A stretch of DNA of 64,000 nucleotides, taken from NCBI GenBank assembly GCA_019677205.1, contig JAAMXY010000487.1:62001-126000 (forward strand), given 5' to 3'. Position numbers and translations under genes: made by a program. Within the stretch, counting starts at the first letter, position 1, and each line of letters starts with the position of its first letter. Source of the DNA: Pinguiococcus pyrenoidosus (Eukaryota > Sar > Pinguiophyceae > Pinguiochrysidales > Pinguiochrysidaceae). Under the pieces are notes generated by a model. That model did not search any database. It was not told the DNA's origin and was given only the letters and a program-made list of their open reading frames with translations. This document shows positions 1-64,000 of the stretch, in pieces.

Positions 1-684
1 ACGAGCTATCCTGCCAAGCCATCTCCCCAGCATTTGCTGGAGCTCAGTCGCGAGAGGATTCACCACGAGTACGGCGAAATCATGGCGAGGGAGGAGTTCT
101 TGAAGGGGATCTTGTGCGAGCAGCGCAGGATCCAAAGGAACACCCAGAACAAGCGCCCCGCGCAGGTGCCCGAAGACGGACTTGAGTTCACCCTGAATCG
201 GACGATGCACGAAGACCACCTCCGTGAGCAGCGACACGATCTGGACCTAGAGGACTTTGCTTTGGTGCGCTGGCGGAAGAGAACCCTGTCGGGTCTGAGA
301 CTCGCCGGCTCCACGTCCTTCGCGGTGGCGTCCAACAAGCGGACCAAACTGACTCCCGAGGAGCACAAAACCACAATAGAAACCGCCCAAGCTCTGTCGC
401 AGAGGCGGCAGAAGCTGAACGAAGCGTACAATCGACTGCAGCAGCTTGCCGCCAGCAACAAGCAGGACCAGAACCGGGATCCGAATGCGCCGAGCCCGGA
501 GGACGGGAACCAGAAGCGAGTCAGCAAAGACCGAGTGAGCCTTGGGCGGCTCGTGAGCTCGGAGGCCAAGGGCCCGATGAAGATCACCGTGGAGGACGTC
601 GTTAGAGTCACGCGAGGGAAGCCCATAGCGGAGAAGGTGGCACAAGCGGCGTGGAGGTTGAGGCAGAATGACGGCAAGACGTGA
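1..684 (+). CDS. 3' end of a charged nuclear-type protein (partial; possibly TAF4-like)
   Basis: The reading frame is open from the first base of the window to a TGA at 682-684, so this is the last exon of a gene that begins upstream. The visible 227 residues are rich in Arg, Lys, Glu and Gln and probably form helices or coiled coil. The last 25 or so residues (ITVEDVVRVTRG...AWRL) have the spacing of the C-terminal helix of the TFIID subunit TAF4, where a basic stretch is followed by V-x-x-x-D-hydrophobic and a final hydrophobic helix. That resemblance is short and the rest of the protein gave no recognisable family, so TAF4 is only a possibility. No internal intron is needed. Confidence 0.5.
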   Translation, partial: TSYPAKPSPQHLLELSRERIHHEYGEIMAREEFLKGILCEQRRIQRNTQNKRPAQVPEDGLEFTLNRTMHEDHLREQRHDLDLEDFALVRWRKRTLSGLRLAGSTSFAVASNKRTKLTPEEHKTTIETAQALSQRRQKLNEAYNRLQQLAASNKQDQNRDPNAPSPEDGNQKRVSKDRVSLGRLVSSEAKGPMKITVEDVVRVTRGKPIAEKVAQAAWRLRQNDGKT

Positions 685-1078
685 TCCTGATGTTGAACGT
701 CGCGGGCACTCGAAGAAGAGAACAGATCCAAGTCGGTCCAGATGGACATCTGCTCGTCTCACGCAATCCACCTATCTTCATGCTGCAGCATGGAGAGAGA
801 CCGTGGAACTTCACTCCTTACGAAGGACGGATGCCCGCCCGTGCTCATCTTGCCTTGCAGATGCAAGGAAACTACGGTAGGATTGCAAACTGCAAACGTC
901 TATTCGCCAGACACGAACGGTGGCTATCCTGTTTCATTCCTCCACTCCAAGCAAAAGCTACAAGTATAGCTTTTCCGGACTGGCGTGCCCTCGACGCTCC
1001 ATGTCAAGCTGCAGGCAGTCCAAGGGTCTATACCACTGTGCGCGGAGGCCGCGCGTCTGTGCTGCCTCATGCGGTGTG
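685..1078. other. Tail-to-tail spacer, no gene supported
   Basis: This 394 bp stretch separates two convergent genes. One frame is open through most of it, but its translation looks like no family and has no splice sites linking it to either neighbour. It is probably 3' UTR sequence of both genes. Confidence 0.5.
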
Positions 1079-2743
1079 CTAGAGGATGAACTTCCGGAAG
1101 TCCTCCGGCGAAGACAGCAGGTCGCCCACCTTGACGCGCACCCGCTCAGCGTCTATCACCACGTCCGTGCCCGGATCCATGTCGGGGGCGTCGAAGCTGA
1201 TGTCGTCCACGAGGCGCTCGATGACCGTCTGCAGCCGACGGGCTCCGATGTTCTCGACCTCGCGGTTGATCTTCGCCGCCGTCCGCGCGATCTCGCGGAC
1301 CGCTTCGTCTTCGAAGATCAGGCTCACGCCCTCCACCGCGATGAGCTCTACTTGCTGCCGGATGAGGTTGTTGATGGGCTCCGTGAGGATTCGGTACAGG
1401 TCGTCCTCGGTGAGCTCCTTCAACTCGACGCGGATTGGAAGGCGCCCCTGCAGCTCCGCCAGCAGATCAGACGGCTTCGCTTGATGGAACGCGCCGGACG
1501 CGATGAACAGAATGTGGTCCGTGTTTACATTGCCGTACTTCGTCGACACGGTGGAGCCCTCTATGAGGGGCAGCAGATCCCGCTGGACCCCTTCGTCCGA
1601 GGCGTCTGCGCCTCTACTGTCTCCATGGCTACAGATCTTGTCGATCTCGTCGATGAAGACAATCCCATCTTCCTCCGCACTCTTGATCGCCTCGCCAACG
1701 ACGTCCGTGTTGCTGCTGAGCTTCTCCATCTCGACTTCCTCAAGGATCCGTCGCGCCTCGTGCACCTTCATCTGCTTCCGTTCCATGCGGCTGCTCGGTC
1801 GTGAGACCAGGCGCAGAAGGTCCTGGACGTGCATGGTGAGGTGCTGATTGTCCAGCCCGCCGACGCTCTGCCGTCCCGAGGCGAAGCCGGCCGGGATGTC
1901 GATGGAGACGTTGTAGTCCTCAAGCTCGCCGTTCACCAACAGGTCGCGCCAGTCCATCTTCTCGCTCTCCTTGAGCTTGGACCCCAGAAGCGCGCGGTAG
2001 ATCTTGTCGGTCACCGTCTTGTTGATCTGCTCCTGGTTCTCCTCCATCTTCCGCTTCTTCACGAGGCTGATGCTGCTCTCGACAAGGTCTCGGATGATGG
2101 AGTCGATGTCCCGGCCGTGGAAGCCAACTTCGGTGAACTTCGTCGCCTCGACCTTGACAAAAGGGGCGTCACTGAGCTTGGCAATGCGCCTCGCGATCTC
2201 GGTCTTGCCGCAGCCTGTGGGCCCGATCATGAGGATGTTCTTCGGCACCACCTCGGTCCTCAAGTCCTCCGGCAGCTGGTGCCGTCTCCAGCGGTTCCGC
2301 ATCGCGATGGCCACGGCTCTCTTGGCTTCCGCCTGGCCCACGATGTGCTGGTCCAGGTGGATGACGATGTCCCGAGGCCGGCCGAAGCTGCGTATCTGCA
2401 GCCATGCGAAACCCGCCGTCAGCACCGACGCGGAACCTGCCGAAGATCTCCGAAAAGCAACAAAGCAAGCTGGCAACCCATCGACAGTATCTTGGCCTCC
2501 CACTCTTCAGCTCTGTCCCTTCACCGCTCTAGAGAGACCCTTCCGGCTTTGCACCAGAACCCCCTCTTCCACACGCAGAGGACCGCGGAGCGCCCCTTCT
2601 CGCAGCCCTTCCGAGGCCTCCGGCAGTTGTTCAACATCCTGGAAAGGGCCTCACCTCTTTACCCGAGCCGTCATCCAGCGCCCTGCCACCCAGCGGAGGC
2701 AGCCTTTGCTGCATGGACGCCTTGGTCGACAGCGCACGCGCAT
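1079..2743 (-). CDS. hslU: HslU, ATPase subunit of the HslVU (ClpYQ) protease, mitochondrial
   Basis: AAA+ unfoldase that feeds proteins to the HslV peptidase; in eukaryotes that keep it, it works in the mitochondrial matrix. Exons (minus strand) are 2743-2655 and 2447-1079, giving 485 residues. The Walker A motif GPTGCGKT lies near residue 105, Walker B is VFIDEIDK, and the I-domain region follows Walker A. The C-terminus ends in FIL, like bacterial HslU, whose tail docks into HslV. The large exon has no usable ATG before the conserved N-terminal region, so an upstream exon is required. The chosen ATG gives about 30 Arg-rich residues that suit a matrix presequence, and both splice sites are phase 2. 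Another ATG at 2714, spliced to a different acceptor, is possible. The gene is head to head with ARP2. Confidence 0.88.
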
Positions 2744-3290
2744 GCGCGCCGGGACGCAGGCGCCTGAGCGCGAACCCGGCTCGCATGTCCGCGCTTCCTT
2801 TCGGCCTCCCGAAGAGCGCGCTTTGTCAACGCGGTTTCACCGCGGATTCTCCGCGCTCCGCTTCGCCAGCAGGTACCTGCGGTATCTCACAATCCGTCCG
2901 GAGCCGACGCGCGCGAATCACGACGCGTCTGGCGCCACAAAGTCAGCACCGCCGCCGAGGCGGCGCTCGGCGCCACATGCGGGCGTATCTCCAATATCGC
3001 TTCTCGGTACTCCATATCGCTTCGGGGTCCAAGAATCCAAGAATCGTATCTTTCACGATCGATCCCTTTCGATTATCGGTTTTTGAAAGACTTCCTTGGA
3101 AGGCGGAAGGAACACTGGGAATGAAAGGTCGGGACTGTTGACTTCGGGAGTTTCCTGCACTGGCGCGTCGGGCACTTCGCGCGTCTTTTGGTGGCCGAGA
3201 GCGCTTTGCGCGCTTGTCGCTGCTGTAAGATACAGCTGGAAGACGCGCTGGCAAGCTGACGCGCCGTGGAAGCTCCGGGCGCCACGCACC
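2744..3290. other. Head-to-head intergenic region (shared promoter of hslU and ARP2)
   Basis: The 547 bp between the two start codons must hold both promoters and 5' UTRs. The sequence is GC-rich apart from a patch near 3040-3090. I saw no clear TATA box or repeat. The ARP2 frame stays open upstream of its ATG to 3096, but that extension is not conserved-looking. Confidence 0.5.
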
Positions 3291-4481
3291 ATGGGGCTGC
3301 AGGACTTAACGCCGATCGTTTGTGACAATGGCACGGGCTTCGTGAAGGTGGGCTACGCCGGCGAGAACTTCCCGCGCTACATTTTCCCCTCGCTGGTGGG
3401 GCGGCCCATGCTGCGCGCCGACCAGGTGGTCGAGTCGGACGTGGTGCTCAAGGACATCATGTGCGGCGACGAGGCGGCCAAGGCCCGCCACTCTCTGGAG
3501 GTGGAGTATCCGGTGGTGGAGGGCATCGTGCGCAACTGGGAGGCCATGGAGCACCTGTGGAACTACACGTTCTTCGAGCGCATGCAGATCGCCCCGTCGG
3601 AGTACAAGGTGCTGCTCACCGAGCCGCCGGGCAACCCCACTGCGAACCGACGCAACATCATCGAGCGCATGTTCGAGACCTACGGCTTTGGCGCCTGCAA
3701 CGTGTCCATCCAGGCGATGCTGACGCTCTACGCGCAGGGCCTGCTTACGGGTGTGGTGGTGGACAGCGGCGACGGCGTCACGCACTGTGTGGCCGTGTAC
3801 GATGGCTTCGTGCCGCAGACGCTCATCCGGCGGCTGGACATCGCGGGGCGCCACATCACCAAGTACCTCATCAAGCTCATGCTCCTGCGCGGCTATCCCT
3901 TCAACTCCACCGCGGACCTGGAGACCGTGCGGCAGCTCAAGGAAGCGCACTGCTACGTGGCGTACGACATCCAGGCCGAGCGGAAGCTGTCGCGGGACAC
4001 AACGGTTCTCGAGAGGAAGCACACCCTGCCGGACGGCCGCATCGTCACGTGCGGCAGGGAGCGCTTCGAAGCGCCGGAGGCCATGTTCAATCCGTCGCTG
4101 CTGGACTGCGAACAGCGCGGCATGAGCGACATGATCTTCGAGATGATCCAGGACGCCGATATCGACACGCGTCCGGAGTACTACAAGCACATCGTCCTCA
4201 GCGGCGGGTCCAGCATGTACCCAGGCCTGCCCACCCGGCTAGAGAAGGACATTCGGTCGCGCTACCTCCGCGAGGTGCTCAACGGCAACGAAGATCGCCT
4301 CAAGAAGTTCAAGATCCGGATCGAGGATCCGCCCCGGCGGAAGCACATGGTCTTCCTCGGTGGCTCCGTCCTGGCGGACTGCCTGAAGGACCGGGACCAG
4401 TTCTGGGCCACGAAGGAGGAGTACGACGAGAAGGGTCTAGACAGAGTGATTGACAAGATCTCGGGAAAGACCAGCGCGTAG
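3291..4481 (+). CDS. ARP2: Actin-related protein 2 (Arp2/3 complex subunit)
   Basis: One of the two actin-like subunits of the Arp2/3 complex, which nucleates branched actin filaments in the cytoplasm. This is a single exon of 396 residues, close to the usual Arp2 length. The N-terminus [16 protein letters not shown] is the actin-family phosphate-binding loop in its Arp2 form. Other Arp2-type blocks are LLTEPP, the second phosphate loop [10 protein letters not shown], and [18 protein letters not shown] near the C-terminus. The start was set at the ATG directly before this conserved N-terminus, which sits in a good context (gcaccATGg). The frame is open further upstream but the extra residues match no Arp2. 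It is tail to tail with the MINDY-type gene, about 100 bp away. Confidence 0.95.
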
Positions 4482-4584
4482 GGGGCAGCGCCCACGGCTC
4501 GATGACCGCGGCGCAAGAAGGCACATCTCCTGAATGAGTTCGTTGTCCGCGCCTCCTCGTACCGATATCACTGCGCTCCCTCCA

Positions 4585-6328
4585 CTAAACCGACGGGATG
4601 CCTGCAATCGGATCAAAGCTGACAACAGCTCGTGGCCACTTGGTGTGGAGAATGCTAACCATCTTCGGCGCGTGGCGGCGGCTTAGCACAGCCTTCTGAC
4701 CATCCGGAAGGTCATCGAAGTGAAGCCAGATGCTGAAGCCGGCAACGGCCGGCGCAAGGCCGCAGGTCTTGCAAATCACGCTGCCAGCTTCATTCTCACC
4801 GAAGATCATCGTCTGATAGCGGGTCCTGTAGCAGGACGCGCACCTCCACGGCTTCGTTGGATCCGGCCCTTCCGGTGGCAGCTTGTACAGCATGGGCAAG
4901 GGCATCCAATCGGGCCGTGACTGGCCGTCTACTGCATCCTCCGGCAAGGCCAGCACCACCTCATAGCGCCACGTCTCCCACTGGCCCGGCCTGTCGAGCT
5001 TGTCTTGACGATGTGCCTGTATCACTGAATCTATCTCCGAGCCGCTGGGATGGTCTACCACGGGCTTGTAGTGCGGCTTCTCCGCGAGGACGTCTGCTGC
5101 CGGCGGCGCCGACCCGTTCACCGCATGCACCTTGAAGATCGTCGCCTTGGGTCCCCCCGGCGAAAGGCCATTCCAGTGCACCAGCTCGAACTTGCCGGGC
5201 GAGGGGGACAGCACCTGCTTGTCGGCGTCCTCGTCCGCGTGGAACACGAGAGTGAAATGCGTGCTGCTGTGGATGATCCAGACGGCCAGGGGAGGCGTCT
5301 TCAGCTCGTCAGCGAGGGGCAGCGACGTCCCTCCCTCGGCAGCCTCGTACTCGGGATACTCCAGCGAGCTCAGCATCCCGATGGGCAGCGTGTATCGGCT
5401 GCCCTCGTGCCAGCTGGTCTTCGCGCCGCCGATGGGCGAGTACGCGCTCACGTTCCCATCCGCATGCCCTCTCATCATCAGTGCCAGGAGCTCCGAGGTG
5501 CACAGCGCGTGCGGGGGTACGATGAGAGGCGGCTCGCCGCCCGATCGGCGGGCATCCGCGTACACGTTGTCGACGCCGCGGGTCGCGACGCAAGAGTACA
5601 CGATCAGAAGCAGTCCGCCGGGGGCCTTGAAGGCCGGCAGAAGCTCGGCCACCGCCTTCTCGGTGTCGGGCCCGACGGGATGCACGCGGCTCACGACGTC
5701 CAAGCGCTCTCGGCCTTGCGAAGCGCCCCAGGAGAAGAGCGTCACGGCGCCCGTGTTGGACGCGGCCACGGTCTGGAAGATCGCCACCAGCGCCATCGCG
5801 AGGTCCGCGTCCCCCGCCTGATACTGCGGGCCCCAGCCCGGCTTGAGGCGGCACTGCGCGATCAAGACGGCGTTGATCACCGCCAGCACGCCGCAGGGGC
5901 CATTGGCAGGTTGCAGGAGGCCCACGCCCGAGAACGGCATTTGGGGCTCCTGGAGAAACGCCAGCGGCTGGATCTCCCAGGACCGAGCCGGCTCGGCAGT
6001 GCCCCAGACCACCTCGTACCAGGGCGGCAGACCGCTGCTGCGCAGCGTGGACATGGAATCCGCCCGCGGCTCCTCGAAGCTGGCCTGTGCAGCGCGGAAC
6101 TCACACACCACTGGCTGCTGCGCCTCTGCGCCGGAGTCGAAGAACAGCGTGACGGCCGTCTCCAAGTTGCCATCCGCGGCGGCTAGCAGCTGCTTGGCCA
6201 CGGGCTCGCTGGCGCTGGTGATGCTAACGAAGGTGCTCAGCAGCTCGGACTCGCTCCACGAGCTTTCCGCCTAGGGACCGCTTCGTCAGGGACAGTCCGT
6301 CCCTCGAGGATCGCATGGCACTCACCAT
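4585..6328 (-). CDS. MINDY3: MINDY-3-type deubiquitinase (DUF4205 / FAM188A family)
   Basis: Predicted Lys48-specific cysteine deubiquitinase. Exons are 6328-6326 and 6270-4585; the first coding exon is only the ATG, followed at once by a GTGAGT donor, and the 55 bp intron ends in CCCTAG. The product has 562 residues. The N-terminus (about 8-45) is a UBA-like helical segment (ESELLSTF...NLETAVTLFF). The catalytic core has the MINDY cysteine motif NGPCGVLAVINAVL (Cys near residue 127) and, further on, the histidine motif STHFTLVF. The C-terminus carries two CxxC pairs (CASC, CKTC) that could bind zinc. Without the tiny first exon the frame has no ATG upstream of the conserved UBA-like region. 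Confidence 0.86.
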
Positions 6329-6638
6329 GTCTGCGCCGCCGCGTCGGGCTCAGCGTTGATGAGATCCGCGGCTGGGGGACGTGGCCTTCGGAACTTCGGA
6401 CCTGCGCACAGAGCTGAAAAGGCCGCAGCAGAGAAGCTGAAGGACAGCAGGACTGGTGGGGCACGCGGACGCGAGAACCTGCAACCTGCTGGGTTTCAGT
6501 GATTTCCACCCCGGTTTCTATGAATTTGGCAGAATTTCGTGAACTGCAGGATTCTGGACATTCAGAAATCTTGGCTGAGCAGCCGTAGAATGACAGCATA
6601 AAACATTTCAATATTCTCCATCCTTCATATTCTAGCGA
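6329..6638. other. Head-to-head intergenic region
   Basis: This 310 bp stretch lies between the MINDY3-type start codon and the first ATG of the next gene. It becomes AT-richer towards 6570-6640, consistent with a promoter. No other feature was seen. Confidence 0.4.
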
Positions 6639-8267
6639 ATGAAGGAGGTGGGACGGAGGTTTCCAAAGTATAACGTCTACGATGCAATTAGGGAGCTGTA
6701 CTTCGGATTGGTTCAACCAGAGCTTCCCGCGCTTTTCTTCAAACGAAGCGGTTTCCGTTTCGCTGCGAAGTTGTTGCTTCTGCGCAGCGACGCCTCCTGC
6801 AAACGAGTCCGCGCCCAGATGATGAGTCTGTCTGTGGACCCACTTTGCGAGCCAGATGGCGACGCGCGCAACAGCGATGTGCAAGACTGGCTTGACGCGC
6901 TTTTCCCCCTTGGAGACGTCGGAGACTCCCTCAACCATTCCCTTCTCGCCGCGGATCTGGAGCCGAGCAAAGCGGCTCCACCAGCCACCATGACGCCCCC
7001 CGAGCAGACTCGACCGAATGCAGAGGGTCGGCGGGAAGCCTCCTCTGGACGGACCCGCAAGACGAAAGACTCGGGCAAGCAGCGGCTAAAGGTTCGGCTG
7101 AAGCCCTGGACGCGCCAGGTGCACGACAAGGTCGCGCAGCAGAAGCTGCAGCCGCGGATCGACCTCAGCATCCCTCGGGACAAGCCGGTGCGGAAGATCT
7201 TCCGCCGGCTCGGTGAGAAATGGGAGGCCGTTCTCAGCTTGGAAAGAACGTTCGTGGAGCTCATCGCCGGCAAGAAAGAGGAGGCCAAGCCGCGGATCTG
7301 GCGCGAAGCCGACGTGTCGACGATGGTGGTGGAAGACGTGATTCGGACCTGCCCGGCGTGTCTGCAAAGCAAGAAGGACGGCTCCTCGGTGCTGGAGCTC
7401 TACTATCGATTTGCCAGTCACACCACGCACGCCAATGGCGAGCTGCGGGATCCCTTTGCAGGGGACAAGGAAGTCAATTTTGGGGAGAATACATGCTTAG
7501 AGATCATGAAGGCGACGTCGGCAGATGCCACCAACGGAGCGGCCGGACGAGGAGAATTGGCGTCTCCAGCAGGGTCTCGGGAGGTCAAGGCTGTTTGGAC
7601 TCCGGGGTCGGACGCGGGGCTGGAATCGCCGCCTGGCCCGCCGACTCTGGAAGTGTTCTCAGAGGAGAAGCCGAAAGCTCCGACTAGCCCTGGGGTGCGT
7701 TCGGCTTTGGGAGAGCGAGGCAAGGAAGGCGATGGCCCAAAAAGCGCCGAGGACCGTGTAAATAGGAGCAGTAGCGGCAAGAGAAAGCGCCGTGCTGGGG
7801 ACGTCGATGGTTTGGAGACGAGGAAGAGGCAGCCGAGCGACAACGGCAGCGATGCAGGCGTCTTGGGCCTTGATAGACCGGCTTCCTTGAGTGAGAAACG
7901 GGCAGGTCCCACAAAGGACCAGGCCGAGAAAGGCGGCACCATCAATCCGAGAGGAACGTGCCGGATGGCGAAAGCGCACAGGAGGAGCTTCCGCAGGATA
8001 CGACCAACCTTTGTGTGCTCGATTCCAAAGGTCTACATGGATCGCGCTCGTACGTTAATGAAGGCGGGGTCCCAGTGTGACGGGTTTTCTAAGGTGAGCT
8101 GGTGCCCTCCCGTGGCGCCAGCCTTCGGGCATGGCACCGCATGCGGGCAATACTTTCTGGGCCTGCCGGCTGCGGAACATGGCAGAACTTCGAGAGCGAG
8201 ACCGCTTGCCAAGAAACTGGAGGATGCGGTCTTTGGAGGTGGACGCAGACGACTGGTTGGAGAATAA
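6639..8267 (+). CDS. Cramped/TKI1-like nuclear protein
   Basis: The continuous frame encodes up to 542 residues. Around residues 145-200 the pattern K-x-RLK-x-x-P-W...K...P-x-IDLSIPRDKPVRKIFRRL-x-x-KW resembles the conserved domain of Cramped (animals) and TSL-kinase-interacting protein 1 (plants), which are chromatin-associated. A second possible conserved piece follows (VSTMVVEDVIRTCPACL...LELYYRF). The C-terminal third is low-complexity, rich in Lys, Arg, Glu and Pro with basic clusters typical of nuclear signals. The start is uncertain: the first in-frame ATG is at 6639 but the ATG pair at 6819 is equally plausible, because the first 60 residues look like translated leader. The end may be spliced: a GTGAGC donor at 8093 and an acceptor near 8188 would change the last residues. 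Confidence 0.55.
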   Translation: MKEVGRRFPKYNVYDAIRELYFGLVQPELPALFFKRSGFRFAAKLLLLRSDASCKRVRAQMMSLSVDPLCEPDGDARNSDVQDWLDALFPLGDVGDSLNHSLLAADLEPSKAAPPATMTPPEQTRPNAEGRREASSGRTRKTKDSGKQRLKVRLKPWTRQVHDKVAQQKLQPRIDLSIPRDKPVRKIFRRLGEKWEAVLSLERTFVELIAGKKEEAKPRIWREADVSTMVVEDVIRTCPACLQSKKDGSSVLELYYRFASHTTHANGELRDPFAGDKEVNFGENTCLEIMKATSADATNGAAGRGELASPAGSREVKAVWTPGSDAGLESPPGPPTLEVFSEEKPKAPTSPGVRSALGERGKEGDGPKSAEDRVNRSSSGKRKRRAGDVDGLETRKRQPSDNGSDAGVLGLDRPASLSEKRAGPTKDQAEKGGTINPRGTCRMAKAHRRSFRRIRPTFVCSIPKVYMDRARTLMKAGSQCDGFSKVSWCPPVAPAFGHGTACGQYFLGLPAAEHGRTSRARPLAKKLEDAVFGGGRRRLVGE

Positions 8268-8795
8268 GCGCAACTTCATAGAGTCAAGGTCACGGATTCG
8301 ACTTCTTGGATCCCGCTCCTTGGATCCACCTTTCTGAACACAACTTCATGGATGGAACTTCATGGATTCAACTCAATGGATTCAACTTATATGGATTCAA
8401 AAGAACGGGCTCACGCTGCACTGACACGCGCATTCACGACCTGCGTATGCTTGTCTCGCACATGCGATTTCCCGGAAGCGAAGGTTGCCGCAAAAAGGCC
8501 AAGCGCATGCAACGCCCAAACTACGACATCCACGTGGGTACCTGCCACACCAGACGGCATGGAAAGACAGCCTCGGAAGCAGAGCCTCACGCAATGTCGC
8601 CAACATGCTCTCACAAAACTTCACACGCAAGTGCCCCCGAACCCCCCCAAAACCCTCTTCGCCCACCAAGCCAGGGGCACTGGCTGATACCACCGCGCGA
8701 CCGAAAAGGAAGCTACAGGCTCCGCAGATCATCTGCAAAACCCTCGCCCAAAGAGGTGAATGCTAGAGAATCGTCACGATGCCAGGTCTGCTACG
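8268..8795. other. Tail-to-tail spacer with a degenerate repeat at its start
   Basis: This is the 528 bp between two convergent genes. Its first part carries the degenerate GGATTCAAC-type repeat annotated separately. Several short frames overlap here but none resembles a family or extends a neighbour by clear splice sites. Confidence 0.4.
8305..8401. repeat. Degenerate tandem repeat, about 12 bp unit (TGGATTCAACTT-like)
   Basis: About six diverged units built on TGGAT(C/T)CAACTT follow one another (TGGATCCACCTTT, TGGATGGAACTTCA, TGGATTCAACTCAA, TGGATTCAACTTATA and similar). They lie in the 3' flank of the Cramped-like gene. Confidence 0.6.
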
Positions 8796-10967
8796 CTAGA
8801 AGGTCTCATCGGTGAACCAGGAGTCGTCCGCGTTGGCTTGTCGCTTGCGTCGAGCACGAGAGGCCCCTCTCTTGCCAGCGCGCACCAATGCACGGCTTCT
8901 CCTCGCTGGAATCCGGCTTTCGGCCTCCTCAACGCCAGCGTCATCTCCACCTGGCGCGGGGGACTTGCCATGGGGAATGGACGACTCTGGGTTCGTTTCA
9001 TCAGCGCAGGGTGGTGCGTCTTCGGCTCGACCCGAAGTCGTCGCCCAAGCAGGTCCTCGAGCTGGTTGCTCATTCTCGGCAGCCAAGCTCGCTGCTGGCT
9101 TGGACGGAGCAACGAGACGCCTGCGATAAGAGGCGATGCTGTCTTGGGTCTCTCCAAATGCGGCAGATGTCCTGGATTTTGGGACGCCTCTGCCGTCCTC
9201 TTTTCTCTTCGGTGCTTGGCGGGCCGTCGCGCGGAACGCAGAAACCTCCTCTTTCAGATCGTCGAACTCCCGCGCCTTCTCCGCAATGGCCCTCTCCGTC
9301 GCCTCGAGCTGGAGCAGCGCGTCTTCGCGCGCGGCATCGCGTAGTTTGTTGGTCGCATCGAGCTGATCCTGCAGCTGTCTCGCTTTCTGCTGCTTGCTCT
9401 GAAGCTCCTTGCAGCACGCGGCCCGGCGCTCTTGCTCGACCTTTGCTTCTTCTCTCTTCTTCTCTGCGAGACTGTTCAGTTCGCGGATGCTCTGGCCATC
9501 CTCGTCGCTCGTGCTTCTCTCGATGCTGCTCTGAATGGCCTCTCTCTCCTTCTCGAGGGTCTGTGTCGCCGCGTTCTGTTCCGCAACTCGCTGCTGCACA
9601 TCTCGGCACATGGTCTCCAAGTCTTGAAGTGACCTTCTCTCATCATCACGCTGACGCGTCATCTCATCGAGCCGTTGCCGACAGAGCCTTTCTTCTTCTC
9701 CAGTCCTTGTCTTGACGTCCTCAAGCTCAGAACGCCGCTTGCACAGCAGGTCCTCGAGCTTGCTCAGCTGGCACATGAGGGAGCTCTTGGTGTTCGCATG
9801 TTGCTGGTGCTCCAGGGCTAGAGCGTGCCGCTGCTCTTCGGACGCTTGAAGCTTCTTCTGCGCGGCGTTGGCCAAGCTCTTCAGCCGATGCTGCTCTCTC
9901 TTCGTTTCCAGGAGCTCGTTCAGTATTCCGTCGCCAGCTGCCCTCGCGGCGGACAGGTCCTCCTCCAAGCACTTCAGAGACCTCTCGCTTTTGTGGAGGA
10001 GGGAGCCTACGTACCGGTGCGTCCCGGCGAGAACCAGAAGGTGATCCTTGGTGAGCACAAAGTCTTTGGTTGCAAAGCGGTCGTGCCGGTTGTACAGGCC
10101 TGAGCTTCGTGCTCGCATGTCCAACGCTGCTTCTCTCGCCCGGCTCAGCTCCGCGCACATTGATCTCAGCTTCAGAAGTGCTTCACGCAGGGCCGCCACC
10201 TTCTCCGAAGTGGCGTGGACGTCGCGGTCTGTAGCGTCGGTCGTCTGATTCAGCTGGATGGCTCTCAGTTGCTCACGATTCTTTTCTTCGGTCAGCAGGC
10301 CTAGCTCGCAGATGGTCTGATCTGCGTGAGCGTGCGTCATCGCGACAGCGTCGGACACCACGCACTGCGCAGCTTGACATGAGGCGATCTCCTCCCGAAG
10401 CATGCTGACTCGTTCCATCGGGATCTGCATGTTGTCGAGAGACTCCCTTGTTAGCACTGTGGAATGCTGCGACACATCTCCGGGAAGCAACTTGAGAAGC
10501 GCGTCACAATATCGCATCGACTTCCGTATCAAGTCTACGCGCGTGCGGAGCGACTTGTCAAGGGTGCCAGTCTTCTGGAGTTCGATGCGAAGACTGGAGA
10601 AGGCCTTGTCCAGCGCGTCCACGCTCTGCTGCCGCTGCCTTAGGATTCCGTCGAGCTCGCCGTTCTCTTTCCCGATGTCCACTGTGCGCTCGATCAGCTC
10701 ATACAGCTCCTGCGTCTTTGCGCTCGCTTCCCACTGGAGCTTGGACAACTTGCTCTCTTGAACGACGCACTTCCGCTTGGTCCTCTCCAGTTGTGCCAAC
10801 GCACGTTGTGCGGTGGACTTTGTCTTCGTCGTTGCATCGTTCTTCGTTTTCAGTTGCGTCGATACCGCTCTCTCGCTTGGAGCAGAGATCGCAATGCGAC
10901 GCTGCTCTTGATCTGCGTACTCAGTCCTAGCATTCGTGTGCTTCCGCTGGAAAAGCGTCGCTGACAT
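8796..10967 (-). CDS. Long coiled-coil protein of unknown function
   Basis: The single-exon frame starts at ATG 10967 and gives 723 residues. The frame is open about 330 bases further upstream, but that part is not coiled coil and uses no ATG. From about residue 15 to 600 the protein is almost uninterrupted heptad-rich helix (long runs of E, K, R, Q, L and A), with few Pro or Gly. The last 120 residues are basic and low-complexity, ending in SWFTDETF. There is no Walker motif, so it is not an SMC ATPase. The layout suits a structural protein of cilium, centrosome or nucleus (for example CCDC-type axonemal proteins), but no family could be named. It is head to head with CNOT11. Confidence 0.7.
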   Translation of the reverse strand: MSATLFQRKHTNARTEYADQEQRRIAISAPSERAVSTQLKTKNDATTKTKSTAQRALAQLERTKRKCVVQESKLSKLQWEASAKTQELYELIERTVDIGKENGELDGILRQRQQSVDALDKAFSSLRIELQKTGTLDKSLRTRVDLIRKSMRYCDALLKLLPGDVSQHSTVLTRESLDNMQIPMERVSMLREEIASCQAAQCVVSDAVAMTHAHADQTICELGLLTEEKNREQLRAIQLNQTTDATDRDVHATSEKVAALREALLKLRSMCAELSRAREAALDMRARSSGLYNRHDRFATKDFVLTKDHLLVLAGTHRYVGSLLHKSERSLKCLEEDLSAARAAGDGILNELLETKREQHRLKSLANAAQKKLQASEEQRHALALEHQQHANTKSSLMCQLSKLEDLLCKRRSELEDVKTRTGEEERLCRQRLDEMTRQRDDERRSLQDLETMCRDVQQRVAEQNAATQTLEKEREAIQSSIERSTSDEDGQSIRELNSLAEKKREEAKVEQERRAACCKELQSKQQKARQLQDQLDATNKLRDAAREDALLQLEATERAIAEKAREFDDLKEEVSAFRATARQAPKRKEDGRGVPKSRTSAAFGETQDSIASYRRRLVAPSKPAASLAAENEQPARGPAWATTSGRAEDAPPCADETNPESSIPHGKSPAPGGDDAGVEEAESRIPARRSRALVRAGKRGASRARRKRQANADDSWFTDETF

Positions 10968-11438
10968 CTCTGCTGCGAGCTGCGTGCGCCGAACTTGTTT
11001 CGACTGAGCGGTTCGTTTCAGAATCGGGATTGAATCTTGATGTAGCGATGGAAAGATGGAAAATGGCCTAACGCGCAATGAGAACTTCGAACTCTGTAGC
11101 GCGAAAGGCGCGTCTTGAGCGCCGGTTTTCAGTGCCTGGAGGTTCAGATCGTTTTGGCGGGAATCGGATCTTCGAGTCCGAGTCCGCCAACGACACAATT
11201 CTATGACCAAAACTGATAGGATTTTCAGCAAACCATGTCCACGAATAGTGTTAAAAAAATGTTCCAGAGAAACGGCAAAGTAATTCGGAGAAGCCAATCA
11301 GTTCAGCCAGAAGGGGCTTTTTTAAGTTTCGAAATAGTTTTCTGGTCGATCTTGCTTTAATACTTACGAATAGCCCCACCATGCAGCTTTGAGCGTCTTG
11401 CGCGCGCGCAAGCTTCCCCAGGCGCATCTGTGGCTTGT
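10968..11438. other. Head-to-head intergenic region (coiled-coil gene / CNOT11)
   Basis: 471 bp containing both promoters. An AT-rich stretch at about 11240-11375 may be the promoter core. A short upstream ATG at 11381 is followed by an early stop and may lie in the CNOT11 leader. Confidence 0.4.
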
Positions 11439-13171
11439 ATGGCCCCGTCCTGGCCACCAACTGACGACGGAGCTTTCGAAAGGCTCACAAGCTTGTCCAA
11501 GATGCTTCGTTCGCGGGAACTGGCGCAGCTTCTGTCCACACTTTCGGTAGGCACCGCAGTCCGCCATCGCGCCAAAGTTCTCTCGCTCACCAGAGCTCTT
11601 CCGCTGCAGTCGAAGGACAGCGTCGAGAAGACGATAGAAGAGTTCCGCCGGGGAGTCATCAAAAGCGAAGCTTTCAAGTATGGCTGCGCCATGGTCGCGC
11701 TCTCGCAAGACAATCTGCTCACGCGGATGCAGGTAAGCCTCGTTGAGCAGAGGTGTCTCGAGGCGCGTGCTTTTGCTGCCTTCCGTGAAGCACCATGGAA
11801 TGCCCGCGGCAGTCTGTCGGTGGTTATGCTTGTGGCAATCGTGCTTGTTGAGGATACTTCAGCCCAGCGTTGTGCTCGACGTTGTCTGGTGGCCGCGCTG
11901 GAGTCCTTTCTTGACGCGCCCTGCCTTCTCTTCTCGTGCCAGCGCGTTGTGGCGTTCTCTCTCCTGAGCGATCTGTTCCGAGGCGACGCGCCGCACGAGA
12001 ACCCTTTCTTCCCTTTCCTGTACGAGTCGGTGGACAAGGGAACCGACCCTGCCGAGACGCGCTTTGTGCTGCATCTCCTGTCCGGGAAGGCCGAGGTCAG
12101 GGAGTTTTTGAAGACGCCCCCCAGCATGATCCTCGAGGCGATGAAGAGGCTGCCGGAGGAGCAGGTGCCCAGGCCAGACTTGCAGACGATGCGGAGGCAG
12201 TACAACGACCAGGCGCCGCCCATACCGGGTCTGCGGTCCGTGGGGCTGCGACCGGTGATCTCGGATCCCGAGGTGAACGGAGAGTCCGCGCCGGCCTTGA
12301 AGCGGACGCCACCGGACCAGGACCTGCCTCTGGAGGACATGAGCTTGGAGGACGGCTCCGGCGGCTCCCTGTCGCTGTTGGGCTTCGAGCCAGCGTTCGT
12401 GAGGCCGTTGCCTCCCCTGTTGGAGCCGACCGACGCGGAGGTGATCTGGCTCAATCCCGACTACGGACTGCAGCTGCTCTGGGAGCGACCTCTGCACTCG
12501 CCCGGGGCTGCGACGGATGCGTCGGATCAAGAGCTCAAGGAGCAGATGACGCGAGCTTTTGCGGGGACCCTTGCGCCGCCGCAGGTCGACGAGATCGTGC
12601 GCAAGCTGCGGGCGGATCCCCGCTTGGTTTACACGTGCGGCCTCACGCCCCAGAGGCTGCCCGAGCTAGTCGAGGCCAATCCTCCCATAGCGGTGCAATG
12701 CCTTCTCACGGTCATGGCGTCACCACAGATGACAGAGTACTTGAGTGCCCTTGTAAATATGGAGATGAGTGTGCACAGCATGGAGGTGGTCAACCGCCTC
12801 GTGCACATGCCAAACGAGATCGTGCGCCTGCCAGACGAATTCATTCACCTGTACATCTCGAATTGCATCAGCTCTTGCGAGAATATCAAGGTACGTGGCG
12901 TCCGCCCGCCTCCAGAGCTCTTCTGAGACCGTTCTCTGAGTCGTTGCGCTTCGTCCTTCCGTGCATCTTGCAGGACAAGTACCTGCAGAACAGGCTTGTT
13001 CGCCTTGTGTGCGTCTTTCTGCAGAGCCTGATCCGCAAGGATCTGCTGAACGTGAACGATTTGTTCATCGAGGTCCAGGCCTTCTGCATCGAGTTCTCCC
13101 GCATCCGAGAAGCAGCCAGCCTCTTTCGCCTGCTGAAGACGCTCGACAGGAGCCCCGAAGGCGCTGCATAG
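11439..13171 (+). CDS. CNOT11: CNOT11, subunit of the CCR4-NOT deadenylase complex
   Basis: CCR4-NOT shortens poly(A) tails and represses mRNAs in the cytoplasm; CNOT11 is a scaffold-binding subunit. Exons are 11439-11732, 11943-12890 and 12974-13171, giving 479 residues. The C-terminal half is unmistakable: [36 protein letters not shown], then after an intron [19 protein letters not shown] and [22 protein letters not shown]. It also has the upstream LVYTCGLTP and ENPF-type blocks. The 210 bp first intron is a multiple of three and open in frame, so retention would only add 70 residues. It is inferred because splicing joins two segments that align with the CNOT11 N-terminal helices ([13 protein letters not shown]). 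The second intron (83 bp, GTACGT...TTGCAG) is needed to avoid a stop. Confidence 0.9.
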
Positions 13172-13200
13172 TCTTGCTGATTGGGTGGGGTGTCTTAAAG

Positions 13201-13226
13201 ACGACAACGACGACAACGACGACAAA
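13201..13226. repeat. Short tandem repeat, 9 bp unit ACGACAACG
   Basis: Nearly three copies of ACGACAACG lie in the presumed 3' UTR of CNOT11, between the convergent CNOT11 and GIY-YIG genes. Confidence 0.7.
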
Positions 13227-13460
13227 TGCTGGGCGTTTCATTAACCGAGAGGGCCATGGTCCGCAGGGTCCGGGAATCCAAACGAATGCTACCGTTGCTC
13301 TGTTCCTTGGCCTTCTACCGAAGCCTCCGTGTTTGCTGGTTTGTACTGATCTGTCTTTCTCGGCGTTTCACATTGCTATCTTGTGTACTAAGTTCCCGTG
13401 GGAGCGCGCGCATGCGGTCGAGTTCTGCATGAGCACCAGGAACTCACCCTGGTCCGCGCA

Positions 13461-14477
13461 CTATTTCTTTTTCGGAGTGTGGAGATCAAGCAACCCGAGG
13501 AGCTTCAGCTTCGGGTCAAAGCGCAGCGGCGTTGCAAGTCCTCGACTCTCGAGAATCGCCAGCTTGTCCGCTTCGTACTTGCGTGCTATCACCCGGAGGG
13601 CGGGCCCTTCGCGTCCTATCAGTGAGAAAGCATTTTCAGCTGCCACTGCGCGGAGATGAGCGCAACATGCTAGGAAACGGGCACCGGACCTGCGCTTCGC
13701 TGCTCGTGGACATAAGCTTGCTCCTCGGGCGTCATGAACTTTTTGACGTCCGTCGCCCCCTCCCAGCTGGCCTCGCTGTCTGCATCGATCTGTGGAGCCG
13801 CAGCGTCAGCGATGGAGGACGTGTCTTCGAGAGGCACCCATGCAAATCATGCACGCACATTTCCTTTCGGCACCGCGTCACAGCTGCGGATCCAGGTTTC
13901 TTTGATCAGCTCCAGTGTGGCTTTCGACGGCTTTGCAACATGGTGCGCACTATAGTAGTACGCATCCAAGGGCTGCCGAGCCAAGATCTGCCGCATGGAC
14001 GCCATCACGTTGCGCGTGATTCCCACGAAAGCCAGATTCTCGTGCGAGTCAAAGACGGCGTAGATACTCGCGCGAGTGCCTTGCGGAGGCGGGACCAAGT
14101 TCATCTCGCCCTCCGCGTCGATAAAGGGACACTTCTCCAGCTTGGTCAGCTCCGGATAGTCGAAGTCGGCGAGCTTCAGCGTCTCCTGCTGCTCGCGCAG
14201 GCGGTCTCTGGCGTAGGCTTCTTCCTTCTCCTTCAACTTGCGGCGCAGCTCCTCTAGCAGCCGCACGGGGTCCAAAGCAGGAGCCTTCCGGTCAGCGAGT
14301 CTTGCGTAGGCCAGCATTCTTCTTCTGCCTATCGTCACCTGAGGAGCTCTGGCTGTGATAGAGTCTGGTGACGCTCGTCAGCTTCGTGCGTCCAAGTCCG
14401 CCAACAGTGTGGAAGCTCTGTGCCTGCAGCGCAAAGGTCGCGAAGAAGGCCAGAGCCATGCAGCGAGCCCGCATCAT
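13461..14477 (-). CDS. Plastid-targeted GIY-YIG-fold protein (GRXS16 N-domain-like), without glutaredoxin
   Basis: Exons are 14477-14339, 14253-13859, 13789-13690 and 13615-13461, giving 262 residues; all phases fit. The N-terminus is a hydrophobic signal peptide (MMRARCMALAFFATFALQA) followed by Ser-Phe-His and a basic Ser/Thr-rich stretch, the bipartite leader of secondary plastids with Phe after the cleavage site. The core ASIYAVFDSHENLAFVGITRN...ATLELIKETWI matches the GIY-YIG-like domain that in land plants forms the N-terminus of the chloroplast glutaredoxin GRXS16. No glutaredoxin domain follows. Instead there is an acidic linker and an unfamiliar C-terminus (EEQAYVHEQRSAG...). Introns are 85, 69 and 74 bp. 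The third donor (GTCCGG) is weak, and without that splice the protein would stop early at 13670. Confidence 0.75.
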
Positions 14478-15705
14478 CTTCCAATCGCTCCTTATGCGCG
14501 CAATGGATCAAAGATAGCGAGAAGCCGCCTCCAAGCGCCGTATCGCCACCTGCAACTTGGGAGAAGCCAAGCGAAAAGATCTCAACGCTCTCCTCGAAGT
14601 CTGCGGAGGGAGAATACCGATCCGCAGCAGAAACCGGTCCAGGGCAGCGTAGAGAGTGTTATTATAATCATTGTACCAACGCTTGGGAATGGTCAGCTGA
14701 CTGGCGGAAGTGATTGTTGGGACCTTGCGTTCAATTGCGGAATTCTTTCTTCTTGCGACGTTGGGGAATCCGCGCGAAATGTAGTCGAGGTTTTCGAAAG
14801 GTTCGAAGGTGGAGCTCGGTACCATACACTTCCCGACTGCCACTTCTGTTCGGGACTTCCCATATCAAGATGCATTCCTTCTTCACCGCCACTTTTGTTG
14901 CTTGGCGAACATCGCCTAGCTATGCATGCCGTCTACGTAGCAACTCGGCTATTGAGGTCTTTATAAGTGCTAAAGTAAATTTGAATTAGAATTTCAAAAT
15001 GCGAGTTGCTTTATAGACGGCTGCCTCGGCCGCTCCGTCTGCATTCGCTTGAACTTGGGCGGTTGGTCTGGCTGGGCCGCAAGCGGTGCTGCCTATGGAG
15101 ATCCCATCCAGCCACGATGGCACCGTTCTAGGTTCAGGCGCGAGGGGGTTGCTAGACGTCCGCCGTGTCAGCGACCAGGGCGAGTCTTCGTGATGCCGGC
15201 ACCGAAATGCTTCAGAGACGCCGCCGAGGAAAGGAGAAGTCCGTGAGCGATGCGAGTCTCCTCGGCACCGAAGCGAAACCGATCTCAACGGCAGGCCCGT
15301 CGGGTTTGATGGAGCTGTAGTGGCGAATGTCAGAAAATGCTGAAAGCCATTTTTAAAACTCTGCCACGACATTCGGGCTGACAAAACCCCTAAAATTCAA
15401 CCAATCAGACATCTTCATGAACCCATCGCTCAAACTTAGTGGCTGCGTCATACTTTTTCATGCACACCATTGGACGTATCAGCTGCTCGGCCTCAACGTC
15501 GCTGCCAGGGCTGACATGCTACCAGCCAATCAGGGCCCGAGGACGCTGTTGCTGCAACTGAAGTCGAGACAACAGGTGAACTTTCCCGTCCAGCAGCAAT
15601 AGCGCCACGCCAACATTCGCTTCGTGCGTGGCGAATTCCAGAGAGTGCCACGACTGTGCTCCCTGTGCGGAGGTGGCAGAGCAGAGCACAGCAGAGCAGA
15701 GCAGC
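14478..15705. other. Long head-to-head intergenic region, no gene supported
   Basis: 1.2 kb lies between the GIY-YIG gene and the next start codon. Frames of up to about 130 codons exist on both strands but none resembles a family, and none connects to a neighbour by convincing splice sites. The last 30 bases before 15706 are a run of AGCAG-like units. Besides promoters, a missed small gene or a non-coding RNA could be here. Confidence 0.4.
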
Positions 15706-16484
15706 ATGGCGGAGCCGCTTCGAGAGAGAAGGACGTTCCAAGGCCTGTTCCAGGCGGATGCCACGGACCCATCGAAGCTCCAGAAGGACAGGTACGCTTC
15801 CGCGACACGATGCGGGGCTTGGCAGCAATTGCCAAAGGCCATGGCAGCAGCAGCAGCAGCAGCAGCAGCAGACTCATCGCTGGTGTTTCCAGGGAAACCT
15901 TGGAGTCGGTCCTGACCAGCTCGCTGTCGGACCTCAGCAGCATCGCGAGCGATCCGGCGGACCTGGACTTTCTGCGGGGTTCGGAGTCGTCCACGGAGAC
16001 GGAGAACCGGCCTCGACTCAGCGAGGTCAGCGGCAGGGCGCCGCCGAAGCTGTCGCAGATTCCCAGCGGCAGCAAGCACAAGCGGGCGAAGAGCATGGAG
16101 CTGCCCACCTTCGTGGACTGTAAGCACACGAAGAAGTCGCAGCCGACGCACAAGGTGCGGCGCTCCAGCAGCCGCCTCTCGGTCCGCTTCAGCGACGAGG
16201 TGTCCATGCTGGAGATCCCCGCGAGGGACCCCAACCCGGAAGTGAAGGAGATGCTGTGGCACAAGGCGGAGTTGTACGTCAAGAACCTGCGGGAAGCGGA
16301 AGAGGAGGAGATCCGGCACATGATCAGGCGACGGCACTCGCTGCCGGACAACTTGCTGGACCAAGTGTCACATCTCAGCGAGTTCGGGTTGGACGACAGC
16401 GGGCCTTCAGAGGACGAGGAAGACGACATGATCGACTGCGACGTGGTCCAACCGGAGATGGACAACCTATTTGCTGCGTCATAG
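15706..16484 (+). CDS. Small Ser-rich, acidic-tailed protein of unknown function
   Basis: Exons are 15706-15791 and 15848-16484, giving 240 residues. The 56 bp intron (GTACGC...GGCAG) ends directly in a run of CAG triplets, so the exon begins with eight or nine Ser codons. Next comes a Ser-rich segment, then a basic motif ending SRLSVRFSDEVSMLEIP, an E/K-rich helix (EVKEMLWHKAELYVKNLREAEEEEIRHM), and an acidic tail (SEDEEDDMID). The piece around VRFSDEV recalls phosphatase-1-binding or phosphorylation motifs but is not a clean match. The protein is probably cytosolic or nuclear and mostly disordered. I do not recognise a family. Confidence 0.62.
15843..15870 (+). repeat. CAG triplet run at a 3' splice site
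   Basis: Nine tandem CAG units cover the acceptor and first codons of exon 2 of the Ser-rich gene. The coding phase reads them as AGC (Ser). Each CAG could serve as an alternative acceptor without changing frame. Confidence 0.85.
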
Positions 16485-16863
16485 CTACTTTTGCTGCATG
16501 CCAGTCGGGGCCGATCTGTCTTCTCCTCCGTCTCTGAGTCTGTTGTAGTTGTTGTTCCGAGAAGCGTAATCGTCATCTTTGTTTCAGTTCCATTGCATGG
16601 ACGTCGCCTGAAGCGGCGCGGCAGTGATTTTTTTGGATGGGAGCCTGCGTCGCCAAGCCAAGCTCCGTGTGGCACTGCCACAGTCGTACGTACGAACGTA
16701 GGTTGGAGAGTCGAGCTCGTAAGCAGAAGAGTAGAGGGGGCCGAGAGTGATTGAAGGTGCCGTCGACCGGTGAAAGCCATCTTCGACGGAAACGCCGAGG
16801 GCCCGATGCTGCTGACGAGCAGTTGTGAAGGAAGAAGAAGAGTGCTTTCTCTCCATTCACCGC
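16485..16863. other. Tail-to-tail spacer
   Basis: 379 bp between the stop codons of the Ser-rich gene and AAMP. Nothing beyond presumed 3' UTRs was seen. Confidence 0.4.
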
Positions 16864-18480
16864 CTACTCTGCTGGGACGAGGAAGACTCTTCCGCTGTGA
16901 TCATCGCTTCCTGTCACAATCAAGGTTTCGTCGGAGCTATTCCCGGCGGTGCTAAGGTTCACTACCATGTCTACGATCATCTCTGTGTGGCCAGTAAGCG
17001 CTCTTAGACAGCTTCCGCCATTCCGCGTTTCCCACACGCGGACCACGCCGTCAGCACATGACGATATCAGAATTGGCTGTGCAGATTGGGAAAAGAAAGG
17101 CAAGAAGGCAAGGGAAGGTAAGGGAAGGGAAGGGAAGGTAGCATCAGAGGAAGACAGACCGGGAAGCTCAAATCCCTTGGCCTCGTGGAGAGACGAGGCG
17201 CTGAAGTGCGTCACTCACCTGAGTCGTGGATCCGCGAGACAATCCCGTGACGACGTCCCCGTGATCAAGCTGCGCGCGAACAGCGCCCGTCGCGACATCC
17301 CAGACGCGGGCTACCCCGTCGACTCCACCGCTCACAACCCAGTCTAATCCGGATCCGGCCAAGAACTCACAGCTCTCCACCGAGAGCGTAGATTCCTCCT
17401 GCAAGGTGGCCTCGCCCTCGCCTTCGTCGTCACCGTCGGCATCCTCCACGTCCACATCCATCTCGTCTTCCACGCGCCGCTCGATCTCAGCGGGCTGATT
17501 CGGAGCCGCTCTCACCTCGGGGACGCTGTGCACGAACGTTTGAAGCACGCGCTTGCTGCCGATGTGGGACAGCCGCAGCGTGCCGTCCATGCTCCCCGTA
17601 AGGACCCGTTGCGCGTCGTCGCCTTTCTCAATCCTCAGGCAGGTGACCGGCCCCTCGTGGAAGCCATGGCCGGTGAACGTGTGCTTGCAGCGGCCGGTCC
17701 TTGGTGCCCAGAGGCGCAGCGTCCCGTCAAACCCGCCCGAGACGATCGTGTTCCCATCGGCGCTGAAGCCCCCTCCCGAGACGCCGCCCTCATGGCCTGC
17801 GAAGACCTGCATGCAGTTCCCATTGTCCGCGAGCCACATCCAGATGGTCCCATCCGAAGCTCCCGCCAGCACAATCCTGCCGCGCGGGTGCCAGTCGATC
17901 CATTCCACGTCCGCCGGGCCGTCAAGGCTCCGCACCTCCGCGCCAAAATCTCCAAACTTCTCGTTCTCGCCCGTGCTCCACAGCTTGAGCACGCCGCTGA
18001 GATCGCCGGTGGCCAGCATGCTCGCGTCGTTGCTGAAGCGAACCGAAGCCACGGTCTCCGCGTGCGGGCCCAGCACCTGCTGCTCCAGCGCGGCCCCTTG
18101 CCAGCGCCAGAGCGACGCGGTGTCGTCTCCACCGCCGGTGGCGAACAGGCAGCCTCCATGCAGGCTGCGCGCCACGGCCACGGCGTACACGGAGTCCGAA
18201 TGGCCGGACAGCACCAATCTCGCGTGGTCCTCCAAGGCCTCCACGGGCCTCTCCTGCTCAGCCGCGCCGTTGTCGTCGGCCTCCGCCACGTCCTCGTCGT
18301 CACTCTCGTCTGGAGGCGCCTCGCCGACGTCTATCTCCCCAACCACATCGTCCGCATGCAGAAAGACGGCGTCCTGAGGCCGCGAGCGCGTCAGTCCCGC
18401 AGCGCCGGACGAGCGCGGAGCGGCCCTCCACTTACTTGGTCGGGCGGCGCCTCCGCCTCCTCCGCGTGGAAGTCAGACAT
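16864..18480 (-). CDS. AAMP: AAMP/Sqt1-type WD40 protein
   Basis: Exons are 18480-18436, 18373-17219 and 17076-16864, giving 470 residues. The N-terminal 65 residues are strongly acidic, as in AAMP and yeast Sqt1; WD repeats then fill the rest (SGHSDSVYAVAV, PHAETVASVRFSND, GHEGGVSGGGFSADG, GHTEMIVDMVV). An acidic insertion sits between two late repeats, near residues 310-340. Sqt1 is the dedicated chaperone of ribosomal protein uL16 and AAMP is its animal counterpart, so a role in ribosome assembly is likely. The short first exon was chosen because its ATG and GTAAGT donor join in frame with the large exon, which lacks an ATG. Intron 2 contains a GGGAAGG-rich stretch (about 17095-17145). Confidence 0.82.
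17094..17141. repeat. Purine-rich simple repeat (GGGAAGG) in AAMP intron 2
   Basis: GGCAAG and GGGAAGG units follow each other on the plus strand. On the coding (minus) strand this is a CCTTCC pyrimidine tract upstream of the acceptor of AAMP intron 2. Confidence 0.7.
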
Positions 18481-18948
18481 GAGAGAGACACCCCGGAGTT
18501 GCGAGCCAGGTGCGGCTGTGCCCGCATGCAGCCCCTTAAGGCCACTTCGGCGGCGCCATCGCCGCCCACCGCGCGAACCCGCTGTTCAGCTCGCGTGCGT
18601 CTTCGAGATATTGAAATTTGGGTCTACAATGTGCCCTTCAAACAGGTGCGGATATTGTTTCAAAACTCTGTTTGAAGCGGATTGAGGAGTGCGTGGCAAC
18701 CATGATTGGTTGGATGACTCTCGAAGCTTGGAATGAGCCAATCGAGGCGCAGCGTGGAGAGGATGATTCGCGCAGAGCGCGACTCTTTGCGCAAGTAAGC
18801 GCGGCCGTTACACATTCATTTGCTGTTGTCCCGTGTGCGACTTCGCGCCCTTTCCCCTTCTTGAAAGCGGCTTTTTGAAGCTCTGCGCCACAAGATCGCG
18901 CGGTACTGCGCATCGCTCCGTCCCGAAACACCTCTGGACTCGCGTTCG
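18481..18948. other. Head-to-head intergenic region (AAMP / RCC1-repeat gene)
   Basis: 468 bp holding both promoters, with an AT-rich patch at about 18600-18680. No other feature was seen. Confidence 0.4.
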
Positions 18949-21628
18949 ATGGCGGAGGAAATCCACCGGGTGCTCCGTGACGCTGCGACGCTTCTTCAGA
19001 CTCTCTTGGAAAACGCAGATGCGAAGGCGCTTCTAGACGCGTCCGACGCCGCTTCGGAGCGCAGTGCGCGCGGTGGAGCAGCCACGTAAGTTCACCACTC
19101 ATCCTTCGGGAGACATCCAGTGTGCCTACGTGCGGCTCGATCTTGAAAAATCGTGGTGAAACCCCCCAAAACCCGGGGGAGACGCGCGTCGAACCACGGA
19201 GTGAAGCAGCAGAAGCGGAAGGAAAAAAAAGATACCGCAGAAAAGAGGGGCGTGTTGAGGAGGGGGCCTCTCCTAAGAAACTCAAGGCTAACTCGCGCTT
19301 GCCTCGTCCTTCCTTATGGAACGAAGAGCGACTTGGGCGGCAGAACGGGGAGCCGCACCGAGTCTGCGGCGCCGGCGGCCGCCGCAGGACCAAGACAACA
19401 ACGACGACACAGCCGCGCAGGCGGTGGAGAATCCTGATGGAGCAGCCCAGCGACGCGAGTCGGACGGCTGTACGCTTCCAGGCACGCTGGCCTGTCTGGT
19501 GCGCACGGGCTTGGACGTTATGCTCGAGCACGGAGGGGCTTCGGCTGGACGGCACCGCCTCTACCAGAAGCTTCCGGTACTCCAGGGTAGCTTGGCGTCG
19601 CTGAGGAGCGTGCTCACGAGCGCGCTGGAGGGACGGCGCAACTTCTTTGGGACGTATAATGCCAGGATCTGCCTGGCAAGGCTACACCTGCTGGAGGTCG
19701 GGCTGCTGCGGACGCTGGAGCAGCTGGACCCGACTGTCAAAGCAGGCTGCGCGGGAGCTTCCAGCAGCGCCAACGCCGCGCGAAGTGCAGGAGAAGGAGC
19801 CGCGGAGTGCCTCATTCGGAACTTGGAGGCGAGGGCGTTCTGGATCCTGAACTTCGGGGATGCGACCCTCATCCCCTGGGAGCGCTTTGCGCTGTCCTTC
19901 GTGGAGACCTTCGGGCCGCATCTCGACCCACCGATGGAGAAGCTTCGGCGGCAGCTCTGCGCCGAGATGCCCGCCTGGCCGCCCGGCTGCGACACGGAGA
20001 GCGTCAGCGAAGTGGACATCACCCGATTCGACGTGTTCAGCCGCGAGCTCGGCCTGTACGAAGCTTTCCAGAAGGTGGCGGACCCGGGCACGATCGTGTA
20101 TTGCATGGGCACGGTCGAGGACTTTCCAGAGACGGAGCCGGCGAGGCCCGCGCCGCTCAAAGGCCTGCTGGGGGTGCACGTGACGCAAGTCAGCTGCGGC
20201 GGGCAGCACGCAACCGCCCTGACGAACGACGGCCGTGTCTACACGTGGGGCCGAGGCGGCTTCGGACGACTTGGGCACGGCGATAGCCGAGATGTCGCGC
20301 AGCCTCGCTTGGTCTGCTCCGAGCCGCTCGCCCGGCGCCGATGCGTGCAGGTGGCCTGCGGCTTTGCGTACACGGCGGCCATCACCTCGACGGGAGCCCT
20401 GTACACGTGGGGAGCTGGGGAGAACGGACGCCTCGGGGTGGGCGACGACCAGGATCGGTACCTCCCGACGCTGGTGAAGATCGTGCAGCGCGTCAAGGAG
20501 GTGTACGCCGGGTCGGTGCACACGTGCATTCTCACGGTGGACGGGGTCATGATGAGCTGCGGGAAGCACGAGTACACGGGGCATGGCTTGTGCGAAGACG
20601 TGCTGTGGCCGATTCCGCTGGAGTTTGCCTTCCACGGACACACGGTGAAGCGGATCAGCGTCGGTCCCGGCGGCTACCACACGATCGCCCTCACCACGGA
20701 TGGTGTGTATACGTGGGGTCACAACCGGGTGGGCCAGCTGGGCTACGGGAACTCCAGCCAGGCAAAGCGGAACAACGACGGCGCCTACTTCATCCCCGTG
20801 CCGCAGAAGGTGACCTGCCTTTCGGGCGTCGACGTGACCGACGTCGTCGCCGGCTGGGGCCACAGCGCGGTGCTCACGAGCGCCGGCGAGGTGTACATCT
20901 GCGGTCGGAACTTCCAAGGGCAGCTCGGCCTCGGCTTTCCAGACAGGTTTCCCAAGAACGAGCGCGGGCACCCGTTTCAGTCCGAGTTTGTGCGCCTTAG
21001 CACCTTGAACGCTCTCCGCGTTCGGCAGGTCTCCTGCGGCGGAGAGCATTCCGTTTGCATCGACGAGAAGAACGAAGTGTATACATTTGGCCTCGGGGCG
21101 CAAGGGCAGCTCGGGCATCCGGATACCGAGTCCGAGAACTACCCGAGGCGGCTCGATCTGATGCTCCAGACCCATCGGCACGTGATTCATGCCGCCTGCG
21201 GGAACAACTCGACGCTGCTGCTCACGGGCCCGACCGTGATACGGTCTTTGTACCAGCTCTGCATCGAGAAGATTCGGAAGAGTGACTATCTTTACGCCCT
21301 GGTGGAAAGCATGCACGAGGCTCAGGCCCAAGAAGGCGCGGGGCACGACGCGATTTTGGAGATCGGAGAGAGAATGGACGAGGAGGCGAGCGGCGCCGCT
21401 GTAGAAGGGAGCGCCCTCAAAGTGGAAATCGCGGAAGACATCAGTATTGAAGTGGCGCACGAAGCTCCCGTCCCCGTGCTTCCGCTGCATGTATGTTTAG
21501 AAGTGCTCAGCCTAGACAGAGACGGCAGACGCACGAACCGCTTCAACAAGGCCGCAGCTTCTGCTCAGGACGGGCAGACGCACGCTGCGGCGCTTGCGGC
21601 TTCTGCGCCGGGAGAAGCACTTGGCTGA
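18949..21628 (+). CDS. RCC1-repeat (seven-bladed beta-propeller) protein
   Basis: Exons are 18949-19085 and 19327-21628, giving 812 residues. From about residue 320 to 690 there are RCC1 repeats with the usual signatures (QVSCGGQHATALTNDGRVYTWG, GRLGHGD, YTWGAGENGRLGVGD, YTWGHNRVGQLGYG, CGGEHSVCIDEKNEVYTFG, GQLGHPD). The N-terminal 300 residues are helical, with no named domain. RCC1 propellers serve in GTPase exchange, chromatin binding or ubiquitin ligation; no HECT, BTB or FYVE domain is visible, so the role is open. The upstream exon is inferred from an ATG with a GTAAGT donor; without it translation could start at ATG 19316. Near the 3' end another frame (about 21516-21740) looks coding (RREKHLAEVEQMQKTKRYRELWIV), so an extra 3' intron may replace the stop at 21626. 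Confidence 0.75.
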
Positions 21629-22037
21629 AGTAGAGCAGATGCAGAAAACGAAGCGCTACAGAGAACTTTGGATTGTCATGGCCGTGCTCCGCATGACGAG
21701 TCTTTCTCTCAATCATGCCCCAAGCCATCTGCGCGACCATCAACTGACTGTGCGGAAGCAAAAAAAAATAAAAGCCTACTGGGCGCCTTCTATCCTCGGA
21801 CACTTTTCCATCCTCGGACATTCTCTGTCCCAGGACACTTTCCGAAGATGCAAACCCGGAAGGCTTCATGTCTAAGGAGAAGCCAGGGCGAGAACTCTTG
21901 CCGACGTGGCAATGCCCATGTAGCTACGGATACCAGAACAAGAACAACACAAAGAACAAGAGCACGAACAAGAACCCAAAACAGGAGCCCAAAACAAGAT
22001 CAAAACCAGGAAGAGAAGCACCAAGGCGATGGTCTCT
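21629..22037. other. Tail-to-tail spacer with two low-complexity repeats
   Basis: 409 bp between the RCC1-repeat gene and SMC6. It includes three imperfect copies of ATCCTCGGACA(C/T)TT at about 21791-21841 and an AAGAACAA-type purine-rich run at about 21938-22016. The first 120 bp may be coding if the RCC1 gene is spliced differently. Confidence 0.5.
21791..21841. repeat. Three imperfect copies of a 16-18 bp unit (ATCCTCGGACAYTTT)
   Basis: Consecutive units read ATCCTCGGACACTTTTCC, ATCCTCGGACATTCTCTG and a decayed third copy with CCAGGACACTTTCC. They lie between convergent genes. Confidence 0.6.
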
Positions 22038-25000
22038 CTAGTTGGCGCTGACGAACTCATCCAGGGTGGACTGGGTGGAGCTCACTTCCTTGGGAATGAA
22101 CCAGACCTTGCAGGTGCTGGTCTGCTTGATCATGTTGAGATTCTGCGGCGTGATGAACACAAACTGCTTGTTGGGATGCTGCCTCGCCATGTCCAAGAGC
22201 GTCTCCATGCTCTTCTTCCGCGAGACGGCGTCCATGAACACGTCGAACTCATCCATGAAGCGGAAGGGACATTCGACGACTCTCCCGAGGCCAACCAGAA
22301 GGGCGAGCGTGGAGTAGCTGCGTTCTCCCCCGGAAAGCAGGCGGACATCGGAGACTTGCGTCTCGGTATCTCCCTGATCCTTCTGCACCTTGATGCTCAG
22401 CTCTTTCGTGTCATTCTGCAGCTTGATCTGTCCGGAGTGCCCCTTCTGGTTCAAGATGCGGTCGAACGCTCTGTTGGTCTCCTTCTCCATAAAGGAGCGC
22501 ATGCGCTTCCACGTAGCCTTCCGCGCTTCGATGTCGTCCTTCAGGTTGGCCACGGCAAGCTTGACGTTGCCAATCGCGTTGCGCGCATCGTCGAAGATCT
22601 AAAGAAGCGGAGGCGCGAGTCCGGTCACGAGCGGCGTCCTTGGACCTTCGTCCATCCCCATCCCGATCCCAAGCCCAACCGTACCTTCTTGTGGTGCTCG
22701 TATCTCTGCCGGAGCTCGCCCAAGTTCGCGTTCGAGAGGCCCTTCTTCCTCATCAGCTGTGTGGCGCGCACCGGAGCATGAGATTTGCCGCGGCGATCGA
22801 CACCTTTCGTGGTCTTCGCTTACCATTTCCTTCATCGCCAGCAGGTCCTCCACCTTCTTCTTGTAGTATGTGAAGGACTTCATCGACTCGTCCCGGAGGC
22901 TCCCTTCCCGCAGTTCCGGGAAACAAGCAACCTCGGTCTCGCGAAGGGCGTGGATGCTCGTTGCCAGTTCGGCTGCTTCTCGCTGAACCGCTTCCCGCAT
23001 GCCCTGTATGTTTCCGAGCGCGTGAACGAGAAGCAAGGCTTCAGAACCGTCGCAATCTCGCTTCCTACCATTTGCTCCCGCTCCTTCCTTGGCAGGTTCC
23101 GCTTTGCATCTGCGACGTTCCGCGCGCGAGCGCCCTGCGCGTCTGCTATCGAGTTTAGACCCTGCAGCTGCTCGTTCACGACTCCATTCTGGCCCTGCCA
23201 CTCCTGCTCGATGGACAGGATCTCCATGTCGAGTGGTCGGAGTTGGTGCTCCTGCACCTGGATCTTGTCTTCCTTGTCTCGAATGTCCATTTCCGCCACC
23301 TTGATTTCCTCCGAGAGGCTCGTGATCTCGTAATCCCTTGCGCTCGTGTCGAACCTGGACGCGTCGGCTGTTTCGTTCAGCTCCCGGAGATGCGCGTCCT
23401 TCTGGTCGCTCAGCTGCCGCCGTTCTCGCTGCAGCCTCTCCACTTGCGCCTTGTGCCGGCGTGGGCTGTCGGACGCGGCACCTTGCTTGCTTGCTCGCGC
23501 TTCGTCCACGGTGTCCTGAAGAGCTCTGAGGTTCCGCCGGCCTTCTTCGATGGCTCGCCGATATTCCTCGATCTGCTGGCTATTGTCTGTGCTGAGAAGG
23601 CCACCGCACCGGTTGTTGTACGACGGGATGCGGTTGAGGTTGCCGCCTCGAAAGACCAGCCTCGTGTTGTCGCGCAGGCGGATCTCGGATATGGCTTTCG
23701 GGATGTACTGGGATTTGCCTCTCCAGGTGACGATGCGAGAGTGCTCTACGGCATTCTCATCTGCGAACAACACCACGCGGTCCATCTTGGATTGATTCAG
23801 CAGGCAGTTGAAGGCCATGTCGTCGTCGACGACCACGCAGTCGGCGATGCTCGTGCAGCCGAATCCGGACACGTCAAGATCTGTTGTCTGCCAGCGCGGC
23901 GCAGCAGGGAGCGTCACCACCTTGAGGCCCCCGCGCATGCGAGTTCTCAATCTCCGCTCAAGGCCTTGGAGAAGGACGCGATCCTCTCGACATGTGACCG
24001 CGTACGTTCGGAAATGCATCTGCAGCGCATTCTCCACCGTGGGGGCCCACTCCGCCATGCCCTCCCGAAGCTGCACATGCATGCCGATGGGACCAACCAC
24101 TTTCCCGCGGAAGCGCCGCCGATTCTCCTGCACGGCTCTGTAGAGGTCCTCAACGCCGGGACCGAAGGCGCCGAGCTTGTTGCTACTGGCTCGCTGGAGA
24201 CGTCGGAGGTCGTCCTCGTCGTTTCTCAGGTCATCCCGTGCTCGGCGCAGGTTCGCTTCCCGAGCCGCAAGCTGCTGACTCGCTTGCAGGTCGTGCTCAG
24301 CGCGCTCCTTCATCTTCATTCGAATATCCTTCTCTTCGTTCACGGTCTCGGCAAGGCGAGCCTCTACGGCCGCCACCTTCTCCATCAAGGCCTGCTGGTT
24401 CACCGACGCCTTGTGCCGAGCTTCCTCCCGCTCTCGTTGAAGCATCGCCCGAGCGGCTGCCAGCTGCTTCTCGATGGACTGCCTCTCCGCCTGGCGCTTG
24501 GCTAGGATTTCCTTGTCCTTTCGCAAGGGTCGGACGATCTGTGCCTTGCGCTGCTTCGCCTCGCTCAATCGAGTCGAAATCTCCGCGAGCTTCGCCTTGG
24601 AGGTCGCCAGCACGCCCTTGAGGTCGTCCACAGATGAGCGGCCCTGGCGCTCTTCGTCCTCGAGCTCGGCGAGCCTCTGCTTCAGCTCGTTGATTTCGCC
24701 GTCCACTGCGACTAAGCGGCCTTTCTTTGCATCCAGCTCAGCCTCCGCGGCTCTGATCCTGGCCCAGCGGCCCTGGAGCTCGTATCGCTGCACTTTTGAA
24801 TCCGTCTCGTGGAAGACCTCCGCCTCCCTGACGTCCGCTTCGGCCCTCCTCACGTTCTCCTCCTTCTGCGGGAGCTGCGCCTCGGCTCGTACAAGCTCCG
24901 AGTCCTTCGCGTCCAGCATCTCGGACATCTCCAAGATCGCCTCCTGGATACGATCCAGCTCCGTGGCCTTCATGAAGAAGTCGAACTTCTTCTTTGGGTT

Positions 25001-25738
25001 GCCCTTGAGAAAGAGCTTGGAATCCTCCTGCGTGAGCACGCACACCGGGTTGTCCACCAAGATGTTCATCGCATCCAGGATCTCGGCCAGGTCGCTTCTG
25101 CGCGTGGACTTCTCCCGGTTGTTGCAATCGCGGATGCTGAAGGAGCTCTGCGTCTTGCGGATGCGCCGCTCGATGATGATTCGATCCCCGTAGATCTCTC
25201 GTTTGAAAGCTTCCCTCCCCGTGTTTCGCAAAGTGACGCGCACGATGGCCTCGTTGTTCGCACTTCCGCGACGGATGAAGTCGGACAGCTTGCTCCCGCG
25301 GTGTGTGCTGGTCGCTCTGGCCCCGAGGCAGACCTGGAGCGCGTGGAGGAAGGCGGACTTGCCCGCACCGTTCGCGCCCGTGATGAAGTTCACGTTCGGG
25401 TTGAAGTCTATGTTGCGACTCCGGTGATTCATGAAGTCCTGGAGCTCTATCTTTTCGATGATACCGCACGAGTTCTCGAGCGCCTCTGCACCAGCTTCGC
25501 CGCGCGCCTCTGGAGCTGACGCGTCGCTGAGCTCGTCTTCACTGATGTCCTCTATCTTGCGCTTCCGTCCGTGAGAGCTCGTGGAGTACGCTTCATCGGC
25601 TCCATGAGTTGTGGTGCTGCCGCGCACCGCGTAAGGGCTACTGTCCGGACTGCTCATGGATTCCATGCTGGTGTCAAACTCGCTCTGCTCGGGCACGGGA
25701 GAAGCGGAGCGCCGAACACGCTTCACCACTCGCGTCAT
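22038..25738 (-). CDS. SMC6: SMC6, structural maintenance of chromosomes protein 6
   Basis: Core ATPase of the SMC5/6 complex for DNA repair and replication-fork stability in the nucleus. Exons are 25738-23069, 23003-22824, 22756-22685 and 22598-22038, all in phase 0, giving 1160 residues. After a 90-residue nuclear-type leader the SMC6 head begins (GIIEKIELQDFMNH), with Walker A GANGAGKS at 121-128 and the SMC6-typical NPVCVLTQEDSKLFL. Two long coiled coils flank a hinge (around VVGPIGMHVQLREG). The C-terminal head has the signature LLSGGERSYST and Walker B PFRFMDEFDVFMD. The DEFDVxMD form is that of SMC6, not SMC5. The start is the first ATG in the frame. Introns are 65-90 bp. It is head to head with WDR17. 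Confidence 0.95.
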
Positions 25739-26517
25739 GCTCGACTCCCAGCCTCGGGACGGGTCACTTTGACAGGGGCGTGCCGTCCTTCGCTGTTCCC
25801 TCCTTGTTTCGCACCGGTTCGCACGCACGACTCCGTCCTGGTCAGCTAGTCGTCCAGAGCTCCCGAACGCCGCGCCCGCTGCCGGTTCACCCGCTCCAAG
25901 CTTTCACCAGCTTTTTTGGATCGCCGTCGGTATCGACGGAGAGGCAGTGCGCCTGCGAAACGCTCGTTGGCAGGGAAGTCTGGGAACGAAAACGGCGGCA
26001 GATGCGAAATTGAATCGGGTGCGGACAAAACCCCAGCACGAGCGGCTTTTTGGCGGGCTTTGACGCGCAAGTCTTTAAAAAGGTGTCTATATTTAAAATA
26101 TTGTGTATTTGTGTTTTCTACACACTTGATGATGACTCTTATACAAATTAGAGATAACGATATTTGCTTGAAATGGTCCATCCCTTCGGGCTTTTGAATT
26201 TTCGACCGCGGAATTCCAACCGCCGCGCCCCTGGGAGGACAGACTCCGGAATTTATCCTGGACAGACAGCGAAATTGCGGAGACGGAGGGAAATCGTTTC
26301 TCGTCGGTTTCTCGTGGATCTTCCGCCACTGACGCCAAGGGGATCAAGCGCGCAGCCCACGCCACAGTGCCTCTGGCGTCCCGGAGGCGTCTCCCACAAG
26401 TCTCTAGAAGTCAGTAGTGCTGTCGCTGGGAATCGCGGTGGAAGGTGGAAGGCGGAAGAATGGGCGCTCTGTGAGCTGTGCAGAGAGCTGATTTCGCGGG
26501 GAAAGAGCGGCTTCGCC
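25739..26517. other. Head-to-head intergenic region (SMC6 / WDR17)
   Basis: 779 bp with both promoters. The centre (about 26070-26170) is markedly AT-rich compared with the genes. No additional gene was supported. Confidence 0.4.
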
Positions 26518-29500
26518 ATGTTGCGGCAGATCGCACTTCGCCCGGGCGGGGCGCAGACCTGGGCGGACAAGTGCGTGGCCGCGTCGCCTTCTGGGAACCT
26601 GATCGCGTACACCAGCACGCTCACCGTGTACGTCTACGACGCGGCCTCCCTAAAGCTGTGCAAGTGCGTACCTCGGCGACTCGTGTCTTCAGCGAGCTCC
26701 GCTGCCTCAGGCTCACTCTCATGCTCTTCCTCGCTGCAGCATCATTGCGGCAGGTGAACGGACGATCACGTGGGTGGAGTGGTCCCCGGAAAGCGAAGAC
26801 ATCATTGCCACAAGCTCGCAGGATGGCAAGCTCATCATCTGGATGCTGAAGGAGGAGGTACTTCGCCAATTGCAACATTGCACCCCAAGCGGCAGCGCAT
26901 GACTCGTTTCCACCGCTCCTAGACGCCGCTGGTAACCCTGACGACGACCTTCTGCATCGAAGGCTTCACTTGGTCGCCAGAGTCCCGGAGCATCATCTAC
27001 TTCAGCGGGTCCGACGTGTACCACTGGGTTGGCATGTCGAACGAGACGGGCACGGCGCCAATGGCACCGCTCCCCCGAGGCGCTGGCCGAGACACGTCCA
27101 TTTTGGCGGTGTCCTTCAGCCCAAAGGTCTCCGGGCTGGTGGCGGTTGGCCTGGCAAATGGCACCGTGCTCTTGCTGGACGTCCACGAGAGGAAGTATCG
27201 CTCGGAGGAGTTGCGAAGCCGTGACGCCAAGACTCGAGTTCCGCCCATCGTGGGCCTGCAGTGGGATGTGCTCAGCCAAGCCTACCTCCTTGCTGCTCAC
27301 AAGGACGGCAGCTTGGTGCTGTGGGATACCGAGAACATGCTGCACCTGCGAAGCTTCGAGAAGCAGGGCGGCGGCCATGGGCCCATTGCGTGGATGCCCT
27401 GGGAGCCCGGGAACTTTGTCCAGGCGAGCGGCAAGACAGGCGCGCTGCGCATCTGGAACGTGTCCCAAGCTGCGCCCCTGGACACGATTCGCATCGGCGA
27501 CGCGGGAATCCAGAGCATGGTCCTCGTCCCCCGCTCCAAGCGCTGCGTGGCCACCTTGACGGACGGGTCCTTCGTCGTGTATCACATGCAGAGAAGACAG
27601 TTTGAGCTGGCCTCCGGTCCCGCGCACACGGAGACGATCTTTGCGTGCGCCCATCACCCCACCGACAACCAGATCTTGGCCACGGGGAGCTACGACTCGA
27701 CCATCAAGCTGTGGAACACGTCGTCCCTGCGCGTCGTTGGGACCCTGTCTCCACCGAGCCACTCGGGGATCATCTACTCGCTTGGCTGGTCGCCCGACGG
27801 GGAAAGAATCGTCACCGCAGATGTCGAGGGGCGCCTCTGCCTGTGGGATGTGAAGAAAGAGCGCTTGCTGCAGACGCAGAAGTGCCACAACAAGGCGATC
27901 TACAGCGCCGCTTGGACAAGATGCGATCCCTTCAACACCGGAAGGGACAAGGACTTCCTGGCTTCGGCTAGCTTGGATCGATACGTGAAGGTACTGGACG
28001 CCGAGGACCTCTCTGTGGTCCGCGTCTACGGCTTGGATGTCCCGGCGTATGGAGTGGCCTGGTGCCCCCAAGCGCCCGAAGTCCTCGCCGCCGCCGGCGG
28101 GGACGGCTCCGTCCGTCTGTTTGATGCGTCCAAGGAGAGCGTGCAGCCCTACCTGGTGATTTCGCAGCACACGGCACGATGCTTCTCGCTGGCATGGAGC
28201 CCTCTGCTCAAGGGCTTCCTTGCATCCACATCCAACGACGCCAGCGTCTGCGTGTACAAGAAGCTGCCCTTCCCCGAACGGGAGATCGCTCCGGAATGGA
28301 ACGAAGCCGACGGCGTCGTCGTTCTCAAGGGCCACGAAGCCAACAGCCGCCCCGTGCTTTGGCATCCGGAGGTACCGTATGTGGTGATATCGGGAAGCTG
28401 GGACGGTACCATCCGGGTGTGGGATATCCGAACGGAGAGCTGCCTAGCGGTTGGGCGTGCGCATCTCGCAGACGTGTACGGCATTTCGCTGCATCCCTCG
28501 CAGCCGTTCACAATCGCTTCCACAAGCCGTGACAGCACGCTGCGGCTTTGGTCGCTCGAGAGCGTCTTCTCCGACTTGCGGACGCGGGCCTCGGCAGCTC
28601 TCCTTCCGCTCTTCCGCGCCTACTACGAAGGTCGGCCCGAGGGCAAGACGGAGGAGGGTCGCGCCTTTGAGATCTTTGGATCTGTCGAAGATGCCATGGA
28701 AGGTGAAGACGCCATGAAGCTCTGCGGCCAGCATTCGAGGATGCTCTTCCAAAGCGTCAGAGACGCCCTTGGCAGCGAGTCCCGCCGCGCGCGAGACTTG
28801 ACTGCCGTCGCAGCGGAGGCGGCGGTGCTATGGGGACGGTTCTTCGGGGCGAACACGACGCACGGAGAGCTCTGGGATATTCTTCTGACCATCGCCGGGT
28901 CCCGCGGGAGCCGTGGCCGCGAGGCCGAGGCGACTCGGCGCCACCTGCAGATCAGCCACCGTTCCGAGCTCCTTCAGGTGCAGCGCGGTGTCGCCACCGA
29001 GCTGGAATCGCTACGAAACCCGCGCATCGGTGCGTGCGTCTCGTTTCAGGGCAACCCCGGGATCGTGAGGACCGAGGAGGCGTTGCGCCTCGCGGCGCAA
29101 ATCCGAGCGCGGACCGGGGATCTGGAAGGCTTCTGTGAAGTAATGTGCGAGCTTGGGGAATGGGACCGGGCGCTTGCTGTTGCCCCCGGTGTCAGCAAGG
29201 AGTACTGGTCGAAACTGACGCGCAAGCGGGCCCACGCTCTTCAAGAGGATCTCAGCGAAGACTGCGTCCCCCATATGCTCGCCGAAGGCCGCTTCTCGGA
29301 TGCCATCCAATTTTATTTGGAAAGGGGTCAGCACCGAGAGGCGACCGTGGTCGCTTTCTCGGCGATCGATTGCCCAGCTGTGCCCGAGATAAAGAAATCG
29401 TCCAGGAACTTGATGCCGATCCGACGGGAGGTCAAGGAGCCTCCAATGGTCAACGAGGCATTGCACAGCTTCGTGAGAGCTCAGGAGTCGGCCGGCCGGC

Positions 29501-31140
29501 CAGTGATAGCTGCCAGCATGTACCTGTCCAAATTGGACATCGAGCAAGCGGCATCGGAGAAGACGAAGACGCTCAAGCTGGTGACCTCGCGCCTCGTGGC
29601 CGTTGATCACTTTGACGCTGCCCTCACTCTTGCGTACGCCACGGGGGCTTTGGCTGACCTCGAAGCGGAGATACTAGCATCTGCGGCAAAGAGCCTCGCG
29701 TGGAGAGTGGGTTTCGATTGCGGCTTTGACTTTGCGCTGTCTTGTCAGCTCGAACAAACTCGACACGGCTCAGCCCGCTCCGACTTCGTGGCGGATACGG
29801 CATCACTTCTTTGCTCGAGGTACTGTGTTGACGACGAGTCCTACGATGATCGCCTGGCAAAGCTTCAGGGCCCGCTGTCGTCTGACTACCGAAAGTCCGC
29901 CACCAAGCTGGAAGGCTCCTCCGACGTCGTCTCGCTCCTCCGTGCTCAACTCCTTGGTCTGCAGAGAGACGCTGCGTGCAGGACGGGTGTGCGAGCTCTC
30001 GAAGACTTCTTGGCGAGCACGTCGGCCATGAGCTTTCTTAAGCTGTCGCGCGAGGGGCTCGGAGGCGAGATGGCGGAAAGCACGATGCTTTCGTACATCC
30101 TGTCAGATCCAGAGCTCGCCTGCCCGGGGTTCAACGAAGACTTGCTCTCGTCCAGAGACGGTGCTCGGGGTGCTGGAAACGCCAGCGCGCGCGAGCACAA
30201 GGCTGATTCAAAGGAAGAGAAGCTGCAGCACGCCTCAGCAGAAGCCGAGCCGTATCTGCTGTGTGACTATTTGTCCTTTTGCAAGATGCCGGCAGTGGAG
30301 GATTCGGACCTGCGGAGACGGGCAATATGTCTGCTGCTCTACTTCGGGATGTGGCGGGCGATGTCCCTGGGGTACAGCAGGGTGGTGCAGGGAATGCTCT
30401 TTGCAATCTATCAGGTTGGGACGAACCAAACCCGGCTGGAGAGGTAAGCGTCAGCGCGACCTAGGGCCTTGCGAGCCTTCTCGGTCGTTTGCAGCCCGTT
30501 CCTGACGTCTGCATACTCTCTTTGAATTTAAAGGGCGTCTCAGAACGAGAAGCACGCGGACGGAGAAGACTCGGATCCCCAAGAGGAAGAGTCGGACCGG
30601 CTGGCCACTTCGCTGCCTTTCTCGCTTCAGCGGGTCCTCCTCGAAGCGACTTCGTACATCGCGGCGCTTGGGGACGTCGATCAAGCGCTGCGTATTTGTC
30701 GATCCGTCCGGCGGGAACCCCAACAGGACTGCCCGGGCTTCTCGAGGGGCAGCGATCGGGAATGTCGTGACCTGGAGGAACTGATCGATGCGATTGACTC
30801 CCCCGAGAGAGAGGCACCGTCGAATCATACGACGAAGCTCCTCCTCCAACGAGACTTGGTCCTTCCAGGCGACAACTTGCACAGCGGCCCTGCGCGTAGC
30901 CGCAAGCGCAACTACATCGACGGCGGGCTCCTGCTCTCTTCTGTGGGAGTCGGAGTGTACGGACCGAACAACGGTAGGTGCTCCACTGCATCCGATTGAG
31001 CTTTCACTGGTCAAGCTGACTCGAGCGTCGCATCCCCATCAGACTTGGCGTCCTTGACACTGGGGGAAGCTCGCATGTGGATGTCCTGCTGTCCCTTCAC
31101 TCCAGCTGGAGACGGAAGGATTCTCAACTTTCCGCGTTGA
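26518..31140 (+). CDS. WDR17: WDR17-like WD40 / TPR-type protein
   Basis: Exons are 26518-26663, 26740-26857, 26923-30443, 30534-30973 and 31043-31140, giving 1440 residues. The first half carries about a dozen WD repeats, best seen as GSYDSTIKLWN, YSLGWSPDGERIVTADVEGRLCLWD, VVISGSWDGTIRVWDIRTESCL and YGISLHPSQPFTIASTSRDSTLRLWSLESV, the last being a hallmark of WDR17. The second half is helical (TPR-like), and the C-terminus (ARMWMSCCPFTPAGDGRI) also fits WDR17. The layout, WD propellers followed by a helical solenoid, is that of intraflagellar-transport and coat proteins. WDR17 itself is poorly understood; a ciliary role is an inference. The last two exons were added because the main exon ends at a GTAAGC donor in phase 2, and both later junctions keep frame. 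Confidence 0.85.
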
Positions 31141-31973
31141 GCACCTGCGCGCCACACTGGCGTCAGTGGTGGCAGTCAAGCGGGGCGGCGATGTTGACTG
31201 CGTCGGCTTTCCAGGGCACGGAGAGCGCGAAGAACGAAAGAAGAAGGGATCTTTCGCTGCGCCGTATGCTTTCTGACACAGTATCTCCCCCATGCTGTAC
31301 CAAAGTGGGGTCGATGCTCAGAGGTGGAGCCCTGCCTCACAGCGCCCCACTATTGCACTATTGCACCATTGGAGGCTCCTTTAAAGGCGGAAATCTTACC
31401 ATACCATGCGTGCTCCATTTCACCCGCTTGCCGCCTGGCCCAATGACGCCTTGCGGGAAGCGCTGTGCCAATCGCATCACCCACTCCTTCCCGGGTTGGC
31501 ACCGGGTTCACGCGCTCCACTGGCCGGAGCAGCACAGGGCCCCGCGCCCGATCGATGTACAGGCCGACCTAGGTATCAACGTCCCGCCATGGTAACGCTC
31601 CCAACCGGACTTTCCTCGTCTTCTTGCGCTACACATCGGCGCTCGTCGCCCATACAGCTTTGCCCATCCGCAGTGTTGTAGCACGTGCTCACAGGTCGCG
31701 TTTGCGAACGCAGCGTCGATTCTTCTCGTGGGAAGGAGCGCCTATAGAGCCAACCAGAGGAGACGCCGGTGACTCGGACCCACACTCGCCTACCGGGATG
31801 GCGACCAAAGACCTCGGTCGACGAAGCCAAACGTCCCTGTCGCGCTTCTCGCGCTGACGCCCCTCGGAAACCTTGGACTGTCTCCCCGTGGCGGCAGCAG
31901 CCCCGGGCTGCCAGGTCCTTCCATCTGCTTTGGAGTGCCCCGCAAGCTTGCGAAGACAGCTTCGATCGCAGCC
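31141..31973. other. Intergenic region between two same-strand genes; may hide a small minus-strand gene
   Basis: 833 bp between WDR17 and the myosin gene. The half nearest WDR17 shows nothing. The half nearest the myosin gene contains the possible two-exon minus-strand gene annotated separately. Confidence 0.4.
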
Positions 31974-31975
31974 AT
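31576..31975 (-). CDS. Possible small two-exon gene, 115 residues, unknown
   Basis: Exons are 31975-31794 and 31741-31576. The first has ATG and reads MAAIEAVFASLRG, then a Pro/Gly/Ser/Arg-rich stretch. A GTAGGC donor and a CTCTATAG acceptor flank a 52 bp intron, and the phases match (2). The second exon runs 55 codons to TGA. No family is recognised. Support is indirect: ATG, splice signals and intron size suit this genome, and a minus-strand gene here would restore the strand alternation seen across the window. Its ATG overlaps an in-frame ATG of the myosin gene at 31974, so that gene would then start at 32061. Confidence 0.33.
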
Positions 31976-32060
31976 GACGTCTGATGCGCCCAATCGGCAG
32001 TCACGGAGGATCGACCGTCGACTGTCGCTCAGTCAAGCGACGCTTCGGGCGCCAGCGGTC

Positions 32061-35000
32061 ATGCCGGGGACCTTGATCTGGGTCGAGGACAGTGACGAGG
32101 TGCCACCCTGCTACCAAGTCGAGAAGTCGTTGCCCCTTTCTCTCTAAGCTGTGTACCGCTCGCAGGTCTGGAGGGAGTGCGAGGTCGTCTCTCAGGACAA
32201 CACGATCCTCAAGGTGACCAACCGCGACGGCCGGCGCGAGCAGGAAGTCGACCTGGGCTTCCACGAGCTGCTGCTGTCGAATCCCCGGGTGGTGGCCGAC
32301 TTGACGTCGCTGTTCTACATTCACGAGCCGGGCATCTTGGAGAACTTGCGAAGCCGCTCGTCGGCGCGGGTCATCGAGCCGTACACCTTCATGGGCACCG
32401 CGCTTCTGGCGGTGAATCCGCTGCGGCGCGTACCCTTCCCCGACGAGGCGGACTTCATCGGGAAGCCCTTCGACGCCGACCGGCCCCACCCCTTCGCCCT
32501 GGCGGAGCTGGCGTACCAGCAGATGCACCTGCAGGGCAAGGACGGCAAGGAGAAGCACTGCAACCAGTCGATCGTGATCAATGGCGAGAGCGGCGCCGGC
32601 AAGACAGAGACCGCCAAGATCGTCCTGAACTACCTCTGCCGCCGCGGCGCCGGTTCGCCGGGGACGCAGGGGTCTGACGTCGAGAATGAGAATGCGGCGG
32701 TCACCCAAGCGCTCTTGGATTCTTCGCCCGTCTTAGAGGCGCTGGGAAACGCCAAGACCGTGCGAAACCATAACTCGAGCCGCTTTGGCAAGTTCATCAA
32801 GCTGCTCTTCAAGCCGACGGCGACGGCGGACTTTGTGCTGGTGGGCGCGACCATCGAGACGTACCTGCTGGAGAAGTCTCGGGTGGTTCGGCAGGACGAA
32901 GGCGAGCGCAACTTCCACATCTTCTTCCAACTGCTCCGTGGTGCCGACGCCGGGCTGTGTGAGATGCTCTCGTTGTCGAGAACCGCCACGGACTACCGCT
33001 ACTTGAACACCTCAGCGAACGTCGTGCAGGGCATCGACGACGTCGCAGACTTCCAGAAGCTCTCCGACCGCCTCAGGAGCGTCGGCTACGCTGACGACGT
33101 CGTCCAGACGCTGTGGGAGATCCTGGCGGGGATCTTGCACCTGGGCCAGGTGCGCTTCGAAGAGGAGGACAGTGCCGAGGGCAGCACGGCCAAGGTGGCC
33201 GACCTCGAGCAGCTGAGCCGGGCGGCCAGCGTCCTGGGCTTCGAGGAGGCCTCGCTCAAGAGTATCCTGACGGAGCGGACCATGGCGACGGCCGGCGAGT
33301 TGTACACGATCAAGCTGACTCCGGAGGGAGCCGCGTACGCCCGCGACGCCGTCGCCAAGGCGATCTACAACTCGGTGTTCGAGGGCGTGCTGAAGACGGT
33401 GAACGCCTCGCTGGTGGATGAAGCCGTGGAGGCCACCAAGAAGGACCTTGCGTTCATCGGCGTCCTGGACATCTTCGGCTTCGAGTGCTTCGAGCAGAAC
33501 AGCTTCGAGCAGCTGCTCATCAACTTCGCCAACGAGTCGCTGCAGAACACCTTCAACACGCACTTTGTCGCGGCGGAGCTCCGCCTCTTCGAGGCCGAGC
33601 ACATCGACTGCGACATGCGCCTGGACACGCTGCCCAACAACCAGGGCTGCGTGGACATCATCTCGGCGCGGCCGGACGGCATCTTGTCGATCCTAGATAT
33701 CGTGTCGCACCTGCCCAAGCCGGACGACAACAAGTTCTGCAGCCGCGTGCACGAGAAGCACAGCAAGAGCAGCTTCTTTCCACGCACGCATCCCAAGGAC
33801 AAGCGGGAGAAGTTCTGCATCAAGCATTTCGCCGGCACCGTCCAGTACCAGATCGGAGACTGGATCGACATCAACAACGACAGTGTGCCGGACGCCTACA
33901 CGGAGCTCGTGCCGTCCAGCGCCAAGCTGCCGCGCATTGTAGATTTTGGCCGGGTCGCGTCGATGAAGAAGGGCCACAAGCGTCGCCTCACGAAGGCCAC
34001 CGTGGCCAGCGTGTTCGTGAAGAACATGGTGGCGCTCACGCAGACGCTCAACCACACCACGTGCTGCTTCATCCGCTGTATCAAGCCCAACTTCAGCATG
34101 GAGGCCGGCGTCTTTGACAGCAAGTACGTCACGCTGCAGCTGCGCGCGCTGGGCGTGCTGAAGACCTGCGAGGTGCTCAAGGTGGGCCTGCCCACGCGGC
34201 TGCACTACACCGAGCTGCACGGGCTCATCGAGAAGCTGCCGAACCCCAGCGAGGCCAAGGCCATCTTCGAGGACGAGCCCGAAGAGGTGCTCATCGCCAG
34301 CCTGCTCTTCGCCTTCGAGGTGGACCCGGAGACCTACCGCCTGGGCCGCACGCGCGTCTTCTTCCGCTCCGGCCAGATCGCCACGGTGCAGTACATCTTG
34401 AACCACGACGTCTCGGATCCCGAGAAGAGCGCCAAGATCGTGGCCCGGCTGCGCCACGCCTACGAGGCACGGCAGGAGGCCCAAGAAGCCGAGCGCCAGG
34501 CCAGACTCGCTGCGGACGAGGCAACAGCGAAATACGCGGCGCTCAAGGAAGAGCTGAAGACGGAACTCGCAGCGGTGGAGGCGGAGAGCCCCGACGCGGT
34601 GGCTGACGTGGGCGACATGGACGCGGCCACCGCCTCGGCGGTGGCCGAGGTCCGCGAGCACTTGCTGCCGTCGCTGGACGTTGCCGAGCTCGTCCGCGTC
34701 GCCGGCGAGAAGGTGAAGCGTCTGCGCGAGGATCGCGACGCCGCGGAAGAAGTGGACCGGCGAGAGATCGCCAAGTACCTGGACGAGGTGGAAGAGGCCT
34801 TTGTGGACGTGGAGCAGATGTTCCACACCTGCGAGCAGCTGCGCAGCAGCGTCGAGTGGACCCGCGACGAAGTGCTGAAGATCCAGACCCACACGGCGTT
34901 GTTGGAGTTGTGGGAGAACTTGTGCGTGCTGCAGGCGAAGATCACCGAGGTTGAGACGGCTGCGTCCGAAGCTGCCGACGGCGCCGCACGCTGCCAAAGC

Positions 35001-37023
35001 CAGTATGCGCTGGCCAAGAGCGCCACCGCGACGTCGCTGTCTCAGCATGCCTTGGAAGTGGTGGCCGAGCTGGCGGCGGGGCTGGCGGGTGTGCGCGAGG
35101 CCGAGGAGCGTCGGGTGACGCTGTGGAGCTCGTGCTTGGATGAAGCCAAGCGCTGTCGCGAGGAGTGCGCCAAGGCCATCGAGTTGGCGGAGCGCTGCGC
35201 GAGCAAGGCGCAAGCCGCCATGGAAGCCTTGCACCAGGCGAAGATGGCGAGGCTGGTGGAGGAGGAGCGCTTGGCAGAGGAGCAGCGCCGCAAGGAGGAG
35301 GAAGAGCGGCAGCGGAAGGCGGAAGAGGAGAGACGAGAGCGTGAGCTGCTTGCCAGGCAGGAAGAAGAGGAGAAAGCCGCCGAAGCGCGCATGGAAGAGA
35401 GGTATGGCATGCTCTCAGCAATGGCGCACGACGCAGCAGCTCTGACATGCCGCTTCCTCACAGGTTAAGCTTCAAACGGCTGTCGGCCAGTCTACCCGAG
35501 GGTTGCGCCACCGATCTGGAGCAGATTGACGTGAGTGGCTCGCCGCATCTCGTGCCCGACTCGCACTTGTCCCGGAAACACCGCCAGGGAAGTCTCGACT
35601 TTCTTCTTGGGCCGGTGCCGTCACCGCCGGTAAGTCCAGTCTTCCGACGCAAGCATGGGTTTTGGCATTGCAGGCCTTGGCCTTCGATTGTGGCAATGAT
35701 CCAATTCAACCTATGTTCTCACACTCTCTCTCTCTCTCTTCTTTCTCTCTTTCTCTCTTTCTCCCTCTCTTTGATTTCGCCAAATGCCAAAAAGGTTGAA
35801 GATGGGGACAAGCTGCCGCCCGGCTGGGTGTACGAGCTCGAGGGGAACCTGCCGTCTCCGGCGTACCGCAACCTGCTCACCAAGGAGAAGACGGCCAAGA
35901 GGCCGTCGCTTCCCGCATCCAGTCTCCGGCAGACTTCCGCCGGGGAGAAGATGGCCGGACTTGCAGCGGTGAACGATCCCGAACCCGCCGCCAGACATAT
36001 CTCCGACTCTGTGCGCAGTGCGCTGAACCTCCAGCCGCAGGAGGGGGCTCTTCTGCACGCAAGATTGGACCCGGACGCGGTGAAGTATCACCCGTGCTAC
36101 GTGACGCTCGCGGAGAGCACCTTGGAGATCTACCAGCGCAAGTCGGACATCGGGTCCAGCAGCTTTGAGCAGCACGTCCTGGAGCTGTCCAGCTTTATCC
36201 AGCTTACGCATGTCGCTCATGGCTTCGCGGTGATCACGGGGAGGGAGCGCATGGATTTCGCGGCCAAGGACGATGCCGACCTGACGCGGTGGACCTCGAG
36301 CATCATGAACCACATCCACGCAGTGAGCCTCGAGCTGGAGAAGGTCGAGGAGGACCAGACGAAACGCAGGAGCCCGGACGGCAGAGAAGTGTACATGGAG
36401 CTCAGCCCGGAGTTCAACCCGCAGCCGGTGCTCTTCGAGGCACGCGACGACGGAGAGCGCACCGGAAAGTTTGTGGTAAGTGCGGCCTGGCCTGGCCGCC
36501 CGCGCGCTGCTCGCGGTCCTCACCGAGGATCCACGCTCCACGCAGGTCCCCGGCGAGATCGTGGCTGTCCGAGAGAGCAAGACGGAGGGAGAGACCGTCT
36601 ACCTGAGGCTTTCGGAACCGACCGGCTGGGTCCGGCGCGACAACCGCGAAAGCGGCGCGAGTATGTACAAGGAGACGCGCGCCGCTCCCCTCTCTGATGA
36701 CGAATGGTATGCTCCGTATATCCTCATACATGGTTGCCTGCGGATTGACGCCACGCCAGACTCGGGTTGGCACAACCCAACATCCTAATTCAAACCCCTT
36801 TTGCTTCCGCAGGTGCCGCGTCATGACTGACGCGCTATTGAAGGCGCAGGCGGATGCGCAGCGGGCAATCCAGCTGCGGCAGAACGAAGTCCAAGCCATC
36901 GAGCGGCTCACCCTGGAGAACCAGATGCTCGCCGAGCAGCTGCGTAGAGCTGGTATTGTCGATGACGATCATGGGATCCCGGTCAAATGCTGCGGGGTCA
37001 ATCCCAAGTGCGTCGTGTCCTGA
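32061..37023 (+). CDS. Unconventional myosin heavy chain with coiled coil, PH and SH3-like tail
   Basis: Exons are 32061-32117, 32166-35401, 35464-35629, 35795-36475, 36546-36706 and 36813-37023, giving 1503 residues. The motor has an N-terminal SH3-like start (GTLIWVEDSD), P-loop GESGAGKT (about 159-166), switch I NHNSSRFGK (about 220) and switch II DIFGFECF. It also has the QLLINFANESLQ region, the actin-binding CFIRCIKPN block and the converter (YRLGRTRVFFRSGQ). The neck lacks a clear IQ motif; a helix (VARLRHAYEARQEAQEAE) leads straight into E/A/K-rich coiled coil. The tail has an LPPGWVYEL piece like half a WW domain, a PH domain (about 1215-1315), an SH3-like segment (VPGEIVAVRES...GWV) and a terminal coiled coil ending in CCGVNPKCVVS. 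It is probably a membrane-linked cargo motor. An in-frame ATG at 31974 would add 29 residues. Confidence 0.9.
35711..35772. repeat. CT-rich microsatellite in myosin intron 3
   Basis: A run of CT and CTTT units forms a long pyrimidine tract inside the 165 bp intron 35630-35794, upstream of the acceptor. Confidence 0.8.
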
Positions 37024-37044
37024 GTGTCACCAGTTCCTTTTGAC

Positions 37045-37068
37045 CGCCCGCCCGCCCGCCCGCCCGGC
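37045..37068. repeat. Short GCCC tandem repeat
   Basis: About five GCCC units lie in the presumed 3' UTR of the myosin gene, just before the convergent PREY-like gene. Confidence 0.75.
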
Positions 37069-37294
37069 TTTTAGAAATAGAAAGCTGTCATTTGCGCACA
37101 TGGCTTCCCATTCATCGCGTCCGTTAATCGGATACCGTCGTTCGCCTGCTCGTCTTCACGCGCCACGGGGCTCCACAACTTCGTTCTCGTCTAACCTTTC
37201 GAACTTGCGCCGCTCAGACTTCGCCCTCTCCTTCTGAGACGACTCCGCAGTCTCAAGAATCCTCCAAAGCTTCACAGCACCACAGGGACATCAG

Positions 37295-37606
37295 CTACTT
37301 TTCGGGCGTCTCCGGCTCGATCTTGCCGTTGTCGTCGAGGAACTTTCCCGACCAGGGCAGGAAGTCGGGCAGCTTGTCGTCCCCGAGCGGCCAGGCAACC
37401 CCCGCCTCGTCACTGACGAAGGCCTTCTGGGTCTCGTCAAAACGAACGGGCTTCTTCGTGAACGGACAGCCCAGCTTCTCCTCCAAGTCGACTGGAAGCC
37501 CGGACGAGCTGTCGCTGAAGGTCCAAAACCGAGCGCTGCAGACTACGCGCGGAGGCCGAAGATGCCGACTATACGTGAGGAGGGTGCGAGGGCAGCGCAT
37601 GGCCAT
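37295..37606 (-). CDS. PREY (PYURF/Trm112p-like) small mitochondrial protein
   Basis: The single exon encodes 103 residues. The first 30 or so are basic and Ser/Arg-rich without acidic residues, as in mitochondrial presequences. The core LEEKLGCPFTKKPVRFDETQ...SDEAGVAWPL matches the Trm112p-like fold of bacterial YcaR and animal PREY (L-x-x-L-x-CP-x-TKxPL-x-Y...E-x-G-x-AYP). PREY binds and stabilises methyltransferases needed for coenzyme Q and complex I assembly in the mitochondrion. Only the first cysteine of a zinc-type site is kept. Both ATG codons at the start are in frame. It is head to head with adenylate kinase, another mitochondrial protein. Confidence 0.75.
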   Translation of the reverse strand: MAMRCPRTLLTYSRHLRPPRVVCSARFWTFSDSSSGLPVDLEEKLGCPFTKKPVRFDETQKAFVSDEAGVAWPLGDDKLPDFLPWSGKFLDDNGKIEPETPEK

Positions 37607-38097
37607 TTTGACGGCAGAACGAAGGGGTTAAGCGGCGTTTGACGGCGCAGACGTCAGAGAGGCGCATCCCTCCGAGGGGACTATAGTGTGCAACTTTATT
37701 GTGACCGTCTGAATACGGCTTGTTGAAGTCCGCCTTGATTGGCAACATGCTTCATCTCGATTCGTCAGAGCACAAACTTTAATATACAATATATGGCCAC
37801 AAGCCAATTAATACACGGTTGTCAACGAAAGTAGATATATTATAAGCGAAATAGTAGAGCACATAATTTTGCCATACCATGCACATATTTGACATCGTCC
37901 CACATTTCCCGCGTGAATTTCCTCGTCATTGCCCGGAAACTCTGTCCGAAGTCTGCGCCTTCCACGCGGACTTCTGAAGGCGAGCGCGCGTTCTTTAGTG
38001 CCCATTTTCGAGTTCTCCAGCTTTTCTTTTTGCGACGGAGAGTCGCTCGAGTCGCAGATTTTGAAGGCGTAGGGCCAGACGCGCGTTCGCACTCAAC
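37607..38097. other. Head-to-head intergenic region (PREY-like / adenylate kinase)
   Basis: 491 bp. The middle (about 37770-37900) is AT-rich. It must drive two mitochondrial genes in opposite directions. No other feature was seen. Confidence 0.4.
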
Positions 38098-39035
38098 ATG
38101 TTCGGTGGTCTTCGGAACCTTCGCTGGTTCCGCAGCTTGTCGAGCCGTCACTACACCGCCTTGATCACGGGACCGCCGGTACACGTCGCTAGTTGATGCG
38201 GGCATTGCGCCAGGGAAAAAAGGCTGATGTCGCGCTGTGCTAGGGCGGAGGCAAGGGCACGATCAGCAAGTACCTCGTGAGGGACTTCGGCTTCACGCAC
38301 CTGTCCACGGGAGACCTGCTGCGCCAAGAAGTGGCCGCAGGCTCGGATCTCGGCCTGAAATGCAAGAGCTTCATGGACTCTGGCGACCTGGTGCCGGACG
38401 AGCTGATTGTGGATCTGGTGCTGAAGGAGGTGGCGGCGCAGAAGGAGAAGAACGACGAGCTGCATCTGCTGCTGGACGGCTTCCCGCGAACCCGGCCGCA
38501 GGCGGAGGCGTTGGAGGAGAAGCTTCCGATCGACGCGTCCATCAACTTGGACGTGCCCCCTGACGTCATCGTGGGAAGAATCAGCAGCCGGTGGATTCAT
38601 CCGGCCAGTGGCCGCAGCTACGCCTACGATTTCAACCCGCCGAAGGTGGAGGGGAAGGTGCGTTGCCGTCGCTTCCTGCACTCGGGACGATTCGCCCCCC
38701 GCTGCTGCCGTTTCCTTCCTTTGTTTCTTTGCTTCGTTTTTGCTTCTGCTTCATGTTCTTTTGCTGAATGGCGCTTTGCTGCGATGCAGGATGACGTGAC
38801 GGGAGAGCCGCTGATTCAGCGAGACGATGACAAGCCGGAGACGGTTCGCAAGCGTCTCGAGACGTACACGGAGAAGACGAAGCCTCTTCTGGCGTTCTAT
38901 GAAGAGAAGGAACTCTTGCAGAACTTCACGGGAACCGAATCTAAAGTGATCTATGCAGACCTCAAGAAGTGGATGGACGGCGTGCTGGGCCAGGTCGACA
39001 AGCCCGAGGCAGCCGAGGCTGCCTCCAACGTGTAA
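38098..39035 (+). CDS. Adenylate kinase, mitochondrial AK3-type
   Basis: Transfers phosphate between nucleoside triphosphate and AMP. Exons are 38098-38178, 38244-38657 and 38790-39035, giving 246 residues. The first exon is an Arg/Ser-rich presequence (LRWFRSLSSRHY) followed by LITGPP; the P-loop GPPGGGKGT is completed across the first intron. Next come the AMP-binding helix (HLSTGDLLRQEV), the DGFPRT motif, the LID (GRISSRWIHPASGRSYAYDFNPPK) and, after the second intron, DDVTGEPLIQRDDDKPETVRKRL. The LID and this last block match AK2/AK3 long-form enzymes. The LID has no zinc cysteines. AK3 proper prefers GTP; the specificity here cannot be told from sequence. Confidence 0.93.
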
Positions 39036-39167
39036 ATAGTCACGACTCCGGCTCGCCTAGCTCCCTTGCGTGCTTGTCGTTGTGTTTGTGTTGATCATCT
39101 GGACGGTTGGTAGCGAAACGAGTCCCCAATGAAGCCGAACGAAGGTTGATGATTCTGCAGCCCGTGG

Positions 39168-42015
39168 TCAAAACTCTATGGTGACTTCTCGCAGGAGCCG
39201 ATGTGCCGTGTCACCACCCGCGTCATCGAGCATGACGCGGATCAAAATCATACGCATCTGCAGATCGGCAGGAATGCCGCCCTCGAGGGATTCCACGTCC
39301 CTCTGAACTTCGTGGCTGACGTCTACAGTGTTCATGGAATAGCGGTGGCCCGTCTCGGAGTTCCAGACTTGAGAAGGTGTGCGCGTCGCAACCATCAACA
39401 TCTCGCCTTCACCGTGAAGTACAGCTGAGACTGCGTGCTTCGCAGCCTCCACTCCCTGCGCCTCGTTGGAGCTCTGCACGACGTCCACTCTTCGAATCCC
39501 GCCGCCAACGTTGAGCATCTTTGGGAATCCAATCAGCGCCAAAGCGGGAGGGCCCTCAGCCCGCCTCTCTCCGCCGTTCCCTTCGATCGGCCGCAGCTCC
39601 GTCACGGCGGCGATCTCAAACTCGCCTCGCCTCAAGGTGAACGGCAGAACCTCCGTTTCCCTCATCAGCCGTACTGCCCCCGACCACAGGTAGAGCACAA
39701 ACAGCTTTCCAGCGCTGCCCTCCGTGCTGCTTCCCGAACTCGGCAATCCGAAGGAAGCGACCATGTTCGGGGAGAACCTCCCGTGCTCCGCGTCTTCGCC
39801 ACCGTCGGCTTCGGCAAAGCGATACTTCCCTTCGGTCGCATCCCACGCCGTCCCAGCAACGTTGAAAGCGGCGAGGACCCCCGCGCCCGATGGGTTCGCA
39901 TTCCAAACCGTTAGAGGACCGTTGCCGGCCACGGTGACGTCCTTCAGGATGCAATCCCTGGTCGGCAGCGCCGAGCCGATGGGGGACGTCACCGACCCGT
40001 CGGCAAGAGTCAACGCGCTAAGGATGTCAACGTCGTGGTGGCCCGGACGATCTGAGATGTAGACGGGTCCACCGGACACGGCTCTGGCGGCGGCGTGCAG
40101 AAGCGCCCAGCGCGAGGCGCCCTCGGCGCCGCTCCCGCCCTCGGCGTCGCTCCCACCCTCTTGCTCCGGGAGGACCGACTGAAACATGTCCCAGTCGACG
40201 GTGCCCACGAAGGCCAGAAGTAGTGAATTGTGCGCGTTGGCGTGCACGTGCGCAGTGTGACTCGCCGGTTGCTTTGGATAGAAATCGTCGCTGCCTCGCA
40301 GGAGTGGCCGACCTCGCCAGTGTGTGGATATCGCAGCCAGCACCTGAGGCGCGTGGCACATGCAGTGAAGCACGAGCGGAACTCCATCCGACGCGAAGTG
40401 GGTCTCCGCAGACTTGCGCAGCATCCTGTGGATCAACGAGGCCAGCCTTCCGCTGCCGCCGTTCCCATCCGTGCCCAGCGAGGAGACCGCAGACTGCGCA
40501 TCGATCTTCACCCCATCCCCGCCAACCCTGCCAATGACGTCGTGCATTTGCTCGTAGAGTTGTAGGAAGTCGTCTTCGAGGATTCTTGGGCGACCGACAC
40601 CTCCGTTGGAAGTGAGGGCAATGTCCGTCAGCAGCTGCGGCTCGTGGTGAAGGATTCCGTCAGAGAAGCGGGGGTACTCGACCTCTGCGCCGAGGCCGCG
40701 GAAAAGAGGCTCTTGGCTCAGGCCCGCCCAGTACCCAAGCAGAGCGTGCCAGAACAGCACCGACTCCACCCCCAAGTCGTTCTTCATCACTTTGATCATC
40801 TCTCGTGCTTCGTGTTCAGGATCCGCTGCGCATGTCCCATCTGCGGCGAGGGTGAAGGATCTGCCGACGTGGGGACTTCGGAGGCGCTTGGGGTAGTGAT
40901 CGGCCGGCGGGCTGAGCTGCTCCGTGATGTCCACGTAGGGTTCCACAAAGCTCTCATCCTCGTCAACGTGGTGCGTGTCTTGCCAGCCATCATCCACGAT
41001 GACGAACTTGGGCCGCACCCCCTTCTCTCGCAACGCCCGCAGCCCTTCCCGCACGCGGTCGGCCGTCACGAAGGTGTAGAAGCTGTCCCAGGTGCACCAG
41101 CCAATGCCGCGCAGTAGAGGCGGCGTGGCCACTGAGGACGCCATGGCAGCATCCCACTGCTGGTAGGACTCCTTCCGATCAGCGGCCAGCGCGGCAACGG
41201 CGCTGGAAGGGTCATTTCCCCAGCGAAGACCGAAGCGAACGCCTCGGTGCAGCAAGTCGAAAGGGTCGTCTCCTCTCAAGCGTAGCACCCCAAGCAGGAG
41301 CTCTGTGGCTGCATCGGTATCAGCATCAGCAGCAGAAGCTGCCTGCTCGGGGGCAGCCACGGCTCCAGCTGCTGCAGCTCCAGCTGCTCCAACTCCTGCT
41401 TTGAGAAGCTCGGCTTTCTCGTCACCGGTGTCCAGAACCACCGACAGGGGGCTGTCCGGCCCCACCACAGATGCGCCTTGCGGCATCGTCGCTGCTCCTT
41501 GCAGCACAGCCGCCGCTCCTCGCTGCTGAACAGGCACCAGCAGCTCAAACTGGCCGCCTGCACGGCCGTTCTCCTGATACAGCAGCATCTGAGTCTCCGG
41601 CGGCGTCTCCTGTATGCCTCGCAGATGCCGTGGTCGTAGCCACCAGATCTTGAAGCGATGGACGCAGGTTCTACGATGAGAAGCCATCAGAGATCGTCGC
41701 TATCCTCGCGCACAACTGCGCAATCATAAGAAGCACAAGCGCTCACCCTGCCTCGATCGCATCTGGAAGATCAGGTATCCAAAACGCCTGAGAGGACACA
41801 CCGGGCATGGGACGCAGCTGCAGCAACTCGGCCGCCACCGGTAGTGGGCGTCCAAGCAGGGCGTCTGCATCCTTCCAGGCCGCTGCGAAGTTCGGCGCGC
41901 CCTGCATTGGACGCTGCGAGCTTATGGAGCCTCGGGAGAAGCCGCGAGCCTGCAGATTCGCCAGCAGCGCAGCTGTGACGAGAGGGCTCAGGAAGTGCGG
42001 GCGACGTGCGGGCAT
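39168..42015 (-). CDS. Raffinose synthase / seed-imbibition-family glycoside hydrolase (GH36-like)
   Basis: Exons are 42015-41747 and 41670-39168, giving 923 residues. Members transfer or hydrolyse alpha-galactosyl groups (raffinose, stachyose, or alkaline alpha-galactosidase). Family blocks are RFKIWW after the junction, IGWCTWDSFYTFV, FVIVDDGWQD, VFWHALLGYWAG, the nucleophile motif KIDAQ, RGSDDFYPKQPASHT, DWDMFQS, and ISDRPGHHDVDIL with TRDCILKD. An Ala-rich low-complexity insertion lies near residues 175-210. The first exon has a possible targeting leader (MPARRPHFLSPLVTAALLANL). Exon 1 was required because the KIWW block lies just inside exon 2 and an ATG precedes it only by chance. Substrate cannot be deduced. 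Confidence 0.87.
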
Positions 42016-42384
42016 TGAAGCAGCGGCGAGGGCGGGAGATCGCCTGGGAAAATGGCGCGAAAATCAAGCCCGTTGGATCAATATCAATATGGGGCACATG
42101 GATTGCGATAATGTTCAAGACGTTCGCGGCGTTCATTGGTCCGTATCAATGATGGACGATTCTTAACGATACTGATCACGAGTTCTGTGAACGGCAAGTG
42201 GATAGGCGCTGCGGATTGGTAGTTGATCAAATCTTGCAGTATCCGCCAATATGAGATGAAAATACTGGGATCACAACTTCAATGCCAGCCCCAGCTGTGT
42301 GACGGCCAAATACCGTCGCAAAACTGGAAAAGCCCGCGAACGCCACAGACTGCCTTCGCAACAGCTCTTCTTCGCTTCTTCATC
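42016..42384. other. Head-to-head intergenic region (raffinose-synthase-like / CHI-like)
   Basis: 369 bp, AT-richer than the flanking genes (notably 42080-42260). It should hold both promoters. Confidence 0.4.
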
Positions 42385-43396
42385 ATGTTTCGCGCCGCGC
42401 ATCGTAATCTGTATCGCGCTGCCCTGCGCTCGGCGCCCTTGGCGGCGCGCCAGTTGCAGACTTCCGCGGCGTGGTGCGTGGTCTCTGTCCGCAAGCCGCT
42501 TCTGCGCGATTTCCCTCACGTTCGATCCGCTTTGTAGGACGATGAGGTCCGCTCCGAAGTTCGCCAACCTGGCTGGCGTGGCTGCCATTGTCTCTGCCGC
42601 GGCTGTGGCCTCTTGCGAGACCGAGCCCGCAACGGGCATCTCGTTCCCCAAGAAGCTGGGCTCTCGGACCTTCGTCGGCGCCGGACCTCGCATCAAGTTC
42701 GTGTTCGTGAAGGTTCGGGAAGGCCCCAAAGGTGTGGGATTCTCGTGTTCGTACATGTGCTGACGACGCGGACGCGCTAGGTGTACGCTGTGGGACTTTA
42801 TGTCGAAGCCAAGGACGCCAGGGCGCTCAAGGGCGCTCTTCCAGAGACGATTCTGGCCCAGCTGAACAGCGTGATGACGTCGAAGAGCATCCGCATTGTG
42901 ATGGCGCGGGATCTCTCTGCGGAAAAGTGCGTAGCAGCCTCCAGCGGTGACGAATTGTCCAAGCGGCTCATTGCGAGTGACGACTCCCTAGGTACACGGC
43001 GGCAATTGTGGAAGCGCTGGAGCCGAGGATGGACGACAAGCAGGTGATCGAGCAATTCAAGTCTCTCAACCCGCCCGGCCCAATGGCCAAAGGCACGGAA
43101 ATCATCATGGAGCTGAATGGAGGTGACCCAAAAATGTCCAGTATCCTGACCTGTGTTGTTGGAGACTAACTGGAATCGTGAAATCGTGAAATCGTGAAAT
43201 CGTGAAATCGTGAAATCGTGAAATCGCGAAAATCGCGCGTGCAGATGTGCTGTACTACGTGATCAATGGCAAGACCATCGGCTCCATCCAGAGCGATCAG
43301 CTCACGGCGGCCCTTGCGGACATCTATCTGGGAGAGAATTGCGTCTCGCCGCCACTTCGCGAGGCAGTTTGCGAGGGGATTGCACATGGGGTCTAG
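42385..43396 (+). CDS. Chalcone-isomerase-fold protein, probably mitochondrial
   Basis: Exons are 42385-42473, 42538-42712, 42781-42926, 42992-43122 and 43245-43396, giving 230 residues with all phases consistent. The core shows the CHI superfamily pattern: GISFPKKLGSRTFVGAGPRIKFVFVKVYAVGLYVE, then helices, ...GPMAKGTEIIMELNGDVLYYVINGKTIGSIQSDQLTAALADIYLGENCVSP. The first 30 residues are Arg/Ala-rich (MFRAAHRNLYRAALRSAP), typical of a matrix presequence, followed by a hydrophobic Ala/Val segment as in fungal AIM18/AIM46. It is more likely a non-enzymatic fatty-acid-binding or mitochondrial relative than a flavonoid enzyme. The fourth intron contains an 8 bp tandem repeat. The second donor (GTTCGG) is non-consensus after GT. 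Confidence 0.84.
43174..43229. repeat. 8 bp tandem repeat AATCGTGA, six perfect copies plus one decayed
   Basis: Six exact AATCGTGA units run from 43174 to 43221, followed by AATCGCGA. The array lies wholly within intron 4 of the CHI-fold gene and makes up much of its length. Confidence 0.92.
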
Positions 43397-43448
43397 AGCT
43401 CGACCATGCCGCTCCCCCCTAGAAAACATACGGAACGCTATGCGTTTA

Positions 43449-44435
43449 TCATCTCGTCTGCTCCGCCTTGGGGCGATCGGCCTCGGATGCGATGCGCATC
43501 ATCGGGTGTTTCTCGAGCTCTTGCATGTTCTGCAGTGCCTTGGCCACACCGTACCTAGGCGCAGGCCAAAGCATGGAAGCATTCGCATCAAAATCAAGAA
43601 GCATATGATGCAAGGCCATAGGGACGTGCGGCTCTTTCTGCATGCATGCGGCTGCTTCTCCACATGCTGCTGGTGGGACGTACCGTAGCTGGTGAAACTG
43701 CTCGATGCTGACTTCGAAGGTCTTGACGCTTCCATTGCTACGAAACAGCTGCAGGATGATCGTGGGCCGCATCACGCGGCTTAGTTGGCCTGTGCTGATG
43801 ATCACGTCGACGCGCCATTTCACTCCTTCGCATCGCGGATATCCCACGCGGCTTGCAAGAGCGGCCGTGCGCAGGGCGGCTCCGTGGGCCTCCAGGGCGC
43901 CAACGACATCCCTCACGTAGCCCTCTGGGGCATTCATCTTCCGAAGATCGGCCCCTACCCTTTCCAGAGCAACCCGCTGGCGAATTGCAATCTGGACACC
44001 TGGATCAGCCGCCGACTCGTCCTTGACGCCAGCGTGCGAAGTTCATGTACCTTGAGGATCAGAAACGTTCCGGAGAAAATCACATCAAACTCGGAGTGGT
44101 CCATCGCGATGCGTTCGGCAAGCTTGTCGTATGCTCCCCGCATCCTCGCGTGCATTGCACCTTCACTCGAGAAATGCCGTTAGGCGTGAAGAGAAAGTGA
44201 ATCTCAACAAATCTGCCACACATGTTTTGCCACTCGAAAGCGCACCGTTTGGACTCCGCAAGTGTTCCTGCGCCAGAGCCACCAGTTCTCCGAGAGCTGC
44301 CTCGTCGAGAGTGTGTAGCAGCGGAACTGCAAGTCTGACCTGCTTGGGTGAATATCTTCATGAGCCGAAGACACTCATTGATGGATGGGATGGATAGGTA
44401 AACAGATAGGCAAACAGATAGATAGCGATATAGAA

Positions 44436-44474
<39 letters not shown>

Positions 44475-44721
44475 CAGAGGGGGAGATCTGCGCAAGTCCG
44501 GACAGACAAATGGCCGCAGTCGCCGCGAATACACCAAAAGCGCCGAAACGCTATTGCAACCTCTGGGCTTGACTTGCAATGCAACTGATGGGCACGCGCG
44601 CAAGGAGGAGTACCGTTTGGGGAATACTGTGGAAGAAGGTCTTGGAGTCGATCCCTTTCGGCACGTCCGGAGACACCTCCGCCACCGCCGACGTCCTCCG
44701 AAACCGCTCCACTCCAGCCAT
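43449..44721 (-). CDS. COMMD5: COMMD5-like COMM-domain protein
   Basis: Commander-complex subunit for endosomal cargo recycling. Exons are 44721-44614, 44339-44246, 44160-44051, 43991-43684 and 43554-43449, giving 241 residues, near the length of human COMMD5. The C-terminal COMM domain is clear: VKWRVDVIISTGQLSRVMRP, TIILQLFRSNGSVKTFEV, IEQFHQLRY, then after the last intron GVAKALQNMQELEKH. The upstream part is the helical N-domain (LLHTLDEAALGELVALAQEHL...). Intron 1 (274 bp) contains a long GA/CT microsatellite that acts as pyrimidine tract on the coding strand. The exon set was built from phase agreement at every junction. It converges with the CHI-fold gene 52 bp away and is head to head with the TPR gene, only 204 bp between the ATGs. 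Confidence 0.85.
44433..44474. repeat. GA dinucleotide microsatellite
   Basis: About 20 GA units with one AAAG interruption, flanked upstream by CAGATAG-like units (44400-44432). It lies inside COMMD5 intron 1, where the coding strand reads CT. Confidence 0.92.
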
Positions 44722-44925
44722 GTCGCTACTTCTAAATCAGAAGAAGATCCACAGCCGCGCGCGGTCTTGCTCTCCCAAGGATTGTGACAAAGATGAGTTG
44801 GAGGCGTCGTCAGCTGATCTTGCGCATCGGATCTTTTGCTTCACTTTCGATAGCAACAGCAGAATTCGGCGTCGCGAAAGCCACGAATAAAGGCCTCCTT
44901 TTGGCGCCATTGTCGTTTCAACTCG

Positions 44926-45813
44926 ATGGAGCGGCGACGTCGACGTCAGCAGCAGATCGGGTTGGAGGATGCGGCAAAGCACTTTACGAGACGCATCAAG
45001 CGGAACCCCCATCACGCGGCGCACTACCACAACTTAGGCGAGGTGAGGAGCAAGGCCGTTCTTGGAAAGCTCGGCAAGAGGCACGTAAATTCGCATTTTT
45101 TGGGGGGGGTTGCCGGACCTAGATACTGAAAGCCGAGGGAGATACTGGGCGGGCGCTGAAAGCGCTGCACAAGGCCGTGGAGCTGGACCCGAGCAACGTC
45201 TACGCGAGGAATGACCTCGCTCTGCATCTGATGGAAAGCGGCCGACTTGAGGATGCCACGGAGGAGATCACCCTGGCGATCGAAGCGAGTCCCCAGCATC
45301 CTTTACTCCACAAGAACGCGGCCGCGATCTTTGCAAGGAGAGGCCGGTACCACGAAGCTCAGACACATGCGGAGAGCGCCGTCCGCTTCGCGCCAACTGA
45401 TCCGGCTGGATATCGCCTTCTCGCCCGGGTATGCAACCGCTTGGTGTCTTGCCTGAGTCGTCGAGCTAAAGTGCCCTCCTCTCTCGCGCACCGTGTCGAC
45501 GCAGATTCGGGACATTCGCGGAAACACGGAGCAAAGCCTCAAGTTCAATCGGGCGGCTGTGTTCCTGGGACCGGGACGGCGCCTGCAGTATGACAAGCAC
45601 GACGCGGCAGCGTACAAGGAGGTTGCCGTCCAGTCGGTCGGCATGGGTCAAACGGAATCGGGTTATGCGCATGAGCACATGGACGCGCATCGTGCTCTGC
45701 TGGGCAAGCGAGTACAGCTGCCTCACACGCAGACAACCATCGAGCTGCTGCACAAAGCAAGAGCGGGTAGGAACGCCGACGCCAAGAGAGGAGAATCAGT
45801 GAGGGCAGGGTGA
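44926..45813 (+). CDS. TPR-repeat protein, unknown role
   Basis: Exons are 44926-45042, 45123-45428 and 45505-45813, giving 243 residues. Three to four tetratricopeptide repeats fill residues 12-140 (HHAAHYHNLGE, GRALKALHKAVELDPSNVYARNDLALHLMESGRLEDATEEI, HPLLHKNAAAIFARRGRYHEAQTHAESAVRFAPTDPAGYRLLA). The C-terminal 100 residues are not TPR and match no family I know (KFNRAAVFLGPG, YDKHDAAAYKEV, HEHMDAHRALLG). There is no signal peptide, so it is probably a cytosolic adaptor. Intron phases are all 0. A T/G-rich homopolymer (ttttttgggggggg) sits in the first intron. Confidence 0.75.
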
Positions 45814-45858
45814 AGGAAGGTGGAGGAAGGTTGAGGAAGGCGAAGGAAGGGAAGGTTG
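45806..45858. repeat. GGAAGG-type purine-rich repeat
   Basis: Repeated (GT/GC)GAAGGAAGG-like units just after the stop codon of the TPR gene, presumably 3' UTR. Confidence 0.75.
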
Positions 45859-46493
45859 TACATACTGCAGGATAGTAATGCTCAAAGAATAGAGAGCCGA
45901 CAACGACGCCAGAGCGATTGCTTCGCCGGAGAATTCCAGGTCGGCCTGGAACTCACCTTGGGAGACCTTTGTCAAGGGCCCGCTCCACACCATGACTGCA
46001 GATTGTGGCCACAAGCAAGACACCCCACCTTGAACGACGCTCTGGGCCCTGTGAGAGAGATCCGTGGCGCGACAGCTCTGTGTTCGTGCGCTCGTGAGCG
46101 TGTTGGACGCGTCGAGCGTGCCTGGCTGTCGTTTGGTCTCGCATCTGTCCATATCCGTCTGAGATTTCAAGAAATTGAGGTTTTAGCTGTAGCTTTGAAT
46201 CCCCTCATCAATATTTAGAAAAGTAATAAAAATTAAATATTCCGGTCAACAGCAAATCGTCGAGGAGAAGAATGGAAGAGACGAGCATGGAAGAGCTGAG
46301 AGTATAGCAGGTAGCAGCAAGACTATCAGCTGATCCATGACGGACTAGAAACAGGGGAAACGGCGGGAACTGCTCTGCCGCTTCCGCTTGCCGCTCCAGC
46401 GCCCGCATCGTGGGAGTCGTCGTGGTTCAGCTCAAGCTGCTCAGGATCTCGTCGCGTTGCCCTGAAAGACCTCTACCATAGCTCATTGTGGCG
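45814..46493. other. Intergenic region between two same-strand genes
   Basis: 680 bp. After the GGAAGG repeat the sequence becomes AT-rich around 46160-46250. A minus-strand frame from ATG 46408 (66 codons, hydrophobic C-terminus) is the only candidate gene and is too weak to call. Confidence 0.4.
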
Positions 46494-47615
46494 ATGGAAC
46501 CCTCCAGCGGCCGCAGGATCTTGCTGCACGAGGCCAGGAGCGATCCGCCAGAGCTCAATCGACTTAAGATCGTCGAGGCCTTCGGCCGGCGCAAGTGCCC
46601 GAAGCTTGTCGAGCAGGTTGGAGAATAAGCTTGGCACCTGGAGGCAGATCGTGCTGAGAAACCCTAACGGCCCTCCCAGATTCAGGATCCGGATGTGGTG
46701 CTGCGCTGCAACGCATTGCGAGTACTCTGCGACGAGTTCCACAATCCCCTGAGCGTCCAAGGCTGCATCGCAGCGGGGGCGCTGCAAGCTCTGCTGACGC
46801 ACGTCACGAATGCGGATGACGATACGAGGATATGGGCCTCCAAGGCATTGAGCATTTGCTCTCAGGACGCCTTTGGCCGGCAGGCCATGCTGGAGCAGGA
46901 TGCGGCCGGCCGCCTTTCGGCGTCTCTTGGGGACGGAGTGACGGACGTGCGGATCAACATCCTCGCGTCGCTGACGCATTTCTCCTCGGCAATGGACGCG
47001 GTTCATAGCCTGGTGGCAGCGGGGTATCCGGCGCTTCTCGTCACCAAGGCCGCGGACGAGGAAGAGGCCGTGAAGCCCTACGCCTTGCGCCTCCTCCGCA
47101 GCCTGCTGAAAAGCGAGCCTGGCTTGAAGACGGTCCTTGAGAACGCCGGCGTGGAGACTTGCCACGAGCTTCTCAAGGCGGACGACAGTGAGATAAAGCT
47201 GGAGGCGGCGCAGACGATCGGCTTCATCTGCTTCGAGAAGTCCGCCAAGGAGACCGCCATTCGATGCAGCAGCGTGAAGAGCCTGGTGGAGATCCTCGCA
47301 GACGCTGACTGGCGCGTGCGAGCACAGGCCGCGTACGCCTTGATGACCATAGCAATAGATGACGACGGCAAGAAAGCGTTTCTCGAGGCGGGTGGCGTTC
47401 CCTCTCTCCCAATCCTGCTTAGGGATCAGGAAGACGCGGTCCGCCGGCAAACTCTCAAGCTCATCGCATCGGTCGCTGTGCACCCGGACGCCCGCAAAGA
47501 GCTGCTGGCAGACCCCGCTTGTCTGTCGCAGCTCGAGTCCTTGGCAAACGGCGCCGACGCCTTGGTTGCCAAGCACGCGGCGATCGCGAAAGATGCGGTG
47601 CTTTGGCGGCCCTAA
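46494..47615 (+). CDS. RSPH14: RSPH14 (RTDR1), radial spoke head 14 armadillo-repeat protein
   Basis: Component of the radial spokes of motile 9+2 cilia. Exons are 46494-46616 and 46680-47615, giving 352 residues, almost the length of the human protein. The sequence is armadillo/HEAT repeats throughout (VVLRCNALRVLCDEFHNPLSVQGCIAAGAL, DDDTRIWASKALSICSQ, VRINILASLTHFSSA, SEIKLEAAQTIGFICF, WRVRAQAAYALMTIAIDDDGKKAFLEAGGVPSL, DAVRRQTLKLIASVAVHPDARKELL). The phrase CDE-(L/F)-HNP early in the protein is typical of RSPH14. It implies a motile flagellum. The single 63 bp intron is phase 0. Confidence 0.85.
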
Positions 47616-48242
47616 GCAGAGAAGCAGTCGCCTGATAGATTGATAGAAAGGCAAGTCTCTGCCAAAGCCTGTCACCGGTGCTGGCATTTGCCTCAGAGTG
47701 GGTGTTAGAAGAGCTCAGAGCTTTGAAAGTTGCCGGAGACCAACCCATGTAGTCGTGTTCCTTTCTCTTGAAGTTGCATCTCCAAGCAGCCGCGGCCCAG
47801 CCACCCTTGAAGGTCTAGACCCTCTATCCTCCTGCAATGACCGCCAAGCGAAACCTCCGAGCGAAGCGAGGCTGTCTATCATACAGGGTCTGCGGGATTC
47901 GCGGCGCTTGTGGGGTTTGTGGGGTTTGCGGGGTTTGACATCCTTGCCGATTCCGCGACTCTGGCGCTCGACTTTCTCCGAGTTCGTTCAGCTCCCCCTC
48001 GAAACAAGCTCTTTTGGGGCCCTGCAGGTCGGCTCCGAAGGTGAAAGTTTCATCTGAGGCTTGCGCTGTGGGCAGGACTCTCCGCCGCGTTCTCTGTAGG
48101 ATCTTGACCCCAGCTTTTCACAAGCCATGGCAGCGCTTGCCCCCCGGCGGCGTTTGAGTAAGACAAGATCAGCTCGCGTCCCTGCGACCCTCACCCCTGG
48201 AAAGAAGCGATCCGCTTCGGCCTCTACTCTCTCCCGATCCTC
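47616..48242. other. Tail-to-tail spacer with a GTTTG(T/C)GGG repeat
   Basis: 627 bp between RSPH14 and the unknown minus-strand gene. Around 47908-47937 three units of TTGTGGGGT/TTGCGGGGT occur. Frames on both strands here resemble nothing known. Confidence 0.4.
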
Positions 48243-48971
48243 CTACCACCCAAGCGAGGGCTGCTCAATGAAAGAGTCACGACTCCTCAGAATTTCCTCC
48301 AGCGTCGCCGCCTTGTCTTCGGCCGCACGCCGAAGATCCATCTGCCGCTGCAACTCCGCACGCCACTGAATCATGTAGACCGCCATCGCCAGCCGACTTG
48401 TGTACAGAAAGGTTCTCTGGCGCCTTGCGAGATCCGCCTCCCATCTCGCCAATTCCGCGGAAGTTCTGCCATGCTGCACCGCTCCGTGGCCATTTGCTTT
48501 CAGGCCATTCTCTCCGCCTGTCCCCACAAGCGATGAGTGCCCACAAGCGATGAGCCGAGGAGCCAGTCCCCTTTGCGGACATTGCAAGAGTGGCAGGATA
48601 CCTGAAGCCTCGACCTTTGGCCGCGAAACCCTTGGCCGCTTGCCGCGCCGCGGCCCGGCCTTCGCGGAGACCCTGCTCCAGAGCATCCAGGAGCCGATGC
48701 TTCCCAGGAAGAGGGCTGCATCTAGGCGACGTAGCAGCAGACAGGCCATGAGACGCGCAGACGTGATCAAGAATTCGGCCACCGAGAGGATCGGCGACGC
48801 TCTGCCGCTGAAAGTGCTTTGGTGCGTCCGAGTGTGACGCAAGCGGAACTTCACTTGAACCATAGCGAGATAGGAGAGATACAGCACCCAAGCTTCTTGA
48901 TCAAGATTATGTTTTTGTACATGCACAAGCAACGGCAGATCGGCCCGGCGGCGTGACAGATGGAGAGCCAT
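48243..48971 (-). CDS. Hypothetical protein with helical basic C-terminus
   Basis: A single frame from ATG 48971 gives 242 residues; an internal ATG at 48749 would give 168. The last 75 residues look most like real protein: an amphipathic helix (ELARWEADLARRQRTF), a hydrophobic turn (LYTSRLAMAVYMIQW) and a charged helix (LQRQMDLRRAAEDKAATLEEILRSRDSFIEQ). The middle is Gly/Arg-rich and could contain an undetected intron. No family is recognised. Support comes from frame length, coding-like composition of the C-terminus, and position as the minus-strand partner between two plus-strand genes. Confidence 0.45.
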   Translation of the reverse strand: MALHLSRRRADLPLLVHVQKHNLDQEAWVLYLSYLAMVQVKFRLRHTRTHQSTFSGRASPILSVAEFLITSARLMACLLLRRLDAALFLGSIGSWMLWSRVSAKAGPRRGKRPRVSRPKVEASGILPLLQCPQRGLAPRLIACGHSSLVGTGGENGLKANGHGAVQHGRTSAELARWEADLARRQRTFLYTSRLAMAVYMIQWRAELQRQMDLRRAAEDKAATLEEILRSRDSFIEQPSLGW

Positions 48972-49271
48972 TCGCGAGCAAGCTCAACAGAACCGCGCGC
49001 TCCCATTGCTTGACCAGCCCATTTCAATCTTACGAACTCTCGCCATTCCACAGGTTCTCAACGCATGTCTCATTACAATTTGTCTGGTACAGCGCTTCAG
49101 AGCTTCCGAGGCAGAACGAAAAAGCGTCGGCATTTGCGCTTCGACAGCGGCGCCACAGCTCCACAGCGCTTCGCATGGCCCTCGCGCCCGCCTGTTCCTC
49201 TGTGCTTGCTCTCTTCTTGGAGCGGTACCGACGCTCCATATAGGCACGCTTCGCAGCGAGTCGGCGACAGC
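48972..49271. other. Head-to-head intergenic region
   Basis: 300 bp before the DHHC-protein start. An in-frame ATG at 49065 exists, but the extra 69 residues are unlike any palmitoyltransferase. Confidence 0.4.
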
Positions 49272-50648
49272 ATGGCGAGATACGAGAAAGTGCCCACTGG
49301 TGAGCGCGAGTCTGCCGTCGGTGTTGTAGTGACCTTCGATTCTGAAGACGAGACCGACGATGAAGAGGACGATTACGACATGCCGATGCTGGCGCCGGGC
49401 GGCAGTGGCTCTCCGTCCGTCATTGAGGAGAGCAAAGAGGCGCCGGTGGCGCGAAAGCCCGAAATCGGCAAGCTGCGCTACACGCCAAACACGGGACGAG
49501 GGCGCAATCGGCATGTGGTATACGCGGAGAGAGACGTGGCGTCTCGCGTGGTGACCACGCTGAGAAAGCCGCGCGTGATTTCGCTGATCGAGACGCAGGG
49601 AGACTGGCTTCTCGTGCGCTGCGGCGCCAGAGAGGGCTGGACCAAGCGGTACGACCCCAGCGGCGCGGATGTGCTGCTGCCGACCAACAACTGGTACCGC
49701 TACGAGGAGTGGAACGGCAACAATCGCTTCTGGTGCCGGGGCCGGCTCATCCTGGGCGCGCACTGGAGAACCACGCTGTGCACGACATCGCTCGTGTGGG
49801 TCCCGACCCTCATCTTCTGGTCGGCCACCCTGCCGCTGTTTCCCGCCTCCGTTGGCTGGGGCCTTGCGATTCCGTCGGTGGTCTTCTTCCTCGCCACCAA
49901 CTATGGCCTCTGGAGAGCAGCCACGATGGATCCGGGGATCATCCCCCGGGACGACAGCGGCATCCCCCGCGATCCGCCGCCGGGAGTCGCCGAGGCGGAA
50001 GCGCAGGAAGCCGGGAGCAGCGGGTACCGATACTGTGACACCTGCAACCTCTGGCGTCCGCCGCGGGCGAAGCACTGCTCCAGCTGCAACAACTGCGTGG
50101 AGGAGTTCGACCACCACTGCCCGTGGGTCGGGACCTGCATCGGCAAGCGGAACTATCTCTACTTCCTCATCTTCGTCTGCAGCGTCACTCTGCTGAGCGC
50201 CTACGTCATGCTAGTGTGCCTGGTTCGTCTGGCGACGGACGCCCGCGGGAGGAAGGGTCCGAACGGCCTCGCCAAGTTCGTCCAGGCCCTCATCTATCGA
50301 CCCGGGACGTCGCTGCTCTTCTGCTTTCTGTTTCTCATCCTCTGGAGCCTCATCGGACTGAGCGGATATCACATCTACCTAGTGAGCGTAGCGACCACAA
50401 CCAACGAGATGGTCAAGAACGTGTATTCGTCGAGGCGCAACACGAACGATAGGGGCTGCGTGGAGAACTGGGCCCACAAGTGCCTCAACCAGATTCCGAC
50501 GTCCATGCTCCCCCCCATGCACGAACTGTGCATGCGAAGTTCATTCGGGGACATGGACGACGCGGCCGGAGATGTAAGTACGGCGGGTATACAGATGGAC
50601 CCAGCCGTGGTTCATAAGTGCCAGCATGATCACCATGACATGGTCTGA
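49272..50648 (+). CDS. DHHC-type protein S-acyltransferase with N-terminal SH3-like domain
   Basis: Palmitoylates proteins at Golgi, endosome or plasma membrane. The single exon encodes 458 residues. An acidic N-terminus ([15 protein letters not shown]) is followed by an SH3-like segment at about 95-140 ([16 protein letters not shown]...[19 protein letters not shown]). Then come the [13 protein letters not shown] motif and four membrane segments (two before, two after the catalytic loop). The cysteine-rich domain is [25 protein letters not shown] with active site DHHC and [12 protein letters not shown], and the TTxE motif appears as TTTNE. The start at 49272 precedes the first sensible residues. 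Near the end, in-frame bases 50576-50596 begin GTAAGT and end ACAG; removing them would delete seven residues. Confidence 0.88.
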
Positions 50649-50732
50649 GCTTTGCGACACGCATGGGCAACGAGAAGCGAGCTTGCGCCGCTTCGCAGTT
50701 TGGTGTATGATAGCCATGTTCGAACGACACTT

Positions 50733-53285
50733 CTATTTGTATGATCGCGGTGCCCTGCTATGCTCGTCCTCAAGCTCCTTCTCACGCTTCGCATTGATCG
50801 CGTCCCAGTCGATCTCCACGTTGCCCGAGTACTGCAGAAACCGCGAGTTGGTCTCGTCGCGGTCGAACTTCCTCAGGAACTGCTGTCTATGACCAAGCAC
50901 CGTGTCCACGTGTGACTTGTACCTAACCGCCAAGTCTAAAGCCCGTTCCCAGCGGAAGAGGCTGACGTTCATCATGATCGCGCGGTACACCAGCGGAGGG
51001 CTGGCCTGCAGCAGAATGCCCTCCGCTTCCTCCGGCTTGCGCATCAGGAGCGCCAGCTCCGCGTTACGGCCCTCCTCGCTCGGCACGTCCTTGATGTACA
51101 GGACGTACTGGAGCTTGTCGACCTCGTGAATCGCTGCCAAGGCCGTCTCTGCTGTCTCCAGCTGCCGGTCTTTGATCGCCATGGCTGCGAGCGCCGCCCA
51201 CATCGCGTCCTCTTTCACGAAGCGGCACAACCGGACAGCCTCTTCCCAGCGCTGCTCCTCAATGAACTCGTAGAGAAGAGGCGGCCCGCACACTGTGCCC
51301 ACATTCAAGACGGCGCCGTCGGCACGGCGAACGCTCAGGTGCGAATCCTGAAAAGACGCGATGGTCGGATGCTTTCCCATCTCCGGGCAAGGCACGACCT
51401 TCTTCGTGCGCGGCAGCAGGTCGCGGCTCACGAAGGCTGCCATGGGATAGTACCAGGTGATGAGCCGCCCGTCTGCAATGGCGCAGAGCGTGTCGCTCGT
51501 GTCGCCCCAGGCCATCGTGTCGACCTGCGTCTGAAGCTTGAAGCACCGGTCCTGGTTTTGCGTCGAGTTGGCGGCCTCGTCGCCTTCCTCGCCGCGGCGG
51601 CCTCTCCCTCGGGCCGAAGCGCCGCCGCTGACCAGGCAGAGCCACAGGTCGCGATTCCTGTCGATGAAGGCGATCATTCGGCGCTCGAGACCCTGCGCAA
51701 ATTGACTCAGCGCCACGCTTTCGATCGGCGCCGTGTGCGTAATGCTGCCCGCGAAGAGCCGCCCCGACAAGGCGTCGAAGCACCTCAGAACCTTTGGATC
51801 GGAGCTGTCGATCACGCAGACCGTGTCCGGGGCCAGGCCTATCGTCGACGAGTTCAGCAGGTCGCACTGGAGACCCTGGAACTTCGGATTGGACAGCTGC
51901 CTGCCCTCGTAGTTCATCACTTGAACGCCATTTCCGTTGGCGCCGCTGTCGACGAGCAGGAAAGACTTGGAGCTGAGCAGCAGCAGGGTGGGCGGCGCGC
52001 GGAGGTCGCAGATCTGCGGGGTGTTCCAGTTTCCGACCTTGTAGATCAAGCACTGCGTCGCGGTCGCGGCAACGAGATGATCGTATCCCAAGGCAAAGGT
52101 GACGACGCGGTCCCGGGGGAAGTCGAGGTACTCCTCCATCTGGTCGCTGGTGATGTCCACGACGCTTATCCGTCGCGGCTCGACAAGGACCGCTTGGATG
52201 CCGTTCCACTCCACGAGCTGATCCAACACTTCGGCGAACAGCACGGCGCCCGAGCCCGTGGCGGCGGCGAGCTGGGTGCCGTCCTTGGTCCACTGGATGT
52301 CCAGGAGGGACCCGGTCCTCGGGCGCTCCCGGCAGTAGCTCCAGCCGGTCCTGTCACAGAGGCGGAGCATGTCAAAGCTGCCCACGGCAAAGGTGCTGCC
52401 CTTCGGATTCCAGCGGACGCTGGTGATGACGTGCTGATTGGCGGCGGAGGAGTACAGCTGCCGCCCGAACGAGTCCCACACGCGGTACATTCGGTCTTCG
52501 CCGCCACTGACGATCTGATTGTTGACGGCATTCCAATCCACGCAGGTGACCACGCCCTCGTGCGCAGCCCAGCGAAGCGGCTTCTGCCCGACTTGCAGCG
52601 ACTTGATGATGAGCTCCTTGCCGGCCGACAGCAGCACCGCCTCGTTGTCCGGGCCCCAGCTGATGGCGTACATGGGCTTGCCCGTCTGCATCAGCGTCGT
52701 GCGGAGATATCCACTGCTACTCCAGATCTTCAAGCAGCCTAAAGTCATGCGTGTGTGTGTTGGTTATTTTGTGGGAGTCGGGAAAAGGGGGGGAAGGGAG
52801 GGGGAGAGGTTAAGGCGAAGAAGGCTGAGTAAGGGGAGGAACTGAAGACAAAAACATGGCGGAGCAACGGACACAAGATGCAACTCTCGCACACTACCAG
52901 CTTCCGGAAACCACGTACCGTCCTCGCCACCAGTGGCCAAGGCACTACCGTCATAGTTCCACGCAACGCAGATGACCGCACCGGCCTCGTGCGCCTTGAC
53001 CCGCGGCGCATCCTCGCGCCCAGCGCGAGTCATCAGCCGCAGAGTGCCATCGCTACCGCTCACAGCGAAGATATCCACCGCGTGGTGGGCAGTGGCCGGG
53101 AAGTAGCGGATGCAGGTGGCATAGCCATCCAGCGTGGCCACTTCGCCGGCGTTACTGCCATCGCTCTGCCACTTCTTCACCGCCTGGTCGTCGCCTATGG
53201 ACAAGAGCTCTTGGCTGGGCGTCCATGTGACAGACGGCACCAGCTCGGCATGCGCGCCGGCGTTCACTCGCACGTTGAGACGCAT
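50733..53285 (-). CDS. IFT80: IFT80, intraflagellar transport complex B subunit
   Basis: Needed for building cilia. Exons are 53285-52919 and 52738-50733, giving 790 residues, close to human IFT80 (777). The N-terminus MRLNVRV...HAELVPSVTWTPSQELLSIGDDQAVKKW and AGAVICVAWNYDGSALATGGEDG match IFT80. After the 180 bp intron follow CLKIWSSSGYLRTTLMQ, VVTCVDWNAVNNQIVSGGEDRMYRVWDSFGRQLY and a second propeller. A helical C-terminus completes it (WEEAVRLCRFVKEDAMWAALAAMAI, DKLQYVLYIKDVPSEEGRNAELALL, HVDTVLGHRQQFLRKF). A low-complexity Arg/Glu loop lies near residues 520-540. The phase 1 junction rebuilds the GEDG-x-x-KIW WD motif exactly. Confidence 0.94.
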
Positions 53286-53892
53286 GTGATTCCTATTCAA
53301 CAGCCATGCAATGAGGTGACGCGCGTCCAGAGCGGCTGTGGCGCCCAAAACGCGAGAGATCCGCGCTTTGTCCTTTCTGCGGTTTTTTGAATGGGAGCGG
53401 ACGGCCCACAGGTATAACGCTTGGGTTCGACACAGTTTCGATCCTGATACAACATGGCGCCGGGCAACATACGTCTGTGATTGGCTGCATCCGCAAAAGA
53501 TGGTTATACAAAAATTTAAAGTTACATGATCCATGGTGAATAGCATGGGATTTACAAGAAATTTAATTAAAAAATAGAAAAAACATCAGGAAGGAGTTCA
53601 TAAAAAAAATAAATTTGTACTACTCGAGAAGAAGTTCCGGCTGGAACCACCCGGAACCTTTATTTTGATCCTTCGCGAGCCACTTTAAAACCCATTCTAC
53701 AATCTCCGAGGATCTTGTACTTCCCGCCATACACGCGGCGCACAAGCAGCGGCAGCTTCACTTCCGCCCCGCGCCCCCCAAGCCTCCTTCTTCGCGCGCA
53801 TTTTCGTGCCTCCGGGGGACCTGTTTTGCCGTGCATCTGCCTGTGCCGCCTTTGCGTGCTGCATGTTGTTCGTGTGAGAGCGGCTGTGAGCG
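53286..53892. other. Head-to-head intergenic region (IFT80 / TBC1D13)
   Basis: 607 bp. The centre (about 53500-53660) is very AT-rich, with runs of A, against a GC-rich background, and is the most likely promoter core. Confidence 0.45.
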
Positions 53893-56352
53893 ATGGACGT
53901 CCCCACGGAAGCGGCACCGGCGACGGGGCCGCCGTCGCAGCTGCCAGCGGATCCATCGCTGCGCGAAACAGTGACCGTGCGCGTGCCAGGACGGGGGCCT
54001 CTGTACATGAAGCTGAGGCGCTTGACGAGGCTCAAGGTCATTGTCGTGCACTGCTTCCAGCCGAACGCCGACGGCTCTCCGGGTCCGGTGGAGCAGGCCT
54101 GCATCAACGCCGCGCACGACCCCACCGTGGGCCTTCAGGTGCAGCCTGGATGGCTTCTGGTGGACGTGAATGACGAGGATGTGGACCACGACGATTTCCA
54201 TGGCACCATCGCGAAGATCAAGGAGGAGCAGGCCACGGCCCCGAGGCGCTTGACCTTCTGCCGGCCCGCGGCCGACTCGGACGTGGCGAAGATCTACACG
54301 GAGACGGCTTCCCAGCGCGCCATGCATCGCCTGCGGCAGTCCAGCAAGTACGCGGCCCTGCTGGGGCGGGAGCGGCTGGCGGCGGCGAAGAAGATGCTGT
54401 ACAGCGGCGACGGGGAGGTGCAGGACACGGAGCAGATCCACAAGTCGCGGGTGGAGGCCTTCTCGGATCTCATTTTGGAAGAGAACATCGACCTCGCCGC
54501 GCTGCGGGAGATGACGCTCCAGGGTGTGCCGGAGCAGGGCGGCTTCCGGCCCATCGTGTGGCGCCTGCTCTTGGGCTACCTCCCGCCAGAGCGCGGGCGA
54601 TGGAGGGAGTTTTTGAAGGAGCAGCGAGCCTTGTACCGCACGTTTTTGAAGGAGGTGGTCCCACCAGAGGCTGTCGCCGCGCAGGCAAAGGCGCTGATGC
54701 GGGGCGGTCCGAAGGATCCGGAGCTTTACAGGCGCGGGGAGAATAGCTTGTCGCAGGAGGAGAGGGGCACGATCCTTCCCGAAGACGCGGACGACAAGAA
54801 GAAGACGATGTGGGATTCGTACTTCAAGGATGCCTTCCTGATGGAAGAGATCGTCAAGGACGTCGTACGGACCTATCCGGATCTGCACTTCTACACCAGT
54901 GGGATGGACTCCGCGAATGGCACGCCGGAGGCGCTCGCAGAGGTCTGCGAGAGGTTTCTGCAGAGTATCGTGGACATGGGGTCCTCGGAGTCGCACTACT
55001 CGGCACTCGCTCGGATTCTGTTTGTCTACGCGAAGCTGAATCCGGGGATCAAATACGTCCAGGGCATGAACGAAGTGTTAGGAACGCTGTACTACGTGCT
55101 GGCAAGGGACCCCCTTTCCACCGACTTGGCCCCGTCAATTGCCGATCAAGAGCAAGACCAAGAGCAAGAGCAAGACCAAGGCCAAGACCAAGACCAAGAG
55201 CAAGACCAAGACCAAGATCAAGAGCAAGCGAAACAACGTCAGAACGGCGCGGGCGAGGGGAAAGCGACCAGAAAGGACGGCGGTCGTGCGGGTACCAAGC
55301 CGGAGCTTGGCCTGGGCCGACAGAGTTGGGTGTTCTCCGTGGAAGCGGATGCTTTCTTCTGCTTCTCGATGCTGATGGCGGAAGTTCGCGACCTTTTTAC
55401 ACATCAGTTAGATAGTAGCGAGCAAGGCATCATCGGGAAGATGGAGACGCTTGGGAAGGTGCTCCACCGGGTTGATCCCGTCCTTGCCAAGCACCTGCTA
55501 GAGAACCTGCACTTGGAAACGAGCCTGTACAGCCTTCGTTGGTTCACGACTCTGCTTTGCCGGGAGTTTCCTCTTCCGGACACCATCCGCCTCTGGGACG
55601 GCCTCTTCTCAGAGGACCCCGTTCGGCGCATGGATGCGGTGTGCTACCTCTGCACGGCGATGGTCGTGATGCAGCGCGAGCAGCTTCTGGAGGGAGACTT
55701 TGTGGTCTGCCTCCGCATCCTGCAGAGCTACCCTCCGACGAATGTAGAGGACCTGATCGACCTCTCGGAGCGCTTGAAAGAGAAGGATCGCAGGATCCTC
55801 CGGCGGCGAATCCAGCAGAGCCGGATGAACGAGAACATCGCGAAGTCGCTGACCACTGCCGAGAAGTTCTTCTTCGGGGACGAGCTCCAGTCCCAAAGCG
55901 GGAAAGACCCGGAAGAAGGGACTTCCGTGGACGGTGCTGCGTCCGACGTCTCTCGGCAGGAGCTGGAGTCCTCTGCCAACGCGGACATTCGAGCGGAAAT
56001 TGCAGAAGGCTTTCGAGCAGGCTTCCAGAACTTCATGACCGCGGTCCGGAGGACGAATCAACCACCGGAAGAGGAGGCTTCGCAGGCCGTAGGGGAGACG
56101 ATCATCGACTTCCGTGAGCACCCTGTCGACGTCAAGGGAATGCAGGGCAAGGGGGAGCGCGTGCGCGTCACGTTGACGCCTGTGGAGGCCGCGGCAGCGA
56201 CGCAGGCAGGGGCAATGCCCTATTCCGATCCGGCCGCTTCACAGGTGCCGATAGAGGAGTACAACGGAGCCGCTAGCCCAGCAACATCCGAGCCTCTCGT
56301 AGTTGATGACGCCCAGCGTGACAGAGGCGAGGGAGACGTCGTGGCAGGATAA
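53893..56352 (+). CDS. TBC1D13: TBC1D13-like Rab GTPase-activating protein with PDZ-like N-terminus
   Basis: Stimulates GTP hydrolysis by Rab GTPases (human TBC1D13 acts on Rab35). The single exon encodes 819 residues. Residues 35-115 look PDZ-like (GPLYMKLRRL...GLQVQPGWLLVDVNDEDVDHDDF...TFCRP). The TBC domain runs from about 215 to 610. It shows LREMTLQGVPEQGGFRPIVWRLLLGYLP, the Arg-finger motif IVKDVVRTYPD, the Gln-finger KYVQGMNEVLGTLYYV, EADAFFCFSMLMAEVRD and SLYSLRWFTTLLCREFPL. Between the Gln-finger helix and the EADAFF helix sits a Gln/Asp/Glu run coded by a CAAGAC-type repeat. The C-terminal 150 residues are disordered and acidic. Both catalytic finger residues are present, so it should be active. 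Confidence 0.88.
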   Translation: MDVPTEAAPATGPPSQLPADPSLRETVTVRVPGRGPLYMKLRRLTRLKVIVVHCFQPNADGSPGPVEQACINAAHDPTVGLQVQPGWLLVDVNDEDVDHDDFHGTIAKIKEEQATAPRRLTFCRPAADSDVAKIYTETASQRAMHRLRQSSKYAALLGRERLAAAKKMLYSGDGEVQDTEQIHKSRVEAFSDLILEENIDLAALREMTLQGVPEQGGFRPIVWRLLLGYLPPERGRWREFLKEQRALYRTFLKEVVPPEAVAAQAKALMRGGPKDPELYRRGENSLSQEERGTILPEDADDKKKTMWDSYFKDAFLMEEIVKDVVRTYPDLHFYTSGMDSANGTPEALAEVCERFLQSIVDMGSSESHYSALARILFVYAKLNPGIKYVQGMNEVLGTLYYVLARDPLSTDLAPSIADQEQDQEQEQDQGQDQDQEQDQDQDQEQAKQRQNGAGEGKATRKDGGRAGTKPELGLGRQSWVFSVEADAFFCFSMLMAEVRDLFTHQLDSSEQGIIGKMETLGKVLHRVDPVLAKHLLENLHLETSLYSLRWFTTLLCREFPLPDTIRLWDGLFSEDPVRRMDAVCYLCTAMVVMQREQLLEGDFVVCLRILQSYPPTNVEDLIDLSERLKEKDRRILRRRIQQSRMNENIAKSLTTAEKFFFGDELQSQSGKDPEEGTSVDGAASDVSRQELESSANADIRAEIAEGFRAGFQNFMTAVRRTNQPPEEEASQAVGETIIDFREHPVDVKGMQGKGERVRVTLTPVEAAAATQAGAMPYSDPAASQVPIEEYNGAASPATSEPLVVDDAQRDRGEGDVVAG
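55145..55231. repeat. Hexanucleotide repeat CAAGAC/CAAGAG within TBC1D13 coding sequence
   Basis: About 14 units of CAAGAC, CAAGAG or CAAGGC in one frame encode a Gln-Asp/Glu repeat of about 28 residues in a loop of the TBC domain. Confidence 0.93.
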
Positions 56353-56472
56353 GAATGAAGCGGCTTGCCTCTCTTGTGTCTCTTGTGGGCCTGGCATCTC
56401 TATCGTGCTTCGTTTGTCGTGTCTCCTGTCTCTCTTTTCGCTCTCTGCCCCCCATTCCACGGGACCTTCTCC

Positions 56473-57375
56473 CTACCGTCTGGTGAGCAAGTCCTCGAGG
56501 GCGGGCTTGGCTACTCCAAAGCGCGCATAGTCGATTTCGTAGATCTTGTAGGCCTCCTCATATATCTCTTTGGTGTACCAGCCCGTATGGTTGGTCTCGT
56601 GCCGTGTCACGTCGCCAGCCACGCGGGTGAAGCTATCCGCCGCTGCCTCCAAGCCTGCCGGATCCAGCGTCACCGGCCTGAGCAGCTGAAAGATCTCCTC
56701 CCGCATCGCCTCCTTGTCGCAGCCGCTGTGCACCATGAAAAGCGCCAGGTCGTACACCGGGCCCCAGAAGTCCAGGCCGCAGTCTTCGGACTGGACGGAC
56801 CAGTGCTGGTCGAATTCGCCGGCGTTGAGCGCCACGTGCAGCCGATGGACGAACTCCCGGAACTCCATCTTGGTGAAGCGCTCGACCGGCACGTTGTGCA
56901 GCGCTTTGGAGTACAGGCCCAGCTGCGCCTTCGAGTCCTCGGCCTGGTGGATCTTGTCCAGGAAGCCGGATAGCAGGCGTTCCAGAGGCTCTCGCAAGAT
57001 CACCACTTTCTTCCACGACGGATCCGTCATCATCTCCATGGCGCGCGTGGCGCCATAGTGCTTCAGCTGCGACAGCCCCCCGATCTTGCTGCCCATGAAG
57101 AAGTACGGATTGCGCTGCCAGTCCGGGAAGCCGGCCAGGCGGCGGAACAGGCGCAGCCAGCCGCTGGAGCCGTTCTTGGCGACCTTGCAGAAGATGAGCT
57201 TATGATCCGGCACGACGAACGGCTCCAGCCACTTGCTGCTCTTGGCGGTCTCGGCGTACAAGGTGGCGTTCCCATAGAACTCGCCCATGTTAAGCTTCTG
57301 GCACGAGCGCGGGAAGTCCTCCGACGCCGCCAGGCCACTCATGGCCAGCAAGCTCACGAAGAGCCACTGAATCAT
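56473..57375 (-). CDS. Secreted/Golgi carbohydrate sulfotransferase (Sulfotransfer_2 family)
   Basis: Transfers sulfate from PAPS to glycans in the Golgi lumen. The single exon encodes 300 residues. The N-terminus MIQWLFVSLLAMSGLAASEDF is a signal peptide or anchor. The 5'-phosphosulfate-binding motif is IFCKVAKNGSSGWLRLFRRL and the 3'-phosphate motif is VVILREPLERLLSGFLDK, matching the HNK-1 and chondroitin sulfotransferase group (KVACTNWK and REPFERLVSAY types). Two N-glycosylation-type sequons occur (NAT, NHT). The frame is open upstream of this ATG but without another ATG, and that part does not suit a signal sequence. It may act on sulfated cell-wall or mucilage polysaccharides. Confidence 0.82.
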   Translation of the reverse strand: MIQWLFVSLLAMSGLAASEDFPRSCQKLNMGEFYGNATLYAETAKSSKWLEPFVVPDHKLIFCKVAKNGSSGWLRLFRRLAGFPDWQRNPYFFMGSKIGGLSQLKHYGATRAMEMMTDPSWKKVVILREPLERLLSGFLDKIHQAEDSKAQLGLYSKALHNVPVERFTKMEFREFVHRLHVALNAGEFDQHWSVQSEDCGLDFWGPVYDLALFMVHSGCDKEAMREEIFQLLRPVTLDPAGLEAAADSFTRVAGDVTRHETNHTGWYTKEIYEEAYKIYEIDYARFGVAKPALEDLLTRR

Positions 57376-57894
57376 TCTGGGAAGTACCACGGAGGCTTCG
57401 GATACCCGGGAACTGGACGCCGGCCCAGATGGACCAGTCTCGGCGCCAAGAGCCACGATCCCGAACAGAGCAGCTGACGAACTGATGAAGCAGGGACGGC
57501 GGGAGCACCTCCGTCAGCCAAATCCGGAAGAACAGAAAGGGTTCTGCGGGTTCTGCGGGTTCTGCTCCGAAGACTGAAAACTGGAAATGGGAGACGGATT
57601 GGTACTGTACTTAGATACAGAAAAGGGTACTATACTTTTATACCATGTACTTGGTATTGGGTACCAGACGGAATACTGAAAAAGACAAAATAACATAAAA
57701 TATACTTATTTAATATTGGATATGAGCGTTTCATATTTTTAAAAATATTACTATTCACGTGAAACAAACATAAATAAATCTTATTTACCGCTAAATATTG
57801 ATATAGTTATCCCTCGACTTTGGGAAGCTCTCGTTTTTCGCCCAATTTTCGCTGAAGTCTCACCTGGCCGCCGCTCTGCGCCGCGCGTCCCAGG
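57376..57894. other. Head-to-head intergenic region (sulfotransferase / DDX56)
   Basis: 519 bp. It contains three tandem GGGTTCTGC units at 57539-57565, several GGTAC words at 57598-57665, and a strongly AT-rich stretch at 57665-57810. The AT-rich part probably includes the promoters. Confidence 0.45.
57539..57565. repeat. Three perfect tandem copies of GGGTTCTGC
   Basis: A 9 bp unit repeated exactly three times in the region upstream of the sulfotransferase gene. Confidence 0.9.
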
Positions 57895-60215
57895 ATGTCG
57901 AATGCGGGCCCGGAGACGTCGCCGACGTTTGCCACTAGCGACTGGGGCCTGGACCCGCGCCTGCTCAAGGCGGTGATGCGCCTGGGCTTCGTGCGGCCCA
58001 CCTTGGTGCAAAGCCAGTGCATCCCGCTGGCGTTGCAAGGCAAGGATCTGCTCGTGCGGGCGCGCACGGGCAGCGGCAAGACGGCTGCATACGCCTTGCC
58101 AGTGCTGCACAAGCTACTGGCTGCCGCAGGCCAGCGGGCGGGACCCCGGGCGGTCATCCTGGTACCAACTCGCGAGCTGGTGGAACAAGTTCGGCGGCAG
58201 CTGGAGGAGCTGTTGTACTTCGCGAGGGGGGATCTGGGCGTCCAGGGCCTTGCGGGCGACGACACCGCAGTTCAGGCGGCGCGCCTGCGTGACCAGCCGG
58301 ACGTGCTCGTGGCGACGCCGGCCAAATTGGCGCAGCACCTGGAGAGCGGCAACGTGGCCGGAGGCCTCGCCGACGTCCTGTGCTTTGTGGTGGACGAAGC
58401 GGACTTGGTGCTCAGCTTCGGCTACGTGGATGACGTGAATCGCGTCTGTGCGAGCTTGCCCAAGATCTGCCAGGGCTTCCTGATGTCCGCGACGCTCAAT
58501 GAGGAGCTCCAGCGCCTGAAGCGCGTGGTGCTGCACTCGCCGGTCGTGCTGAAGCTGCACGAAGGCCCACAAGACGGTCGGCTCGCCCAGTACTTCGTGG
58601 ATGTCCTCCCGGGCGACAAGCTTCTGCTGATCTACGTCTTCCTGAAGCTGGGCGTGCTCACCGGGAAAGGACTGTTCTTCGTGGACAACGTGGAGAACTG
58701 CTATCGACTCAAGCTCTTCCTGGAGGCCTTTCACATCCGTTCTGCAGTGCTGAACGAGGAGCTACCGTTGAACTCGCGGCTGCACATCCTGCAGGACTAC
58801 AATCGAGGCGTCTTTGACTTCCTCATTGCCACCGACAGCGCGGTCGACGGAGATGCCGACGGCGGTAGCGACAGCGAGGAGGACGATCGTGAGGAAGATG
58901 ACGTCGAGCAAGATGATGTGGAGGAAGACGACGTGGAGGAAGAGGCAGGAACTGCGGGGGCAGGTGGCGAAGAAGACGGCGATGAAGACAACGACGATGA
59001 AGGCAACGACGATGAAGAGGGAGATCCGGAGGAAGTGGAGGAAGCGGAGGAAGATGAGCATGGCAACGACGAGGCGGAGGCGGAGGCGGAGGACGAAGAG
59101 GACGGCGATGCAGAAGAGAACGAAGGAGTATCAGTATCAGACGAGGAAGAAGGCTCGGAAAACGAGGAGGTCGAAGAGGATGTGAGCGAATCTTCAGCAA
59201 AGCGAAGACGGCGAGAGGCAACAAAAGCGGCAGCTCGAACTCAGGACGGCCGCACCGAGAAGAAGAGGCGCCGGCAAGAAGATGCGGGCGTGTATGGGGT
59301 CGCTCGCGGCGTGGATTTCCGCGAGGTCGACTTTGTGGTCAACGTGGACATGCCGCGGTCGGCGGCGTCGTACACCCATAGGATCGGCAGGACCGCCCGG
59401 GGTGGCAGATCGGGAACCGCCTTGACGCTTGCCTGCTTGACAGACGCGGTGGATGCGACCCTCCTCAAGGAAATCCAGGAGTCCCAGCCTCCCCTGCCCG
59501 TAGCGCACGCGAACCAGGATGCGCCGCTGGTGAACATGGACCTGACAAGCTCCATGACCGAGGTGCCCGAGGCGTTTCAGAAGCAGCCTTCCGCACTGCC
59601 CTTCGACGTGAAGGAGATTGCCACCTTTCGGTACCGGGTGGAAGACGTCAAGCGCTCCGTGACGGCCATTGCCATCAAGGAAGCCCGAGCGGCGGAGCTG
59701 AAGCAGGAGATGCTGAACAACGCTAGACTACAGAACTACTTCGAGGAGAATCCGCAGGACCTGCAGCTTCTGCGGCACGACAAGACCATCCTGCATCCAA
59801 CTCGAGTTCAGGACCACCTCAAGCACGTTCCTGACTACTTGATCCCAGATGGCATTGAGGTGGGCGCAGACCCTTCTCAGCGGAGGCGAAAGAAGAGAAA
59901 GCATCGCAGCCGAGGCGGGGGAGGCGGCTCTCAGGACCCGCTGATGAGCTACAATGGAGCCGGCGCGGACAAGAGCAAAGCTGCCGTCGATGACAGGTGA
60001 GTGGAACGTTTTTTTGTTTTTGCGGCAAAGACCTGGTCGCAATGCCTTGACTCAAGTTATGGTCTGGCAGGGTATTCGCATCCACAAAGCGCCTCGGGCG
60101 GAGCACAAGTCGGAGGAGAAAATGGAAGGAGCGGCACAAGAAGGGCGAGTTCGCCACCAAGACTGCAAAGGACGAGAAGAAGTCGCGGAAGAAGTCGGCT
60201 CTCGGAGGCTTCTAG
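57895..60215 (+). CDS. DDX56: DDX56/Dbp9-type DEAD-box RNA helicase
   Basis: Nucleolar helicase for large ribosomal subunit assembly. Exons are 57895-59996 and 60071-60215, giving 748 residues. Motifs in order: Q-motif ([17 protein letters not shown]), I (ARTGSGKT), Ia (PTRELVEQV), Ib (VATPAKL), II as DEAD ([13 protein letters not shown], a form typical of Dbp9), III (SAT), V (DFLIATD) and VI (HRIGRTARG). Between IATD and [15 protein letters not shown] there is an acidic Glu/Asp insertion of about 150 residues; Dbp9 and DDX56 carry a shorter one at this place. The C-terminus is basic ([25 protein letters not shown]). The second exon is required by a GTGAGT donor in phase 2 and gives the expected Lys-rich tail. 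Confidence 0.92.
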
Positions 60216-60386
60216 GACGCAGTTTCACGACATCAAAAGACACAAAGCAGGAGGATGCCTGACTGTCCGCGCGCCTGAACTGAGAACGCCCTTGCTGGGG
60301 TACAAACATGACTATAACAATACGATACGACGCCCAGCCTTCCATCATATCACGTCCCTGCTTCAACCATCACCTCTATACCTGAG

Positions 60387-61436
60387 CTACTTTAGGATAC
60401 CTCGGATGTCCTCCCGCACGTCCGCGCTGCCATTCTTCCGCTGCCATTGCATAAACACGCTGAAGAGCTGCCGCTGGAGGCTTTCGGAGGACGGAATCGG
60501 CCCGCCCTCGGCCTCTAGCTTCTTCAGCTTCCCTAAGAGCGACCGAGCCTCGTTGCTCGCCGCGGCAAAGGCACCTCCCGCCTTGGAGTAAGCGGTCTCT
60601 ATTGCTTCTGTCGCGGAAACCGCTTGGGCGCCGTCTTTTCCGCTCTCTATTTCAAGCTGCGTTGCGTCCTCCCGCCCATTTCCGTCACCCAGCGGGGCTT
60701 GCGACGTCGTGAGCCCCTGCCGCAGGGCTTCCCACTGGACCGCTTCGTCAGTGCACTTCTTCAGCGTCTCTTCCAGCACGCTCTCTTGCCGGGACAGGCG
60801 CCGGATCTCTTCCTGGACCGTCTCCTCTTCATCCGTCTGCCCTTCCAGCTCCCTTGCCACCGCCTCTTGGAAGGCCGTGAGGATCCGCAGGAGACTGGAG
60901 CCGAGATCCTCGTGCGTATTCGCTAGCGTGGTTGCAATTACTTTCGACTCCAAGGACACCGCCGTCTCCACAGCGCTGAGCAGCATCTGGATTTGACTAC
61001 CCTGAGGAAGCGCCATGTCGTCTGCAGTTACGTCGGAAGCAGGATACGCGGGCGACTGGCTCTCCTCCTCCACTTCCGCCTCCACTTCCGCCTCCGCTTC
61101 TGCGTCAGTCTGCCTCCGCGACCGCGGCCGGCCTCGCTTCTTCGGGGCAGTTTCCGGCACTCCAGCATTTTCCGCTTCATTTGCTGTCGTCGTCGTCGTT
61201 GTCGACGTCGTCGTCGTCGTCGTCGCCGCCGTCTTGGGAGCTCTTCGCCGCTTGGGCTGCTTCTCGGCGGACCTCTGATTCTCCTTCTCCGAGGTGGTTC
61301 TCTCGCGCCAGACTCGCTTCGGCGACGGCGCGACGGCCGGGGAAACCACGTTGAGGCCGCTGACCGAGTCAAAGTCGATGGTCTCGTGATGTCTTTTTCG
61401 GTTGCCGCGGCTGCGCGTTTGAGTCTTCAATTTCAT
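60387..61436 (-). CDS. AT-hook nuclear protein with poly-Thr tract and coiled coil
   Basis: The single exon from ATG 61436 encodes 349 residues. The frame continues eight codons upstream without ATG. It has a basic N-terminus (KTQTRSRGNRKRHH), then basic KRRRAPK and a poly-Thr run of about 15 residues. An AT-hook (KKRGRPRSRR), an acidic run (EAEAEVEAEVEEE) and a helical coiled-coil region (about 155-330) follow. The AT-hook implies binding to the minor groove of AT-rich DNA in the nucleus. The layout, a DNA-contact N-terminus and helical C-terminus, is reminiscent of kinetochore or cohesin-loading proteins, but no family match is certain. Confidence 0.68.
   Translation of the reverse strand: MKLKTQTRSRGNRKRHHETIDFDSVSGLNVVSPAVAPSPKRVWRERTTSEKENQRSAEKQPKRRRAPKTAATTTTTTSTTTTTTANEAENAGVPETAPKKRGRPRSRRQTDAEAEAEVEAEVEEESQSPAYPASDVTADDMALPQGSQIQMLLSAVETAVSLESKVIATTLANTHEDLGSSLLRILTAFQEAVARELEGQTDEEETVQEEIRRLSRQESVLEETLKKCTDEAVQWEALRQGLTTSQAPLGDGNGREDATQLEIESGKDGAQAVSATEAIETAYSKAGGAFAAASNEARSLLGKLKKLEAEGGPIPSSESLQRQLFSVFMQWQRKNGSADVREDIRGILK
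61182..61236. repeat. GTC/GTT triplet repeat encoding poly-Thr
   Basis: A run of GTC and GTT triplets on the plus strand codes (minus strand) for the poly-Thr tract of the AT-hook protein, with one Ser interruption. Confidence 0.85.
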
Positions 61437-62125
61437 GCCTTTGGCTGCGTCCACGGGCACCGAGCTGCTTGTGCGTGAGAGAGAGCGGTGCGTGTGAGAG
61501 ATGATTTAGGCTCCAAATACTTTAGCTGCCGACTGTTTGGTGGCGTACGTGCTGGATGCTCCGCCTCGGGTGCTGGGCATGATGGGCGATCTGATGCGCG
61601 GGACGCGCCAACCTTACGAACCGCAGTCCGGATTCGGTCCTGGGCCAGCTAAGCCCGCATGCGGAGAAGGTGGTCGAGTGCGGGCGGCCAGCGAGCGAGG
61701 AAGAGGCCGTTGTCCTGTTTTGAGAAGCAATCTTCCGAAAGCGCGGGAAAAGCTGGGGTTCAAATCCCTCCTAACAGTTAGTTGGTCAATTCATCACGTG
61801 TTCAGCATCAGCAATCTTTTGTTCGGTAACAGTATCTTCACAGAAATCCCACGGAGCACAAGCGTTAATAGCAAAAAGGTATTTTTCCAGGCCTATCAAA
61901 AACGAATTATTGAGAATATAAAGTATGGTTACAAATACGGTTACAGTGATAAAGGTTTCAAGGTTGCTGACGTACGCTTTTTGGATGCAGTTTTTAATCA
62001 AGCCTAAAAATCCCTCGCATAAGATCTAACAGTCTGCGGACAGTCTCATGTAGAAGTTCCTGCGCACGCAAGCTCGCGAAAAAACCTCCTTCGCCGCACG
62101 TGGTGGCCGCGTAGTTTACTCCATC
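61437..62125. other. Head-to-head intergenic region (AT-hook gene / lumen protein)
   Basis: 689 bp. The half next to the lumen gene (about 61760-62030) is far more AT-rich than the rest of the window. An open plus-strand frame runs to 62007 but its composition is not protein-like. No tRNA could be folded here. Confidence 0.45.
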
Positions 62126-63177
62126 ATGAGAGCTGTGCTGCTGCTCAGCCTTGTGGCCTCGACTCGCGCGCTTCTCGTGGGCGTCCGTCGCACGCGTGCG
62201 GCGGTGGCGCCGCTGGAGATGTCCGTTTCGGGCTCCCGCCGCAGTTTCCTCGGCGGGGTTGCCACTTTTACCGGCGGTTTGTGGCTGGGCCAGCAAAGCG
62301 CTGCAGCCTTCGACCTCAAGCCGGGCGGCGGTCGGGCTGGCGAGAAAATTCGGAGGATCGCGCGAATTTTGGACGACCTGCAGCGCGACATCTTCGAAGA
62401 AGACTGGACCTTCATCAGCACTTATCCAGTTGAGCTCCGTTCTTTCGTCCCGATCTTCACCAAAGTACGTTTCTCGGGATGTCCTACGAAGCCTTGGAAC
62501 TGTGGATGCTCATGACTTGGTCTTTGCAGTACACGGACACGGCGTTCCCCAGTGAGAGCGCCATCGACACCCAGACCCGATTCGCCCTGCGGTATGAGGT
62601 GGGCCGCTTCTTCGGTGCCGTCGAGCGCCTGAAGCGCGCAGGTAGGATACGCTTATGGCGGACCCAGCTGGACACAGCGCGTCCCGGCAGAAGCCTCACC
62701 GAAAACTTGGCCAAAAAAAATCTCCAGTGGACTCGAGGGATATCGGCGAAGCGGAGGCTTCGTTCGCGCAGATTAGCATTAGCTTCGACAGATACCTCAA
62801 GGCGGGCAATCTGTACGAGCAGTACGATCCCATCGTGTCGACTGAAAAGTTCTACGAGGGCATCCCGGATAAGGACTTGGTCTTTGTGCCGCCGAGCGCA
62901 GAGACGCCCAAGACCCGAGATCCCGTGCTGCTCATCGCGGGGCCTGACAAGGGCAAGACTGGCCTGCTCATTGGCATCGGTACGTTGCAATTGCCTCTGC
63001 CTTCCTCTGACGCAGGTCCTCAAGAGCCTGACGGTGACCCTGGCCGCTTTGCTTGCAGAGCAATCCGACCCGTCTCGAGGAAAGAAGGGCATTGTGAAGC
63101 TCGATTCGCTTGCCACTGGCGTCAAGGAGATCAAAGTGATGCCGATGTCTCTCATCGCAAAGCGCATTATGAAGTAA
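62126..63177 (+). CDS. Thylakoid-lumen protein with tripartite targeting and KOW-like C-terminus
   Basis: Exons are 62126-62464, 62530-62641, 62728-62979 and 63059-63177, giving 273 residues. The N-terminus is a signal peptide (MRAVLLLSLVASTRA), a short Arg-rich plastid leader, then a twin-arginine signal (SRRSFLGG, a hydrophobic run and SAAAF), so the mature protein should reach the thylakoid lumen of a complex plastid. The mature part begins with helices (IRRIARILDDLQRDIFEEDW, FALRYEVGRFFGAVERLKRA, EASFAQISISFDRYLKAGNLY), a PsbQ-like arrangement. It ends with a KOW-type beta segment (DPVLLIAGPDKGKTGLLIGI...GIVKLD...EIKVMPM). All four junctions keep frame. The function is unknown; a photosystem-associated role is inferred from location. 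Confidence 0.82.
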
Positions 63178-63538
63178 CTTGCTCCTTCACTTCTTGGTCA
63201 GCCGTCTTCTTCCTCAGTCCGGAGAGATCTCTACGGGAAAAATGCAGCAGCTCCCACCGCCCAGCACGGCATGCACCGTTCGTCGCCCCTCGCTCCGCGC
63301 ATGCGCTCTTTTCGGCCGTTCCCGAACGAGTCACACATGCGGGCGTATTTGATTCGCGCCGCTTCGGCCGTCCAAAGCGGTTCTGCCGCGTGAAAAAAAA
63401 GACAGAAAAGATACTCGAGAGCATGGATACTCGCCTGCGATAAGCTTGGTAAAGCCACAGATCTGTGTGAGAGAAAGCGCCGACCAGAGTGGACGGTAGT
63501 GTGGCGCTCCGCGGCCGCAGCCTGGGTGGGAGAAGCAA
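63178..63538. other. Intergenic region between two same-strand genes
   Basis: 361 bp between the lumen-protein gene and the carboxypeptidase start. No gene was supported. Confidence 0.4.
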
Positions 63539-64000
63539 ATGTCTCTGAAGATGCATCTGCTCTGGGCCGCCGTCGCGGCTCTCCAGTTGGGCAGCTCGCG
63601 CGCACTTCGGCGCGTTGCGTCCCGCGAGCCTATGGGGAGCTCAGCTGAGGCTGCTGCGGAAGATCTGGAGGTGGTGGATACACAGGCTGCGGCGCTTTTT
63701 CGGGGGGGGACCCACCGACAGCTGTCCATCGACGCCAGTGCGGACGACGCGACCTCTCCGAACGACCACTTGGTGACGGATCTGCCCGGTGTACCCAGCA
63801 GCTACACGGCGAGCCAGTGGGCGGGGCGCTTGACCGTGGACGAGGCGCATAAGGGGCGGCTGTTCTACTGGCTCTTCGCGCCCAAGAGCGCTGACAGCGC
63901 CACGCTGGAGTCCGCGCCGCTCGTCATCTGGCTCAATGGAGGGCCTGGCTGCTCCAGCATGGACGGGCTCTTTCTGGAGAACGGGCCCTTCCGAGTGAGT
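63539..64000 (+). CDS. Serine carboxypeptidase (peptidase S10), 5' part, cut by window end
   Basis: The visible 152-154 codons start with a signal peptide ([19 protein letters not shown]), so the enzyme is secreted or vacuolar. After an acidic propeptide-like stretch comes the family start ([21 protein letters not shown]...[10 protein letters not shown]) and the oxyanion-hole motif [24 protein letters not shown]. The catalytic Ser, Asp and His lie beyond the window. The last bases, CGA followed by GTGAGT, form a good donor, so the exon probably ends at 63994. Two in-frame ATGs (63539 and 63551) are possible. A run of eight G occurs at 63703-63710. Confidence 0.88.

Follow-up and report, generated by a model that had tools for sequence, protein, structure and literature searches.

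The 64-kb window analysed here, a 64,000-bp stretch of the compact nuclear genome (23.7 Mb in 768 contigs) of a stramenopile-like alga, carries genes that appeared to switch strand at nearly every boundary, which raises the question of whether this alternation is real, whether it extends beyond the window, and what might maintain it. The closest protein matches for Arp2 (83%) and IFT80 (80%) encoded in the window are both environmental or transcriptome proteins. The window and 211 kb on five further contigs (275 kb in total, ~1% of the genome) were re-annotated with a two-strand gene-finding HMM, an in-house script trained on this genome and used without a transcript benchmark. A gene was considered supported by Pfam at E ≤ 1e-3 for a match on the called strand, gap length was taken as the distance between neighbouring coding ends (in the head-to-head case, the two start codons), and a coin flip served as the chance model for opposite-strand pair counts. 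AT-rich islands were located by a scan of all 275 kb that was blind to annotation, and by a separate gap-wise scan at a lower threshold. The features of the window are as follows.

1–684, plus: 3′ part of gene 1, HMM call; begins left of the window, no Pfam match
1079–2786, minus: AAA+ ATPase (PF07724, E 7.5e-32); reads like HslU/ClpY, a name given by interpretation
2787–3290, no strand: head-to-head gap of 504 bp, no AT island above threshold
3291–4481, plus: actin-related protein 2 (PF00022, E 4.7e-96); matches named Arp2
4585–6328, minus: MINDY-3/4-type deubiquitinase (PF13898, E 7.8e-20)
6822–8267, plus: gene of no clear family, HMM call
8796–10967, minus: HMM call without Pfam match; coiled-coil look by eye
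11318–11372, no strand: AT-rich island in head-to-head gap
11502–13171, plus: CCR4-NOT subunit 11 (PF10155, E 1.2e-20)
13670–14317, minus: HMM call without Pfam match
14960–15000, no strand: AT-rich island in head-to-head gap
15706–16484, plus: gene of no clear family, HMM call
17168–18480, minus: WD40 protein (PF00400, E 6.3e-37)
19316–21628, plus: RCC1-repeat protein (PF00415, E 1.3e-70)
22038–25738, minus: SMC protein (PF02463, E 4.1e-14); reads like SMC6, a name given by interpretation
26074–26174, no strand: AT-rich island in head-to-head gap; single genome match
26518–30999, plus: WD40 protein (PF00400, E 1e-36)
31000–31973: gap of the same-strand pair WD40/myosin
31974–37023, plus: myosin (PF00063, E 2.5e-178), same strand as the preceding WD40 gene
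37295–37606, minus: small gene, weakly Trm112p-like (PF03966, E 0.012, below cut-off); coding score 13
37806–37870, with a smaller one at 37774–37794, no strand: AT-rich islands in head-to-head gap
38098–39035, plus: adenylate kinase (PF00406, E 1.6e-43)
39168–41588, minus: raffinose-synthase family (PF05691, E 6.8e-83)
42542–43396, plus: weakly chalcone-isomerase-like (PF16036, E 0.0027, below cut-off)
43449–43937, minus: COMM-domain protein (PF07258, E 2.4e-13); coding score 13, model probably incomplete
44926–45813, plus: TPR protein (PF14559, E 1.4e-13)
45814–46493: gap of the same-strand pair TPR/ARM
46164–46241, no strand: AT-rich island in tandem gap, one of three such in the sample
46494–47615, plus: HEAT/armadillo-repeat (ARM) protein (PF13646, E 1.2e-13)
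47616–49271: gap of the same-strand pair ARM/DHHC
48243–48983, minus: ORF unsupported as a gene; no Pfam match, uncalled by the HMM
49272–50648, plus: DHHC palmitoyltransferase (PF01529, E 2.2e-37)
50733–53285, minus: IFT80 (PF23335, E 1.2e-91)
53495–53622, no strand: AT-rich island in head-to-head gap
53893–56352, plus: TBC RabGAP (PF00566, E 1.3e-26)
56473–57375, minus: sulfotransferase family (PF03567, E 3.2e-19)
57608–57810, no strand: AT-rich stretch in head-to-head gap, resolved into two islands by the gap-wise scan; 57640–57820 has a single genome match
57895–60215, plus: DEAD-box helicase with acidic insert (PF00270, E 1.5e-38)
60387–61436, minus: gene of no clear family, HMM call
61865–61961, no strand: AT-rich island in head-to-head gap
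62126–63177, plus: thylakoid-lumen-like protein (by eye); HMM start 62479, first exon added by eye, 62126–62464 without Pfam match
63178–63550: gap of the same-strand pair thylakoid-like/carboxypeptidase
63551–64000, plus: 5′ part of serine carboxypeptidase (PF00450, E 2.2e-20); continues past the window

No tRNA genes were found in the window by ARAGORN with the bacterial code, and no Rfam family reached its gathering score there. Strand alternation in the window is confirmed: with 29 genes, of which the first and last cross the window edges and 20 have a Pfam match on the called strand, 24 of the 28 neighbour pairs lie on opposite strands (P = 9.0e-5). The count is slightly below that of the initial annotation (26 of 29 pairs, 7.6e-6), a figure consistent with a 30th gene on the minus strand within the gap at 47616–49271. 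The minus-strand ORF in this gap was left uncounted because it has neither coding support nor a Pfam match, was not called by the HMM, and lies in a gap whose best opposite-strand coding segment (55 codons, score 9.5) scores among those of the other tandem gaps, if towards their upper end. Unseen opposite-strand genes within tandem gaps are mostly unsupported throughout the sample, with the best opposite-strand coding segment scoring at least 12 in 2 of 22 (16.2 and 14.7); the best segment on either strand reaches this score in 4 of 44 head-to-head gaps.

The excess of opposite-strand pairs extends beyond the window, where it amounts to 64 of 82 pairs (P = 1.7e-7) rather than near 50 percent, as judged from the five further contigs of a sample covering ~1% of the genome. 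A window-specific effect was rejected (24/28 inside vs 64/82 outside, Fisher P = 0.58). The entire sample yields 88 opposite-strand pairs out of 110 (44 head-to-head, 44 tail-to-tail and 22 tandem), a count that includes the first gene of the C210 stretch, which is open at its left end and has an unsettled reading frame. Across six gene-finder settings the overall rate is 73–80% and under strict filters it is 70% (66/94), such that ~70–80% of the adjacent genes sampled are on opposite strands. Among the literature matches listed, no title or abstract opening reports 70–80% opposite-strand neighbours, which is not proof of absence.

The three classes of gap differ in composition. The annotation-blind scan identified 42 islands in 275 kb, in surrounding DNA of ~60% GC. 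Head-to-head gaps hold 35 of them and tandem gaps 3, while 1 is intronic and 3 lie beyond the terminal predicted gene of a stretch; none of the 42 is in a tail-to-tail gap or a coding exon. Head-to-head gaps total 36 of the 275 kb yet contain 35 of these islands. At the lower threshold, islands span ~16–210 bp and are present in 30/44 head-to-head, 3/22 tandem and 3/44 tail-to-tail gaps (Fisher P = 5e-5 for head-to-head against tandem, 2e-9 against tail-to-tail). Exactly one island occurs in 20 of the 30 island-bearing head-to-head gaps, more than one in 10/44 and none in 14/44, and the richest 60 bp falls in the middle third of 26/44 (P = 4e-4). When gaps are matched for length, the AT maximum is higher in head-to-head (31) than in tandem gaps (12; P = 0.0035). 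Within 300 bp of the start codon the AT maximum does not differ between head-to-head and tandem gaps (P = 0.19), but it does once the distance is extended to 450 bp (P = 0.03) or 600 bp (P = 6e-4). Removal of weak genes places islands in 7/26 tandem gaps and reduces the head-to-head versus tandem contrast to P = 0.002. Head-to-head gaps form a DNA class of their own. Equating the island with "the promoter" would be too simple, because tandem genes also require one and no island is present in 19 of the 22 tandem gaps.

The islands themselves yielded no consensus motif. Enrichment of k-mers in head-to-head gaps is only modest, and a fixed promoter motif was rejected: CCAATCA occurs in 12/44 (3.7 expected) and CGCGGGAA in 10 (2.3 expected), the readers of which we take to be NF-Y and E2F. 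CCAATCA is present at 0.41 per kb in head-to-head gaps, 0.24 in tandem gaps, 0.17 in tail-to-tail gaps and 0.03 in coding sequence, and is no marker of shared gaps as such, since CCAATC is nearly equal in head-to-head (0.77 per kb) and tandem (0.67 per kb) gaps. An origin as mobile-element remnants was likewise discarded for the two island stretches searched (57640–57820 and 26060–26190), which match only themselves in a genome search that passes over simple repeats and highly frequent words.

The alternation could in principle be inflated by annotation, through the fusion of same-strand neighbours via false introns and the placement of small false genes on the empty strand. The initial HMM run did fuse such neighbours (26518–37023, 44926–47615 and 62479–66649), and the rate falls to 73–75% in the whole sample when weak genes are removed, to 20/26 in the window when genes with a coding score below 20 are removed, and further under the strict filters noted above. 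However, 87/109 pairs (the C210 gene left out) are still opposite-strand when long introns are penalised, Pfam matches on the called strand were obtained for 15 of 20 outside genes (every fourth of a list of 86), and filtered rates tend low because removing real small genes makes false same-strand pairs; we consider this account very improbable. Selection against same-strand read-through, in which upstream transcripts enter the next promoter, alternation is favoured and the rare tandem pairs need long insulating gaps, would bear on gap lengths, the medians of which are 734 bp (head-to-head), 166 bp (tail-to-tail) and 912 bp (tandem) in the 275-kb sample. Tandem gaps do exceed half the sum of a head-to-head and a tail-to-tail gap, by 450 bp (95% interval 204–625), but they amount only to about the combined length of one head-to-head gap and half of a tail-to-tail one (difference 81 bp, 95% interval −198 to 315). 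The argument from length is weakened because the tandem median drops to 534 bp at a lower gene penalty, under the head-to-head median of 734 bp, and gap lengths alone do not separate promoter sharing from read-through avoidance. Read-through avoidance does not predict an AT island at the centre of head-to-head gaps, and many tail-to-tail gaps are very short (a quarter <92 bp, minimum 6), so abutting or colliding transcripts seem to be tolerated. We regard it as a quite unlikely cause.

Alternatively, the islands may be replication origins or other chromosome elements residing in divergent gaps, with the alternation separately caused. In Schizosaccharomyces pombe, A+T-rich islands that act as replication origins also favour divergent gaps, and origin-bearing gaps are divergent in 59% of cases against 28–37% expected (PMC7574548). 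The islands described here are similarly specific to divergent gaps, rather than to all promoter-bearing gaps, and share composition without a consensus. The bias in S. pombe is, however, mostly due to longer divergent gaps (PMC7574548), whereas length-matched gaps still differ here. The islands in our sample are also far below the 500–1000 bp of the AT-rich regions cited for S. pombe (PMC7574548), and are dense, at 42 in 275 kb. We therefore regard this possibility as unlikely, if less so than the other two.

Gap lengths and island placement are both consistent with a single promoter region that each pair shares, and we favour, with a probability of roughly 0.6, a genome that would be organised mainly as divergent gene pairs, each around one shared control region with an AT-rich promoter core. 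According to this model, two genes would start from opposite sides of one control region of ~0.3–1.7 kb, the range seen from start codon to start codon (32/44 head-to-head gaps ≤1000 bp, 12/44 longer). About two thirds of these putative control regions carry at least one AT-rich stretch, mostly single and near the middle, which may repel nucleosomes and act as a common bidirectional promoter core. A cut or inversion inside the core would harm two genes, while rearrangements breaking only outside it would preserve alternation, and co-regulation of the partners would not be needed. As a divergent pair is unchanged by inversion, pairing alone would yield alternation, with no need for separate selection on tail-to-tail arrangements. 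The partners that would share a control region seem, in the window, to be mostly unrelated in function. The initial annotation had suggested selection on orientation itself, either as obligate bidirectional promoters or as avoidance of read-through; the mostly central islands and the gap lengths speak for a common head-to-head control region, while "obligate" is too strong because 22 of 110 neighbour pairs are tandem. Its gap ranges (0.2–1.2 kb head-to-head, 50–630 bp tail-to-tail) are revised to 491–1388 bp (n = 12) and 52–683 bp (n = 12) in the window.

Bidirectional promoters usually cover a minority of genes, and one abstract gives over 10% for human. Chromerid algae are reported to have more close head-to-head pairs than expected (PMC4501334). 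The arrangement described here resembles those of human, plant, yeast and chromerids in its head-to-head gene starts, mostly within 1 kb, but it involves the majority of genes, often with a central AT-rich stretch. A survey of 64 species found that about half of neighbours are same-strand in most of the eukaryotes covered, with non-random orientation in Thalassiosira pseudonana, Cyanidioschyzon merolae, Monosiga brevicollis and Cryptococcus neoformans (PMC2871058); these four likewise depart from the usual 50% of co-directional pairs.

The brown alga Ectocarpus, also a stramenopile, shares a strong opposite-strand tendency and many short divergent gaps (PMC7784034), in a form that is weaker: in Ectocarpus, 61.7% of the genes next to start-side gaps belong to divergent pairs, compared with 88/110 genes here by the same definition (44 divergent, 22 tandem gaps). 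Median gaps in Ectocarpus are 2293 bp (tandem) and 409 bp (divergent), against 912 and 734 bp coding-to-coding here (534 and 734 bp at the lower gene penalty), and this genome is compact (23.7 Mb), unlike that of Ectocarpus. A shared nucleosome-depleted region was measured in Ectocarpus for divergent gaps below ~600 bp, and transcript levels of divergent partners are uncorrelated (PMC7784034); the counterpart here is a sequence proxy, the AT island in 30/44 head-to-head gaps. More tentatively, the nuclear genome might have as its unit, instead of the single gene, a divergent pair with one AT-rich core at its centre, with about four fifths of genes in such pairs and tandem genes as exceptions mostly without a core, in which case gene order would evolve by the shuffling of whole pairs, orientation being inherited with the core and not with the genes. 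A compact genome with about 70–80% opposite-strand neighbours and a core visible in the sequence of many divergent gaps would allow a direct test of whether shared promoter cores constrain rearrangement, and would let one ask whether the pattern in Ectocarpus reflects an ancient trait of ochrophytes that is amplified in compact genomes.

Genes were called with a purpose-written two-strand hidden Markov model, trained on 275 kb of this genome, that combines a codon-phase Markov model of coding sequence with matrices for splice sites and starts and with length-penalized introns. The first version of the finder fused same-strand neighbors across long false introns; because such fusions would inflate strand alternation, long introns were penalized thereafter. 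With the penalty in place, the window (bases 62001–126000 of the 139,761 in contig C210; genome 23.7 Mb, 768 contigs; window GC ∼60 percent) contains 29 genes, 20 of which have a Pfam match on the called strand (E ≤ 1e-3), and 24 of 28 neighboring pairs lie on opposite strands (P 9.0e-5). The alternation described in the initial annotation is thus real, at a count below the 26 of 29 pairs claimed there. An extra minus-strand gene at ∼48.2–49.0 kb would give 26/29; convincing coding or family support for it was not found. Predicted introns are short (median 94 bp, n = 133, first gene-finder model).

Alternation extends beyond the window. Across 211 kb comprising the remainder of C210 from base 2001, contigs C81 and C124 in full, and portions of contigs C19 and C5, 64 of 82 pairs are on opposite strands (P 1.7e-7). 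The value near 50 percent that, genome-wide, would refute the reading in the initial annotation was not seen in this sample of ∼1 percent of the genome. The sample is nonrandom: C81 and C19 were picked for actin-family matches, C5 and C124 by their numbers. No significant difference separates the window from the other sampled DNA (Fisher P 0.58), and an independent check found a Pfam match on the called strand for 15 of 20 outside genes (every fourth from a list of 86, final two steps omitted). Three finder settings, each with and without weak genes, gave totals of 88/110, 92/123, 90/115, 76/102, 74/101, and 74/100 (73–80 percent). Stricter filtering lowered the count to as few as 66/94 (70 percent); filtered values tend to be low because losing a real middle gene turns two opposite-strand pairs into one same-strand pair.

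Head-to-head gaps (start to start, n = 44) have a median of 734 bp and a minimum of 258 bp, tail-to-tail gaps (end to end, n = 44) a median of 166 bp and a minimum of 6 bp, and tandem gaps (between same-strand neighbors, n = 22) a median of 912 bp. Were each head-to-head gap to hold two independent promoters, the tandem gap should equal half the sum of the other two, or ∼450 bp, a value that it exceeds by 450 bp (95% 204–625); were there one shared region, ∼817 bp would be expected, and the difference is 81 bp (bootstrap, 95% −198 to 315). Gap lengths are therefore compatible with a shared region in head-to-head gaps, although one finder setting gave a tandem median of just 534 bp, which weakens this argument, and insulation against read-through would also predict lengthened tandem gaps.

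Composition also sets head-to-head gaps apart. AT content in head-to-head gaps is highest mid-gap (0.524 vs ∼0.44 across most of the remainder), and the AT-richest 60 bp fall in the middle third of 26 of the 44 (P 4e-4). An annotation-blind scan of 275 kb yielded 42 AT-rich islands: 35 in head-to-head gaps, three in tandem gaps, one in an intron, and three beyond the outermost predicted gene of a stretch. Tail-to-tail gaps and coding exons contained no island. At a lower threshold, at least one island occurs in 30/44 head-to-head gaps (8/12 in the window alone), 3/22 tandem gaps, and 3/44 tail-to-tail gaps; 20 head-to-head gaps have one island, 10 have two or more, and 14 have none. First-order Markov shuffles keeping each gap's composition gave 17 islands against 46 observed in head-to-head gaps, and 2.0 against three in tandem gaps. 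Length-matched head-to-head gaps (n = 31) have a higher AT maximum than tandem gaps (n = 12; P 0.0035). Over the 300 bp nearest the start codon, no difference is seen between head-to-head and tandem gaps (P 0.19). What the islands have in common is composition, not a motif, and the sole genome match of each of two island stretches tested was itself. The words CCAATCA and CGCGGGAA, which we take to be possible NF-Y and E2F sites, are overrepresented in start-side gaps (head-to-head gaps of the window and sampled loci).

These features are consistent with, and probably reflect, a single nucleosome-poor promoter core common to both genes of each divergent pair. Tandem genes need promoters too, yet their gaps mostly lack islands; either these genes use another kind of promoter, or the islands serve another role, for example in replication: in fission yeast, origins lie preferentially in divergent gaps (PMC7574548).

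Among the listed matches bearing an organism name, Arp2 is closest to Pelagophyceae and Triparma (70–71 percent) and IFT80 to Tribonema and brown algae (50–51 percent), with oomycetes and one green alga little behind among the IFT80 matches listed; these proteins point to the stramenopiles. The alga is probably photosynthetic, since the gene at 62126–63177 resembles a thylakoid-lumen protein by eye, an identity that family searches did not confirm. Other features are as follows.

Window 1079–2786: AAA+ ATPase resembling bacterial HslU/ClpY plus an N-terminal extension, perhaps organellar.
Window 43178–43235 (approximate): tandemly repeated 8-base unit forming a short array, seen by eye, in a predicted intron of a chalcone-isomerase-like gene.
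Window 53893–56352: TBC RabGAP with an E/Q/D repeat tract mid-protein.
Window 57895–60215: DEAD-box helicase with a long, very acidic low-complexity insert before the end of the second helicase domain.
L009:8552–10000 (sampled locus beyond the window): methyltransferase domain joined to DUF3419, presumably the betaine-lipid synthase layout.
L020:6045–9461 (sampled locus beyond the window): phytochrome-like histidine kinase with GAF, PHY, HisKA, ATPase, and receiver domains.

Divergent pairing is an established form of gene organization, already known from a stramenopile, the brown alga Ectocarpus. There, of the genes that border start-side gaps, 61.7 percent belong to divergent pairs; by the same definition the figure for this sample is 88/110. 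In Ectocarpus, pairs less than ∼600 bp apart share one nucleosome-depleted region, shown experimentally, and transcript levels of partners are uncorrelated (PMC7784034). A 64-species survey places co-directional pairs near 50 percent in most species, with less random orientation in a few eukaryotes, including one diatom (PMC2871058). Among the literature matches listed, we found no report of alternation this strong or of a central AT-rich core particular to divergent gaps. Inversion leaves a divergent pair as it was; provided that breaks within the core are harmful, alternation would be retained automatically.
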